From Morchella semilibera (lineage: Eukaryota > Ascomycota > Pezizomycetes > Pezizales > Morchellaceae): DNA of 64,000 bases. The notes below the pieces were generated by a model that searched no databases, was not told the DNA's origin, and worked only from the letters and a program-made list of their open reading frames with translations. Shown here piece after piece: positions 1 to 64,000 of the stretch (positions are counted from its first letter, which is position 1; every line of letters begins with the position of its first letter). The DNA lies in the NCBI GenBank assembly GCA_009192285.1, contig CM018603.1, forward strand, positions 2,472,588-2,536,587, in the 5' to 3' direction. A program made the translations under genes and the position numbers.

Positions 1-204
1 TTCCGGGCTAGAAAATCCCTAAGAGATTATATACATGTATATACATGAATATGTAGCTTGCTTCACTGGCAGACTCTCCCATTCGGTGGCACCCTATATT
101 CAGGCTGCAAACAAATGGGGCAGAGGCTAGGAAGGCTATGAGAGCCGGGGGATGCCATGGGGAGGCTGGGGGTATATGTAATGTAACGAGACCATACTCT
201 TCTT

Positions 205-395
205 TTTTGTGATCTTTTTTTTGTGAACTTTTTTTTGTGATCTTTTTTTTGTGATCTTTTTTTGTGATCTTTTTTTTGTGATCTTTTTTTTGTGATCTTT
301 TTTTTGTGATCTTTTTTTTGTGATCTTTTCTTGCGGTCTTTTTTTTTGTGGTCTTTTTTCTTGTGGTCTTTTTTTGTGATCATTTTTTTGTTCTT
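205..395. repeat. T-rich minisatellite, unit about 13-14 bp
   Basis: About fourteen tandem units close to TGTGATCTTTTTTT follow one another, varying mainly in T-run length and drifting toward TGTGGTC at the right end. Slippage in the T runs explains the variation. The apparent Lys-rich proteins on the minus strand are artefacts of this repeat. Confidence 0.9.
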
Positions 396-875
396 TCTTT
401 CTGTTATGTTTTTGCTTTCGTGTTTCTTTCTTTTCTTTTTGAGTGGAAGGGGGTTGAAGGCTGTTGGGGTCGAAATGCCATGAAAAGGCTGTTATAGTGT
501 AGGCCAAAGACCATCCGGCAGTGGAAATACAGGAGAGGGTGATCAACAGTAACAGGGGATCGTGGCCCTTTTATAGACGGGTACGTTGTGGTGTATTGCA
601 TAGAATTTTAATTTCCTGCTAGGAGAACTACCGATCATATGATCCGTGGAGGTTTTCAAATTCTATAGATCAATTTAAATGATGTCGTTGCCGGAGAAGA
701 GTCAACCTACCACACTAGACCTCTTGTGTAGTGTAGCTACATATTGTATTGTGCGAAAGCAGAGGTAACGAAGGCAAAGTGCATGTACTTAATCATGTGG
801 TGCTCCCTAGAACTCCAATCGGATGCTCCATTCCAACATAGAATTTACGCAATTGGTAGATCTACCTCAAACCCC

Positions 876-892
876 GAGTGACTCACCGTGAC
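876..892 (+). promoter_or_regulatory. Bipartite GAGTGAY-N5-RTGAY motif upstream of SES1
   Basis: GAGTGACTCACCGTGAC is one of 19 dispersed copies of a two-part motif seen across the window's non-coding DNA. It lies about 190 bp upstream of the seryl-tRNA synthetase start codon. The two half-sites (GTGAC and GTGAC) are 10 bp apart start to start. A role as a protein-binding site is inference. Confidence 0.4.
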
Positions 893-1082
893 ACAACCCT
901 AACCCAGATCGTTGCTATCTCAGTCCGGATCAAAATGTTTGATACCCCTCCCCCACCTTCCCCGTTTCCATCCAACCATAATAAACCCGCCAACCTGCCC
1001 ACTAGTACAACCTTTTTTTTCTTCCGTCCCCTTTCCTCCCTCGTTATCTCCATTTTAAAGAGCTGCGAAAGGTAAGGAAACA

Positions 1083-2834
1083 ATGCTTGACGTTCTCAGC
1101 TTTATTGAGTCCAGGGGCGGAAACCCCGAAGCCATCCGCGAGAGCCAGCGCCGCAGACATGCTCCTGTCGAAGCTGTGGACGAGGTGATCACGATGTTTG
1201 AGGAGGCGAGAGTCGGTGAGTAGAGCAGCTCTTTTGCGACGGGACACTTTATTGGTGGTGGTAGGCTTGCTTACTGACGAGGGGACCTGCAGCAAGATAC
1301 AATGTCAACCAGAAGGGGAGCGAGATCAACACCAACCAAAAGGAAATTGGGGCTAAGAAGAAGGTGACTACTTGCCTGCCCGTCATGAGATATCACACCT
1401 ACACAAGCCAACTAACCACCCCAAACCATAGGCCAAGGAGGATGCCTCCGAGCTTCTCGAGAAGAAGACCAAGCTCGAAGCCGAGAAGAAGGAACTCGAG
1501 CTTCTCGCCGTCGAGAAGGAAAAGACTCTCAACGCAAAGCTGGGCACAATCGGGAACTTGGTCCACAACACTGTCCCAGTGAGCAACAATGAGGTACATT
1601 TACCCCCCCATCTCCTTCTCTACCTGAGGTACCCTATTATCTAACCCACCGGCCAGGACAACAACGAACTAATCCGTACCTGGGCGCCCCCTGGCGTTAC
1701 CCCTACCAAGCGCGACTGCCTCTCGCACCACGACGTCCTCACACGCCTAGACGGGTACGAAGCCGAGCGCGGCGTCAAGGTCGTCGGCCACCGCGGCTAC
1801 TTCCTCAAGCGCTGGGGTGTCTTCCTCAACCAGGCGCTCATCAACTATGGACTTGAGTTCCTCTCCAGCAAAGGCTACACGCCTCTGCAGGCACCCCAGT
1901 TCATGCTCAAGGACATGATGGCCAAGACAGCCCAGCTCGAACAGTTTGACGAGGAGCTCTACAAAGTCATTGACGGCGACGAGCAGAACGACAAGTACCT
2001 CATCGCAACCTCAGAGCAGCCCATCTCTGCCCTCCACGCAGACGAGTGGCTGATGAGCAAGGAGCTACCTATCCACTATGCGGGATTCTCGTCATGCTAC
2101 CGCCGTGAGGCTGGTTCTCACGGGAAGGATGCCTGGGGCATCTTCCGTGTCCACCAATTCGAAAAGGTCCCCTCCCCCCTCCCCTCTCACTTCATTACTA
2201 ACACCCCCCACCAACCCACAGGTCGAGCAATTCGTCATCACGGAGCCCGAAAAGTCATGGGAAGAATTTGACAAGATGATCGCCTACAGCGAGGAATTCT
2301 ACCAATCCCTGGGTCTCCCCTACCGCGTGGTTGCCATCGTCTCCGGCGCGCTTAACAACGCAGCCGCCAAAAATACGACCTCGAGGCCTGGTTTCCCTTC
2401 CAGGGCGAATACAAGGAGCTCGTCTCGTGCTCAAACTGCACCGACTACCAGAGCCGCAACCTCGAGATCCGCTACGGCACAAAGACGCAAACAGAGGCGA
2501 ACAAGAAGTATGTGCACTGCCTCAACTCGACGCTGTGCGCGACCGAGAGGGCGCTCTGCTGCTTGATGGAGAATTACCAGACTGAGGAGGTAGGATTGCT
2601 GTGTTCCCCCGCCCCGCCCCGCCCTGTGTGCATTATGGTGATGATGTTATGATGATGGAGTGCTAATGGGTGGACCGGTGGCAGGGCATGAATATTCCGG
2701 AGCCGCTGCGTAAATACATCCCGGGGGCGCCAGAGTTTATCCCGTTCTCTAAGGAGCTCTCGACCAACAGCACCTCGCTGCGCAAGGGTGCCCCGAAGCC
2801 GAAGGCGAAGGCTGAGAAGGCCGAGGCGAAATAA
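1083..2834 (+). CDS. SES1: Seryl-tRNA synthetase, cytosolic (six exons, one frame break)
   Basis: This class II enzyme charges tRNA-Ser with serine in the cytosol. Exons read as 1083-1215, 1293-1363, 1432-1593, 1657-2166, 2222-2589 and 2685-2834, giving about 464 residues, close to the family's usual 460. The N-terminal part is the coiled-coil tRNA-binding arm (KEIGAKKK and the Lys/Glu-rich stretch after it). The catalytic domain shows the family sequences ATSEQPISALH, FSSCYRREAGSHG (motif 2) and CSNCTDYQSRNLEIRYG. The C-terminal tail is Lys/Ala-rich. No targeting peptide is visible before MLDVLSFIE, so it is the cytosolic form. In exon 5 the frame breaks at an A run (2369-2373). SGALNNAAAK is in one frame and YDLEAWFPFQGEYKE in the next, and exon 5 is 368 nt where 369 would keep phase, so one A appears to be missing. 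The gene is convergent with ERG10. Confidence 0.95.
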
Positions 2835-3272
2835 ACTAGCAATTTATCTCCCTCCTCCTCCTCCTTATCTTCTTCCCCTTCATCTTCTTCATCTTCGTGT
2901 CGTGATACCCCGCGGGTAGGAACTCTTATGTAAATATAGATTTTATTTCCATCTAAAATGGCCGGAAGCGAGTAACGAAGATCTGGTTCTGGTACATGTA
3001 CCCCAATGTTATGTGACCCTAGCTATATAGCTACATGTAGCTAGCCAAACATGCAATGTTTGTGAAACGAAACAACACCGCGTGATATTTCATGAATGAA
3101 ACGCATCAAATCATTACAAGCCCAAAAAGAGAAAGAGAAAGAAACAAAAACAATATGAATGATTTTTTTATTTATTTTGCCGAAAGTGTTCCTAGAAATC
3201 CCATTTCAATACATCATTATAAAACCTTTTTAAAAAAAAATGCATCTAATTCCCTCTCCCAGCGATAGCAAC
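2835..3272. other. Convergent intergenic spacer, SES1 / ERG10 3' ends
   Basis: The spacer holds the 3' ends of two convergent genes. It contains two TACATGTA palindromes 39 bp apart (2993-3000, 3032-3039), an A/T-rich tract near 3150-3240 suited to polyadenylation on either strand, and nothing coding. Confidence 0.6.
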
Positions 3273-4689
<1,417 letters not shown>

Positions 4690-6250
4690 TTTTGTTTTTT
4701 GTTTTCTTTTCGAAAGATGGAGTTGATAGGAAGCTGATGATGATGATGTCTAGAGAGAAAAGGAGGTGGGGAAGTAGAGATTGATGATGGTGGCGGGGGG
4801 GGGGAAGAAGTTTACTTATGTGAAGCTTTCTCGGCGGGGTTTTGTGCTGCTCGAACTGCTGCAAGAAGAAGGGTGCAGCTTTACTAGAGAGAGGCTAAAC
4901 CCGTTTAGTCTGGTGGGCTGGGCAGGGTCCGAGCACCGCTCTGGTTGTTTTGCTGTTGAGTAAACACACTCACATCATGTAACTCTTCTTCTTCTACCCA
5001 CTACATCTATAAACACACACAACGTTTGTTGAAATAACAATGGGCCCAACGTTTCCCCTTTCCTGTCTACCACCCAAACGGGGAAAAGTTCAGGGGGAGA
5101 AAAAACACCCACATTGGGATTCTCCCTCGGCTCGCACAGGGATTAATATTAGTATTCCCAACAAGCTTAAACGATCTGCTCTAGATCAGCGAAGAAGATG
5201 AGTATCGTATGATGTTTCTATCTCCAGAGTGGCTTACATATAACTTGTCCATAGAATGGGTCGAGAGGCTGCGCATACGTACTACATGCTACTCCCAGAC
5301 GGAAGAGGCTCCGTCAATGGGGGGGCGGGGGCTCTCGATCTTATGGAACATGGCTGGGACATTTAATCGTCCCTTTTTTGTCATATTTGCAGACGTCACT
5401 ATCGTACCATTGCAATTGGCTTCCAGAAGGATATGAGTGGATTGATGTGAGTGAATACTTGCGTATACCTACCCGGCTAACCACAGTTGAAGAGGCGGGA
5501 CAAGGTACAGATGCAAGTGTTCCCTCAACACCAAAGTGCACAACCCACAGACAAGCCCGCCGCACCGTAAACCAGCACCGCCAGCCCACTAATCACCGAC
5601 AAAACGGCCATTGGTATTTGTTTGTTCAGTCATCCCTCGGTCAGGACGGATCACAAATCAGCCCCAGCCCGGAGATCATGACTCCCCCCGTTATGTGTAT
5701 ACAGTGCTAGGTACTACCTACACTCCAACAGCACACATGTAGACCATCCAACCCCATACGTGAAAGAGGTGAATGTGCCCACAGCCACCCATCTAGAGAG
5801 CATGCGGTGCCGAGAAGGGAACCCCATAGCAGTACCACCACAATAACCACGACCTCTAGTGCTCTCCCCTACCCACCCATTGTGATCGTTGCTTCCAAGA
5901 CGTTTGTATTGTACGCTCGCCCACGGCGAAATGGTGGTCCCTTTTATTATATGTACATACATGTATGTATGCGTTACATTGGCAAAGCCCCATGACATAC
6001 CTGCTGTACCTATGAAAATCCTGCGGGGATGGCCAAAGAAGTGGCGCGAGTGACAATCCATGATCCGTCGCCTCGCCGCCTGGCGGCCGAGGGAGGAGGC
6101 TGCATCATGTATCTACGAGTAGCTATCTCTCTTCGAAGAAACCAAGAATTCCACATCTTTTATTTTTCCACTGTCTACACCATTTCTCAGATATACAACA
6201 AAAAAAAGAACAAAGCAAAACAAAACAAAAGAGAACGCATCCAGAACCCA
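4690..6250. other. Intergenic region between ERG10 5' end and LYS2 3' end
   Basis: This 1.56 kb holds the ERG10 promoter at its left end (read on the minus strand) and the LYS2 3' flank at its right end. Short open frames are present but none resembles a protein family or has convincing splice structure. It contains a TACATGTA palindrome at 5958-5965 and a bipartite GAGTGAY-N5-RTGAY motif at 6048-6064, 90 bp apart. An A-rich tract at 6198-6235 is plausible for LYS2 polyadenylation. Confidence 0.55.
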
Positions 6251-9200
6251 CTAAACCATAGCCCCCCTCCCGCCCACAGTCCCCAAGCTCCTCCTGGCCT
6301 CCTCACTCAACACGACCGTCGGCAGCCCCCTCTCCCCTCCCCCCCCGGCGCAGGCAAGAACCCAACCGCAACCAGATACGCCAAATAGACACCCATAAGG
6401 TCGACGCTGACGGCGGCGCCGCGCGAGACGTCGTCGCCCGTCCAGCGGGCATCGGCCGCGAGCGCGGCGACAGCGTTGGCATCGTCCAGCTCGGGCGCCT
6501 TGGTCGAGCTGGGCAGGTTGTCGAGCACAAAGTGGAGGAGGGGGAAGAGGGCGTTGTCGTTGCTGCGCCCCACGACCCAGTCCTCGAGCGCGATGCGCCA
6601 CGGGATGTAGTCGACCTTTTCGACGGCGTAGCCGTAGGTGGCCAGCGTCGACAGGAACTCGTTGAAGCGTAGGCGCGGGTGCGAGGTTACGTGTGCGACG
6701 GCGAGCGGCGTGCGCGGCGGGTGGAAGGCGCAGGCTACTACTACCCGGGCGACGTGGTCCACGGGTACCATGTTGACGGTGTTGTGGATGTCGGGCATTT
6801 GGCCGAGTTGGGCGCAGCCTTTGACCATTCGGATGAGGAAGTCGTCGGTGTTTGTTACTGGTGGGGTGGGGTTGTGTTAGTATGGGCGAGTGATTGGCTG
6901 TGTCTGGGGGGAGGGAGAGTACTAACCTCCGGTCTTTGAATCGCCAACAACGTATCCCGGACGGATGATGCAGCCGCTGAGGCCGCGCTTTCCTGCTTCG
7001 CGGACAATGTATTCGCCGGCCCACTTACTCTGCCCGTACCCTGTGCCGAGGTCATTTGCTGATCCCTCGAGGTCATCGCTCTCCGGGACTCCGGACCCGC
7101 CCTTCTCCATGATTACGTCCGAGAGAAGGACATAGTGGTCGCTATCGAGGACGGACGTGGACGAGACGAACGCAAAGCTCTTTGCCTTCCCAGCGGCGCA
7201 GAGAAGGAGGGCGTCGAGTGTCCCAGTGACATTTGCAGGGCGAAGCTTAGAGTACGGGTACACCCAATGGACCTGTGGCCGTGGTCAGTACGGAGGGTTC
7301 AAAAAGCTGACAGAATGAGGGTATTACCTGAGCACCGTTATGGATAACCACATCCACCTCCTCCGCCAGCTTCTTCCAATCCTCCTCCGAAAGACCCAAC
7401 CGCTCACTCCCCAGCTCTCCCGTCACACACTCGATGCGCTGTGCCCAGCTCTCGTCCCACACACCATACGCCTGCGAACTCGCCCTGACCCTCTCGAGCG
7501 CCTTCTCCTTATCGCCAGCTCTGACATGCAAGTACACCTTCCCGATCTCGGGGGACCTCCTGCTCATCAAGTCCCTCAACAGATAGACGCCCAAGAAGCC
7601 TGTCGCGCCCGTCAAGAACACCGTGCCCCCCTCCTGCGGCCTCCCGAGGCTCTCGAACCGCTCCGGCAGCGTCTTGGCCAGCTCCCGTGCATCGCGCGAG
7701 TAGTAGTCCTGCGCCAGTCGCTCCTCCTTCTCCCCTGCCTCCACCTCCGCCCCCTTGCCCTCCGCTGCTCCAGCGAGCTGCTGGATCGCAAGCTCACCAT
7801 GGCCCTTCAGTCGCTCAATCTCCGATGCTAGCGCCCCGAGCGTGGGGTACTTGAAGATTGCGCCGAGGCCGACGTCCGTGACGAACTTCTTGCGGACCTC
7901 AAAGATCATGCGCGTGGCGAGGATGGAGTGGCCGCCAAGGTCAAAGAAGTTGGACTCTGGCAGGATTGCCTCCCCCGAGTGTGTCAAGAGGCCCCTCCAG
8001 ATGTCGCGGAGCTCCTTCTGGGTGGTCGTCAGTGCAGCGTCGGCCTCGCCGTCGCCGGTAGTGGTGGCACCGGCATTGTTGGTGCGGCGCTTGCGGAGCG
8101 CGGCGGAGAGCTGGGCCGTGTCGGGGAAGGGGAGGGCGGGCTTGTCGATCTTCCCGTTGGGGTTGAGGGGCAGACGGTTGAGCGGGACGACGACGGTGGG
8201 GACGGCGTACGATGGGAGGCGACCCTTGAGGTACTCCTTGATGTCGCGGATCAGCTTTCGGTACTTGCGCAGGCCCTTGACAATCTCGTCTTCGTCCTCG
8301 CCCGCCGTCTCGTCGGCGGACATGAGCCCGTCCAGCTCGCCCGACTGCAGCGGGACAATGTACGAAACCAGCGTGGGCTCCTCGTCCTTGTCTCTCCGCA
8401 CGAGCGTCACGTTCTCCCTTACTAACGGGTGCTGCGAGAGATGCGTGTCGATCTCGCCCAGCTCGATGCGGAAGCCTCTGATCTTGACCTGGTCGTCTGC
8501 GCGCCCCGAGCACTCCACATTCCCGTCGGGGAGGTAGCGTCCCAGGTCTCCGGTCCTATACATTCTGTCTCTGGGGCCCTGGAAGAACTCGCGCCACTCC
8601 TCCTTGCCGTCCGTGCTGCTGGATTGGGCCCAATGGTCCTCACCCAGATACCAGTTCTTGATAAACTTCATGGCCGTCATGTCCGGCAGCTTCAGGTATC
8701 CCTCCGCGAGCCCTCCGGCACGCACATAGATCTCGCCGATCTCGCCGACGCCGCAGATCTGCGTGCGGTCGTTGCGGTTGACGACGAGCAGCTGCACATC
8801 GAGCATGCCCTTGCCGGCGGGGATGACGTCCTTCTGGCTCTGCGAGAATGTTGCGTTCGCATTGAGCGAGGGCACCTCGTAGTACGAGACGGCGCGCTGC
8901 GTCTCGGTGGTGCCGTACATGTTGACCACGGCCACGTTGCGGGCGAGCGACTGCAGGCGCAGGCAGTCGCGCTTTGTGAGCACGTCGCCGACAAAGAAGG
9001 CGTGGTGCAGGGAGGGGATGGAGCGGGTGGCCTGCGCCGACAGGAGCTGCCCCATGGCGGGCGTCAGGTGCGTGATTGTTGCGCCGTTCTCGTCCATCCA
9101 CTCTGCGAGCCGGCCGGGGGTGCCGATGTCGTCGGCGGTGGGGACCAGCAGCCTAGCGCCGAGGAAGAGGGGCGTGAAGATGTCGCGCTGGATGGGGTCG

Positions 9201-10761
9201 TGCGCGATCCCGGACAGCATGGTGAAGCGGTCGTTCTCGGAGAGCCCAAAGGTCTCGGCCATCCATGGGAAGTAGTAGGTCAGCGAGAAGTGCCGTCCCC
9301 GCACACCCTTGGGGATACCCTCGGAGCCGGATGTGAACGATAGGGTGGGTGTGGAGTCGGGGCCGACGACGACGCCGGTTCCCTTCTCCTTGAGGGCCAC
9401 CTGCTCGGAGAGGACGTCCTTCCCGTCGACCTCGCCCCCGACCAGTGTGCCGTCGGCTTGGATCGCGAGGGCCGGGACCTCCGTGAGGATGTCGAGCTCG
9501 TTGGAGAGGTATTCGCGGACCAGGGAGCTGAGGGTTCCAGCCTTCTTGATGACGACCAGGGCACGCGGCTGCGCGACCTGGAGGTAGATGTTCTGTCGGG
9601 CGGGCGGGTACGCCGGGTCAATGACCGAGAAGGTCGCGCCAGCCTTCAGCACGCCCATGACGGCGACGACGAGATCCACCCCGCGGTGGGCATAGACCAT
9701 GACGACATCGCCGCGCTTGACGCCCTTGGCCACAAAGTGGTGCGCCAGGATGTTTGACGCCTCGTCGATGTGTCTGTACGTGAAGACCCTCGTCCCGCTG
9801 CCCTCGGCGGCGGCGACATCGTAGATGCTCGCCGTCTCGACGACGCACTCGCGGTCCGGGTGCCTCGCTGCGTTCGCCGAGAAGATGTCGTGGATTGCGC
9901 CGCGGAAGTGGCCCCAGTGCAGGTCCTTGCGCGGGTCGGGCAGGATCTCGGTCTGGGCGGGCGTCTGCAGGGGGATGGAGGAGACGGCGATCTCGGGGTT
10001 CTTTGCGCCGACCTGGACGATCTGGAGGAGCTGCTCGAGGATGAAGGAGATGCGCTTTGTGGAGAAGATGAGCTGGTTGTAGTGGGCGCTGAGGGTGATT
10101 TCCGGGATCTGCGGGACGGACGCGGAGGGGGCGGGGGGCGCGGACAGCCCGACGAAGATGGAGAGGTCCGAGTGGGTCTGGTGGGAGGAGAGGAATTGCT
10201 TGCTGGGGGCGTTGGGGGCGTGGTAGAGGGAGAGGTGGTAGAGGCAGGGCGGGGCGGAGGACTTTGCTTTCTTCTGGAGGTGGGAGACCAATTCGGAGAA
10301 GGGGACGGAGTCTGCGGCGCCTTGGATCTCGAGCTATCTGGGTCAATCTCTATATATATAAAATGGAAATGATATAATATAATGAATATACCACTACACA
10401 CCTTCTTCACCCCCTTCAGCACCTCGACAAACGTCGTCTGGGGCGTGACGGGCGTCCTGAGCACAAACGGCTCCCTACTCTCGGCCGCGGTCCCCAGCGC
10501 GATATCCTCATCGCCCGTGAGCCTGAAGGCCAGCACCGCAAAGGCGGCCAGCAGCACCGTGAAGGGCGAGATTGGGTCGCCCCCGTCCAGGATGCCCAGG
10601 TGCAGCAGGGCAAGCCTCACGCCCTCGGGCACGGCGACGGACTGCACGGCCTCGAGGATCCGAGGGGGGTCGGGGCGGACGTAGTCTGTGGTGAGGGACT
10701 GGGTGGTCAGGGAGCGTAGGCGCTCCTCCCAGCGCGAGAGACGGGCCTCGAGGGTGTCCAT
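6251..10761 (-). CDS. LYS2: L-2-aminoadipate reductase, large subunit (four exons, one frame break near the C-terminus)
   Basis: Reduces alpha-aminoadipate to its semialdehyde in fungal lysine synthesis, on a single multidomain protein that needs phosphopantetheinylation. Exons on the minus strand are 10402-10761, 7328-10333, 6927-7272 and 6251-6857, about 1,439 residues, close to other fungal Lys2 proteins. In order: an N-terminal condensation-like region; an adenylation domain with [16 protein letters not shown] near residue 450, [10 protein letters not shown] and [13 protein letters not shown]; a carrier domain with the pantetheine Ser in [11 protein letters not shown] near 919; and a thioester-reductase domain with [12 protein letters not shown] near 1028 and catalytic YGQSK near 1200. 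The coding total is 4,319 nt, one short of a multiple of three. After GFLPAPGG the usual C-terminus ([18 protein letters not shown]) lies in another frame, and the switch is at a run of eight C (6339-6346), so one base is probably missing. Divergent from the ecd gene. Confidence 0.96.
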
Positions 10762-11604
10762 TGGGGGGAGAGCGAGGTTTCAAGATCAATGGGAATTGAA
10801 ATTGGGGTCGAGGGAGGAGAGGAGTTGTGGGTAGAATCTGTGAATATACAGAAGAGAGAGAGAGTTTTTTGGTTGTTGCCCCACATTTACAAATTGCCTG
10901 TGCCAAGACATGCCACCCCGCTATGACGAGAGATTGCGCGCGAGTGACAGCCCATGACAGGGAAAAGACGAGGGAATTGAGTATGTTCTGCCCTTGACTG
11001 GCCCCTTCCATTGACGTTATAACAGTTGGGGGCAGTATGATTAACTGAATACCTGACATATACTTCTATCACTCCGTACAGACACCCTACGTGGGCGATT
11101 ACGGGGTACCGTAATGGCTATCGAGTCTGGCTTAAAGGCAGAGTCTATGTTTATCCCCGGTAATAACGAGGTGCCCTTTCTAAACGTCCAATCTACAAGC
11201 CTGGCATGCGTAGGATCCAAGCAGAGAGCGATTGACACTCTCTAGAAGAGTAAACGGGGGTGCGTGAGGAGAGAATTATGTATGTGCCTTGGTTCGAAAC
11301 CGGGCGCAGACACAATCAAAGGACTGTTTACTGCTTATATAATAATGCCCGGATCAGGAGGCCCCTTACCCCATCGGGTTGCCATGACAAATAATGCTTA
11401 TTGACACCTGCCCGCACATCTGCAATTGTCTTCAGGTATGAGGAACAATCTACTCTACTCTACATTGTAGTTTTTCTTGAAATCTCCTCTACAGCCACGC
11501 TCATCATTGTTCTCCTTACAATCCCAATCACAGCTAACTAGAGTATAGTTTTCTAATTACCACATCTACATACACACTCTCCTAGACCTCCCCCCAGAGC
11601 TCCA
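10762..11604. promoter_or_regulatory. Shared divergent promoter region, LYS2 / ecd
   Basis: This 843-bp gap separates the LYS2 start (minus) from the ecd start (plus), so it must hold both promoters. It carries one bipartite GAGTGAY-N5-RTGAY motif at 10942-10958, about 180 bp upstream of LYS2. The ecd side ends in a C/T-rich tract (11540-11604). I saw no perfect general-control (TGACTCA) site. The TACTCTAC string recurs here (11450-11462). Confidence 0.6.
10942..10958 (+). promoter_or_regulatory. Bipartite motif copy in the LYS2 upstream region
   Basis: GAGTGACAGCCCATGAC has the same layout as the copy upstream of SES1: GTGAC and ATGAC half-sites with starts 10 bp apart. It lies about 180 bp from the LYS2 start codon. 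Function is unknown. Confidence 0.4.
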
Positions 11605-13487
11605 ATGGACCCCCCCGACCCCTTCACCCCCGGCTTCGGCCCCTTCCAGGGCATCCCAAACCGCACGCTCCCCGACGACTGCATGGAATACACCCTCCTC
11701 GTGCCGCCCTCCTCCCCCTCCCCAAAGCGCCGTCTCGAGGACATCCAGACGCTCGCCGCGGAGCTCACCGCCCAGTGGTCCGAGGGCTACATCTGGCAGC
11801 GCGAGGGGCTCAATCTCGAGCTCGTGCAGAAGGAGGAGGGGACGTGGTGTCTGCAGGGACGCACAGAGTACGGCGATTCGGTCGACGACGAGTGGTTCAT
11901 TGTGTGGATGCTCAGGGAGCTCAGCGCGAGGTTTGAGGATCTGTGGATACGGTTGGTTGGTGTTTTCTGGATCTTTTTGTCGTTTACTGACATTGTGCAG
12001 GGTCTATGACACTGACGGCGAGTTCTTGCTCATCGAGGCTGCAAATGCACTCCCGAAATGGCTCAACCCCGAAATCGCAGACTACAGGGTCTGGATCCAC
12101 CGCACCCAACTGCTCATCATTCCCCTCTCCGCCGCCGCCGCCGCCGCCACCACCACCTCCACCTCCCGCACAGCCCCAATCTCCCGTCCTCTATCCCTCA
12201 CCGAAGCGCTCGCCGCCATCTCCGCCGCCCCCACAACCCCCATCCCCCGAATCCGCCTCGTCGAAGAAGAAGCCTTCTACCGCACCTCGCGCTACCCCAC
12301 CCCCGCCCTCCCCGCCCACCACCACCACGCCCTCCTCACCCTCCCCCGCACCCTCGCCCACATCCTACACAAGCACCCCACCAGCGCCGCCGCCGCCGTC
12401 GAAGCCTTCTACCTACGCGACCCCATAAGCCTCAAAGCGCTCACCTCCAAGACCCCGCTCTTCGCCGCCAGCACCGACGACGTCCTCGTCAGCATCAAGC
12501 TCACAAAGCTCCTCTACGCACAACTCAAGATGCAAGAGTTCCGCGCGCCGCCCGCCTGCGGCTTCCGCCTACCCGCCGAGGGCAGCAGCGACTACAGCGC
12601 CCGCGACGTGGGCATGAAGCTGACGTGCGGGTTCGAGATGCTCCTGTCGGACGCTGGCGCGCCGCAGCTGTCGTCCGCCAGCCGGCGGCGCACCGTGGCC
12701 ACTGTCCGCGCGGAGCTCCAGGCCCTGGCGCAGGACGCGCTACTGCTGCCAGGCGACGCCGAGATCGCGGCGTGGCCGCGCAGGGCCGACCCGGAGGAGT
12801 GGCTGGACGTTGATTATGCCGAGTTTGAGCATACGCTGCAGGGTGGCAGGCCTGGCGCTGGGCGTAAAGGGGCGGCCGAGGGGGCGGGTGGGTGGGGCGA
12901 TAAGGGCGCCGAGGAGAACCTGAAGCGCATGGTTGAGCGGTTCGAGGCGTTCCTGAACGACGACAGCGCGGGCGTCGACGGGGCGGAGGTTGGCGACGAC
13001 GACATGGACCGCGATGATGACGATGACGAGGAGCTCAACTCGGACGACGACGACGACGACGACGACGAGTACGACGAGGACCGGGAGGTCTCGTTCGACG
13101 AGAGGGAGTTTGAGAGGATGATGCGGGAGATGATGGGGATGCCGACTTCGACGCTCGATGCCGACGAGGACAAAGAGGAGGCGGAGATCCGCAAGGTCAT
13201 GAGCCAGGTCGAGGCTGAGCTGCGGGAGGCCGGAGCACTGGAGCCGGCCCGCGCCGCGGATCAAAGAGGTTGGTGACGCCAGCGGGGACGAGGAGGAGGA
13301 GGAGGAGGAGGGAGAGGTCAATATCGACTACACCTTGGCCGCGAACATGTTGGAGAGCTTCAAGGGCCAGGGGGGGCTAGCGGGGCCGGGGGGCAACCTG
13401 CTGGCTAGGATGGGGATGGGCGTGCCCAGGGACGAGGGCGAGGGGGGGGGAAGGGGAAGGGAAGGGAGATTGGCGGACAGCGAATGA
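11605..13487 (+). CDS. ecd: Ecdysoneless/SGT1-family protein (PF07093 type), one frame break near the C-terminus
   Basis: This family (metazoan Ecdysoneless; fungal SGT1-like, not the SUGT1 co-chaperone) is linked to transcription and pre-mRNA splicing in other organisms. The fungal role is less defined. Two exons (11605-11951 and 12001-13487) are joined by a 49-nt intron with phase preserved. Family sequences are clear: GFGPFQGIPNRTLPDDCMEY at the start, DTDGEFLLIEAANALPKWL across the splice, AVEAFYLRDPISLKAL, and a C-terminal VNIDYTLAANMLESFKGQ. A long Asp/Glu-rich acidic stretch lies at about 13000-13090, and Ala- and His-rich runs follow exon 2's start. The first frame ends at 13276 after ARAADQRGW, but the conserved end (IKEVGDASG onward) is in the next frame. 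The coding total is one base over a multiple of three, so one extra base, probably in the GC-rich 13241-13259, is likely. A missed tiny intron is less likely. Confidence 0.9.
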
Positions 13488-16172
13488 AGTAGACGTACCA
13501 CCACCTCCCGCCCCCTGCAAATAATATTGGTAGCGTGAAAAGGCATAATAGCTATGACTTGTATGGGGCGATAGGTCCTGCAGAGCAGGTACTAGTTGAT
13601 GTCTTTCTGCCCCATAGCTTGGTGTCCGTGACTGCATGCTTAGAACAGGATTGATTGCATGCCGCCCATCGAATCGATAACCGCCCAAAGTAAGCTCCTG
13701 CCATGAAAGCCTGACCTGCGCATCACAGGGGATCACTCGGTGCCGTCGACGAGTGATACATCGTGATGCATGCCTCCTGTAATATGGTGGGCCGAGAAGC
13801 CTGGCCCCGGGGCGGGTGCTTGTCCCTCTGTAGCCACGGACGGATGGGCAGATGGACACGGCGCCCATGTAATAGGGGCGGCCTGAATAGCAGGACAAGA
13901 AGTAGGCGACGGGTTTTTTTCTCTTTCGTAATTGTAATTGGTCGATGGGTGCGGTGCGGTTTTGTCCCTTGTGGTGGTGGTGGTGTCTTGCCGGTTTCTT
14001 AAGCGGTTGCACGGCTACATGTTCATCATAGCCCGCGTATGAAGGGGCTCCCATACGTACGTACCTATAACAGAAAGTACCACCGCCCGCTGATCCCCAA
14101 GCGGGTGTTTCAATACACGGCCTCTACAAGTGACCATTGACAGGCCATCTACTATTGACGCGGGGCGCCACTGGTATTCTAGTGTGCAGCACGGGGCGAC
14201 ATATGTAGTCCCGCAGACAGAAAGATGGCTAGGGGCAATAGTATGGCGAGCCAAAGACGCGGTGCGGGAAACGATGTAGCAGAACATGTAGAGATACAGC
14301 TGCGCCGGAGGGGGAATACATACATAGCTACATGTAGGCAATTGGCAGACCCGACCCTGGCTGACCGGAGCCACCGATGCTAGGGCCCGGGACTGCGGCG
14401 GCGTAGAGTGCTAGAGCAGGAATATCAATATATCGCCGACAGAGCAGAGTTTAAATATATATAGCCCTGTCCCGGAATTAACCCCCCCCCCCTTGAAATC
14501 GCAGAATATCACTCCTGGTATAAGAATATTCCTGGGGGTATCACTGTTATTACATCTGTCGGTATACCTACATATACACATGGCTGCCTTACTTTATGTG
14601 TATATTCAAGGCACACCCCACCAGCACCAGCATCCCATGCATCTACCTTCCCTCTACTCTGCCCGCCAAATCTGATATCCAATCCAGCTTTACATACGCA
14701 TCCGCCATAAAAGCCCCAACCAAGGACCTACCAGGCCACCAAAACCCCAAGCCAGCCAGAGATCCACTACAACCCACCGGCCGCCCCTACATGATGATAC
14801 TCCAATCGCTAGTCGCCATCGCGGCAGACCTGTTTCTAGTCGGTGTGTTTTGGGTCGTGCCTGTCTGGGCACTTGAGAAGGATGGCTTTCAGCTTGATGA
14901 CAGCCTTGGTTTATCGATGTACGGAGTCAGTGAGCATGCGTCAGTCCTAGCTTGAGCTATTAGGCTGCTAGCCCTGGTGTTGTCATGTACGGAGTCGGTG
15001 AGCCCTCCTACGTAGTACTGCCCTTACATATCCTGCCTGACTGGCGCTGTTGAGGTGGGGTGGGGGGGGGGTCCTAACTAGATATAGATATACCTACCCC
15101 TCTATATATTCCGGTATTCTTTATCTGCAGCTCACTGTAGCATGTTTCTATAAAGACTACGTACCAGCGTCTAGCGAGTGGTGTTTGTGGGGCTTGTCTA
15201 TCCCCAGCCTGCACGAGGAGGTGTTTTAAGTACATGTATGTATGCATGCATGCATGGCTTCCGGGATGCAGGCTCTGCGTACATGTATTTATCAGTAATG
15301 AGGTCCGTCAAAGTGCATGTAGCGTATCTAGGGCTAAGTACTGTCCGGTACATATGTGCCGCTATATGTTGTGACCGGCGCTCTATTCTACGGGGCCCGC
15401 CAAGAAAAGCAATGGAAAACATAACCACACCAGTCCCTCTCTCTCTCCCTTCCTCCCCACTATCTCGAGACCCATCATTCACCACCGTTCTTTTCACTCT
15501 CCCCCGCTCACCCCATTCTTTTCTCCGCTAGAACCAGAAATAAAACGGGGGCAGGGTGTCCATGAGTACTGTAACCAATCAACCAAGCAACGACTCTACA
15601 AGTACAAGGCTTTCTGCAAGTGGCCCCAAAAGGCCCCCCGGACCTGATACTATAGACTGAGGGTATCAGATATCGATATACCTCCTTTAGGTTCCTATTT
15701 TCTGTTGTTACTTCCCCTGTTAAGACAAACTTGATTTGATTTGGCTGGTGGTTGATTTGACCAGCTAGCCAGGAGATGTAGTTGCGGCAGTCCAACCCGC
15801 CACTGTCCCCCCAGTTACCCCACCCCCCGACGTATATACCCTATATATGCAATCACTCCCCCCCAGTTTCTGGCCGCTAACAACCGGGGGGCCCATATAC
15901 ATCGAGACACCATCACCAAGATGCAAACACACCCACTGCACCCAACCACCGCCTCGTGCTCCGCATAGCATATCAACTATCCCCTCAACATGCAACCCAA
16001 TCGTGGGGTACCATTCACACCATACTCGTATATAACGAAAAAAAAAAAAAACCCCGTATGTATACGACCCTGACGTGACCGACCGGTAACTCTTTCGTTT
16101 AGCCTAGCTAGCTAGCAAGGCTGGGTCTATTTGAATTCCCCCCGTGCCCGTAAAGTCGGTATAGTAGAGGGG
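13488..16172. other. Gene-free stretch downstream of ecd
   Basis: No convincing gene in 2.7 kb. It contains an inverted pair of bipartite motifs (13722-13767), TACATGTA palindromes at 14329-14336, 15231-15238 and 15280-15287, a (TGCA)n-like run at 15240-15256, and C- or G-runs at 14481-14492 and 15059-15070. Open frames here are short, lack family similarity and have no splice context. Confidence 0.5.
13722..13767. promoter_or_regulatory. Back-to-back pair of bipartite motifs
   Basis: A minus-strand copy (13722-13738) and a plus-strand copy (13751-13767) point away from each other across a 12-bp GC-rich spacer. This gives a near-palindrome about 46 bp long whose outer bases (GCATCAC / GTGATGC) also match. 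The same arrangement recurs at 20724-20771 with a 14-bp spacer, which argues for a real paired site. Confidence 0.45.
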
Positions 16173-16387
16173 TGTATTGTGGTAATCCACATTAGAACTG
16201 TATCACTAAGCAAGAATGACCAAGAACGACCACACTAAGCACAATGCTTAGGTGGCGAATAGCTAGAATTACCGACACTTGTCAATTAGAGAGAGGTACT
16301 TAGATGAGAGGAGAGGTTCCTACCTCCTCCTCTCATCATCATCAATACAAGAGACTATTCATCAACCTTACGAGTTACTTCATGTAT
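16173..16387. mobile_element. Solo LTR, probably Ty1/Copia type, with 5-bp target duplication
   Basis: A 205-bp unit (16178-16382) starts with TGTGGTAATCC and ends with GAGTTACTTCA, the TG...CA ends of a long terminal repeat. It is flanked on both sides by the same five bases, TGTAT (16173-16177 and 16383-16387). Size and the CT-rich, CATCATCA-bearing 3' half fit fungal Copia LTRs, but family assignment is an inference. No internal region or second LTR was seen, so it is a solo LTR left by recombination. The intact duplication and ends suggest a fairly recent insertion. Confidence 0.7.
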
Positions 16388-17948
16388 GCACTATGCACGC
16401 CTAGAACGCCAGCCAGCTCTGGCCATAGTGCTTAGCATTTAGGTCAGAATCAGGTGCACCATGAGCCTGAGTAGCGCCCCTAGGGTTCCTCGCCTTGTTG
16501 GGCGCTGATGATTGAATGACTCCATTGATCAGAAGAGTTCGAACTGGCCCAATAGGAGCCAAACGCACACATACCTAACAATGCCACTGTAAACCAATGA
16601 AAATCTAACAGCACCGTTAGAGAGTCTCTCCTTGTCATCCTGGTTGACCTTTATGGCCCAGATTATGGATACAGACACCACCTGCAATACGATCATTGAC
16701 ACTGCGCCGTACCACATCCCAAATAGCACGACTCCAAACCCGTGCTACCTAAGCCTATCATAACTGAAGCCATCTTCTATGTCCCTCCGAAGGTTCTATA
16801 TCTTCTAACTCTTGCCGGGCCGCAAAACCCGTTCAATACGGCCAACACACGTTGGAGAATCCCACCAGAATCGGCCGTGTAAGCTTCAGAATATACTAGT
16901 AGGCCATAAACTTGGCGCAACGTACTCTGGCCAAAAGAAGATTTGGCCGATCTTGAGTATGCGGAAGGGTACCTGCTTTGTGGAACCCCTCACCCCCCCC
17001 CCCTCCCCCCTCGAGGTATAAAGTGGAGTCGTAAAACAAAAGGGAGCGGCAGGCATGGAAGAATCGTTGGCACTATAGATTACTCAGTTGCTATACTATC
17101 AACATCAGTAACGGCCAATAATATACTGAAACAAACGATTTCCATAGAAAACGGCAAACCTGTACCAGCCGGGTCTCACGAAGGATATCAGCCACCCAGA
17201 CCTTACCATGTCACCCGACTAGAATCGAATAGTCAGAAGTCCATTTCCAGATGATAAAGATTAACGGTAGTTCTGGTCCCAGTTACATGGGGTTTCAACT
17301 TTATGACTTGGTCATTTTTGTAGGGTTAGGGTCGTGCGTGAATTATGGCCACAAACCGAACCTCACATCAGGAGAGTAGGGTTCGGAGAGCGGTTTGAGC
17401 ACCTCTCTATCGCTATAGCTGTTTGTTCAAATAATAGAGAGGTTGTTGACATTCGAATCATGAGTGATCACTCACTGTTTTGCAAACTGATTCAAGATAT
17501 GTCAATGATATCTAGGCTGGTTTACCAAATCATAGTTATCCTCAGATCCGCGTTACAGAACCGCTTGTGGTCCATATACTATATTAGGTATTTCATTCCT
17601 TATATTGCAACCAAATATCGTTTGTATAATCGATTTGTCGAAAACCCTCATCCCAACCTGAAGGTCATATGCCACTCTATAGCTATAGACCTCCACCCTA
17701 GTGAGTAACACCTTCCGATTAATTGATATGATCAGTTTAAATGTTAAATAATCCTGGTGATTGCTGTGCTGGAGACCTACATGTACATCTGCCCTAAAGC
17801 GATATATGGAGAGAACACTATATATACCCTAGGCAACAATGTCGTCCCTTCAAACCAAAACCAAACCCAGCTTCAGGGAAAGCAAGGCCAACTGAGATCT
17901 CTCTATGCTCTGGTTACTTGGAAGAGCACATGTGTCCGCGATACTGAA
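16388..17948. other. Gene-free stretch
   Basis: No gene is supported. A hydrophobic 66-codon minus-strand frame at 16529-16729 and a 124-codon plus-strand frame at 17334-17708 have no recognisable family features or splice signals. A C run lies at 16991-17007, TTAGGG occurs once near 17327, and TACATGTA at 17778-17785. Confidence 0.45.
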
Positions 17949-18088
17949 GTACTCGGGGCAGGTAAATAGTACCGGACAATGCAAGTTTTGTCTCTGGGCC
18001 TTTTTTGCAGTAGTTCTCGCCTAGTACGTGCACCCATTGGTGAACCAAAAACCTCTATTGTCCGGTACTTTTTACCTGCCCCGAGTAC
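17949..18088. mobile_element. 140-bp MITE with 32-bp terminal inverted repeats
   Basis: The ends 17949-17980 and 18057-18088 are inverted repeats of each other with one mismatch in 32 bases, starting GTACTCGGGGCAGGTAA. The interior is only 76 bp and non-coding, so it is a non-autonomous miniature element. The outer GTAC is palindromic, so a TA target duplication (Tc1/mariner style) is possible. The flanks ATACTGAA / ATACTGTG also resemble an 8-bp duplication (hAT style), and I cannot decide between them. A diverged second copy is at 36379-36498. Confidence 0.75.
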
Positions 18089-20723
18089 ATACTGTGTCTT
18101 GCCTTAGCGTGCATATGATGCCTTGGGGCAGTGCAAGGCACCCGCTCTTGCGACTTCAATGTACACAACAAACTACATATGCACCCATCACCTCGCTTTG
18201 TCACGAAGCATTTCAAATCTAGTGCTTTCTGAAATAGAGCTTCTCTCAATTCTAAGGTTTCGCAGCGAAACACTCTCGTATACGCGAAGGGCAAGGATAC
18301 AGGCTCGACGCGATGTTACGTGCATCCACCTATGGTAGCCTAAAATCAAGCCTGAAGCACCTTTGAGAAGTTAGGTCTCAAGCCCTTTTGAACAAGGCCG
18401 CCCACTGTTCATAGACCTCCATAATCGTGTCCAGGTCTCCGGGGGGCATCGAGACAAGTCCAGTGGCGGATACCCGACTCCAAAACGGTCAGGTATGTCC
18501 CCATGGCCAGTGAGGCAAGGAGAACTTAACATGCCCAACCTCGTTAACCACATCCTAGATTGTTATTATTTAGTTCATCCGCTAATTCCAGTCATTCGGA
18601 GTCCCTTGTGACTCGGTCAATAGAGAGCATGATGCAGAGGCCTTAACCGCCCAGACAATATGCAGGGGCTGTAGGGTTGAGTAAAGCGATCGACCAAAGC
18701 ATGGTGAGATGTGGAGGTCGATCGCCAGGCGCCCAGTCATTCAATATTGAGATGAAATTAGTGCTGGACCCAATGACGTGACAGAAAGGATTTTTTTTTT
18801 ACTGGCCCTCTTTGTACTCTTCATGTATATAGTCCCTGCTACCGTGTCTTTTTCTCTAGCAAGACGAATCGATTGGACTTCTGATTTTACTTCGCCGAGT
18901 GCTGGGCCAGTGTGTCAGCTAGCTCGTATCTGCATTAGCATTTTGTGGTGTTGCGAGTTGCATCATCTGTCCTAAAGCTCAGGCAGCAAAATCTTACAAG
19001 TAGCCTTACACCGATAACTACATTAGAGATCTCTTGGTTTTGTTCCGTCAAGGATGTAGGTATATGTCTGATGCCCAGATTCATCCAGTGCACTCCTTTT
19101 ATTATTGTATAACCTGGTCTAATAGACTGTTCCATCCACCCCCATCTTGTCAACTGGTTAGAGGTATGCCACCCCGCCACGACCAGAGGGCATAAATTTA
19201 TGCAGTATTAAGCCCTATAGTAGAAATATTGCTTCTTAATATCCTCCGGGCCCAACCCTAGCTGGCATTCTAGGTACGAAACTGATATCTCTATTACCAT
19301 ACCCGTATGTCATTGTTAGCTCTATTCCATTCAGCGGGGAGGGCGCCAGCTATAGGGCCCAGGCCATATTTGTATGCCAGTCAATGGATTTTCTACTAGC
19401 AAAACTCACCCCTTCTTTCTCGTGTCCAATCTTCCATCCATTAATTAATTAAGCCAGTTTAGGAGTACTTGATCAACTGGGATATAGAGGACTAACGCAG
19501 CAAAACTTGAATTATATCTGAGAGCGGTATAGGAATCACCCCTCATCGTAAGTTAGGAATATAAAAATCAAGCCCAGGTTATTCATAATAAAAATAAGGT
19601 ATTCCAGAGCACAAACCGGTTGCACGAACATCCTAAACCGTTGGCCAAAACTAAACCCACACCGACTACCAGCATGAATAGTTTTATAGGACCAGCGTAG
19701 ACTAACTCGCCGACAAAGCTTTACACTGTTCCGCATGGGCGGTTTCCAATAGCAACGAATCTCAGTACTGAAGGTGAAAAAGAGGCCTGACTGGTGACCT
19801 TTTCACTGATATTTCAGACCAATGAAACGCATAGTACCTACCATCGGGTCAAGAGCGAGTGCGCATAAAAAACCCAACAGGCTTATATCTTCAGTCTCCA
19901 GTTTATTAAACCCTTTCACTCAGGTTATATCTCTCCGACGTTCAACGGCGCCAACTGTTTGTCCAACCCCGCACGCAAGCTTAACTAGTGTAATACATGT
20001 AGCTCAAAACCCCATGCGGCCTCGGCCAGTACTATATTACCCCAATATCACTGAAATAGATATTTCTGGCCACTCACGCTTAACCTGGCCACGCCCCTGT
20101 TATTGATGGCCACCCGGCGACCCCACCTGTCGGATCTGTAAGGCACCTATAGCGCCATGGCTTTCAAACGACTACAACCTATAAAAAGCGAAATTCAACA
20201 GACTTTGGCGCCCAGGCCCAATAGTCTGAGAGGCGCTCGTAGATAGCATGTGATATCTACTATCCGCCCGGGTGCGCAATACAGTTGTGCGGCACCAACC
20301 CACAACAGAACCCAATCGTTACAACCATAATCCCAGAGCTATAACCCAACGCAGCGACTGGTAGTTGATAAGACGCCATTTCTAGCGCCCCATAGTTCAG
20401 ATAGGCGATTCTGCTAGGCTATAGAAAAAGGCTCTCGGCGCATCATATAATTATGCGCGTGTTGCGAGACACCTCCCGACAAAATAGAGGCCATAGGTAA
20501 ACATGTAGGTTCCTCCTTTCCTCAATAGTTAGCACTGAATCTATTTTCACTGACTTCCTGTGTTGCACCCCTCCATTGCCATAGATATGTAGTCTGAGGT
20601 ACGCCCACAAAGACGCCTTCGGTGCAGCACCAATGATCGCAGCTCCCGGGGGACCAAACACGATGCTCATACCTTAGATACTCACACAGAGAAGTATTTT
20701 GCCATTTCATGCTTCCCAGAGCA

Positions 20724-20771
20724 ATCACGATGTATCACTCGAATACCAACATGCGAGTGATCTTTCATGAC
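20724..20771. promoter_or_regulatory. Second back-to-back pair of bipartite motifs
   Basis: A minus-strand copy (20724-20740) and a plus-strand copy (20755-20771) diverge across a 14-bp spacer, the same orientation as the pair at 13722-13767. The minus-strand copy is identical over its 17 bases to the plus-strand copy at 13751-13767. Confidence 0.45.
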
Positions 20772-23700
20772 GATGATGTATTGATGACCAGGGTGCGAAA
20801 TACGAAGCAAAGCGGCTGAAGATATGAAATCGCCAATAGCCAATAGCCAATAGTTGAGGGAGCCCCTGGGCCCAAACTTCCTGATCATTGCCACAACCCA
20901 CTTAATCGAATCCAAAGTCGCGCGACACGCAACAATCTCCAGCTCTGTCACCAGTGGGGCAGGTAGGATGAAGAGGAGGTCCACGATCACTCTACTCCAG
21001 TCACCACGCCGACCGGTCATTTCCAACCCCCCCGGCGTCTAAAACAGAAACCGAAGCCACCACCACAGAGTTAGGCTGCTTCTACTTCGTTTTCACGATC
21101 GTAAACCTCATGTCGCGCACTTAATTCCCCCCTCACCCATACACTCATATATTTTTCTACCATGACGATCGATAATTTTGGGATCGTCGTCTACCCGTCT
21201 CATGCCATACTCAGCTAATCCCATCCGTCCACCCCAGCTAGCATCGCACAGGCCTGCTCTGCCACCCCCCCCCCCCAATCCTACGCCTGCCCCCCGTTGC
21301 ACGACAAATTTCGGGAGGTCTTCCACCTTGACGCGCCTCCCGGGGGGGTGAGGTCCCCCATGCAAAAACAAAAATATCTTGACATGGGGTTGAGCCTCAA
21401 AATGGTCAGACGGCGGATAACACAATGGTCATTCGACGGATTTGACTGGTTTCAAGAGACGTTACCAAATTGGTCCTTTTGATGGGATGGATGGCTTACT
21501 AAGTGAGAAGTGCTCATGCGGAGAACCTCTACTCTACATGAATGGCCATGTTTGGTCTGTTGCCACCAGTAAGGTAAAGTATCCTCATCACAAGAGATAG
21601 AAACTCGTGTAGACATCGCTACTGCCTATTACTAGTTCAAGGAGACAGTTCCATATGGCCATCCATCGTTGACTGGTACCCAACCCTGTTGTTACTCAAA
21701 GAAAGTAAACCCCCCGACCAATCGATCGATGCAGCCGATCGAGCATAAGCTTCATCTTCCAAAGGAGAAATCCATTGACTAAAGGCAAGTAAGGTATTTA
21801 GATAGGGATTAAGGACATACGACCCCACGGTGCGCGATCAATGACAGCTTTAATCGGATAGAAATCATACCCGCAACGAGGAAGACATACACCGGGGCAG
21901 TCCGTGTAGGTGTGGGTGTGTGAGTAAGGTAACGCAAGGCAAGGCAGAAGAAAAAAATTCAATGCGCGAAGCGAGCAAAAAAGGAATCAAGGGCGATGAT
22001 GGTTACCAGTAGCAATTGTTCGCCCATAGATGCGGGTACGAAGATGTAATACCTACGCGTTAGAGTGAAAAATCCGATCGGAGGATTATTTCTTCCGAGG
22101 AGGCGTGGACCACTCCACATACACGTTTTCATGGAATATCACTCGAAAATGACTAGAGGCGGGTTTTAACAATGCGGGATGAACAGGCATTTGATAATTA
22201 AACGTATGCAATACTCGTGTTCTATAAGGAACGTAAGTTTTTGTCTGTACAAACCATCCAGTCCGCCCAGAAACTAATCCATTGTGATGTTTAGGAATTG
22301 TCAGTAAACATGTTCCGCGTACCCAATATACTTGGATATATCGCCAGATTCAGTACTGACACCCTTGATCAGCTGAGACCTAGAGGTGCCAACCGCAAGG
22401 GAATCCTTACTTTAAGACCGAAACCCATGATATGAGTCCCAAAGTTTCTTCCCAGAATCCGTGGCCGGTATTGATCCATCGATTAACTTTGGTAACCGGT
22501 ACGATAATGATTCAGACTTTCTCGTTCCATTTACTTCTACATGGTACGAGTTTATTTGACCTTTACTTTGTCTTCATAGATCTAAATCTATTAACCCATA
22601 ATATTTCGCTTGTCAACTTATCAACTTTAACCATCCCAACCTAGCTAGCATAGTATGTACTCGTTTCACGACAAACTCATCGATTAACCTGTTAACTCTG
22701 GCGGCAGATGTGATAACAGTGCCTGGCGATTTTTCGACCCTTCAATTCTCTTTGTCTCTATTGGTTAATATTCATCAATTGCGCAATTAATAACTCTACT
22801 TACCCGGTAAAAGAACCCCTCTCAATTTCGGCAGTGTTATCTTCTATGAGCATTTCGGTTGGCTCTTCCCGTTCTCCATTCATACAAACTTTGTACCTAC
22901 GCCATCACTCTACCTGACCATGGTACCTGCGGTGACCAAACCCCAATTGGTCTTCAACGCTAGGCCGTTGGAGCTCAGCGTTCCAGACAGAGCTCAGAAC
23001 CTGCACCTCTCTAAAGTCAGCGAATTTTCTCTCTTTCGGCGGGGTATGAGCTGAATAGTACTTACGTAGACATATCAACACTGCCAGGAAGCCGCTTCCA
23101 AGAAAACTTATACAACATAATATACTTGGTCGTTTAGTAAAAGGTCGTGAAAACTGGCGGCTATGCTTTGGGCAGAGCTTCTTTCTATTGGCCAAACCCG
23201 AATAAACAGCCTCCAACAGCTCTCAGGTCTATCACTCCGCAGTGAGCGCCAGTGTATGACTATGATTGGATCCCAGGCCCATGACTGATATTGGGAGTGA
23301 CGCTCTTCTATCGACATCTTAAACAAGGCTGAGCTGCCCCATCCCATGGGTTGTGCAGCATGCTTTTCAAATCAGGTGACTGTGAGACCTATCCATCCGT
23401 TTCCATCTATTCTTGCGCACTGGCCATTGGCTGCCGTCTGGGATATTAGCAGCCGTTTCAAATTCTGCGAACAGACAGGAGTAGGATAGGACCACTGACA
23501 AACCAACTGGTTCGACATTTTCGACTCCTATCTTGCCTTCTCCCGTCTCCAGAAGCAGCTCCTTGAGCTCTTTAGCGAGAGTCGCTGCCATTTATATATG
23601 CCTTGCGACATGCGTGCGCCGCGCGTGTCTGTGCCTACATACCTGCTATAATTCTGCATTCAACACTCAGGTTCCCTCACGTGACATCCATATTCAGTGA

Positions 23701-24248
23701 ATAATATAATACCAACTCACATATCTAACCGAAAAACTACTCTAGGCATGGGATTCTCGCATGGACCAATGACTGGTGAGTTACCATTTGCCCGACCTCC
23801 AATCGGTTTAGAGAATGGCACAAGCAATAACCGTGCGAGGGGTCTCTTTGTTGGTTCGGGCTCGCGTTTTGCGGTACCGGTACCCGACCGAACGTCTGCA
23901 ACGCCTTCTTGTTGGCTGCTTGATTATGGGGTTTCCTGACACACATGGACCATTGGGAAGTAGGGAAACAAAAGAAGAACATCCTTTGCAGAGGTGGAGA
24001 CGTGTCCTTTGCTATCTGAGGGCTAGTTTTCACTTGACTTGAGTCATGAATATTGTTTGGTAGCGTATGATTGCAGCAGCATCAGCACCAGCACCATCAC
24101 CAGCAGCAAAGAATGATCTAAGGAGATGGCCATCATATCATCACTGCTTCTTCCGCAACGGCCATTAACGTCATCTGCAAATACTGGACATACTGATCAT
24201 GATTATACCTCCCATAATAGGTGGTGCGCCACTTATGGAGTCTAGAAT

Positions 24249-24312
24249 CCCAGAGTAGACACACACACACACTCACGCACGCTCACACACTCACACACTC
24301 ACACACACACTC
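24249..24312. repeat. CA-rich microsatellite
   Basis: A run of ACAC and CTCACA units about 60 bp long, interrupted by ACGC and ACTC variants. A simple slippage repeat with no link to a gene. Confidence 0.85.
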
Positions 24313-27300
24313 CATGTATTATCAGCTTGCATACCGCATAGCTACACCACCATGTAGGTTCGAACCCTCAAAGCCATCAAATTAAATACCACTATGTGCT
24401 CTCCAATTCAGGTATAGAGAGTACTTAGGCTATGCAAAGGACACAGTATGCTACTGAATGGCATTTCCATGGTCAAAGAGAAATTACATGTAAATGTAGT
24501 AGTTTTTGGAGATATAAAAAGCCGGCGACAGCGTGTTACAGTATGTGCGTGCCAAATAAGAGATATGTATGTATGAAGTATGTATGTATCTAGAGTGCTC
24601 TAGAGGGACTTTATGCCATGGCCGCGGAGTGCGGTAGACCACAGGATCTTGCACGGGATCCAATAGGTCAAGGAACTGCAGAGGTGTTGAAACCAGCACA
24701 CCGGTCACTCAACGCCTGCCATGCACTTCTCTTTATTACCCGTACAACAACTAAGCTCTGTTCACATATTACCTATACTTTTATGTTGGTACCAACCCTT
24801 TTGTTGTCTTAGGTGGAGGTAAATCTCCTTTGAATGCTGAGGATCATTCTTGCTCCGGAGAGTCCAATACATGTTTAGGAAAGAACTTCGGGTAGTACAT
24901 ACATGTATATTATTATATCAATGGCGGCGGTCCTTTATAGCCCTTGGGGAATAAGATTTTTTTTTTTGCAACCGTATGTACTTACTCTTGCCCATAGAGG
25001 GGATATTTGGCTTATTCTTTAATTAAAAAAAAAATCGTGTACATAATTTTTTTTTTTTTACATGTGGTCATAGACTAAGTATGGAATAAGGGGTGTTAGG
25101 CTTAGCAGCTAACTGCCATTGTAAGCTATAGGTACTACAGTACTGTCACAAGTAAATGATACAACACATTTCGTTTTGGAGCGGGCATCAACCAGGCGTT
25201 CGCCTAGTGTCGATGAATCCTGATTTGAGTTTTCCATGTTGAGGGTATTTTCTGAAGTAAATTGTTTTTCTTGTCGACGGTTGATAGGCCTAGGGTAACT
25301 AATAAGACTGTGGTATTTCTGTAGTTTTGATAATTGTGGCAGGACGCTTGGTCCTGTGTGCCGTGAAGGGGCCCTCATCGTGTCTGATAAGCCTTTACAG
25401 TGGCATTTTGGACAGTCTGTGCTTGCGAATATGAGCCGGTATTCGAGCATGATTTCCACCGGGGACGGATATGGTGAACCATGTGCGAAAGAGAGATTTG
25501 GGTAGGGGCCGGCTGCAAGATTTGCTGTAATGCGTAGGGGAATGATATGAACATCCTGCCACGCGGGGAAGGTAAAAAAAAAATACCTTTGGTTGCTTTA
25601 TGTGGAGGAGTTCAATATCGGCATGCGGGCATGTGGGAGGTACCTCATGTATGCACGTCCGGCATTGGTAGCAACCCGAAAACTGAGGTTACGGATACCG
25701 AAGTCATTTTTCTCTTTCGAATAGTAGCTTTGGGCCAATGCCCTACGCCTAGAAGGTCTCTCCGTAAATGATTTGTTCTCCTGAATATCCCGGATTTCTC
25801 CATGTTGCTTCAGATCATTCAGCCTGAATAATGTACATAATATTCAGTTATGTAACGACATTAAATTTCCCAACTGTGAAAGGGGGGGGGGGGTCGTCGA
25901 CCGAGTCAACTAGAAGCTACTGGCCCCCTTTACACGTAGGCGATAGTAATTGAACATTGATTTGTATGGCCGGTATTCGAGTGAACAGTTAGCAAAACAC
26001 GCATGCACATGTGAAATTTAAAGAGGGGAGGGGAATAAAATTTTTTTTTTCTCCCAGGGATTCCTTTTATGTCCGAGGTGTTCTGGGCCAACGTCCTAAC
26101 TTCTGACTATGAAAGGCGCGTCGTCTGCGGATTGAACCGGCAACGTCGCATCAGAATCCAAAGATTCTTTAGTGTCAACTGCGGTTGGCACCGGTTGCAA
26201 CAAACGTTGTTAACTTGGTCCAAACTTTATGTGGATGAGTGGGTTCCTCACATCAGGTTTTTTTCTCCGAGAACACCGGTGAGCCTGTAAAGATTGGCAT
26301 ATGGTGGCATACTCTAGCAGTTAGTTACGACCTTCTGGAACGCGGTCCACGACTCCACGGGATACCTAGGATCATTGACATCGCCGATGACTGATTGCAC
26401 AGGCTCGCTCCCGCGTTATCCTCTCGTGTTTATTCTCGATCTACATGGCGAAGCACTTGCGAGATGAGGCAGTTGGCAACCTTCACCGTCCCTTGGGCTT
26501 CCACTCTGTTCCCTGCCACTTTCGTCCTTGCACAGATTATCACGAGACTCGAGAGGAGTAGAGAATACAGAAAAAACCAGTCATTGGAGGGGTGTTTAGA
26601 TCAAACATGGATGGAGAAAAACATACATGTAGTTTCTCGGTCTTCATTTAGGACTTTACTTCCCCGTAGCAATAGTAGCGGAGAATAAATACCAAAGTGA
26701 CCTAGGATTGAGTATCATTCAATACCCACGCTTCAGGGCCCTCTTTGTGTGTAACTGGGTTCCTTCAGCGGGTGAATTGTGTTACCCCTACCTACAGCAG
26801 ATGAGCTGCCTCCGCAATCCAACCCTGGTAGCATCGCAATGGGGTGTTTTGGTTTGGATAAACAAAGCCCAGGGGGTGGGTGTATGCAAACGGAGTGGGC
26901 TCCTTTTGTTCCTGCATTTCTTTTTTGCCTGCTATTTTTTTTCTCTTTATATTCGTTTTACCTAGATGCTCATCCCATTTTGTTTTTTTATTTCTGCGGG
27001 CCAGGGGCTAGGGTTTTTCTTCTTCCGTTTCCTTTTTTGCGAATTCCGCCCCGAGGTGCGTTACATGGTTTATTATTGTCATTTTCTGAAATCGGTGGCT
27101 TTGATCAACTGAAGTGACACTGTTTTCGTCGGTGGCTTAGCAATAGCCCTACCAGCAAGAACGAATGTGCTGCGGCTGGTCGCGGTGTGGCTGTTGTGAT
27201 CAACCCAAAGGGGATGTAAGGCTAGCCGCTCCTGCTTAGGCCGTGATATGCAATGCACGCTATGAATACCAAGGCCCCAGCTTATGTAGGGACGAAACGG

Positions 27301-29789
27301 ACAGAAAAGAAAAGAGAGGGTGTGTGCCCAGCTCAACGATTTTGTTTTTTCTTCCCGTCTAAGCAGAAACTTCGCACACTGTGGGGTGTGCGACAGTTGG
27401 ATCTGAAGAACCATGTTTGCGTGTCATGAGGCAGCATCCGCCTTCCTGGGTGATCAAGGATCTTCACGTTTTCTAGTCGGGTTTGGAAAGATGAAAGTGT
27501 TGTTTTTCGTTGAGGCAAAACATAGATATGCAGCTTTTCTAGTTTTTTCTAGTTAATTTTCATCTTATTACGACATATTATAACTCTGATGATCGCAAGC
27601 TAAACTTGGGGCATTCGCCATCCTTTAGACGACTCGTTTGAACGTCTGACATGTCCGCACAGAAGACTGACATTGTGTAATATCTTTAGCGGCAAGGGAG
27701 TTGCTCAAAGGTTACGACGTCGTTTTTGTTGCAGTCATTATTATTGACCCACCCTACTCGGCATGCACCTCTTAGGCCAGTCGGGTTGGGAAACAACCAA
27801 GAATAGGAGTTACATGAGCAATGCGTAAAGTATGTATCGAGCATGTAGGTACATGTATTCTCTGTTATGCGCTAATCCCACTAACTAGTAAAAGTTATAT
27901 TTTTGTTTCCCGCGAGGCACTTTTGGGGTATTTTACTGCACCAAGCCCATTTTGTTTTGCATTTGCCGTGCTGATGCTGATGGTTTTGGAGAAGATGGTA
28001 GTGGTTGTCAACGAACAGGAACTTTTGCCTAGCGTACGGAGGGTAGAGCATCCTGTACGGGACGGAATCCTTTTTATTCCAGCGATGTTTGGCTGCAATT
28101 AACTTATTTGTGCGGCGCTGATTTGAACGTGAAGTCTCCCCCGTCGGTTGTTTTTCAAAACGCAAAGGTGAGATTTGGGATGGTGTGTGTGCAGTCCCTA
28201 AAGCACAGGCGCTAGATGACGGAACGGCAACCGTGAGGAAATGATAATTTCCCACAAATTTCCTGCCCACCAGTTTGCTCAAGTTGGGATGAATTCAAGG
28301 TGGTGATGGAGCGGGCAGGACACAGGCATGTATTCATTGCGTGGTTACTTGTTGCAGCCTGCGCAGCTCATTGATCTTGGTAGATCTCGAGGATAGTTTT
28401 TTGCCACTTTGTATGATGGACATTGGAAGAGTCATGATCCATTTCTGGAATATGCCTTTGTCCTTCTACCCTTTCGTTTACTGTAGCCGGAATTTCTGCC
28501 AAGATCGAAGTTGATTTTATCCCTTTGCCTCATTTGGCTCAATATAATTTTGGAAAATCAAATTATCGACTTTCCCCGAAGGGTGTGAAACTACTAGAGA
28601 CTCCTAGTGCCCTGACGAATCCCCGTGTTCAGGCATCGTCATTTATCAGAAATATCGTCAACATACCCTAGCAAATAAGTGGAGCTTAAAGCGGAGCAAC
28701 GCGGAGAGACCAGTTTTTTTTTTTTTCTTGTCCTCCGATGAAAAATTAGATACACCTAGGGCCCAGAGGGTAAACAAGAAAGTTTGGCGTGGAGCTGGGA
28801 GGCAGAAAAAAAAAAAAAAAGGAAAATCGAGACCCCGGAAAGCCGAACAGCCGTTGGTCAACCTATCTCTCACCTCCTTCCTAGTGGCGAGACCTCCCTT
28901 CCCGATATGGTCAAATATTGGACAGTTTGCCAAGGGGAAGACTGTTGCGAGTCACAACTAACTTCCCCTCTTGGCATTAACCTGCAGAGTGAAGCTATTT
29001 TTTCTGTTGTCAATTGCGTTGATAGGCCAATAACAGTTACACTAGCAAGGGCTATCCCGCCGCCTCTGAATGCTCCATGGCTCATAGTTGTGCCCATGAC
29101 CCATCCAGTCGAAAGGGTGGATTTTTGTCGGGATGACTGGTTGGGGGGGTGGTTGAAGAGGGGGCGGGCCTGCTTGGTAGTGAGGTGGTGCAGGCAGGAG
29201 AAGCACGGTGTGTGAACATTGGGCATCCAGCGACTTGCAACTCCGCAGCAGTGCGGTCCTGGTGGTGTGGGAGGGCTGGTTATGTGATGTGGAGAGCGTG
29301 TGTGGGTGTGGGAGTGGATCTATGCCTGCAGAGCAGTTAGCAGGACCAGCAGCAAGACCCTCACCACCGTGGTGGTTACTACATCATGTATCTTCATCTC
29401 TTTCCATCTTCTCCACCAAGCCTCATGCCTCGCTGCTGACCATTAAATTAATTAACATTATTATCTCTAACTCCTCTTTGGCATGTATGTTATGAGAAAG
29501 AAAGAAAAAAAACAGCGAGAGTGAGAGATAATACTACATTTTGTGATATTGGAACAAAGAAAGAGAAATCACATTTTATTGTGAGGTATGTCTAATATAG
29601 TGAGAACCGGTGGGAGATTTGGTTTGGGTCAGGTTTTGGAGTACGGAAGTTTCGGGTTCAGCTTGTTCGTCACTTCCTTTTAGACTTTGGCCTAGTCCAA
29701 GCCATCATTTTATCATGAAGTACCAAAGGTAAGGTAAGGTAAGGCCAGTCTAGAGTAAGTAGGAGAAACTGCCTGCAACTGCAAGCGCA

Positions 29790-30832
29790 ACTGATGTACC
29801 TAACTAATGTACCTAGACTGTTGCTGCTGCTCGCCCCTCACTCACTAACCCCTGCCCGCTTGGATCACTTCGCCTGTCAACTAACAGGACAAGACTGGCC
29901 AGAAGAGGAGGAGGAGGAGGTGGTGGTGGTGGTGGTGGTGGAGGGAGGGCTTTCAACCTTGTGGAACGGCCCAGAGACCATTCCTCTTTTCTGTCCCCCT
30001 CAACATCCACCCGTCCTTCTTCTTTTCTTCCTCTCCTCCCTCCAACGCGGTGGAAGATAGTGACCGATACTTCTGCACCGGTAGGCGGCAAAAGGTTTAA
30101 AGAAATTATCTTCCTTCTGATAAACCCTTTCCCACCCCATCTTCTGTCACGTTCACGTCTCTTTCTTCTCAAAAGAAGTACTTTCCTCCCATCCCCTTGG
30201 TCTACTTCTTCGTCCTCTCCTTCTACTCCCTCTCCTTCCCTACTCTTTCCTCGCCCGCTCCCCTCTCTCTAGTCAACCTTTCAATTTAGTGCAGAAAATC
30301 CTTTCGTCAAATAAATACTCGTCACCGGAGGCAATCAGTCTTTTCACACTCCTCGCCATCACATACTGGTTTGGTTTTGATAATCAACTCCACGACACAA
30401 CCCCGTCTCTTCGATAGTCCAATATTCCTGCGTCTTCCTAACAGTCGACTACCACTGCCTGCGACTCGCGAACTATTAATTTAGGCTTTCGTCGTCGCAC
30501 TTAACCAGAGTTCATCTACCTAGTTCCTTACAGTCGGTACAACCAATTAGCAGTCGCTCAAGTTTGAAAAATAACTTTACGGATCACCCACTCACACTTG
30601 TAGAACAAAACAAATAACAAATCTTTGTTTTATAATCTACAACTCGGCGACTTCATTGTCTTTGCTGTTGTTGAATGGGAAGTGTTTATTAAGTTCGGAG
30701 CTGCAAACTTCGTTCGTGAATCTACGTTCGTCGTAGATCACAGTTGATCGGGAGCCTAGAGAAATACTGGTAAGTTTAGAGAATAGGAATCCAGTCTCGC
30801 CACAAGTCTTTTGCCACACCGTGACTGGATCT
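29790..30832 (+). promoter_or_regulatory. Long C/T-rich upstream region and probable 5' leader of the cyclin gene
   Basis: About 1 kb of strongly pyrimidine-rich plus strand (most marked at 29980-30290) precedes the CLG1-like gene, a common pattern for long transcribed leaders in filamentous ascomycetes. A GTAAGTTTAG sequence near 30769 is a possible 5'-UTR intron donor. A GAG/GTG trinucleotide run lies at 29905-29945, and short GGTAA tandem units at 29729-29745 just precede it. No upstream coding exon was recognised. Confidence 0.45.
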
Positions 30833-32523
30833 ATGTATCCTGGGCGAACGACGGCTGACGAAATCACCGATCTGTCTAAAAGATTTGATAATCTTTTAAA
30901 AACGTTTTCTCACCCAGCTTCCGCAATCGATATGCCGAGTTACAACGCCCAGTTGCCGCCTACACCTCCAGAGTGCTGGCCGCATTATGGAAACGGTGTC
31001 CCCCACCAATATATGGGCTCGGAATTTCGTCCCTCGGAGAAGGAGTATCGGGGTTTCAGCAATGGAGGAGCCTACCAATTCGAGACAACTCCGTTCGAAA
31101 CGCGACAGGACCCACACTATGCTGCTCGCCAACAGGCAAACTACCATGGTGTTCCTGCCCCCCCCGGTATCACCCACCCGAATCACTGGTACGGAGCTCT
31201 CGCGCAGCCACCGCCCCAGAAAAGGGTAGAACTTCCACCCATTGACGGGGCTTTTGACAGGCAGATGTATCAAGTAAGCAGCATTAACAGCTTATTCTCA
31301 AATATCTTTGTTTCTGACCAGAAACAGCAGAGCCATGTTCACCAGCGCCGGCAGCAACGGCATGAGCGAAAAGAGCAGGCGACTGCCCGCCCAGCGGAAG
31401 AGAAGCCTGTGGGCGGTGTTTCAGCGCACTTGGATTACGATATGGAGGAAATGACCGACTTTGTTGGTCAGGTATCTCAGCATCTGTATGATTGCCATTT
31501 CTAGATATTTTTCTTTGGATATCCACTAATAGAGTTTATAGTGTTAATCACCCATTGTCTGTTGAGGCCCATGAACGAGGCCTTACCAGGGATACTCGCA
31601 AGTTTGTGTTGCAGATTTTATCTTCAACTAGACTTCCTAGCTCCACAATCTTGCTCGGTCTTGTCTATTTGAAGGAAAGAGTTTCAATGTCTAGCTTTGC
31701 CGTATCCCCGAGGGATTCTCTATTCTTTCACCGCATGCTCACTATTGCTTTGCTTCTCGCAAGCAAGTTTCTTGACGATAATACGTTTCAGAACAAGTCC
31801 TGGTCTGAGGTAACGGGACTTCCCGTTGCTGACTTGAACGCTTTGGAGAAGACTTGGTTGGAGGAGATTGGATGGCACTTGCATGTGGACCCCGAGGGAA
31901 CTAAGGGTTTCAGCCAGTACAAGTTGATGTGGGATTCCTATCGGAAGAATGGATCGAAGGCAGCTGCACCGGCTCTTGCCCCAATCAACACCAATATCCG
32001 ACGTCAGCACCGCACTCCATCAATCGTGTCTCCCGATTCTCAGTTGTGGGCCAACACGACAGAATATCCTATGTCCAGCAGGAAGAGTTATGAATTGATG
32101 ACACCAGGGGAAATGTATCCGGATAGTGGATATTACTCACATCACTCTGATGTGGGTAGTGATTATATTCCTATTCAACTACCGCCTCCTCAACCACAGC
32201 ACCGGCAATACGAAAACGGTGGTTACTGGCACGTTGAATCGCGCATGGAATATTCATCTCTTGAATACTCACCACCATCAGCCCCTGAAACCGGCCCCCC
32301 TACGCCTGTTGAATACACCCATGCCTGGCCTGGGTCCGCTGGGTTTCCCCCTACATTATTGAACCCCCCGCAATCAACTTACTCGAGGCTGCCACCGCCA
32401 ATCCCAAGCTACCACCAACACATGGGACAAACTTGGCGCCCTCCGTTCTGTGGCTACGCATATGGAGTACAGAGAACCGAGAATTACCTGATGGCAAGCT
32501 TCGGCCAACCCGTCACCGCCTAA
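30833..32523 (+). CDS. CLG1: CLG1/PCL-type cyclin
   Basis: A fungal cyclin of the Pho80/Pcl-like group. In yeast Clg1 partners the CDK Pho85; that partnership here is inferred. Three exons (30833-31273, 31322-31485, 31542-32523) give 528 residues. The introns are 48 and 56 nt, and the second has a CTAAT branch site. The start at 30833 (MYPGRTTADEI) is the first in-frame ATG; the codon at 30821 is GTG. The N-terminal 145 residues are Pro/Tyr/Gln-rich and likely disordered. The cyclin fold spans about 195-330, with the family sequence FVLQILSSTRLPSSTILLGL, then FFHRMLTIALLLASKFLDD and WSEVTGLPVADLNALE. The C-terminal 200 residues are Pro/Tyr/Ser-rich without a known domain. The gene sits alone between two gene-poor tracts. 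Confidence 0.88.
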
Positions 32524-34450
32524 ACCACACTCATTTCAACAAACCTTCGGAATGTCCCCAGTAGAGTATTTTATTTGTCTCTAAAACTTCCCCAATACTC
32601 TTTATCTTTTATTTCCTAATACAAAAAGTTGGTTCCTTTGTTACTTGCCTATACTAGAACCATCCAGTAAGTTCTTGCATTTGGTTTCGCGGTTTTTTTT
32701 TTGTTTATCTAGGTTTTTTTCTTCTCTGCACACATATTTCTGCATTATCTTTTTTGTTCATCGGCTGGCTTTACTGCAATTTTTTTTCCTTTGCTTTCAT
32801 GAAATATAAGTTGGTGGGTAAAATGGTTTGGATATTTTTGAAGGGGAAAAGCGGGTCTAAATACAGCGATTGTTTTATCGGGGCGGGGAAGGTACAGAGT
32901 ATTCAATTTCTTCTTTCTTTCTTTTTTGCTTATGATGGGTTCAGGGAAAAGGGCTCATGGTTTGGGGTTGTGCTTTTTATTCCATTACAGGTCTTATTTC
33001 TTTGGTTGCTTATGGTTTTCCCCTATCTCATTTGTCTCTGGGTTCGAGCCACACTCTAGAGTTGGATTCCGATTTTTTTTTTCCCCCTTTCTCTTCTTCT
33101 GCTGATATTTTTAAATATCTTTTTTTCTTGACGGTTCTTTGTTTGGCTTGGTTATTTTCAGTTTCATAGCTTTTTGTTTTCCTCTGGTTTTTTTTATTCG
33201 TTTGCGGAGTCTTTATTCGTTGTGCTTTGGTTTGGCTTATGATAATGATTTGCAGGTTGGAGGGAGGGAAGAGGTTCATTTCCTGGGGCGGTTACTTTTT
33301 TGTATGTTCGAATTAATAAGCCTCGTCGTTCAGAGACGGACGATGATGGAGCTGGGCGGGGGTGAGGGCCAGTACAACTTTGGAGGCAGTGCAGGGCATC
33401 GATCAAGGTTGAGAGTCTTTCTCCTTTTTTCCCTCGCCTGCTGCCATAATTGTTGCTACAATATTGGCCCCTCCCAACCCTAGAACTAGGGGTTTCAAAT
33501 AATCGAACTTTGAATGTTGGAATGGCACATTGTCTGGTGGGCTCCTTATTTTTTTTATATCTTCATCCTTAACTTCTTTATTATCCTTTTTTCTCAATTC
33601 GTGATCCTCCTGTTATTTTTTGTATGGAGGGGAACAATAGCGCAAAAGCATCATTACAGGGTTGGTACATATTTTTTGCATTCGAGGGGTCGTATTCTTG
33701 GAGGAGAGCGGGGAGGGACGGCGGGGTTGCCATGTTTATTACTTTGTTTCCATTATCATTACCTACGGTGGCTTTTTACATGGCTGGCATTTTTCTTTTC
33801 TTTCTGCCCTCCTGTCTGGGTTTTGGACGCCTTTTTTCCCTCTCCCCTCAGCATATATTAGTGGGAAACAGGGGTGAGAAAGTGAGAGAAGGGGGGGGGG
33901 GGGAGGAGTGGGGGAGTGGTAGGAGTTGCAACGGTTCAGCATGCTTCAGGGAGGCACGCAAGAGGTGTTTAACAGCATTGGAACCTGTTTTTCTTTTTCT
34001 TCCACTTTCTATTCGAAGCGGGGAAAACAGAGGTTGGGGTTAGGAAAAGAGGAGAGAGAGGAGAGAGAGGAGAGGGGGATGGAAGCAGCAAAAAAAACGA
34101 GAAGTAAAACAAATACGGAAACGTACCTACATACTTGGTCTGACTTGACTTTTTTTCTTTTTTTTTCTTCAATTCCAGTGGGCCGTGTGTGGAGCAAGTC
34201 TTTATATTATCCCTACATGGCTATTGTTATTGTTGTGTATTTTATGGGTGGTTTTGGGGGGTACATATTGTAGTTTATATTTTTTTGGGGGGGGAGGGAG
34301 GGGGGAGGGGGGGAGGAGAAGGTGGTCTCTGTCCGTCATCATTCCGATGATACATAATCATCTCTTTGTTATTGTTGTATCTCCATGTAGGTATATGTAG
34401 AATACTGTACTTTGGCTGGGTATCTTTCTCGAGCCCAGGGGAATGTTAAA
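32524..34450 (+). other. T/G-rich, strand-asymmetric tract after the cyclin gene
   Basis: For about 1.9 kb the plus strand is dominated by T and G, with repeated T runs of 7-10 and G runs of up to 14 (33889-33902, 34288-34310). Hydrophobic open frames (Phe/Leu/Val-rich) here are what such DNA must encode and carry no family similarity. A long 3' UTR, a non-coding transcript or a simple compositional skew are all possible. Confidence 0.5.
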
Positions 34451-36378
34451 GGGAAATGAGGAGCACGTTTTCTCGTGCATCTCTCCACATGTTGTGCGCT
34501 CCTGTGCGTGTTTTCGATCGCGCGCGCGCCTGCCCGGCGCTTCGTGGGGGTACTCTAGTTCCCTTTACCCTACTACTCTCCCCTGCTAGTGACTCTACTC
34601 TACAGTTTACTTTGCAGTTCTCCATCTTCGTCCCCAACTTTGCTGACATATCTTAGTAGTACCACCCCTCTTGGAAGCAGATTCTATGCAATTCTCCCCG
34701 ATCGAGTACCAAAGTGATCGGCCGAGTCCCTGTTTTCGGCTACTGCTCGATTTTTCTCTGGGCGGCAACAGCATTGGGTAAATCGCTCAAAGTGATATCA
34801 TGAATGTGCCCTACATACATACATACTTACATACATACAAGAGCCACCACGCCAGTGCCACCTGCACAGCAAAGTTCCAGGGGATTTATTTAGGCCACGA
34901 GAGGAGAGTGGAGAAGAGGAGTTGAGCGTATGTAGCGATGATGATGATGATGATGATGAGGGTAGTGGTGGGGAGGTAAAAAACCAGAGACAGGTAATCG
35001 TAACAGCAAGGACGGGATCGCGGACTGTCTGGAACCGGGGAGTCAGTCAATCGGACCGTTCACAGATCGTCACTCGCGCACGCCGGGGGCCCAAATCGGT
35101 TAAGCAGGCAGAAACAAGGAATTTCTAGAAGTTCCACAGCTATTGTTTCAACATCTTAGCAGGACTGTCGTTTTCTTTCTCGCATCTCGATGACTCCTGT
35201 TGCCCCGGTCCCTTTTCCTTGGGGCCTGGGGGATACATATTGTTTGTTTTGTCGGGTTTTTTGTGGTCAATCCGAATGGGATGGCCCGGTCCCGGTCAAG
35301 ATCGCGCACGCAGCAGGTAGGCGAACTTATTCTTCCTGTTCTAAGCGGGATACGCAGTGTAATTCTTTTGATCTGGGCTTGGGGTAATATATCGTAACTA
35401 TATGAATTTCCCCCCTTCCGATACAGTCGGTTCAGTATCGTTTGCTCGATGTCCTTTCTTTATTATGAAGCTGCGATTGCGGCGTTTTACACCTTTAGTA
35501 GATGTGCTGGCCATACCCCTGTGTAGAGGGGTAATTAATAGGTAGAGTGCTACTAGGTATCTAGGTGGTGTAGTGGTGTACCTATGAGTCCAGATGATAG
35601 AGGACTAGCTAGGTCTATCAAGGTTCAGATGAAATTTGAAGAGGCGACCGTGGTGACCTGCCTATCGATTGCCTTTATAGGTAGCTAACTGCTGTAATGG
35701 CCAATATTCAAACTGCAACAAGGTGCCGTTCGGAGGCCCTGCATCACCGAAAGGTCCCGATCTTTTGAAACTGGGCCGATGTTGAAAATTATAATCCGGT
35801 CCATAAGCCGATAAAGTACACCCGAGACCGAAGCGTGGGAGTGAAGCTGTACCAGTAGACATATATATCGTTACGTACCGAAATTAGAGTTCCTATCGAA
35901 CAATTATGTGAGAGCTTCTTAAGAACCAACATTCTGGCCAGGTGCTTATGTGTGATGTGACAACGCCGAGGCTTGGGATTGTCGCTAGTAAATACCAAAG
36001 TAATCCCTTGGTCACCTAGAACCTGGATGGTAGGAACTCTTTCCACTGCCGCGACGACATAAGACATTCAATCAGTAGGTGGCTAACCGCACTCTTCAAG
36101 AGTTGCCTGGCCCGTGCCCCATACATTTCATGGGCCAAAGATAGATCTCGCCTAGCTGTCTGCGGGGTTTTCGTAGGCAAATAACTGAGTATCTCCACGA
36201 TATTAGCAGTGCCACGAGAGGAAATAGTTTCGCAACTGGTCGAATTTGATATCTATGCCATAAGGTTCTGTAAGTGTCATCTGTAAGATAAGTCACATGA
36301 TTAATGCGAACCCCGCTGCTGTGAGGTCCCTAATACGGTTCAGTTTGCATAATAGGTGTTGTGAGAAGCTAGCTTACC
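34451..36378. other. Gene-free stretch
   Basis: No gene is supported. It has an ACAT tandem run (34815-34840), a GAT trinucleotide run (34937-34960), and a minus-strand bipartite motif at 35059-35075. The remaining open frames are short and unrecognised. Confidence 0.5.
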
Positions 36379-36498
36379 TACTCGTGACAGGTAACAAGTA
36401 CCCGAAAATGCAGCTGCACTGAATTAGTGTATTTACCTCTTTTAATCCAATAAGAATTGCGTCTCAGGACTTGCATATTCGGGTACCTCTTACCTACT
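36379..36498. mobile_element. Second, degraded copy of the 18.0-kb MITE family
   Basis: Inverted arms at 36389-36412 and 36472-36495 match at 21 of 24 positions (AGGTAA..AGTACCCGAA core). The left end, from TACTCG at 36379 on, aligns with the left end of the element at 17949 (21 of 27 bases over the CAGGTAA...ATGCA part). The two are therefore copies of one miniature family. The interior is short and non-coding. A direct repeat CTTACCTACT is at 36374-36383 and 36489-36498, partly inside the element, so a target duplication cannot be fixed. Confidence 0.6.
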
Positions 36499-39308
36499 AA
36501 GGTCTCCAGGTAGGTACATACGTGTTTTCTTTTTCCATTTCTTTCTTTTTTCAGTGACCGTTCAACTCTCGGGGTAGTAGATCCCATCACTAAAGACTTA
36601 CATCTAGGGTAGGTACGGCTTAGGACATTCCGCCGTGGGGAAAATCAAAGACAAGGATCGATTCTTTACTCCAAAGCTGGGGACGGAAGCTAGCCGAGAT
36701 TGATGCACACTAGGTACATGAGTAGATGTACCTACTATGCACACAAGATGTGACGACGAATGGGAAACCCCTAAGGATTTGTGGTTGTGGTTGATTGTGT
36801 AACAGGTGATAAATTATTATCCCCAATATTTAGTGGTTGTGGTATCTGATGGCACCGGGGCTCTCTTTTGGACAGTGATATTCAAATGATAAGTATGGTT
36901 ATTAAAGCATTCTGGAGTACCTGTCACCGCGGTACCGGGCAAGGTGCATTTTAGTACACGATGTTTGAAGCTATATCGCGTCGAGCACGTCTGATCGCCA
37001 TTGATTGTGCTATTCTGGCTCTCCCATAAGAACGTGCCGTATGTGGTGGTATGAGGACCATGAACCCAATTCTTCGGCCAAATATTTGCTGGTGCTGTCT
37101 GTTTACCATTTTCTCGAATCCTCGGACTCTTCGTTTGTTCATATGAAGGTGCTCCGGCTGATTCAGGGTACTGACGGTCTGGGAGGTTTGTAATTCTTTG
37201 GTTAGTCCATAAAGCTATATATACACAGACTATCCCTTGGGAATATCCACGGAAAGGGTATTTGGGGGTGACCTTTATTTTTCAGACATTCGGTGTTGGT
37301 TAATATTAACCCTACAATCGAGGAATTGGGTGTCTCTAGACATCAAAATAGTCCTAATCCACCAATAAATACGACGGGCCAGAAATAGTTTATTACGCAT
37401 AATAGCAATTCTACACCAGTTAAATAGTAGGATGGGAGCCCAATGAGAGGGTAATCCTCCGATTGAGTTACTCAAGCTTCTTAAGGCTTCGGGAGCAATG
37501 GGCGTGGTGTTTTAAGCGGCTTGCGTACCCTATAAGATCGAAGGTCGTTGATTAATATCCACATGCCCTAGCTCGCATGTGCCCTATTTTTTTTTTTTTT
37601 TGCCCTTTTATAGGGTATATACTGTTGTCTTTGGCCCAGCCCTTGGATTTCGCAGTTTCGCCTTGTGGAATAAGCCTATTCGACCGTGTCGGTTCTCAAA
37701 CCGTTGGAGTGGTTACACCTGTGTATTCCTAGTACATTAGAAAGCTGAAGCAATGGCATTTTATCTCCTATTACCGCTTCGTTCGTCGATGCTGCCCTCT
37801 CTAATAGAGGTCTGAATCTGGGTACAAAATCGGTGAACTAGCAAGAATTTCTAGTGATGAAAGCTGGGGATACACACCAGCATGAGGGATTACTGGTATA
37901 TCAAGTAATTAAGATCGGTAGCGGATAGAATGTTCTCCGCCTTCCACAAAATCAATGAAGTGTGACTGAACGGATGTTTATATCTTTAATGAATTATTTA
38001 TAAAATGTACCTTGTCGATCTTTCGTATCAGCGCTTCGTGAAGGCAGAAAAAGAAGGACCTAGGACGGAAAGAGAATAGAAGCATGGACGATGCCCATTG
38101 TGACTTTCGTTCTAAGCTGGGAAACGGCGGCGAGCTACTTTATTGTTAGGGGCTTAATAAAATGTTTGGCGTTACGCTAGGATGGTTTGTACTTGATGAA
38201 AGATGGGTTTCCACCCCTAGCTCCTTTCATATCGATGGGGGGCAGTGAGTACATGTTGATTGACTGGTAACTCATATGGCGGGTAGATGTAAGTACAATG
38301 TATACATGAGTACATGTACTTATGTGAAGCCAGCCATCAGAACACGTATCCCTAGGAGTAAAACCCTTAACCACCACTGACATCAACCGAAAGCTCCCGC
38401 CACCATACACACCAAACTCAAACTTCATGATGACTTTATAACCACATCTCTACCCCGCTAATACACCTGTAACATAAAAACATCTATGCCAACATAACCA
38501 TTATGACTGGAATGTTTTATGTAGGGGTGTTTATAATCCCGGATACCGCACCCATGACGTTGGTGGAGCGAGGAGAGACCAGAAACCTTCTCCTACCAAC
38601 ACTTGCTGTGAAACCAACCGTAACTCTTCAGGAGGCCGTCAACGGGCGAGAGTCGGCATTCAACCCCCCCCCCCCCCGAGTGTAACCCCCGGACTAATCT
38701 TTGTGCAGGAGTAACTAATCACAGTTGCTCACTCGCGCCCCGATCCGAGTCGGTCACGAGACCTGAAACTCATATTTAATTCACGTGACAGGAGCTTGGC
38801 AATTGGCACTTCACCGCTGATCACTCGGGATAACTGGTGCATGGGGAATCACTCGTTCTTTGCGTGGACACTTTTGGAGCAGTTGGGCTCTCATGGTCCA
38901 TATACACGCCCCTGCCCGCCTAGATGGATGATCAGGGTGGAGGTCAGTATAGTTTGAACAGCCTTCACCACGTTTACGCGAGGCGGAAGCCTCGGGTTCG
39001 ACCTAGGGAATATTCAGCAGGGGTCGTACAGTACAAAACAGCCACTAGAATGAATTTTTTATGTCTCTCCATCCACGCCCGACCATCTAAAGTGCGTATC
39101 ATACATGATAACTGACGTGACCGATTAACCAGCCAACTGACATCAGAAAACTAGCCATCATAGCAGTAAACTATTTAATAGGAGTAAAATAAGAGGGACT
39201 AGTAAAATAGAGGTAGAAAGAAAAAAAAGAGATAACAATACTTGAATTCAAACCAGATGAATTCAGACCAAGAAAGGAATATATGGGGTTAGAATACACA
39301 AAACCATA
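36499..39308. other. Gene-free stretch upstream of the RSC7 3' end
   Basis: No gene is supported in 2.8 kb. It holds a T run at 37588-37602, a C run at 38666-38678, TACATGTA at 38311-38318, and three bipartite motifs in the same orientation within 140 bp (38718-38854). The right end is the RSC7 3' flank, with A-rich sequence near 39220. Confidence 0.5.
38718..38854 (-). promoter_or_regulatory. Cluster of three bipartite motifs
   Basis: Three minus-strand copies lie at 38718-38734, 38810-38826 and 38838-38854. All share CGAGTGA followed by a second half-site, with one or two deviations in each (GTGAT, GTGAA, ATGCA). It is the densest group in the window, about 450-590 bp beyond the RSC7 stop codon. 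Confidence 0.35.
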
Positions 39309-40727
39309 TTACCACTTGCTCGCCCATTCCTTCTCCCTACTTCTCATAGCTCTGACAGCCATCCTCTCTTCCTCAGTGCTAAGCCCTTCTACAAAAGCGT
39401 CATCGTACATATCGACGCCCAGTCCTAACTCCTTGCCAACATCGATACCCACACCAATGGGCACACTTTCTAAATACGTCTCAATGACGGCACCTCGTCC
39501 CTTCTCACCAGCACCAATCTGTTCCCATCTTGCTCGCGTTGGCTGTGTGGCTGCCGGATAGAAAATCAAGTTTGTGTGGGGCTCATACACACCCGTCGTG
39601 GCGCCCTGAACGCGCTGCGCCAGCAACCGCGAATTGAACTGCGATGCGGCGTGCGAGTGCTCAAACATCCAGTTTGTGTCCGTGACAACGACTCGCTTCT
39701 TCTTTGCCGCTGCCGCGCCGACTGGCAGGGGTACGGATGGAGCTCCAGTATGATAGACACTACTGGCACCGTGCCAGGCTACGTACTGATTGCGGTTGTA
39801 CTCTTCTCCCTTGGCAGGGAGACGGTCCTCGGGGTCGGCGAGGTCGCCTTCAACGGCGCCTGCAGCCCGCTCTCGGGATTCCCAGTAGTCATCTATGACC
39901 TTTCTCCCAGCGACAACAATTCGAGCACCGAATTCACGGAAGACTGACCGTGCTGTGACGACACCGATGGCTCGACCTTTGTATGAGTGCGGGATGAGCT
40001 CTCGGTTGATCATATCATACTTCTCATCATCGTCCATGATGATCTTGAAGAGCTGCTTGTGCTTCTGGAAGAACAGATAACTGTCCCTGAAGCCTATGCA
40101 ACGAGCCGGCTCGGTTGACAACATGTAAAGGCGGTCCCCACGACCCAAGATCGTAAAAGTACGGCAGCGGTACTCGCGCCCGCCAAGAAGGTAACCAAGT
40201 TTATCAACCTTTTCTTCGCCGGCAGAGTCCTCCGGGAGTACAATCTCATCGTTGACGACGGTTTGGGGGTTTCCATCTTTGTCGAGGGGGACACTGGTGA
40301 CATGGGAAGGACCACCGCGGGAGCGCATGCTTTTCGCCGAGGCAGGGGGGCGTCCCCGGCGTTTCTTGGATGAAAGGGTGGTTATTGGGGTGGATGCAGC
40401 GGGAGTCCCAGCGTCAGACGGTGGGTCATCATCGTTACGGAGGGGGGTGGAGGTAGAACGGAGAGCTTCGTCAAGGGCGGCACGAGAGGGGCGGCCGCGC
40501 TTGCGCTTGAGCGTGCTATATGGGGCTGGAGTTGAGGGCTCGTCATGGGGAGTGGAAGGAGGCGGGCTGGCCGAGTCTGCAGCGGGGGTGGACGTGGTGG
40601 TGGGGGTTAGTGACTCTACTGCAGCAGGGGAGGCAGCGCCGTTGGATACTGAGGTAGTGTTAGACAGAGATTTGGTCCAGGATAAGTTTGGATGTTCCTT
40701 ACTGGGGGCTTTGCGGGGACGAGGCAT
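39309..40727 (-). CDS. RSC7: RSC7/Swp82-family chromatin-remodelling subunit (Npl6)
   Basis: A subunit of RSC/SWI-SNF nucleosome remodelling complexes, nuclear. The frame is open for 472 residues. Two AT-hook-like basic motifs, KRKRGRPSR (about 74-82) and KKRRGRPPA (about 121-129), lie in a Ser/Thr/Pro-rich N-terminal third. The conserved CRC_subunit domain follows, with LGYLLGGREYRCRTFTI, DRLYMLSTEPARCIGFRDSY, YKGRAIGVVTARSVFREFG and NRNQYVAWHGASS. The tail (MRSREKEWASKW) is typical. A 54-nt stretch at 40649-40702 begins GTAAGG, has a CTAAC branch site and ends CAG. It is divisible by three, so it is probably an in-frame intron and the true protein is about 454 residues. Divergent from the ankyrin gene, with a 1.2-kb gap. 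Confidence 0.93.
   Translation of the reverse strand: MPRPRKAPSKEHPNLSWTKSLSNTTSVSNGAASPAAVESLTPTTTSTPAADSASPPPSTPHDEPSTPAPYSTLKRKRGRPSRAALDEALRSTSTPLRNDDDPPSDAGTPAASTPITTLSSKKRRGRPPASAKSMRSRGGPSHVTSVPLDKDGNPQTVVNDEIVLPEDSAGEEKVDKLGYLLGGREYRCRTFTILGRGDRLYMLSTEPARCIGFRDSYLFFQKHKQLFKIIMDDDEKYDMINRELIPHSYKGRAIGVVTARSVFREFGARIVVAGRKVIDDYWESRERAAGAVEGDLADPEDRLPAKGEEYNRNQYVAWHGASSVYHTGAPSVPLPVGAAAAKKKRVVVTDTNWMFEHSHAASQFNSRLLAQRVQGATTGVYEPHTNLIFYPAATQPTRARWEQIGAGEKGRGAVIETYLESVPIGVGIDVGKELGLGVDMYDDAFVEGLSTEEERMAVRAMRSREKEWASKW
40649..40702 (-). other. Probable in-frame intron near the RSC7 5' end
   Basis: Read on the minus strand, this stretch begins GTAAGG, has GTCTAACAC about 15 nt before its end, and ends CTCAG. 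Its 54 nt keep the frame, so an ORF-only annotation would miss it. Removing it joins MPRPRKAP to SNGAASP through one Ile. Confidence 0.6.
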
Positions 40728-41971
40728 GGTGGTGATATGTGCGGATGTGGGGGTTCTTTTTCTTGCTATTCTTTGTTGGGGTGACGACTATTAGGTTCGT
40801 GGCCGTGATTTCTGAATGGCAAGTGACTGCCTGAAATAACTGCGCTCTATCGTGTTTGCACTTGTTATTGTTGAGACCGTTCTCGTGATGGTGTGTGTAT
40901 TAACTCTGCGATGGGGTCTGGTGACGTTATGTTTCCGGTGCGCGTTGCATTCAATCCAAACGTTTGTGTGTCTCGAGCCCTCTCTTTCTCTCTCTCTTTC
41001 TTTTTTTTTTCTTTTCTTTCCGACTATGATGTCTCTTCTTCTTTAAAGAGAGGGGTTCGTATTATAGAGAGTAGATGTCGTTGACGTTGGAGATTGAGAT
41101 GTTTGTGGGGACGTCGCATCAGATATTCTTTTGTCAATCGTCGCGACTTTCAATCTCGGGGAGACGCGAGCCCTTTGCGTCGTTGAGATGCCAGTTGCTT
41201 GCTAGTTGCCCTGCCGATAGGAGAAACAATCATCTCTGGGGCGATTGGTGGTGGCCGGGTAATCTACTCTACATAAATTGCGCTATTACACGAGTAGGGT
41301 TAGGGTGTCAATAGAAACTCATGTAAGTATATCCATAAACAGTTGAGTACATAAATGTTACAGAACATGTTTAAAATCCACAGTCACATTACTACACATG
41401 CATGTATGGCCATCCATGAAATCAACCGATAATATCATACAAAGAAAGGTCCATTGTAGAGTGAACAGACAAAGTACCCAGTATCCCCCCTGCATACTGC
41501 TATCTATAAGGAATGATGGGTCCTGTCCTACTCCTATTCCTGTTCCTGTTATTAGAACGATGTTGCCTTCATCTCTGTCATACTGAATAACAAGATCTCC
41601 TCCCCCCCCCCCTCCAAGAAAACAGTTTTCCCGTCGCTGCAGTATCTATTGGTTCGCAACAGTTTTATTGGCCACACACATATCGAACCGGGCCACCGTT
41701 TTCTAGAACAAGAGAACCCTGTAGTCTACGTGTGGTATGTAAGCAAGAAGAGCAACCTCACTCAAAGTTCAACGACGTCAGTTCTATTCTATTCTTTTAG
41801 CGAAAAAGGACTTCAAAGAAAATCTAACGGAGAGTTTTATCCACAGTACATCTAAATCAATACCAAGGGTATCCCGGATTTCATTACCAGCACAGTATAA
41901 TACCCTACCTTAGTGTGCTTAGGCCCATACTATCCGATTAGCTACTCTCAGAACACTAACCCCTAGTTGCG
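40728..41971. promoter_or_regulatory. Divergent upstream region of RSC7 and ankyrin gene A
   Basis: 1.24 kb with no gene. The RSC7-proximal part (40780-41060) has pyrimidine-rich tracts. TTAGGG occurs near 41297, the recurring string TACTCTAC at about 41267, and a C run at 41602-41612. Promoters of both genes must lie here, but I see no specific known site. Confidence 0.5.
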
Positions 41972-43318
41972 ATGGGGGTCTCTCACTCCAAAACTCCTAG
42001 AAGTCACTCCTGCTTTCGCTCACCACGCAACAAAACACACACTATCATGGCACACCATACCGTCAAATACAGCGATACTTTAACGCCTATCCAACGGCAT
42101 CAGAATCCACCAGCCACGGGTACGGTAGACTCTGAGAAGAATGGCCAGATAGAGCCAGACGATGATCCTATACGATTGCTTGATCTCCCAAACGAGATTT
42201 TCCTCATTGTAGCTGATGAGCTCTCAAATCCTCCTGATAGCTCTGCCCTCCACTCACTGGTACTCACTTCACGCCGTCTAAACACGCTCCTTACACCCCA
42301 TTTATTACGCCTGGCACTCCTCGACCGCCCTGATGGGACCCCACCCCTCCATTACGCTGCTGCAGCACCATACACAACGCTATTTCTCCTACTCCTCGGG
42401 AAACTTCCTTTGGACGCCATCAACCGAAAAGATAGTAAAGGCTCAACAGCACTACATATCGCTCTCGATCACGATAGGGTAGACTTCACAATTGCCCGTG
42501 CGCTTATTGACGCTCCACACGTCGACCTCAATGCACGTAATAATCTTGGAGAGACGCCACTCAAGCTGGCCGTCGCCCGAGGCCACGAAGATATGGTAGA
42601 ACTGCTTCTTTCCAGAGGCTCCGACGTCAGTATCAGGGATACCAAGGACCAGACCGTTCTCCACATTGCTACCAGGAACTGGGGTAACGGTGGTAGTACC
42701 ACGATTGCCGCACGTCTGTTGGATGCTGGGGTCGATGTCGACGCGCGCAACAACCTCGGCGAAACGGCGCTTCATAAAGCCGTGTTATTCGCACATACAG
42801 AGATGGTACGCCTACTACTATCTTGGCGGGCCGATACGAATATTGCCGATAACTGGTGGGGCGGAACGCCGCTGCATTGGGCCGCAGATATGGGGAAAGC
42901 CGAAATTGGAAAGTTATTACTTTCAAGTGGGGCTGCTGTCGGTGCCAGGGACGTGTTTAAAGGGGGCACACCGTTCCATTGGGCAGCAAAGCGGCCTTGT
43001 GAGGCCATGCTCCGACTGCTCCTACGAGAAGGTGCGGATGTGAGTAGTGTCGATAACTCAGGGAAGAGGGCCGTTGACTGGACAGTCCGGCAGGAAAGAA
43101 GACGTGGGCAGAGAGATGAGAGGATTATTGTGGACTTGTTAAACAAGGGGTCGGTTGACGAAGGAGTCTATGATAGAGATCTAGATTGGTATGTTACAAG
43201 CCAGGAGCAGGGATATGCCCTCGCTGCTCTCTATTGCTTCCATTACCAAAATGTGAGGAATGGCGGCAGGAGCTTTCAGTCTAGTGACTATTCCCCTGGA
43301 CCTATGGCCAGCCGATAG
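41972..43318 (+). CDS. F-box and ankyrin-repeat protein (ankyrin gene A)
   Basis: A 448-residue single-exon protein. An F-box-like segment lies at about 68-108 (LLDLPNEIFLIVADELS, then SLVLTSRRLNTLL). About seven ankyrin repeats follow (118-385), for example GSTALHIALDHDRVDFTIAR, GETPLKLAVARGHEDMVELL and GGTPLHWAADMGKAEIGKLL. This pairing suggests a substrate adaptor for an SCF ubiquitin ligase, with ankyrins binding the target; that role is inferred and the substrate unknown. The N-terminus MGVSHSKT fits the N-myristoylation pattern, which would place it at membranes, unless translation starts at Met26. The last 40 residues look unlike a domain. A second ankyrin gene follows 2.3 kb downstream in the same orientation. 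Confidence 0.85.
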   Translation: MGVSHSKTPRSHSCFRSPRNKTHTIMAHHTVKYSDTLTPIQRHQNPPATGTVDSEKNGQIEPDDDPIRLLDLPNEIFLIVADELSNPPDSSALHSLVLTSRRLNTLLTPHLLRLALLDRPDGTPPLHYAAAAPYTTLFLLLLGKLPLDAINRKDSKGSTALHIALDHDRVDFTIARALIDAPHVDLNARNNLGETPLKLAVARGHEDMVELLLSRGSDVSIRDTKDQTVLHIATRNWGNGGSTTIAARLLDAGVDVDARNNLGETALHKAVLFAHTEMVRLLLSWRADTNIADNWWGGTPLHWAADMGKAEIGKLLLSSGAAVGARDVFKGGTPFHWAAKRPCEAMLRLLLREGADVSSVDNSGKRAVDWTVRQERRRGQRDERIIVDLLNKGSVDEGVYDRDLDWYVTSQEQGYALAALYCFHYQNVRNGGRSFQSSDYSPGPMASR

Positions 43319-43820
43319 CGGCTTAGCTACTTGCTTGCGTGGATCGTTTTCGTTTTCGTTTTAAACTGAGAGCTAACAGGTAGATTGGCTGATTGTGGGA
43401 GTTTGTTTTCGGCCACTCTATTCATTAAGTAGCCGGTGGCTATTGACTCTATATTCTTTTTTATTCTAACTTTCTTGTAACGTTGTTATGACTCGGCACC
43501 TTTTATGAATGAATCCCAGCCAATGACGGTTGATGGACATTAAATCGTATCTTCTTTTGGCTTAAGTTATCAAGCCGTTACCAAAGTTTCTTTCTTATAA
43601 TCTCCTGTATCTTTTCTTATACTTTGCTTGGTTTTTGTATGTGGGTCTTGGGTTTCGTGGGCCGTAGTTCTGGCTGGTAATATTAATCGAGGGCTTTACA
43701 TGAGTAGTATTGTGTTTGAGAACCACGTTTGATGCGAGGTATAAAAAAGTGACCCTGGTTTTTCATCAAAACATTTAAAAGTCGGGAGCTTAGAGATTAT
43801 CTTAGTCAACGAGGGACAGA
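43319..43820. other. Gene-free flank of ankyrin gene A
   Basis: The 3' flank of ankyrin gene A, T-rich at 43450-43640, contains a short CGTTTT tandem repeat (43346-43362). No coding feature was seen. Confidence 0.5.
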
Positions 43821-44006
43821 ATTCATGTAGACAACTTCACGGGGGTATGGTCAGCACGGGGTATGGTGAATCTTAAATATACGCCGAAGTGATGTATGAT
43901 ATGCAGGAAGTTGATCGACTACCTCTTTTGGTTTCCATACAAAATCTTTGAATTAACCATACCCCCATGTTGACCACATCTCCGTGAGGCTGTCTACTTA
44001 ATGAAT
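43821..44006. mobile_element. 186-bp inverted-repeat element, likely a MITE
   Basis: Arms of about 55 bp (43821-43874 and 43950-44006) are inverted copies at roughly 80 percent identity by eye, both beginning ATTCAT and sharing GTAGACA, TCACGG and GGTATGGT. The 75-bp interior is non-coding. Target duplications are unclear because the ends merge into an AATT-rich palindrome. It sits between the two ankyrin genes and is not related by sequence to the other inverted-repeat elements here. Confidence 0.55.
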
Positions 44007-45643
44007 TAATCAATCAATGTAGTGGGATGTGAGGTCACTATTATGTCAGTGGTATTGGTACCTCCGGATGACACGCCAGTTATTATGAATTAAGTACCTT
44101 TCATTGCACTACAGTCAAAGTAACGAAGCCCTCACTTTTTACCATTGACGCTCCACCTCTATATTTAGAATAGGATAGAACTCGATTGCCGAGTGATACC
44201 CCGTGATGTAATTATCTAGCCGTAGGCCATGCTGCGGATTAAATATTGATACTTGAGTTACTGGAGTGGATCTTTAAGAATGATCTCTAACACGTATAAG
44301 GGTATCTCTACAGGGTTTTTTAGAAGGTCAGAAGTGCCATAGTGCCTTTTCGGATGTTTGATGCAAAGTACAGTCGAATCTCCCTATAAAGGTACAAGTG
44401 GAGTGCGGCTTTGGTCGCATATGTAGTCATGTGCAGTGTGCATTGCAGTCGCGGTGTGCTTTATAGTTCGTAATGGTTAATTTGTCTCTGCCCCTGAGCG
44501 GCTTGATATAATCCTTTATAATGTGTAGTGTAGGTTGTGTTATCTTGGCAATGGTTCCGTGCTATGTAGTCTGGCAGATTGTCGTTGGGCTACTTGTACT
44601 CTTGTTTAAAAGAACGCTTGTTCTTAGTGAAAAACTATATTATATAGGGAGAGCTTTTCCCTTTGCTTTGTTAATTTAAGAATTCATCAGTTCGATTAAG
44701 TCTCACAATTCACATAAGTTAAAATCTTACAACTAATCATTGCTTCCGCTAAAAGTTATAGAATTCTCCAACTTGAGTAATAGTATATGGTACTTCCAAT
44801 CACGGGAGCGATTTTTTGTCTAAACCAATTTGCAACCATCCTTGACCAATAGAAATGCTTCCTAATGGCGATGGACAAGCTTATACTATTTAGACGTTGG
44901 GACCAAAGATTAGTACCCTTATACTAAGAGTTATTTTGCATGAGCAAAGTCCAGAAGGACCATAAACACATAAATGACACGTGCACGGTTATGTACTTAG
45001 TATGTTACAAAATAACATTCTTACGAGTTAGTATGATACACTCTGGCATATATCAGTAGTATGATTGACGGTTTGATTAGAAGAGTTCATAAACGGGTCC
45101 CTGTACGAGTAGATCTATATGTAGCTTGTGTTACGGATTTTGAGGTCATGCATCATGAGGGTGAACTACATGTAGGTCATTTTGCACTGCGTGGTTGGGT
45201 TTTATAATACATTATATTCCACATCAGTTTTACTGATATGATAAATGTGCTATCCCCTCAAGGCAAGTATCAAGTGTTTCTTTGCAATAGGGTAGCGGCG
45301 GGTTAATAGCCAATCAGGTACATATTGATGTCCTAGAAGCTTCAAGTCATGCGTCTGAAACCTCACAGCTCTTCCTTCTTTTTTCTGTCATTTGCTCCCA
45401 TCTCTTGAGCTCTTGAGAGCCAATGACACTTGAATGGAACTTAAACCCATGGTGTAAGAGGACACCTTGGAGATGGAGGAAACATACATGGAACGAAGGC
45501 TGCATAGGGGGGATCGTGGCACCTTTTATACCAACTATTGTGATATCGCCGAGGTCAAAATCCCTTCCCCCCGGCTATCATCAGAAAAGGACCAGATATC
45601 TATATCCTCACCAAAAACTATATTTATAACCACACTGCACGGA
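44007..45643. other. Gene-free stretch upstream of ankyrin gene B
   Basis: AT-rich and without a supported gene. A bipartite motif lies at 44191-44207 and TACATGTA at 45167-45174. TATA-like sequences at about 45525 and 45618-45630 point to the ankyrin gene B promoter. The sequence at 45509-45530 resembles 557-577 near the left edge (GGGGATCGTGGC followed by CCTTTTATA). Confidence 0.45.
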
Positions 45644-46426
45644 ATGTCTCACCCTATCGTCCCATTTACTCTCACCATAACAGCGGATCCCATCCCCTCT
45701 GATGACTACCACGGCAACTGCCGCCGCTTCATTCAGGCTTTGCACAGGGGCACTCTCCACCTTCCTTCCATAAAACACTGCTCCCTCCGCGGCGTCTCTC
45801 CCAACATCATAAGCACATCGAGCGGCCAAACTGCTCTACACATTGCTGCTTCCCGTGGCGCTGCCCTCGTCGTCTCCTTCCTCATTTCAATACACGCCTC
45901 CATCAATGCCCAGGACTTCAAGGGATGTACACCGCTCCATTATGCCGCGATGTATAACCAGAGCACCATCGCTGTTCAACTTATCCAAGCTGGTGCTAAC
46001 TTAGATATCCCTGAAGCCCGCTATGGCGCTGCACCGCTGCATATGGCCTGTTCTGGTGGGTATGCGGCCGTAAAGGTTATTCTAGAGGGCGGTGCGGACG
46101 TAGATTTACAGACGGAAAAAGGTGGAGATACGGCGCTGCACATAGCTGCGAGAGCTGGAAATGGGAATCTGGTTTTGTTATTGTTGGCGGAAGGAGCTGA
46201 GGTTAACATTAGAAATTGGGATAACAGCACCCCGATGCATGAAGCGGCTAAGTATTGTGATACCAAGACGCTCCAGATATTGATTAGGTTTGGAGCGAAG
46301 ATTGATACGATGGATAAATTCGGATTCACACCGACTGCATATATGCAATGGAGAAGTGGATCTTCTGGGGAGGGGGAGCATGTCAAAATGTTGAAGCTGT
46401 TTTGGAGTGCAGGGGCGTGGAGGTAA
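45644..46426 (+). CDS. Ankyrin-repeat protein (ankyrin gene B)
   Basis: 260 residues from the ATG at 45644; the frame stays open to an ATG at 45467, which would add 59 unremarkable residues. I prefer 45644 because TATA-like sequence (45618-45630) and another at about 45525 lie between the two, and the longer N-terminus shows no domain. About five to six ankyrin repeats fill the protein: GQTALHIAASRGAALVVSFL, GCTPLHYAAMYNQSTIAVQL, AAPLHMACSGGYAAVKVIL, GDTALHIAARAGNGNLVLLL and STPMHEAAKYCDTKTLQIL. There is no F-box, unlike gene A. It is likely a soluble protein-protein interaction module; its partner is unknown. Same strand as gene A. Confidence 0.8.
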   Translation: MSHPIVPFTLTITADPIPSDDYHGNCRRFIQALHRGTLHLPSIKHCSLRGVSPNIISTSSGQTALHIAASRGAALVVSFLISIHASINAQDFKGCTPLHYAAMYNQSTIAVQLIQAGANLDIPEARYGAAPLHMACSGGYAAVKVILEGGADVDLQTEKGGDTALHIAARAGNGNLVLLLLAEGAEVNIRNWDNSTPMHEAAKYCDTKTLQILIRFGAKIDTMDKFGFTPTAYMQWRSGSSGEGEHVKMLKLFWSAGAWR

Positions 46427-48999
46427 TCATGGTGGCGTGGGAGATGGAAATTAGTTTTGCAATTGCCAATAACCCGAGAGTTGGGCTATTCTTCTAGAGG
46501 TAAAAGGGTACGCTTTTTATGGGCTTGCAGTTTTTTTTTGTAGTGCGAAGCAGGCTTCACGTATAGGCCTCGGACCAAATTTTGTATGCTTAGTTATGGG
46601 TGGCTCCTTTCTGCTCAGGTGCGTGGAGATGGACCATGAATCCAACGGGTTGAACGGTTGGAAAAAATAAATTTCCGACCACTAGCTGACGTGCAGAACC
46701 CTGTCCCCTAACCTAGAATGTGATGTGTTGTTGGATCACAAACTCTCACTCGGCGCCTCATCCTGTACAGTATTGATTAGTTGATTGATAGCTCATACAT
46801 GTATACAGCCCGTACTCTAGGTTATGACATAATGGGGTATACATGTGCACTCCCACAGGAATTTTCTAATATTCACGCGTCCTAGTTCAAGTGTACGTGC
46901 ACGTCAAGCATATTTGCACAGGTTTTTATCGGATTTAATCGATCACTTGTTTCACCTTGTATCACTTTTAGAATTTACCTTATCGCACAATTCAATCAAG
47001 CAACTAAGGAAGTTCCCCTATTAACCTTACTTCCAGCCAACCTATGCTCCCGTGGCGTGTACCGGTGGGTAATACCTAAGCCATCTTTTGCCTGCGGAGG
47101 CGTATTTAATTTGGGTGGCGTTCCGGATTGCTCTATGACTTATTACATGTAACTACTGTTGTAGGGAAAAGGGGAGGAAAAAGAAATGCAGTTTTGCGGC
47201 TTGCATATATTCCAGGACAGAACCTGGAGTACTGTCCACGGGGTGATGATGATGGATACTGGGTGTTGAGGGATCCACCAAACAGAAACAGCCACAATAC
47301 CCAGTGAGTGACAGTACATGTACTGGATAGAATCGGTATGATACTGAAGCACCCCCTAAACGGCCACCGAGCTAGTAATTCAAGAAGGAGTTCAAATGGC
47401 TGCGTCTATTTACTAAAATTCTTGGTAACGTAAACATTGAAAGCCTATCTACATATGGGCCCGGATAAAGCGGCCATGAAATCTATATTTCGACCAAGTT
47501 GAAGCTGATGATCATGACATCGGGTTTTCACTTCGTAACTACTTAACAGTGTTCTCTATTAGACAAATACAAAAAGCAGGGACAGTCTCATATAGAAAGC
47601 CCAAACTTAATCGCAAAGACGGCCAACCGCAATATTCACTTGAAGAAGTTCTATGTCTAGGCGAGGTTATATATCTAGGCCTAGGACCGATCAAGAAGGT
47701 TTTGAAGACACGTGTTTTAGTCAATAACTATGCCGCCTAGTTGAGGTACTAAGATTCTGAATATGTACGAGGGAAAGAAAATACAAGAGGCTCCTCACGT
47801 CCTGCAATAATAAAGTTCTTACAGTACATCCAACCCAGTAGAGTCCCCTTATAGCACGAGGTCGGCACAGTGTCCTTAGATGGGTCTAATTTATTCAGTT
47901 AATACTCAAGTCGTTGTTCCCGGATCTTCGATCATGATTTAAGGTCTTTGGGCTTTGGTGACTGTTTGTGATTTATATTTAAAGCTCCAACCCCCCTGTG
48001 GCCAGGATTTCGTAGAAAAGGCCATGACCATGAACCATAGTTCCCGGATAAATCGAATTTACCTTCTGATGGACATCTGTTCATCCCCAAAGTGGTAACT
48101 TTCCAGTTATAAATGGTTGTGCTTTGGTATTGTGGGTGCAGCCCAGGCGGACTTTTTCTTACCTTTTTTTCTCGGCAACTCAAATAATTCAGCACCCGCC
48201 TCTTGTTCTGGCAAGCCCACTGTCTTGGGTCCGGTGCTTGGTCCTCCGTGGACATACGGCCTATTTATTTGGTGGAAGATCAAGGATGTCTTCTTGGCAA
48301 TGGTTTCTAATACAAATAAGAGTTTATATATTGACTACATGTAGCCACACAAGAGCCAAGGAAGTAGGGTTTGGGATTCTTTACTGGCCTAAGTGCTTGT
48401 TACGGCCGTCCAATGTAATCAAGAGGGAATAATTTAATCGTTGACATGCATCAACTAAGACATCCGGAAACTATCCCGAAACAAAACAAAATGGTCGAAT
48501 ACCAGATATTGAATGTGCTGCCTTAGTTTGCAAGAAAGGGCCCCAAGGGAAAATCTTGGTACATAGAGGATTTCGACATGTGCTGGACTAGATAAGTAAT
48601 GATGAATGTGAAAGCTAGAAGCGCTTCCATGTATTGAATTGAGTTCCAGTAACTATAATTTAGAGTTGACATGACGAGATACGAGTTGGTACTACATACA
48701 TGTATGTATTTGCATGGAGCTTGGGCCATTCAGTAACCCTGACCCTTACCATTAGCACCCCACCTTTTCTGTTGCATCTTGACAACAGCCCTAACCACAA
48801 GTAACCATCCGCTCCATCACCTGCACGCGAACACCTTTACTCCACCGTTTCGTGTTTTCAAAGCTTTACACCCCCTCGATCAACCAGACTCTAATTAACT
48901 ACTAACATCACATCTATTCCTTCCAACTAATACTCAATATATCCATACAAGATATACGCCCATCAGCGAGATATCAACTAAAATAACACCGAAAGCACC
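46427..48999. other. Gene-free stretch upstream of NOT2
   Basis: No gene is supported in 2.6 kb. It has a minus-strand bipartite motif at 46735-46751, a plus-strand variant at 47306-47322 overlapping a TACATGTA palindrome (47315-47322), and further TACATGTA copies at 46796, 47144, 48336 and 48697. A 63-codon frame at 47549-47740 has no recognisable features. The last 250 bp are C/T- and A-rich and serve as the NOT2 promoter. Confidence 0.5.
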
Positions 49000-51092
49000 A
49001 TGAATCGTCAAGGTCCGGCATCCCCGTTCTATCCACCCCCGAATATTACAGCTATGCCGGAAGGGCAAACTAACCAGTTGTTCGTTCATATTTATGCTTA
49101 GGTCCCCCTAATCAGAATCCCATGAGACTACCAGGGTTTCCGCCAGCCTCCACTGCTACATCAAGAGGTGGGGGAATGCCTAATGGAAAAATCGGTTTGT
49201 GCGCCTTTACTCCCACTTGAACTAGAACCTCCGGATTTCCTTGTATCATGAAGTTTATGAGAGCTGATACCTGGGCATGTGGTGTTACGCTCGATTGTTT
49301 TCTATAGGAGGAGGATGGCAAGGTGGTCCTCCACCGGGTGTCCCAAACCCAGCGGGCAGCAGGCCTGGCTCCAGCCTTCCATTTTCTCAACTTGCTAGCC
49401 AGCCTGGTACACCTTTAGACTTGAGGTTCGTATTTTACAATAATTTTTTTTTTAGCCATCACTTCATGGTAGCTGTTTGGGATGACTAGGAGCCTAATAT
49501 TGACAGTTTTGGTCTCCTGGACAGTGAATTTCCCGCGCTTGGGGGACAGCCACAAAACACCAACGTTCAACCCTGGAATAGGATAAGTACCCAATCACCT
49601 TCATCACAGAATCGCCCGCCGCAGCCAAACGACCTATTCCCAGATATGGATGGCTATAGAATAGGTGGGAACGGGGGTAATCAAGGACAAGCTCAGGGAA
49701 GACAGCAAATGCAACCCAATAGCTTGGATGACTTTCCAGCACTCCCAAGAACAGCGCAGGGAGGTGATCATTTAGACGACCGAGGGTTCATGGGGATGAG
49801 CGCTATGGGCGCAGGAGGGCAGTATGGTTCTACACGACAAGCAAACATGGGTGTTGCCGGAAGAGCTGGGCTAGGAATGGGAAGCGCGCCTCCCCAGAGC
49901 AGGTTGCTCGATGTTATGCAACAGCCTGGGGGCGTGCCAATGTCGGATGCTGAAAAGAAGGTTGGTGGGCACCATCCTATTTTTAAATATGATGGTTTGG
50001 GTTGAGCTCTTAGTCAACCTTCAGGCATCTCCAACTCCAAATACTAACTCCACTAGAATCTAATGAAAGTAAATACCTCTTCAATGGTGCCTAATGGAGC
50101 CCCTGGCCTTCCAACAAGCGCCGCTACAACAAACCTTTCGCAACCATTACCACCCCAAACAAATGCTTCACCTGCTCTAGGCTTACAAAACCCAATTGGG
50201 CATTCCTTAGGGACGCAACAGCCGCCTCCGCAACAGCAATCAAAATTTTCATCTAACACTAACGGTGTTGACTTTGGAGAAAGCTCAACGGGTACAGGAA
50301 CCACCGGTAACATGATGGGGGAAACCGATAGATTTGGGCTTGGTGGGCTTTTAAATCTCATCAGGGGAGAGAGTGGGGATTTTTCAACGCTGGCGCTAGG
50401 GCAAGACCTGACACAACTGGGGCTTGATCTCAACCAACCCGAGTGATTATCCCTTCCCACCCTTTTCTCCCTAGGTGACTAAGTCTGACCTTGTATATAG
50501 GGCTCCTTTATATCCATCATTTGCGTCACCTTGGGCGGACACTGATTCAAAACCTGTTGAACCCGATTTTCAGTTACCTTCCTGTTATACAGTTCATAAT
50601 GTCCAACCTTTAGGATCTAAGGTTGCAGCCTTTTCAGATGAAACCCTCTTTTATATTTTCTACACCATGCCAAGAGATGTGATGCAAGAGGTTGTCGCAA
50701 CAGAATTGTCAGTATCATCCTGATCCATATCCCCCGGCCTTGAGAACTCCCGCTAATACAAAACGTATTTATATCTACAGGTCTTCACGAAATTGGCGTT
50801 ATCACACAGCTCTCAAACTCTGGTTAACGAAGGACACAGCGAGTGATATTCGTCAAGTCTCTGAGACGGCTGAAAAGGGCATTTACGTTTTCTTTGATCC
50901 GAATCAGTGGGAACGAGTCAGGGTTAGTTTTAGCCAAAACGAAGCAGTTCATATCTGGAGAGGCAAGCAAATAAACTAGAGCTTTGCTAACTCGTTCCTT
51001 TCCACCTTGCGCTACAGAAAGAATATGTCCTGGATTACAACTTCCTAGATCATCGGGTGGCACCTATTATGATTGGAGGAGCAGGGTTATAG
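49000..51092 (+). CDS. NOT2: CCR4-NOT complex subunit NOT2 (CDC36)
   Basis: NOT2 is a core scaffold subunit of CCR4-NOT, acting in mRNA deadenylation and transcription. My model has eight exons: 49000-49012, 49102-49194, 49308-49425, 49525-49960, 50057-50442, 50501-50707, 50781-50922 and 51018-51092. The total is 490 codons with every phase consistent, so 489 residues. The N-terminus is Gly/Pro/Gln-rich, with LDLSEFPALGG and DDFPALPRT (FPAL repeats usual in Not2). DRFGLGGLLNLIR and LGLDLNQPE precede the NOT2/3/5 C-terminal domain: APLYPSFASPWAD, LPSCYTVHNVQPL, FSDETLFYIFYTMPRDVMQE, NWRYHTALKLWLTK and KEYVLDYNFLDHR. The tiny 13-nt first exon is the least certain part, because its donor is weak. 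The rest is firm. Confidence 0.92.
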
Positions 51093-52208
51093 TTAAATAC
51101 TCACTAAAATCCGTTGGTTGTCTGTTGCTGGGGTCTCGCTGGGTTGTATTTTTTCGCCGTGACGGAACGGAACGGCATGGAGTAGGTAGTGTGTGGAATG
51201 GAGCATATTTTCGAAGGTGGAGTTCTCCTTGAAATCAGTGTGGTATCATTTCCTGCCCCTCTTGTATTCCCTATCATTTTTTTGGAGATCCACGAGGTCC
51301 CTGGGTAATATTAGGATGAATACTTGTAGAGAATATGAACATAATACTTGAATGTCGCATCGCTAGCCATAAAGTCGCGGTGTCCGGGATAGATCGGTGT
51401 AGTAAACGGGCCCTGGGTCATGCGCTCCAGCCCTCATGACATTCTTCTGTCTATTAATCTTTTTTACCCATAGCATCCGCTCGATGAATAGGGACTTTGC
51501 GCAAAACACTCTCCGCTTGTATGATTGGCCGATGAGAGAGGATCAGCACCAATCAGGTTACCGGGAGAGGACTCTGGAGTCTTTTGCGCAAAGCCCCAAT
51601 ATCCTATAACAGACATATTGACAACATGTTTACTGATACATCTCACTATAATGAAAAGAGGATAATTAGACTCCTAATATTTCCTTCGAGATCAAACCTT
51701 ACGTCTACTGTTATGTACATACATATAGTCTTATCAGATTTTTGCCAGTTGCATCGACCTACATGACGCTGTGGGCTTGGTACATATAATATCCCTAACC
51801 CTCTCAATCATCCACAAGTAACCGGTAGGTACACACACCAAACAATCTCAGACATTACCCAGGGCCCAGATCCATCTCCACATCTCTCCCCATGATGGTT
51901 GAAGCTTTTTATATTCATGTGCTTAGATGTCGGGTGTGTTTACATATTCCCCGGTTACACCAAGCCCAATGGGGATAACTTATCCGAAACCCTGCTGACC
52001 CCATTTTTTTTTTCTTTCTAGCCCTGACCCTGGAGACTGGCAACATACTATGTATATCTATTATCAACTCTTGAGCGGGAACACGGGACGATGACTGGGC
52101 GCAAACCTCCACCCAGCACGTACCTCTACTACTACTCTACGTAGCATAGGTTTTATTTCTCTCTCTTTCTCCCTTCCTAGATATCACCCCGGATAGGACA
52201 ATTCAGAC
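51093..52208. other. Intergenic region NOT2 to unnamed gene
   Basis: 1.1 kb without a gene, containing the inverted-repeat element at 51491-51597. The right-hand 80 bp are C/T-rich promoter-like sequence. Confidence 0.5.
51491..51597. mobile_element. 107-bp inverted-repeat element, possible MITE
   Basis: The ends GGGACTTTGCGCAAAACACTC (minus its last base as a 20-mer core) and the reverse complement of 51577-51597 agree at about 19 of 21 positions. CTCTCC and TGATTGG blocks further in are also inverted. Flanks ATA (left) and AATA (right) could include a 3-bp duplication. The interior is non-coding. A stable cruciform or hairpin RNA of non-transposon origin is the alternative. Confidence 0.45.
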
Positions 52209-53450
52209 ATGTCTTCGTCTGCACTTCCTCTTCCTCCAACCCCATCTGTGACGACGCCAAAAATCGTGGAGGTGCTGAAGCCGGAGGTGAAAACCCTCGA
52301 GAGGATTGCGGTAGATGTTATCTCTGCTGGCGCAGCGACATTAGCAATTGCGCCTGGTATGACCCAATTCCCATAGTACGCCTTGTGAATTATGATTGCT
52401 GATTATAGTTGCCTGTTCGTAGTTATTTGTTTAATAGATCGGTATGGAACCATCTTTTTTCTCCACAGTTGCTTTGAAATGCAAATACCTTATTACCAGA
52501 TAGTCCACACCTCTTGCAATTATTAAACTTAGGCAACCCAATATCTGCCTGGAACATGACAATTGACAGGAAATCTCTATCCCTAGGAGTGTTATCGAGA
52601 ATGCCTCTGGACGATCGAAATCTGTGCTGGCGTCTGTAGGCACGTCATTAAAGACGCTGTTTACTTCACCTCACAAATTTTTTTTCTCGAAACCGTTTGC
52701 GCTGGTCTATGTGAGTCACGCGCCCGACCTCCCTCCCTGGTACGGGCACTTTTGGCTAATTGCACAGCTCACATACTGCGGAACATATCTTTCGGCAAAC
52801 ACGGTTGACACCGTAGCCTCTATCCGGAACGGGACTGATATTAAGAGCGTTACTGCCGGCACAGAGAAGTTTGTAACTACCTCGGTGTAAGTATCCCCGC
52901 TAACACGCTAGCTCTTTCTGTACTGAGAAAATCGAAACGCAGTGCAAACATGAGTCTCGGTCTCCTAAAAGACCGATCCTTCGCGCGCATGTTCGGCACC
53001 GGCGCTCCACGACCTGTCCCGGCTCCCACGCTTGTCCTTTTCGCTGCTAGGGACGCAATGACGATCTTTGCCTCTTTCAACGTCCCTCCGCTCCTAGCAC
53101 CATACATGCCACAGAACATGCTTATGAGGCCTGAGAGCTGGGCACAATTCTTAGCACCTGCGAGCTGTCAATTATTGAGCACGCCGCTTCATCTTCTAGG
53201 GTTGGACCTGTACAATCGGGGAAAGAACGTTAGTTGGAAGGAGCGATGTAAGGTGATAAGGACGAATTACCTCCCTAGTGCGATGGCAAGGATGTGTCGT
53301 ATTCTGCCTGCGTAAGCTACTCCTGAGAAACCTTTGAGGTGGTTTGCGGATCAGAGGCTAACGTAGTTAATTGTTTATAGGTTCGGATTTGGGGGGGTTA
53401 CTAACGCGGCTGTGAGGAGGTCGTTGCTGGAGACATTAGAGCGTAGGTAG
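52209..53450 (+). CDS. Conserved fungal protein, unnamed, probably membrane or mitochondrial
   Basis: Six exons (52209-52356, 52423-52441, 52587-52710, 52768-52886, 52943-53311, 53381-53450) give 282 residues with consistent phases. The 19-nt second exon supplies VICLIDR and is needed to join the frames. The third intron (52711-52767, GTGAGT...GCACAG) is 57 nt and in frame, so an ORF reading would wrongly keep it. Visible features: a short Pro/Ser-rich N-terminus, hydrophobic segments around ISAGAATLAIAPVICLI, FALVYLTYCGTYLSANTVDT and PVPAPTLVLFAARDAMTIF, and a conserved-looking FLAPASCQLLSTPLHLLGLD. I recall similar unnamed proteins in other ascomycetes but cannot give a function. No catalytic motif is recognisable. 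Confidence 0.78.
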
Positions 53451-54455
53451 AGGATAAGATAAAAAGAGCCTTTTAAGGTAAGGGATCTCTAGGGAATCGA
53501 GCGTTCAAGTTTGATTTGGTTTTTTTTCTTCATACAAGACTTACGGCTAGATGGCATTGAGGGGCGTTGGGAATGGGATTATTGGTTTTTGTTCTGTCTC
53601 TTGTTTATGGGTAGCCCAATAGAGTTTGCATGCACTTGAAATTTTCTGGGGTTAGCGGTAGTTGTATAGGGGCATGCACATAAACTTTATCTGGGTATTA
53701 GCTGAAAGAGGGTGATGTTACCTCATGCACTATCGTCCAATTTGAGTACCGAGTGATAGTTTATGATTTGAACAATGAGATGAGTTGGTAGTACAGACGG
53801 TACCGCGGTAGCTCTATGCACAGGTGTTTAAAGGTCAAAGCAGTGAGATTCCTCTATGCAATTGCAGGTTTCCCCCAATTATATAATTATGTTACTTTAT
53901 GTCGCGCGCTCATGTAGGCACATCCGGCTATCAGCTGCCAACCAGGGTAGACTACATACGCGTTTGAGGCTCTTTCTCAAAGTTGCTTACTTAAGACGCG
54001 CGCGGTTCTCACACCCGAATTCGAAATCGCGTTTTCCCCGCCTCTGTAAACCCAGTTATTCTCTCTGCGTTGCCTGTCTATTATTTTATTAGAACCCGTT
54101 TGCGCTTATTAACTCGTCAGCTTGCTTTTGGGCGTGTGTGTACGTGCTTGCTTGCTTGCTTGCTTGCCTGTGCTTTGCTGCTGCGCTGTGTTGTGTGGAC
54201 TTTCCCTTTCCCTTGCCCACTTCCGCCTTCGTCCGTTGGCCCTTCCCCTCCTCCTCTTTTCTGGTCGTCCTGCTCCTTTATTCTTCCTCCTTCCCGATCC
54301 CTCTCCCCCGCCTGATGATCACTTCCAGCCGACAGACACTCTCCTCACTACCTTGCTCTCTCATCCCTCCTGACATCACAACCTCTCAACGCTCTCTACC
54401 AGATCGATAATACTCAAGGCTTTCGCTCCTCTCAACTCCTCCTTCCGAATAGAAA
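53451..54455. promoter_or_regulatory. Intergenic region and SAP30 leader
   Basis: A bipartite motif lies at 53751-53767, 300 bp past the preceding gene. The right half (54130-54455) is strongly C/T-rich, with a short CTTG tandem run at 54149-54170, as expected for a transcribed leader. Cys/Leu-rich open frames there are compositional artefacts. Confidence 0.5.
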
Positions 54456-55114
54456 ATGCCTCCAGCACGGTCACGGGCCAACCCTACCAACGATGACTCC
54501 CGTTCAGATACAAGTGTAGGTGGATCACGCGAGAAGGTATCCACCACAGCTGAAAAGCGTCGACAGGCGCTGGGAGGAGCAGCAGCAGTTGCGTCTGAGA
54601 AGTCGCTTCTTGTTCCTGCTACCACGAACGCGAACGGAACTCACGCCCATGAAGGGATCGAGGGTGTAAGTCAACTCCTCTTCAACCATTCACCCTTTCC
54701 CATCGTCTCCTGACCCTTTTCGCCAAGCAACAGATGGGTTGGCAAGGCATCGACCTCGACACACTCCACAGGTACCGACACGCGTATAAGCTTCAAGTCC
54801 CTTCTGCATCGGGAGGATTCAACAACACAGTACTCTCTACGGGCATTGGAAGGAAGGCACCTAGTCGTTCAAGGGCCAGGAGTAGTCGAGACGCACTAGC
54901 GACTGCAGTGAGGAAAAACTTCAATGCGCAGCCGATTCAGGAGAACGACGTTATCGTCAACTTCTTGTATTCAGTCAAAAACCAGGGTATTGCCTCTTCT
55001 ATCATTTCTCCCCTTTATGGTCGCAGGAGAAGAGGCTGACTGGATGATGGCGATACAGATAAACACTTCCGACTGAGATTCCCACCACCGTTCGCAAAGA
55101 AGCACGATTCGTAA
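54456..55114 (+). CDS. SAP30: SAP30, Sin3-histone deacetylase complex subunit (one frame break)
   Basis: Links Sin3 to the Rpd3-type histone deacetylase in transcriptional repression; nuclear. Three exons: 54456-54665, 54734-54986 and 55027-55114. The N-terminus (MPPARSRANPTNDDSRSD) is basic and disordered. The Sin3-binding region follows in exon 2: GIDLDTLHRYRHAYKL, LSTGIGRKAPS, LATAVRKNFNAQPIQENDVI and VNFLYSVKNQ. In exon 3 the direct frame runs EEADWMMAIQINTSD and stops at about 55077. The expected family ending (DTDKHFRLRFPPPF) lies in the neighbouring frame, ending at 55114. One base appears to be missing at the GG of 55042-55043, giving about 183 residues. If the frame is real as read, the protein would lack the conserved tail. 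Confidence 0.85.
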
Positions 55115-56454
55115 ACCACCAGCCAGCTCCTAGTTTAGCGTCCTCCTTTCGATCACTTTCCCACACTCCAAACCGACAATGTTTATTCCTTACTACCCAT
55201 TTCTTTCTGGCGCGGTTGTCTGGTTTGCATTCTTTCGATATTCTGATTCTTTTCTCCTGTTTCTTTTGGCATAATTTGTGGACGGTGTTTTGGTGTTTGT
55301 TCTATGGATCTTTTTTATTCTTTTTCCTTTCATCGTAACTATTATCATTGTGGATTTGATTCATTGTCCCTGTATAAATGTAACATGGACTGGTTTGCCA
55401 TTATTTTACCGTCGAGATTAGTTGGTTAGCATCTAGGGGTTTCGGTTCTTATACATTAATGTTGACATGATAGGTGAAGCGGATGACGCCGGCCAGTCAC
55501 TAGAAGGCTCTGCCTACATGGCGACAAGATGTTAGATAAATTCTTTTCAAAATAAATCAATTTGCGTAAAATCACCCACTGACCCTTGAGCTTGCTAGTT
55601 ACATGTATCTATATAACTAGATCCGGATATATATATGAAAGTTGACAGAAGTCCAGCAGGTGACTAAATACATGTATGTTACACACGTCCCTCCCAAAAA
55701 GGAAATATTGTGTTTCTATATTGAGGATGTCTGCACGAATTATCACTCGAACCAGCTGTTGCGCACGGACTTGCAGCGGCTAGTGCAGTTATTCCTTCCC
55801 AACCCCCAAGTGATGCATGCACATGTAGCCCGCAGAAACGTCCACTGTACTCAGATGCGCGCAGATGCGCGCAGATGATGGATGTCGCATCATCAGGTAT
55901 CACTCGCACATGTGTTGCGAGAGCTTCTGATGAGAATCAAGATCGGATTCGCTGTTGGTGTTTCCCTGTGTGTTCATGCTGCAGCTATAGTGCGTGTTGG
56001 TCAAGGTTTGACTGTCTTACGGCTACCAGGCTATGGACGCATCCATCATTGGGACAAGTCATGTACCGGTGGGCGAGGTGTTTTTGATTAGGTAGCTCTA
56101 TTCCAACTGCGTAGAGTAGGGAGGGACATTCTAAGTGTTGGGAATTGTTGAACTCCCCTGGTTATGGTTGACCTTTTGGGCCTGTGGAGAAAAGGCGGGA
56201 GAACCGGGTAGCTGTCTAATGAGGAGAAATATACTTGGTGAATAGAACATAGAGAGGGCTGCAAGATATATGAACATGTATCCGGATCGCCTCCCCTCTT
56301 CCTTACGCAAATGCGTTAGTTCCAACAGGCTCCTCGAATAGGCTACATAGGCAGTAGACGTACATTTACCTTAATTTATTTGTTGTAGTGGATGTATGCG
56401 GCGTTGAGTGAAATTCATTGTTATGGGCGTTATCCCACATATGAATCTATAGAT
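55115..56454. other. Gene-free stretch after SAP30
   Basis: The SAP30 3' flank is T-rich to about 55400. TACATGTA palindromes are at 55600-55607 and 55669-55676, and minus-strand bipartite motifs at 55732-55748 and 55889-55905. A short GCAGATGCGC tandem repeat lies at 55855-55877. No gene is supported. Confidence 0.5.
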
Positions 56455-56755
56455 CTGGGTCTTGCGTGAGTTTAAAGGAGTAAAGAAGGTCACGCGCACC
56501 ACCACCATGGTTGGGAGGGTAGGGTTAGGGGCGGGTCAGGGGCTGTGGGTTAGGGGTTGTGGGGATGGGTTTAAAGGAGCAAAGAAGGTCACCATTATGC
56601 GTTGAGAGGCTGTGGGCTAGGGGGGTGGTCGTGGAGGAGAGGTTCCCCGGCCGCGCATGGGTGGGTCCGATCCCCACCCCCGGAGGACTAACTTTTTTTG
56701 TCCCTTAAGGGCTAATATAAGAACCACTGAATCACGCAAGACTAGTCTCGTTCCC
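56455..56755 (+). repeat. SINE-like composite repeat with possible Pol III signals
   Basis: A 24-bp sequence beginning GTTTAAAGGAG occurs at 56470-56493 and 56569-56592 with one difference. GGCTGTGGGYTAGGGG follows each downstream. Further right, GTGGG TCCGATC CCCAC (about 56665-56681) forms a perfect five-base T-arm-like stem with a seven-base loop close to a B box. TGGGCTAGGGGG upstream resembles an A box, and a T7 run (about 56693) could end Pol III transcription. The outer parts carry an inverted TCTTGCGTGA / TCACGCAAGA pair. I do not find a full tRNA fold. A tRNA-derived SINE is a reasonable reading; a chance composite is the alternative. Confidence 0.35.
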
Positions 56756-57281
56756 AGACCCAATCGGTATTTCTTTATTGTGGTGTGCAATACCGATACA
56801 TAAAAAATACTACATCTCCAACCACACCAAAATAGGGGATGGGCACGAGACTAACGCAAGACCTACTTTTTTTTCTGTAGATTGGAATTATGGGGGAATA
56901 GGGTTAGGTTTATTGTTCCTAACTCTCTATCACGCAGTAGAGAAACTTATGCGTCATCAGTCCCTCATGGTCCATGTGCTGCTGTCTTGACCCATGTAAC
57001 TACATGCAGCTAGGAAACGCAACTTTTCTTCCTGCATACAAGCTATTGCTAAGTAACTTTAATTCCCGGACATCTCTATCAGAATAGAACTCTATTCGGT
57101 TCACCTAAAACACTTTTCACCGCGGGTTATCCCTCATCCAATATACCCACTCGTTAATATTCTAATTTGCGCCCACCCCTCTAGCCGCTAGGCTAAGTGA
57201 TCCACTGCCTCAGAGGGCCAAGACCTGGTAGGCATCTTCATCTATAACTGATCTACGTACGTAGTAGTGTATAACTATATA

Positions 57282-57610
57282 TAAGGGCCCGTTTGGACAA
57301 CCTTAGATTATTTCTTTGGATTACTGGGTAGATTGGATTATCAGAAAGCGAGAATGATAATCATTATAATCATAATCAGCGGATAATCTAAACGTCCAGA
57401 TAACGTTGAAGGATTAGGCTTTCAGGACATCTGTGTTGTGGGAATAATCACCTCCGGAGGTGATTATTTTCTTGGCGGATTATTGGGATAATCGGGAGTT
57501 CCAAATGCAATTACACAAACAACCTAGATTATTGTGATAATCCAAAAGTCGATAATACATCGGATTATCGCCAATAATCTAAATTATTGGGTTGTCCGAA
57601 TGGGCCCTAA
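57282..57610. mobile_element. PIF/Harbinger (Tourist-like) MITE, 323 bp, with TAA target duplications
   Basis: The element (57285-57607) starts GGGCCCGTTTGGACAACC and ends with the inverse, GGTTGTCCGAATGGGCCC, two mismatches in 18. It is flanked on both sides by TAA (57282-57284 and 57608-57610), the three-base duplication of PIF/Harbinger elements. The GGGCC-GTTTGG start is also the classic Tourist terminus. There is no coding capacity. The interior is dense in GGATTAT/ATAATCC words, and the centre is a perfect 26-base palindrome (57443-57468). The intact ends and duplication suggest a young copy. An active transposase elsewhere in the genome would be needed to move it. Confidence 0.88.
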
Positions 57611-60600
57611 GTGTGTATGTATGTTACTGACCTCTTTATCCTTAGGTCGCAACAACTGATACTAGCTTGTGGTCTTTTTGGACCAAGAATTTCTTTCCAG
57701 TTTTCACTTAGAAGTTCGGCAAGCGCCTCCTACAAAGGTTCAAATTCACGGAGACATTCAAAATCAGCCTCCTTTTCTTTGAGCTATTGGCAGTAATCGC
57801 AGCGTCCATGACTGTTAAAGTGTTTGGAGTTTTCACCATTGCCATAGGAAATTCATTACGACCAAAGGGGTAGGAAGCCCCAGTTTGGGGGATGGCGTGC
57901 AAAGTATACTCTATATGTTTACATGTAGTAAATTAGACCATCGAGCGTTACGAGAAGAGTGAGTCTTGGTGTTTGATTATGCCACCACCGCACTACTACA
58001 TGTAGGACGTTGGAGAATACATCAAATGATTCGATAAACTACGGACGCCCTTCTGGTATCTTTCTCACTACTCAATTGGTTCAACTATCGGTGAATTACC
58101 CCACACAAACTTCAACGCATCTACTAATGCCTTTACACTTACATGTAAGCTTCCTGGAATTTTCCCCGACCTCCCCCCCTCCAACCACCATCGATGCTCT
58201 AATTCTCTATTAATTGGGAATTGATCTTGGTGGATCCATCGATTAGTTCATCCCCTCGAGGGTATGCGTGAGGAGCATCTAGGTAAATTGTTTTGCTGAT
58301 GCTTTCCCCTTCGAATTATCCACTGATTAGCCTCAAAAGCTACTACTAGTAGAGCCCTCTACTCACACGTACAACTTTACCTTACACTCTTCCCTTACAT
58401 TCCACACCAACACAGCTTTAACCCCATACTACAGTTCTAAAAGAGGAAGGGAAAAATGGAATACCAGCGCTTGCACCAGAAAAAGCCCCCCTCATGAATC
58501 CCGAGTACATCTTAGGGTGGCATTCTAGATCTAGTAACATTCATGATATAGATACATGTAGCTACCTAAATCTTAATATTTCAAAATTTCCCTAGCCGAG
58601 CGATGAACATTTCTGGTAGGCACAGCCAGTAGGTTATAATTGTCCGAGTGATAATTCATGATTATACTCAAACATAAACTAAACATTAATCACGGCGCAC
58701 TAGTCCTACTATGCATGGATACTATATCCTTTACTAGGAAGGGCATTCATTACTTACCAAAAATTTGGACCATATGATTCTGGGAATTCTGACCTGGCCC
58801 GGCGCGGGGGTAATCGGTATTTCCTGGTCAATGATTATTACCTTGGCTGGCCCTACAATTCGTCAATATTTCGTCGCTAAGGTAGTTTTGTTATTGGCAC
58901 AGAAAGCTAAGGGCTATATACATAAACGACTAGATCTATAGATATATAGACGCACACAAATCGAGGCTCGTTTAACAAAGTCTTTATCATTTGATTATAT
59001 ATATGTGCCCAGGAACACATCAACGCAGATCACTAAAGCTTTAGAGATTATATTATTGGGGGAAGAATGTCACCAGGCGGCAGTCATAGAAACCAGCAGC
59101 TAGTAGGGGCGATCAACAATACGATTAACGGTGTTTTATGGACCAAAATCTACCCCAAAGTTATGGGACACATAGCTTCGTGATGAGTGGTCTTATACAA
59201 GTACAGTTTATGGCTAATGATAGCCCCTGCTCTTACAAGAAATCCCCCTCGTAGGGTTTCCTGTCTACTAGTTTTGCGCTGGTTCGTTCAATTAATGATA
59301 TTATCACGGAGGATGAACAGGTAAAGGGTAACTTACGAAGAAAGTGACCCTAGAGATCTATAATAACCTATCCGAAGTGCGACTTTACCCAACGACTACA
59401 CTTCTAGATTAGTCTCTAGGTTCTGCCGATGGCAGAATTTATGCCAGATCTATAGATCTAAGAAATGTGAGCCGATAATCCCTGTTAAGGGTGATCATGG
59501 ACCAGTATATTTACCGTGGCCCAGACCCATGGCCATGGCCAGTCAATCTACAACCATCTTGATTGAAGGTCCGAGCTGGGACGCGTTATTGCCAATTGGT
59601 ATGTCCGGCATGGTTATGGATGGTGTACGTATGTCAAGTCGTCTGGGTGGTACTTGGGGAAGATAAGAATACGAAAACGAACCTTTGTAGAAATACGAAA
59701 ACGAGCGCCCCTTTGTAGCCGTAACGGTTTTTAATTTTACCTAAACCACTTTAACCTGGGCCCCTATATATATATATATATACGGCACGCGCCTTCAATT
59801 CAGCTTGTTCTTGCCTAACACGAGTACGTTTGATACTATGTTTACCTAAGAAGCTAGGGGATCTTTAAGTCTGCAGCATCTTAATTGGATTCAGCCAAGA
59901 CTCTGGCAAGAACCAAATCTTTGGAGCGGAATCTGGAACTTATAAGGGCCGAAACTGAAGTCAGTAGATTTGAAATTGTTTGTAATTCTAACGGCTGAGG
60001 CTGTGAGGCTGAGCTTAAAGAATCAAGCTGCATGCTTGGGTATCACATCTAGTACCTAAACCAAACTGGTTGGATTGAAATCACTCAATGGCCAAAGAGC
60101 CCTAATAGCTAGATATTACCCGGTCGAAACATAAGTACGTAATGATCGAGGTAAAGGGGTTTTCCTCCATGCGCACGCACTCAACACTGGCATTCCAGAA
60201 CCAAAGCCTTGAACCATTGGATTCAATCTACCATGAAACAACTAGTCAATTGAGCTCATGAATACCAAAAATACCTCCTCAACTGAGGCCGGCGAATTCA
60301 ATTGCGCGTCCGCCGGGGATAGTAGGTAAAAACATCCCTAACATGCACAAGTCAATGAACGTTGCAACTGTGGCTAAGTCTTCAAACCCAGATAACCATG
60401 GTTAAGGATACGGCTGACGAGTAACTATTAGCCGGGTATTCGGTCACTTCCGCGCCGGGACGGCGTCCCGAGCCGGCAGCACGGTTCGCCTAGGCCGTCC
60501 GACCACTATTTTGGTGTCTCTGTCTAAGAAGTTCAGCCCGTAAAACAGATTTTATGAGATTAGGATGTGTGTAACTCTTGATATGGTGGTCATGAACGAA

Positions 60601-62842
60601 CGTTCTAAGAATTAGAAACGTTGTCACTCTATATATTGAAACAATATCTCAATATCAAAGCCGGGGCCCTTGGCAACATGCATTCCAAATTCCCCTAAAC
60701 AGGTAATAGAATAGAAAGATTATCGAAGCATCCCTTACTTAGATTGCTAGAATGACACTTGCGCTCAGGCTTCGATATATGCACATGCACAACGGCCGGT
60801 ATCAGAATGAGGTTACCCTTACTTGATGCGTTCCCGAATATATAAGGCGCTTTGAACTGTTAACTACTAGCAATATAGCACTGGCGGTGGTGAGATAGAG
60901 AGCAACTTGACGATACGTACATAGTTCTTATTCAAAAGTCCCGGGACAACGCAACCGCGAGTTGCTACGGGGGCTTGTCCCGAGATTTCTGACATGGAGG
61001 CATACAACCCCACATCGTGCGAGGTTTTATAGGGGAATTGCGGCTAGCAACCGATAGGTAACACGCGCGCACCACTCCCAGCACGGGATCAAAAGGCTGG
61101 GAAACAAGCAGATGCCTATTTAACGACCGGCGAGACAACTCATCCTCCCGGACTGCACTTGGGGTTCCAACGTTTCGGATCGGTAATCTCACAGCTTGGG
61201 TGTGCACCCAGCTAGGTTATTAAAGGGGTACAAATCTGACCGACCAGACAGAAGGTTTGCCTGGTATGGTCAATGACTGTAGAACATGAAATTCTGCACT
61301 ATGGCAGGCGCACACCAGAACAGCAAAGGAATCAATCTCTTAGTAATTTTGTCCGACAAGGATTCCGGCTACATAAGCTTTTATGCATAGAGTCCGGAAC
61401 AGGTCTTTATTTGTTGTGCCGTATTAAACCCCCCCCGTAATTTATCAATCAAAAAAAATTAAATTTAGTCGCTTGATTGTAGTCGCCCCGGTGAGAGCCA
61501 TAAAACTGAACCTAAAGGTATATCCGTAGAGTAACGCACGTCTACCTGTATCTATCCATAGACCATGGGGATCCTACGCCGCCAAAAATCACGGCCATGG
61601 CACCCCCACATGGGACGGACTCACAGTGCGCTGACTTACTACTCTACATGAGGGCCCCAACAAGATTGTCCTTATTACCCGATCTCAACTCTTGAAGGGT
61701 ATTTATTATGGCGACCTACATTACAGCAGATATGCTACAAGGCATAGGCGCGTCAATTCTACCTACTACAATGGGCTGCTCTGCTCTGCTCTGCAGGACA
61801 AGGGAAGTCGATGGATGTGAGTAACGGCAAAAAAAAGAAGGGAAAAAAAAAAAAAAAAAAGCACAGCTCCTACAACAACGTCCATGCCAACCCACTCTAG
61901 AATTAGAAAAGCCTTCAACGAATAGGAGATGGGTCTAGCTCTGACCCCCCTTCCCGTAGCTACCTGAACACTCCTCATCTCGGGGCTGAACGGGGTTGTG
62001 TTTACCGCGGTTCTTTGATAGGGTATGGATACATGCAATCTGCAAAAGAGATGCGCACGTCTCCCGAGGAAAGGCCGCAATGCCAGGTGGGTAATACCTA
62101 TTGAATATTGCAATCAAAACGGCCCTTCTGTTCGGATCAGGTTTGATAACGCGCCCGGCCGACTTTGCATTGATCACCCATGTAAAAAGTCCAAAGGGTG
62201 AGGAGTTGTAGGCTGTGAGACTTCCGGCTGGCCGATAGATAGCCGATAGGCGGTAAAGTAAAGACGATCCGGATAGCGATTCGCCCCGTGAAATAGCAGA
62301 AATCGTATGGTGGAGAAGTGATGTGCATGATGCACTTTACATATTTATGCAGGCGGCTTCTAAATTATGGTCTATTTCTGTTGGGGAGCCGAGAATGTTA
62401 CTCCGCATAACTAAACAGTCAACACTTCCCCAGGGCACAAGAACGACATTTTAGCTTTAGGCTACTCTAGAGGCACACAAAAAAAACATCCTGAATTATC
62501 TCTTACAGAGCAAACAAGTGGCGGTTGTTATCAACGTCTATTTGAAGTTCCCATTGAAACAACATTCTCTAAAAAGAGAGAAGAAACAAAAACCATAAAA
62601 GCAAACTTTATAATGCTGACGCCGTTCAGACCCCTAAACCTCAAAAAAAAAAAAAAAATACATATGAAAAAAACCCTAAACCCATGAAATTTTTTTATGG
62701 AAGCCTCCCAAATTGTCATAACAGCTTTGTTTTTCGTCACCAAAGCCTTTTTTTGCACCCATTCCGCCTTCATATTACAAAAACCGCCTGTTCTCCACCG
62801 TCCAAGAGAATCATGAAATACAAGGATTAAGGACTATCTTAT
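57611..62842. other. Gene-poor right-hand stretch
   Basis: 5.2 kb without a defensible gene. It has TACATGTA at 57920, 57997, 58140 and 58553, and a bipartite motif at 58646-58662. An ATACGAAAACGA-led sequence is partly duplicated in tandem (about 59667 and 59692), and a TA run is at 59766-59783. A GC-rich hairpin (GGGACG/CGTCCC, about 60458-60470) stands out in AT-rich DNA. A runs lie at 61842-61860 and 62643-62658. The last 250 bp are the OLE1 3' flank. Frames of up to 115 codons (61766-62177) show no family features. Confidence 0.5.
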
Positions 62843-64000
62843 CTATGAGGCAGGAGCAAGGGCGATCGGTGCGGCAATTCTAGTGACCTGGTCACCGGCG
62901 CGAACAATCCGTTGGTTGTTTGAGTCGAGGGCGGTAAAGACCTCCTTGTTTTCCTTTTGCGCTTGTTTCCAGATTTCGACTTCGCAACCACCACGGATGA
63001 CAGCGACACGGAAGTTAGACAGAAGGTTGTGGGCAGCGTTGGAGTGGTTGTAGACACCACCGTTGAAGATGGCGGTAGCGTCCTTTCCAATTCCTGAGTT
63101 GATCATAGCCTTACCACCGGGGTGGTCGTTGAGGAAAGAAGTGACATCATGGACGACACCAGCGACGAGGACGAGAGCACGGCCACTCTTGGCCTGTTCC
63201 TGGTAATCTTCGAATTCCATGACGGGGAGTTGCTCGAGAGGAACACCCCAATCGAGGGTAGAACGCTTCTGATCAAGCTTCTTCTGTTGCTGCTGAAGTC
63301 TACCCTTCTCGATTTCGTTGCTGCGAAATTGCTTAAGATCGTAAGCGAGACCAAGCTGCTTCCAGGTCCAGATACACCACTTGGTAGGGTCATCTATTCA
63401 ACCTATTAGCGGGCGATTCTATATATATATATATCTTGAGGTCAAAAGAAAACTTACATTGGTGCCATTCGATAGCATTGCGGTAATCGCTGGGGAACTC
63501 GTGGTGGAAGTTGTGGTATCCTTCTCCGAGGGTAACAAGAGCGGTAATGACGTGATCCCTCGGTGAGTTACGGTCATCGAATGGTTGTTCACCGAGCCAA
63601 TGGGCCAAAGAGTTGACACAGAAAGTGGCCTGCTGGACGAAGAAGACTCTGAGAATACCGGCGTAAACAAACCCACCAAGGTAATCACCCCATCCAAGAC
63701 CAGCAACAAGAGTAGGGAAGATCAATCCCATGAAAACCACAACCCAGAGGTAGTGCTTGTGTTGCCAGACAACGACGGGGTCCTGGTTCAAATCAGAAAT
63801 GTCGGTGCGGCCAATGCGCTTCGGATTTTGCTTCATGACCATCCATCCCAAATGAGAGTACATAAGACCCTTGCGGACACTGTAGGGGTCTTTGTCGGTA
63901 TCGGTGTAGCGGTGGTGAGCTCTATGGTCTCGCGACCACCAGCGGATGGATCCCTCGACGGCACCACCTCCAACAGCGGCAAGGAAGATCTTGAGTGGAA
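62843..64000 (-). CDS. OLE1: Acyl-CoA delta-9 desaturase with C-terminal cytochrome b5 domain (5' end outside window)
   Basis: Introduces the first double bond into palmitoyl- and stearoyl-CoA at the ER membrane, using electrons from its own fused cytochrome b5. The window holds the C-terminal part in two exons (63458-64000, continuing beyond the edge, and 62843-63393), split by a 64-nt intron containing a TA run. The second His box [17 protein letters not shown] is near the window edge and the third, [17 protein letters not shown], is in exon 1. The EWHQ-YDPTKW splice preserves the family sequence. The b5 haem motif [12 protein letters not shown] and [12 protein letters not shown] follow in the last exon. 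Membrane segments are visible around [19 protein letters not shown] and [19 protein letters not shown]. The order desaturase then b5 is the Ole1 arrangement. No break was seen in the visible part. Confidence 0.95.

Follow-up and report, generated by a model that had tools for sequence, protein, structure and literature searches.

A two-part motif, GAGTGAY-N5-RTGAY, is dispersed through the intergenic DNA of a 64,000-nt stretch of Morchella semilibera (GCA_009192285.1, contig CM018603.1, 2,472,588 to 2,536,587, forward strand), referred to here as the window. In this one window, the motif showed fixed spacing between its halves, a point-like nature, absence from exons, an even spread, and occurrence in pairs. 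We favor, with modest confidence, the reading that a rigid protein with two DNA-binding heads would recognize it, and that this protein is probably a general regulatory or boundary factor.

Copy number and spacing of the motif

The exact motif was found 12 times on the two strands of the window, compared with 0.07 expected copies (0.05 under an order-2 Markov model), and none of 100 dinucleotide shuffles reached 12. The first-pass annotation, which had judged the recurrence of RTGAY behind GAGTGA to be far beyond expectation, was therefore correct within the window. Scrambling gave the same picture, as each of 1,963 scrambled motifs occurred at most twice (mean 0.06). When up to two mismatches were allowed, the excess was only two-fold (50 sites versus 25 expected).

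The spacing between the halves was strict. At a single gap, RTGAY came after GAGTGA 14 times, and each of the 25 other gaps tested held 0 or 1 such case. With the shorter left half GTGAY, gap 5 again held 14 cases, and gaps 9 (n = 7) and 23 (n = 5) also stood out; the latter two may reflect a minisatellite. This GTGA-rich repeat has a 14-bp unit and lies at 198-391.

We further built a matrix from the sites below 20 kb, which gave 13 matches of at least 14 bits in the remainder of the window (0.55 expected), and a matrix from the remainder, which gave 8 such matches below 20 kb (0.38 expected); the cross-validation is not entirely independent, as the first-pass annotation had defined the motif on the whole window. 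When 4.2 million gapped 5+4-mers were screened and ranked, leaving out words composed of one or two letters, the motif halves came just below the palindrome TACATGTA and GACGA/TCGTC triplet-repeat words. The presence of a second over-represented word (TACATGTA) and of the minisatellite, together with the modest excess at two mismatches, would fit chance or a compositional bias of the window. However, this explanation is contradicted by every control (shuffle, Markov, scramble, spacing, and held-out), is refuted for this window, and has a practically negligible probability. We thus consider the two-part motif confirmed as real in the window.

The refined motif, CGAGTGATAnnYYRTGAY, carries ~20 bits, of which the left half contributes 11.5, the middle 2.4, and the right half 5.8. 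Sites occur at about one per 3 kb (Table 1). All 19 positions listed in the first-pass annotation start with GAGTGA on the strand given there, and 18 are preceded by C, the exception being 47306. RTGAY is kept in 13 of the 19, in line with the "twelve or so" claimed, and 11 are exact over the whole motif. Most of the list therefore stands, with three sites missed (3080, 14498, and 17457) and 47306 doubtful. The last scored below 7.5 bits with the 12-site matrix and 10.2 bits with a 6-site matrix whose matches at 9 bits are mostly noise, and its right half forms part of a TACATGTA palindrome.

Different site sets were used for different tests. Column conservation, scrambling, location outside genes, and pairing were tested with 21 sites (the 19 listed plus 14498 and 17457); for the known-site comparison and flank matching, 47306 was dropped and 3080 added. 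Interval occupancy was tested with 18 strict sites, the corresponding loose set of 21 adding 14498, 35059, and 38810.

Table 1. Motif sites in the window, with per-site scores from the 12-site matrix
Position	Strand	Match	Bits	Context
876..892	+	exact	21.6	~190 bp upstream of SerRS ATG
3080..3096	+	near, 2 mismatches	15.3	445-bp convergent gap SerRS/thiolase; absent from first-pass list
6048..6064	+	exact	25.6	~190 bp 3' of adenylation-carrier-reductase gene
10942..10958	+	exact	24.0	~180 bp upstream of adenylation-carrier-reductase gene, divergent gap with SGT1
13722..13738	-	exact	24.6	head-to-head with 13751, spacer 12 bp
13751..13767	+	exact	27.6	head-to-head with 13722
14498..14514	-	near, 1 mismatch	12.0	absent from first-pass list
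17457..17473	-	exact	23.3	absent from first-pass list; overlaps 14-bp palindrome TGAGTGATCACTCA
20724..20740	-	exact	27.6	head-to-head with 20755, spacer 14 bp
20755..20771	+	exact	23.3	head-to-head with 20724
22128..22144	-	near, 1 mismatch	20.5	
35059..35075	-	near, 1 mismatch	12.9	convergent gap cyclin/Rsc7
38718..38734	-	near, 1 mismatch	17.7	convergent gap cyclin/Rsc7
38810..38826	-	near, 1 mismatch	13.2	tandem with 38838, spacer 11 bp
38838..38854	-	near, 2 mismatches	14.9	tandem with 38810
44191..44207	+	exact	28.0	between two ankyrin genes
46735..46751	-	near, 1 mismatch	19.3	3' of second ankyrin gene
47306..47322	+	doubtful		right half part of palindrome CAGTACATGTACTG
53751..53767	+	exact	24.8	~700 bp upstream of SAP30-like gene
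55732..55748	-	near, 2 mismatches	16.2	convergent gap SAP30/desaturase
55889..55905	-	exact	25.9	convergent gap SAP30/desaturase
58646..58662	+	exact	27.4	convergent gap SAP30/desaturase
1382..1398	-	possible weak site	13.8	inside SerRS gene model, intron by eye
6888		weak matrix match	10.2	inside gene model, seemingly intron by eye

Position of the sites relative to genes

Gene models were built in this analysis from Pfam matches and open frames. None of the 18 strict sites fell inside a model, and the earlier claim that no listed site lies in a coding exon held for 19 of 19 on these models. Two weaker matrix matches absent from the first-pass list, 1382 and 6888, do fall within models, seemingly in introns as judged by eye. 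Because 70% of the window is noncoding, the location of 21 of 21 sites outside genes corresponds to P = 0.0006. Strict sites were present in 10 of the 12 intergenic intervals (random mean 6.0, P = 0.002), a test that is soft, as the models are our own, one (52845-53312) is without Pfam support, and genes may have gone unrecognized in three large gaps of 17, 8, and 7 kb. The occupied intervals include three convergent gaps and gene-poor DNA, and the divergent Rsc7/ankyrin gap is one of the two empty ones. In the window, NOT2, Rsc7, and cyclin were without a strong site close to their starts. A role as a core promoter element was not supported, since convergent gaps hold sites too.

In search of hidden genes or transposons, we scanned a selection of 30 open frames with profiles; 250 frames of at least 65 aa had been listed outside the genes recognized up to that point. 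Seven scored above the family cut-off, one was sub-threshold (She9_MDM33, E = 0.079), and 22 gave nothing; the latter include members of gene models (30737, 49490, 52567, and 52845) and are not confined to gene-poor parts. Searches against solved structures supported the SerRS and the adenylation enzyme, the best match of the latter being linear gramicidin synthase, which does not prove a lysine-pathway identity.

An ordinary regulon-specific transcription factor, with a window by chance rich in its targets, is a possible but rather unlikely explanation. The length and two-part form of the motif are usual for dimeric factors, and the sites at 876 and 10942 lie shortly upstream of two biosynthetic or translation gene starts. 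However, the genes adjoining the sites are functionally unrelated, and the occupancy of convergent gaps, gene-poor DNA, and most intervals overall is not what such a factor would predict.

As nearly all intergenic intervals are occupied regardless of how the flanking genes are oriented, we think a general regulatory or boundary factor likely. We infer that protein binds the motif, and hypothesize the general or boundary role. Each copy would be a double-stranded DNA recognition site for one abundant sequence-specific protein with two rigidly linked DNA-binding units, or for a rigid dimer. The first unit would read CGAGTGAY, and the second would read RTGAY in the same orientation ten bp on, about one helical turn away and on the same helix face, with the five middle bases weakly read. 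The protein may clear nucleosomes and keep adjacent transcription units apart, much like Abf1 or Reb1 in budding yeast.

The first-pass annotation had suggested a conserved site for a two-subunit protein or the remnant of an ancient dispersed element, an interpretation that is partly supported overall. The former agrees with the fixed spacing, weak middle, unconserved flanks, both orientations, and extragenic location. Its two-subunit part is less certain, as a single polypeptide with two binding units would fit equally well, and protein binding is itself deduced.

Paired sites, flanks, and repeats

Three neighboring pairs lay within 35 bp (P = 0.004, 21-site set), with members 28-31 bp apart, and two of the three were head-to-head. 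Neither head-to-head pair has complementary middle bases, which speaks against an RNA hairpin. Together with the even strand distribution of the strict sites (9 plus, 9 minus; n = 18) and the lack of any Rfam family at gathering score in the whole window, this led us to reject an RNA element as the main reading.

Clustered pairs, the lack of promoter bias, and sites in gene-poor and convergent intervals would also suit a replication origin or another non-transcriptional mark bound by a specific protein, such as cohesin or condensin loading sites or recombination hotspots. We consider this improbable, as the site density exceeds the usual density of origins and the flanks are not AT-rich. GC content within 20 bp of the sites was raised, at 0.50 compared with 0.455; classical nucleosome-free regions are often AT-rich, so this also counts against the favored reading.

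A dispersed repeat or transposon ends, reduced to a relic in which the transposase-binding core alone survives, could explain the two inverted pairs and the identical 18-mer shared by 13751 and 20724. Flank matches initially pointed the same way. With only the own site masked, 21 sites gave 7 flank alignments (0-4 in 20 random sets), and with all sites masked there were 4 distinct matches (at most 3 in any of 60 random sets). Once the TACATGTA palindromes were masked as well, however, one distinct match of 24 bp remained, a number of matches equaled or exceeded in 13 of the 60 random sets. Only 4 of 79 flank columns exceeded the 95% null level, as expected by chance, although column -17 exceeded the 99.9% level (21-site set). 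No transposon domain was detected in the selection of gene-poor open frames scanned. The unconserved flanks and the chance-level matches after masking therefore indicate a point-like site and not a repeat family. Alignable flanks, named beforehand as one of the observations that would count against the motif, were thus not seen beyond chance level after full masking; the ancient element is disfavored, and we assign the relic a low probability.

Comparison with known binding sites

Like the sites of general regulatory factors, to which that of Abf1 belongs, the motif is information-rich, enriched, and outside coding sequence in this window. CTCF-type insulator motifs are likewise long, information-rich, dispersed between genes, oriented, and sometimes paired, and the motif resembles them in all these features but differs in sequence. 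The CENP-B box, TTCGnnnnAnnCGGG, is ~17 bp long and two-part, and a single protein recognizes it through two helix-turn-helix units. The motif shares this length and form, whereas its letters are unrelated and its halves are direct repeats; the motif lacks the core of the box, and the window holds 1 copy versus 0.42 expected. Reb1, Cbf1, and Tbf1 sites, widespread general-factor sites in fungi, are not two-part, unlike the motif, and were not clearly enriched in the window (5 versus 6.4, 2 versus 0.8, and 4 versus 4.1 expected, respectively). The Rap1 consensus occurred once (0.05 expected). Overall, none of Abf1, Reb1, Cbf1, Tbf1, Rap1, and the CENP-B box was clearly enriched in the window, nor were homol-D, GATA, CCAAT, Gcn4, and CRE sites.

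The closest known site is that of Abf1, though its second half differs. The budding yeast site is tabulated as rTCAyt....Acg (PMC2174516). Compared with this entry, the other strand of the motif, RTCAY-N5-RTCACTCG, has the RTCAY half and the five-base spacer in common and carries the RTCRY half-site followed by N5; both sites are two-part, and the second half starts with R in the motif and A in Abf1. In contrast, that half is RTCACTCG in the motif and ACG in the tabulated site, so that ACG is lacking, and RTCAY is never followed by T (21-site set). The Abf1 consensus RTCRYNNNNNACG occurred in the window at chance level (10 versus 9.4 expected; strict form 0 versus 0.6).

In budding yeast, chromatin and the boundaries between genes are organized by general regulatory factors; to our knowledge, such factors are poorly defined for most filamentous fungi, and we know of no CTCF in fungi and of nothing that plays the part of CTCF or Abf1 in the lineage of M. 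semilibera. More speculatively, the motif might be the site of an undescribed fungal architectural or boundary protein that acts as their functional counterpart in nearly all intergenic intervals, with head-to-head pairs as stronger boundaries. We offer this only tentatively. A 20-bit motif of nearly every intergenic interval provides a direct probe for fishing out such a factor, and allows a test of whether fungi use boundary elements as animals use CTCF. No description of the motif was evident among the matches listed from the open-licence PMC literature, from which its absence from print does not follow. For three euascomycetes, one study reports that tRNA synthetase genes are preceded by novel upstream sequences (PMC526180).

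Counts, spacing and information content

Twelve exact copies of GAGTGAY-N5-RTGAY were found on both strands of the window, against a mean of 0.07 and a maximum of 1 in 100 dinucleotide shuffles; 1,963 scrambled versions of the motif gave a mean of 0.06 copies (maximum 2). All 19 places listed in the first-pass annotation start with GAGTGA, and the C said to precede nearly all of them is present in 18. The exact motif occurs at 11 of these places, and a twelfth exact copy, 17457(-), had been overlooked. Allowing up to two mismatches gave 50 matches versus 25 expected, indicating that the mismatch pattern by itself defines the motif poorly.

Spacing between the two halves was then considered. 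Among the 52 GAGTGA words in the window, 14 are followed by RTGAY at one gap, six bases on (that is, N5 after GAGTGAY), and each of the remaining gaps from 0 to 25 yielded 0 or 1. When the left half was shortened to GTGAY, RTGAY occurred 14 times at gap 5; gaps 9 (7) and 23 (5) were also prominent and, counted with the minisatellite unmasked, fit the 14-bp unit of a minisatellite at 198-391. This array, about 14 copies of TCTTTTTTTTGTGA, carries GTGA words at regular spacing upstream of the seryl-tRNA synthetase gene (SerRS). For the inverted partner RTCAY, no gap held more than 1 site with GAGTGA or more than 3 with GTGAY. Among 4.2 million enumerated gapped 5+4-mers, AGTGA-N7-TGAT stood at about 10^-11.7; those ranking above it were words of the palindrome TACATGTA and of a GACGA/TCGTC triplet repeat.

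With a matrix built from the 12 exact sites, 18 sites scored at least 14 bits (the strict sites), versus 0.53 in order-4 Markov sequence. Matrices from sites below and beyond 20 kb recovered 13 and 8 sites in the respective remainder of the window (0.55 and 0.38 expected), which is a consistency check more than a blind test, as the motif was defined on the whole window. The refined motif, CGAGTGATAnnYYRTGAY, holds 19.7 bits (CGAGTGAY 11.5, middle 2.4, RTGAY 5.8). Its middle is not wholly free: in the 21-site set (the 19 listed places plus 14498 and 17457), position 7 is A in 13 sites, and positions 10 and 11 are pyrimidines in 20 and 19, respectively. The matrix found one new site, together with two weaker hits that fall within gene models, in introns as judged by eye (see table); the listed site 47306(+) was unsupported.

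Coordinates of motif sites, paired sites and TACATGTA examples
Feature	Position	Strand	Detail
New site found by the matrix	3080	+	15.3 bits
Weaker matrix site inside gene model, intron by eye	1382	-	13.8 bits
Weaker matrix site inside gene model, intron by eye	6888	+	10.2 bits
Head-to-head pair	13722/13751		12-bp spacer
Head-to-head pair	20724/20755		14-bp spacer
Tandem pair	38838/38810		11-bp spacer
TACATGTA palindrome, examples	32, 2993, 3032, 5958, 48697, 58553

Paired sites, flanks and a possible second element

Three neighbouring pairs lie less than 35 bp apart, with start-to-start distances of 29, 31 and 28 bp; random placement gave a mean of 0.32 such pairs (P = 0.004). In both head-to-head pairs the middle bases of the two sites are not complementary, which speaks against hairpins and leaves these pairs as putative paired binding sites.

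A single repeat family carrying the motif copies would leave alignable flanks. In the 21-site set, 4 of 79 flank columns (-19, -17, +28 and +48) exceeded the 95% null level, a chance-like number; column -17 also passed the 99.9% level, and head-to-head partner sites land near columns -17 and -19. When masking was limited to the 17 bases of the site itself, 21 sites (47306 left out, 3080 included) gave 7 flank alignments, whereas 20 random sets of noncoding positions gave 0 to 4 each; one of the 7 was the partner site of a head-to-head pair. Masking every site left 6 rows, representing 4 distinct stretch pairs, a number reached by none of 60 random sets. Additional masking of the TACATGTA palindromes reduced this to a single distinct match of 24 bp, and 13 of 60 random sets had at least one. 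Flank matches were thus at the random level, which speaks against a single repeat family as the home of the motif copies.

TACATGTA itself occurs 26 times, versus 1.1 (order-2) to 5.3 (order-4) expected. Its flanking pairs 1 to 4 are complementary in 17, 10, 16 and 17 of the 26 copies, with background reached from pair 5, suggesting a second dispersed element in the form of a 16-bp palindrome, TA-NN-TACATGTA-N'N'-TA, with interchangeable inner pairs. Some motif sites lie near TACATGTA copies, and the two elements may be associated, because longer stretches around TACATGTA (3019-3045, 55594-55620 and 58546-58570) align between the flanks of sites 3080, 55732 and 58646. The longest perfect palindrome of the window is a 26-bp one, AATAATCACCTCCGGAGGTGATTATT, at 57443-57468.

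Placement among genes

An initial Pfam search identified a seryl-tRNA synthetase, an adenylation-carrier-reductase protein, an SGT1-family protein, a cyclin, an Rsc7/Swp82 subunit and two ankyrin proteins; thiolase, NOT2, SAP30 and a cytochrome b5 domain adjoining a fatty-acid desaturase were added later. The domain order of the adenylation-carrier-reductase protein points to the lysine-pathway reductase as its probable identity; the protein's best solved-structure matches were peptide synthetases, which do not settle the question. Introns appear, by eye, to interrupt several genes. Together with Rsc7/Swp82 and SAP30, these introns suggest a filamentous ascomycete; intron number, GC and gene spacing would tentatively put it close to the Pezizomycetes. 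No tRNA (ARAGORN) and no Rfam family over threshold was detected in the window.

Placement was tested against 12 gene models of our own making within this one 64-kb window. None of the 18 strict sites lies inside a gene model, and location outside genes gave P = 0.0006 for the 21-site set. Ten of the 12 intergenic intervals contain at least one strict site, versus 6.0 when 14 clusters were placed randomly by length (P = 0.002); a looser set adding 14498, 35059 and 38810 (16 clusters) gave P = 0.006. Two intervals of this test are bounded by a gene model (52845-53312) without Pfam support. Occupied intervals comprise the gap 5' of SerRS, 3/3 convergent, 1/2 divergent and 5/6 tandem gaps; those without a site are the divergent Rsc7/ankyrin gap and the gap after NOT2. 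The nearest gene edge lies at a median of 692 bp, versus 1,660 bp for random positions (P = 0.035). Strict sites are oriented 9 plus and 9 minus, and GC content within 20 bp of sites is slightly higher (0.50 vs 0.455). A 17-kb stretch (13490-30700) contains seven motif copies, and no recognisable gene or transposon domain was seen among the selected open frames scanned there. An inverted repeat at 17949-18088 (41-nt arms, 90% complementary, 58 nt between) lies in gene-poor DNA.

Possible binding and comparison with known sites

The fixed gap, shared polarity and ten-base offset of the half-sites would place both on one face of the helix, where they could be read by rigidly connected units. We infer from this arrangement that a protein may bind the motif. 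Since sites are spread evenly over gene boundaries of every orientation, we hypothesise a general or boundary factor rather than a regulon-specific activator.

The budding-yeast Abf1 site is tabulated as rTCAyt....Acg (table in PMC2174516). Read on the opposite strand, the motif (RTCAY-N5-RTCACTCG) shares the first half and gap of that tabulated site, whereas its second half, RTCACTCG, is unlike it. As the second half differs and the Abf1 consensus occurs at chance level in the window, the motif is Abf1-like in form and is not classed as an Abf1 site. Reb1, Cbf1, Tbf1 and CENP-B consensuses were without clear enrichment in the window. Among the matches listed in searches of the open-licence literature, no publication was found that evidently deals with this motif. 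Telobox words were not enriched in the window; a telomere-like CCCTAACCC at 897-905 adjoins site 876, upstream of SerRS.
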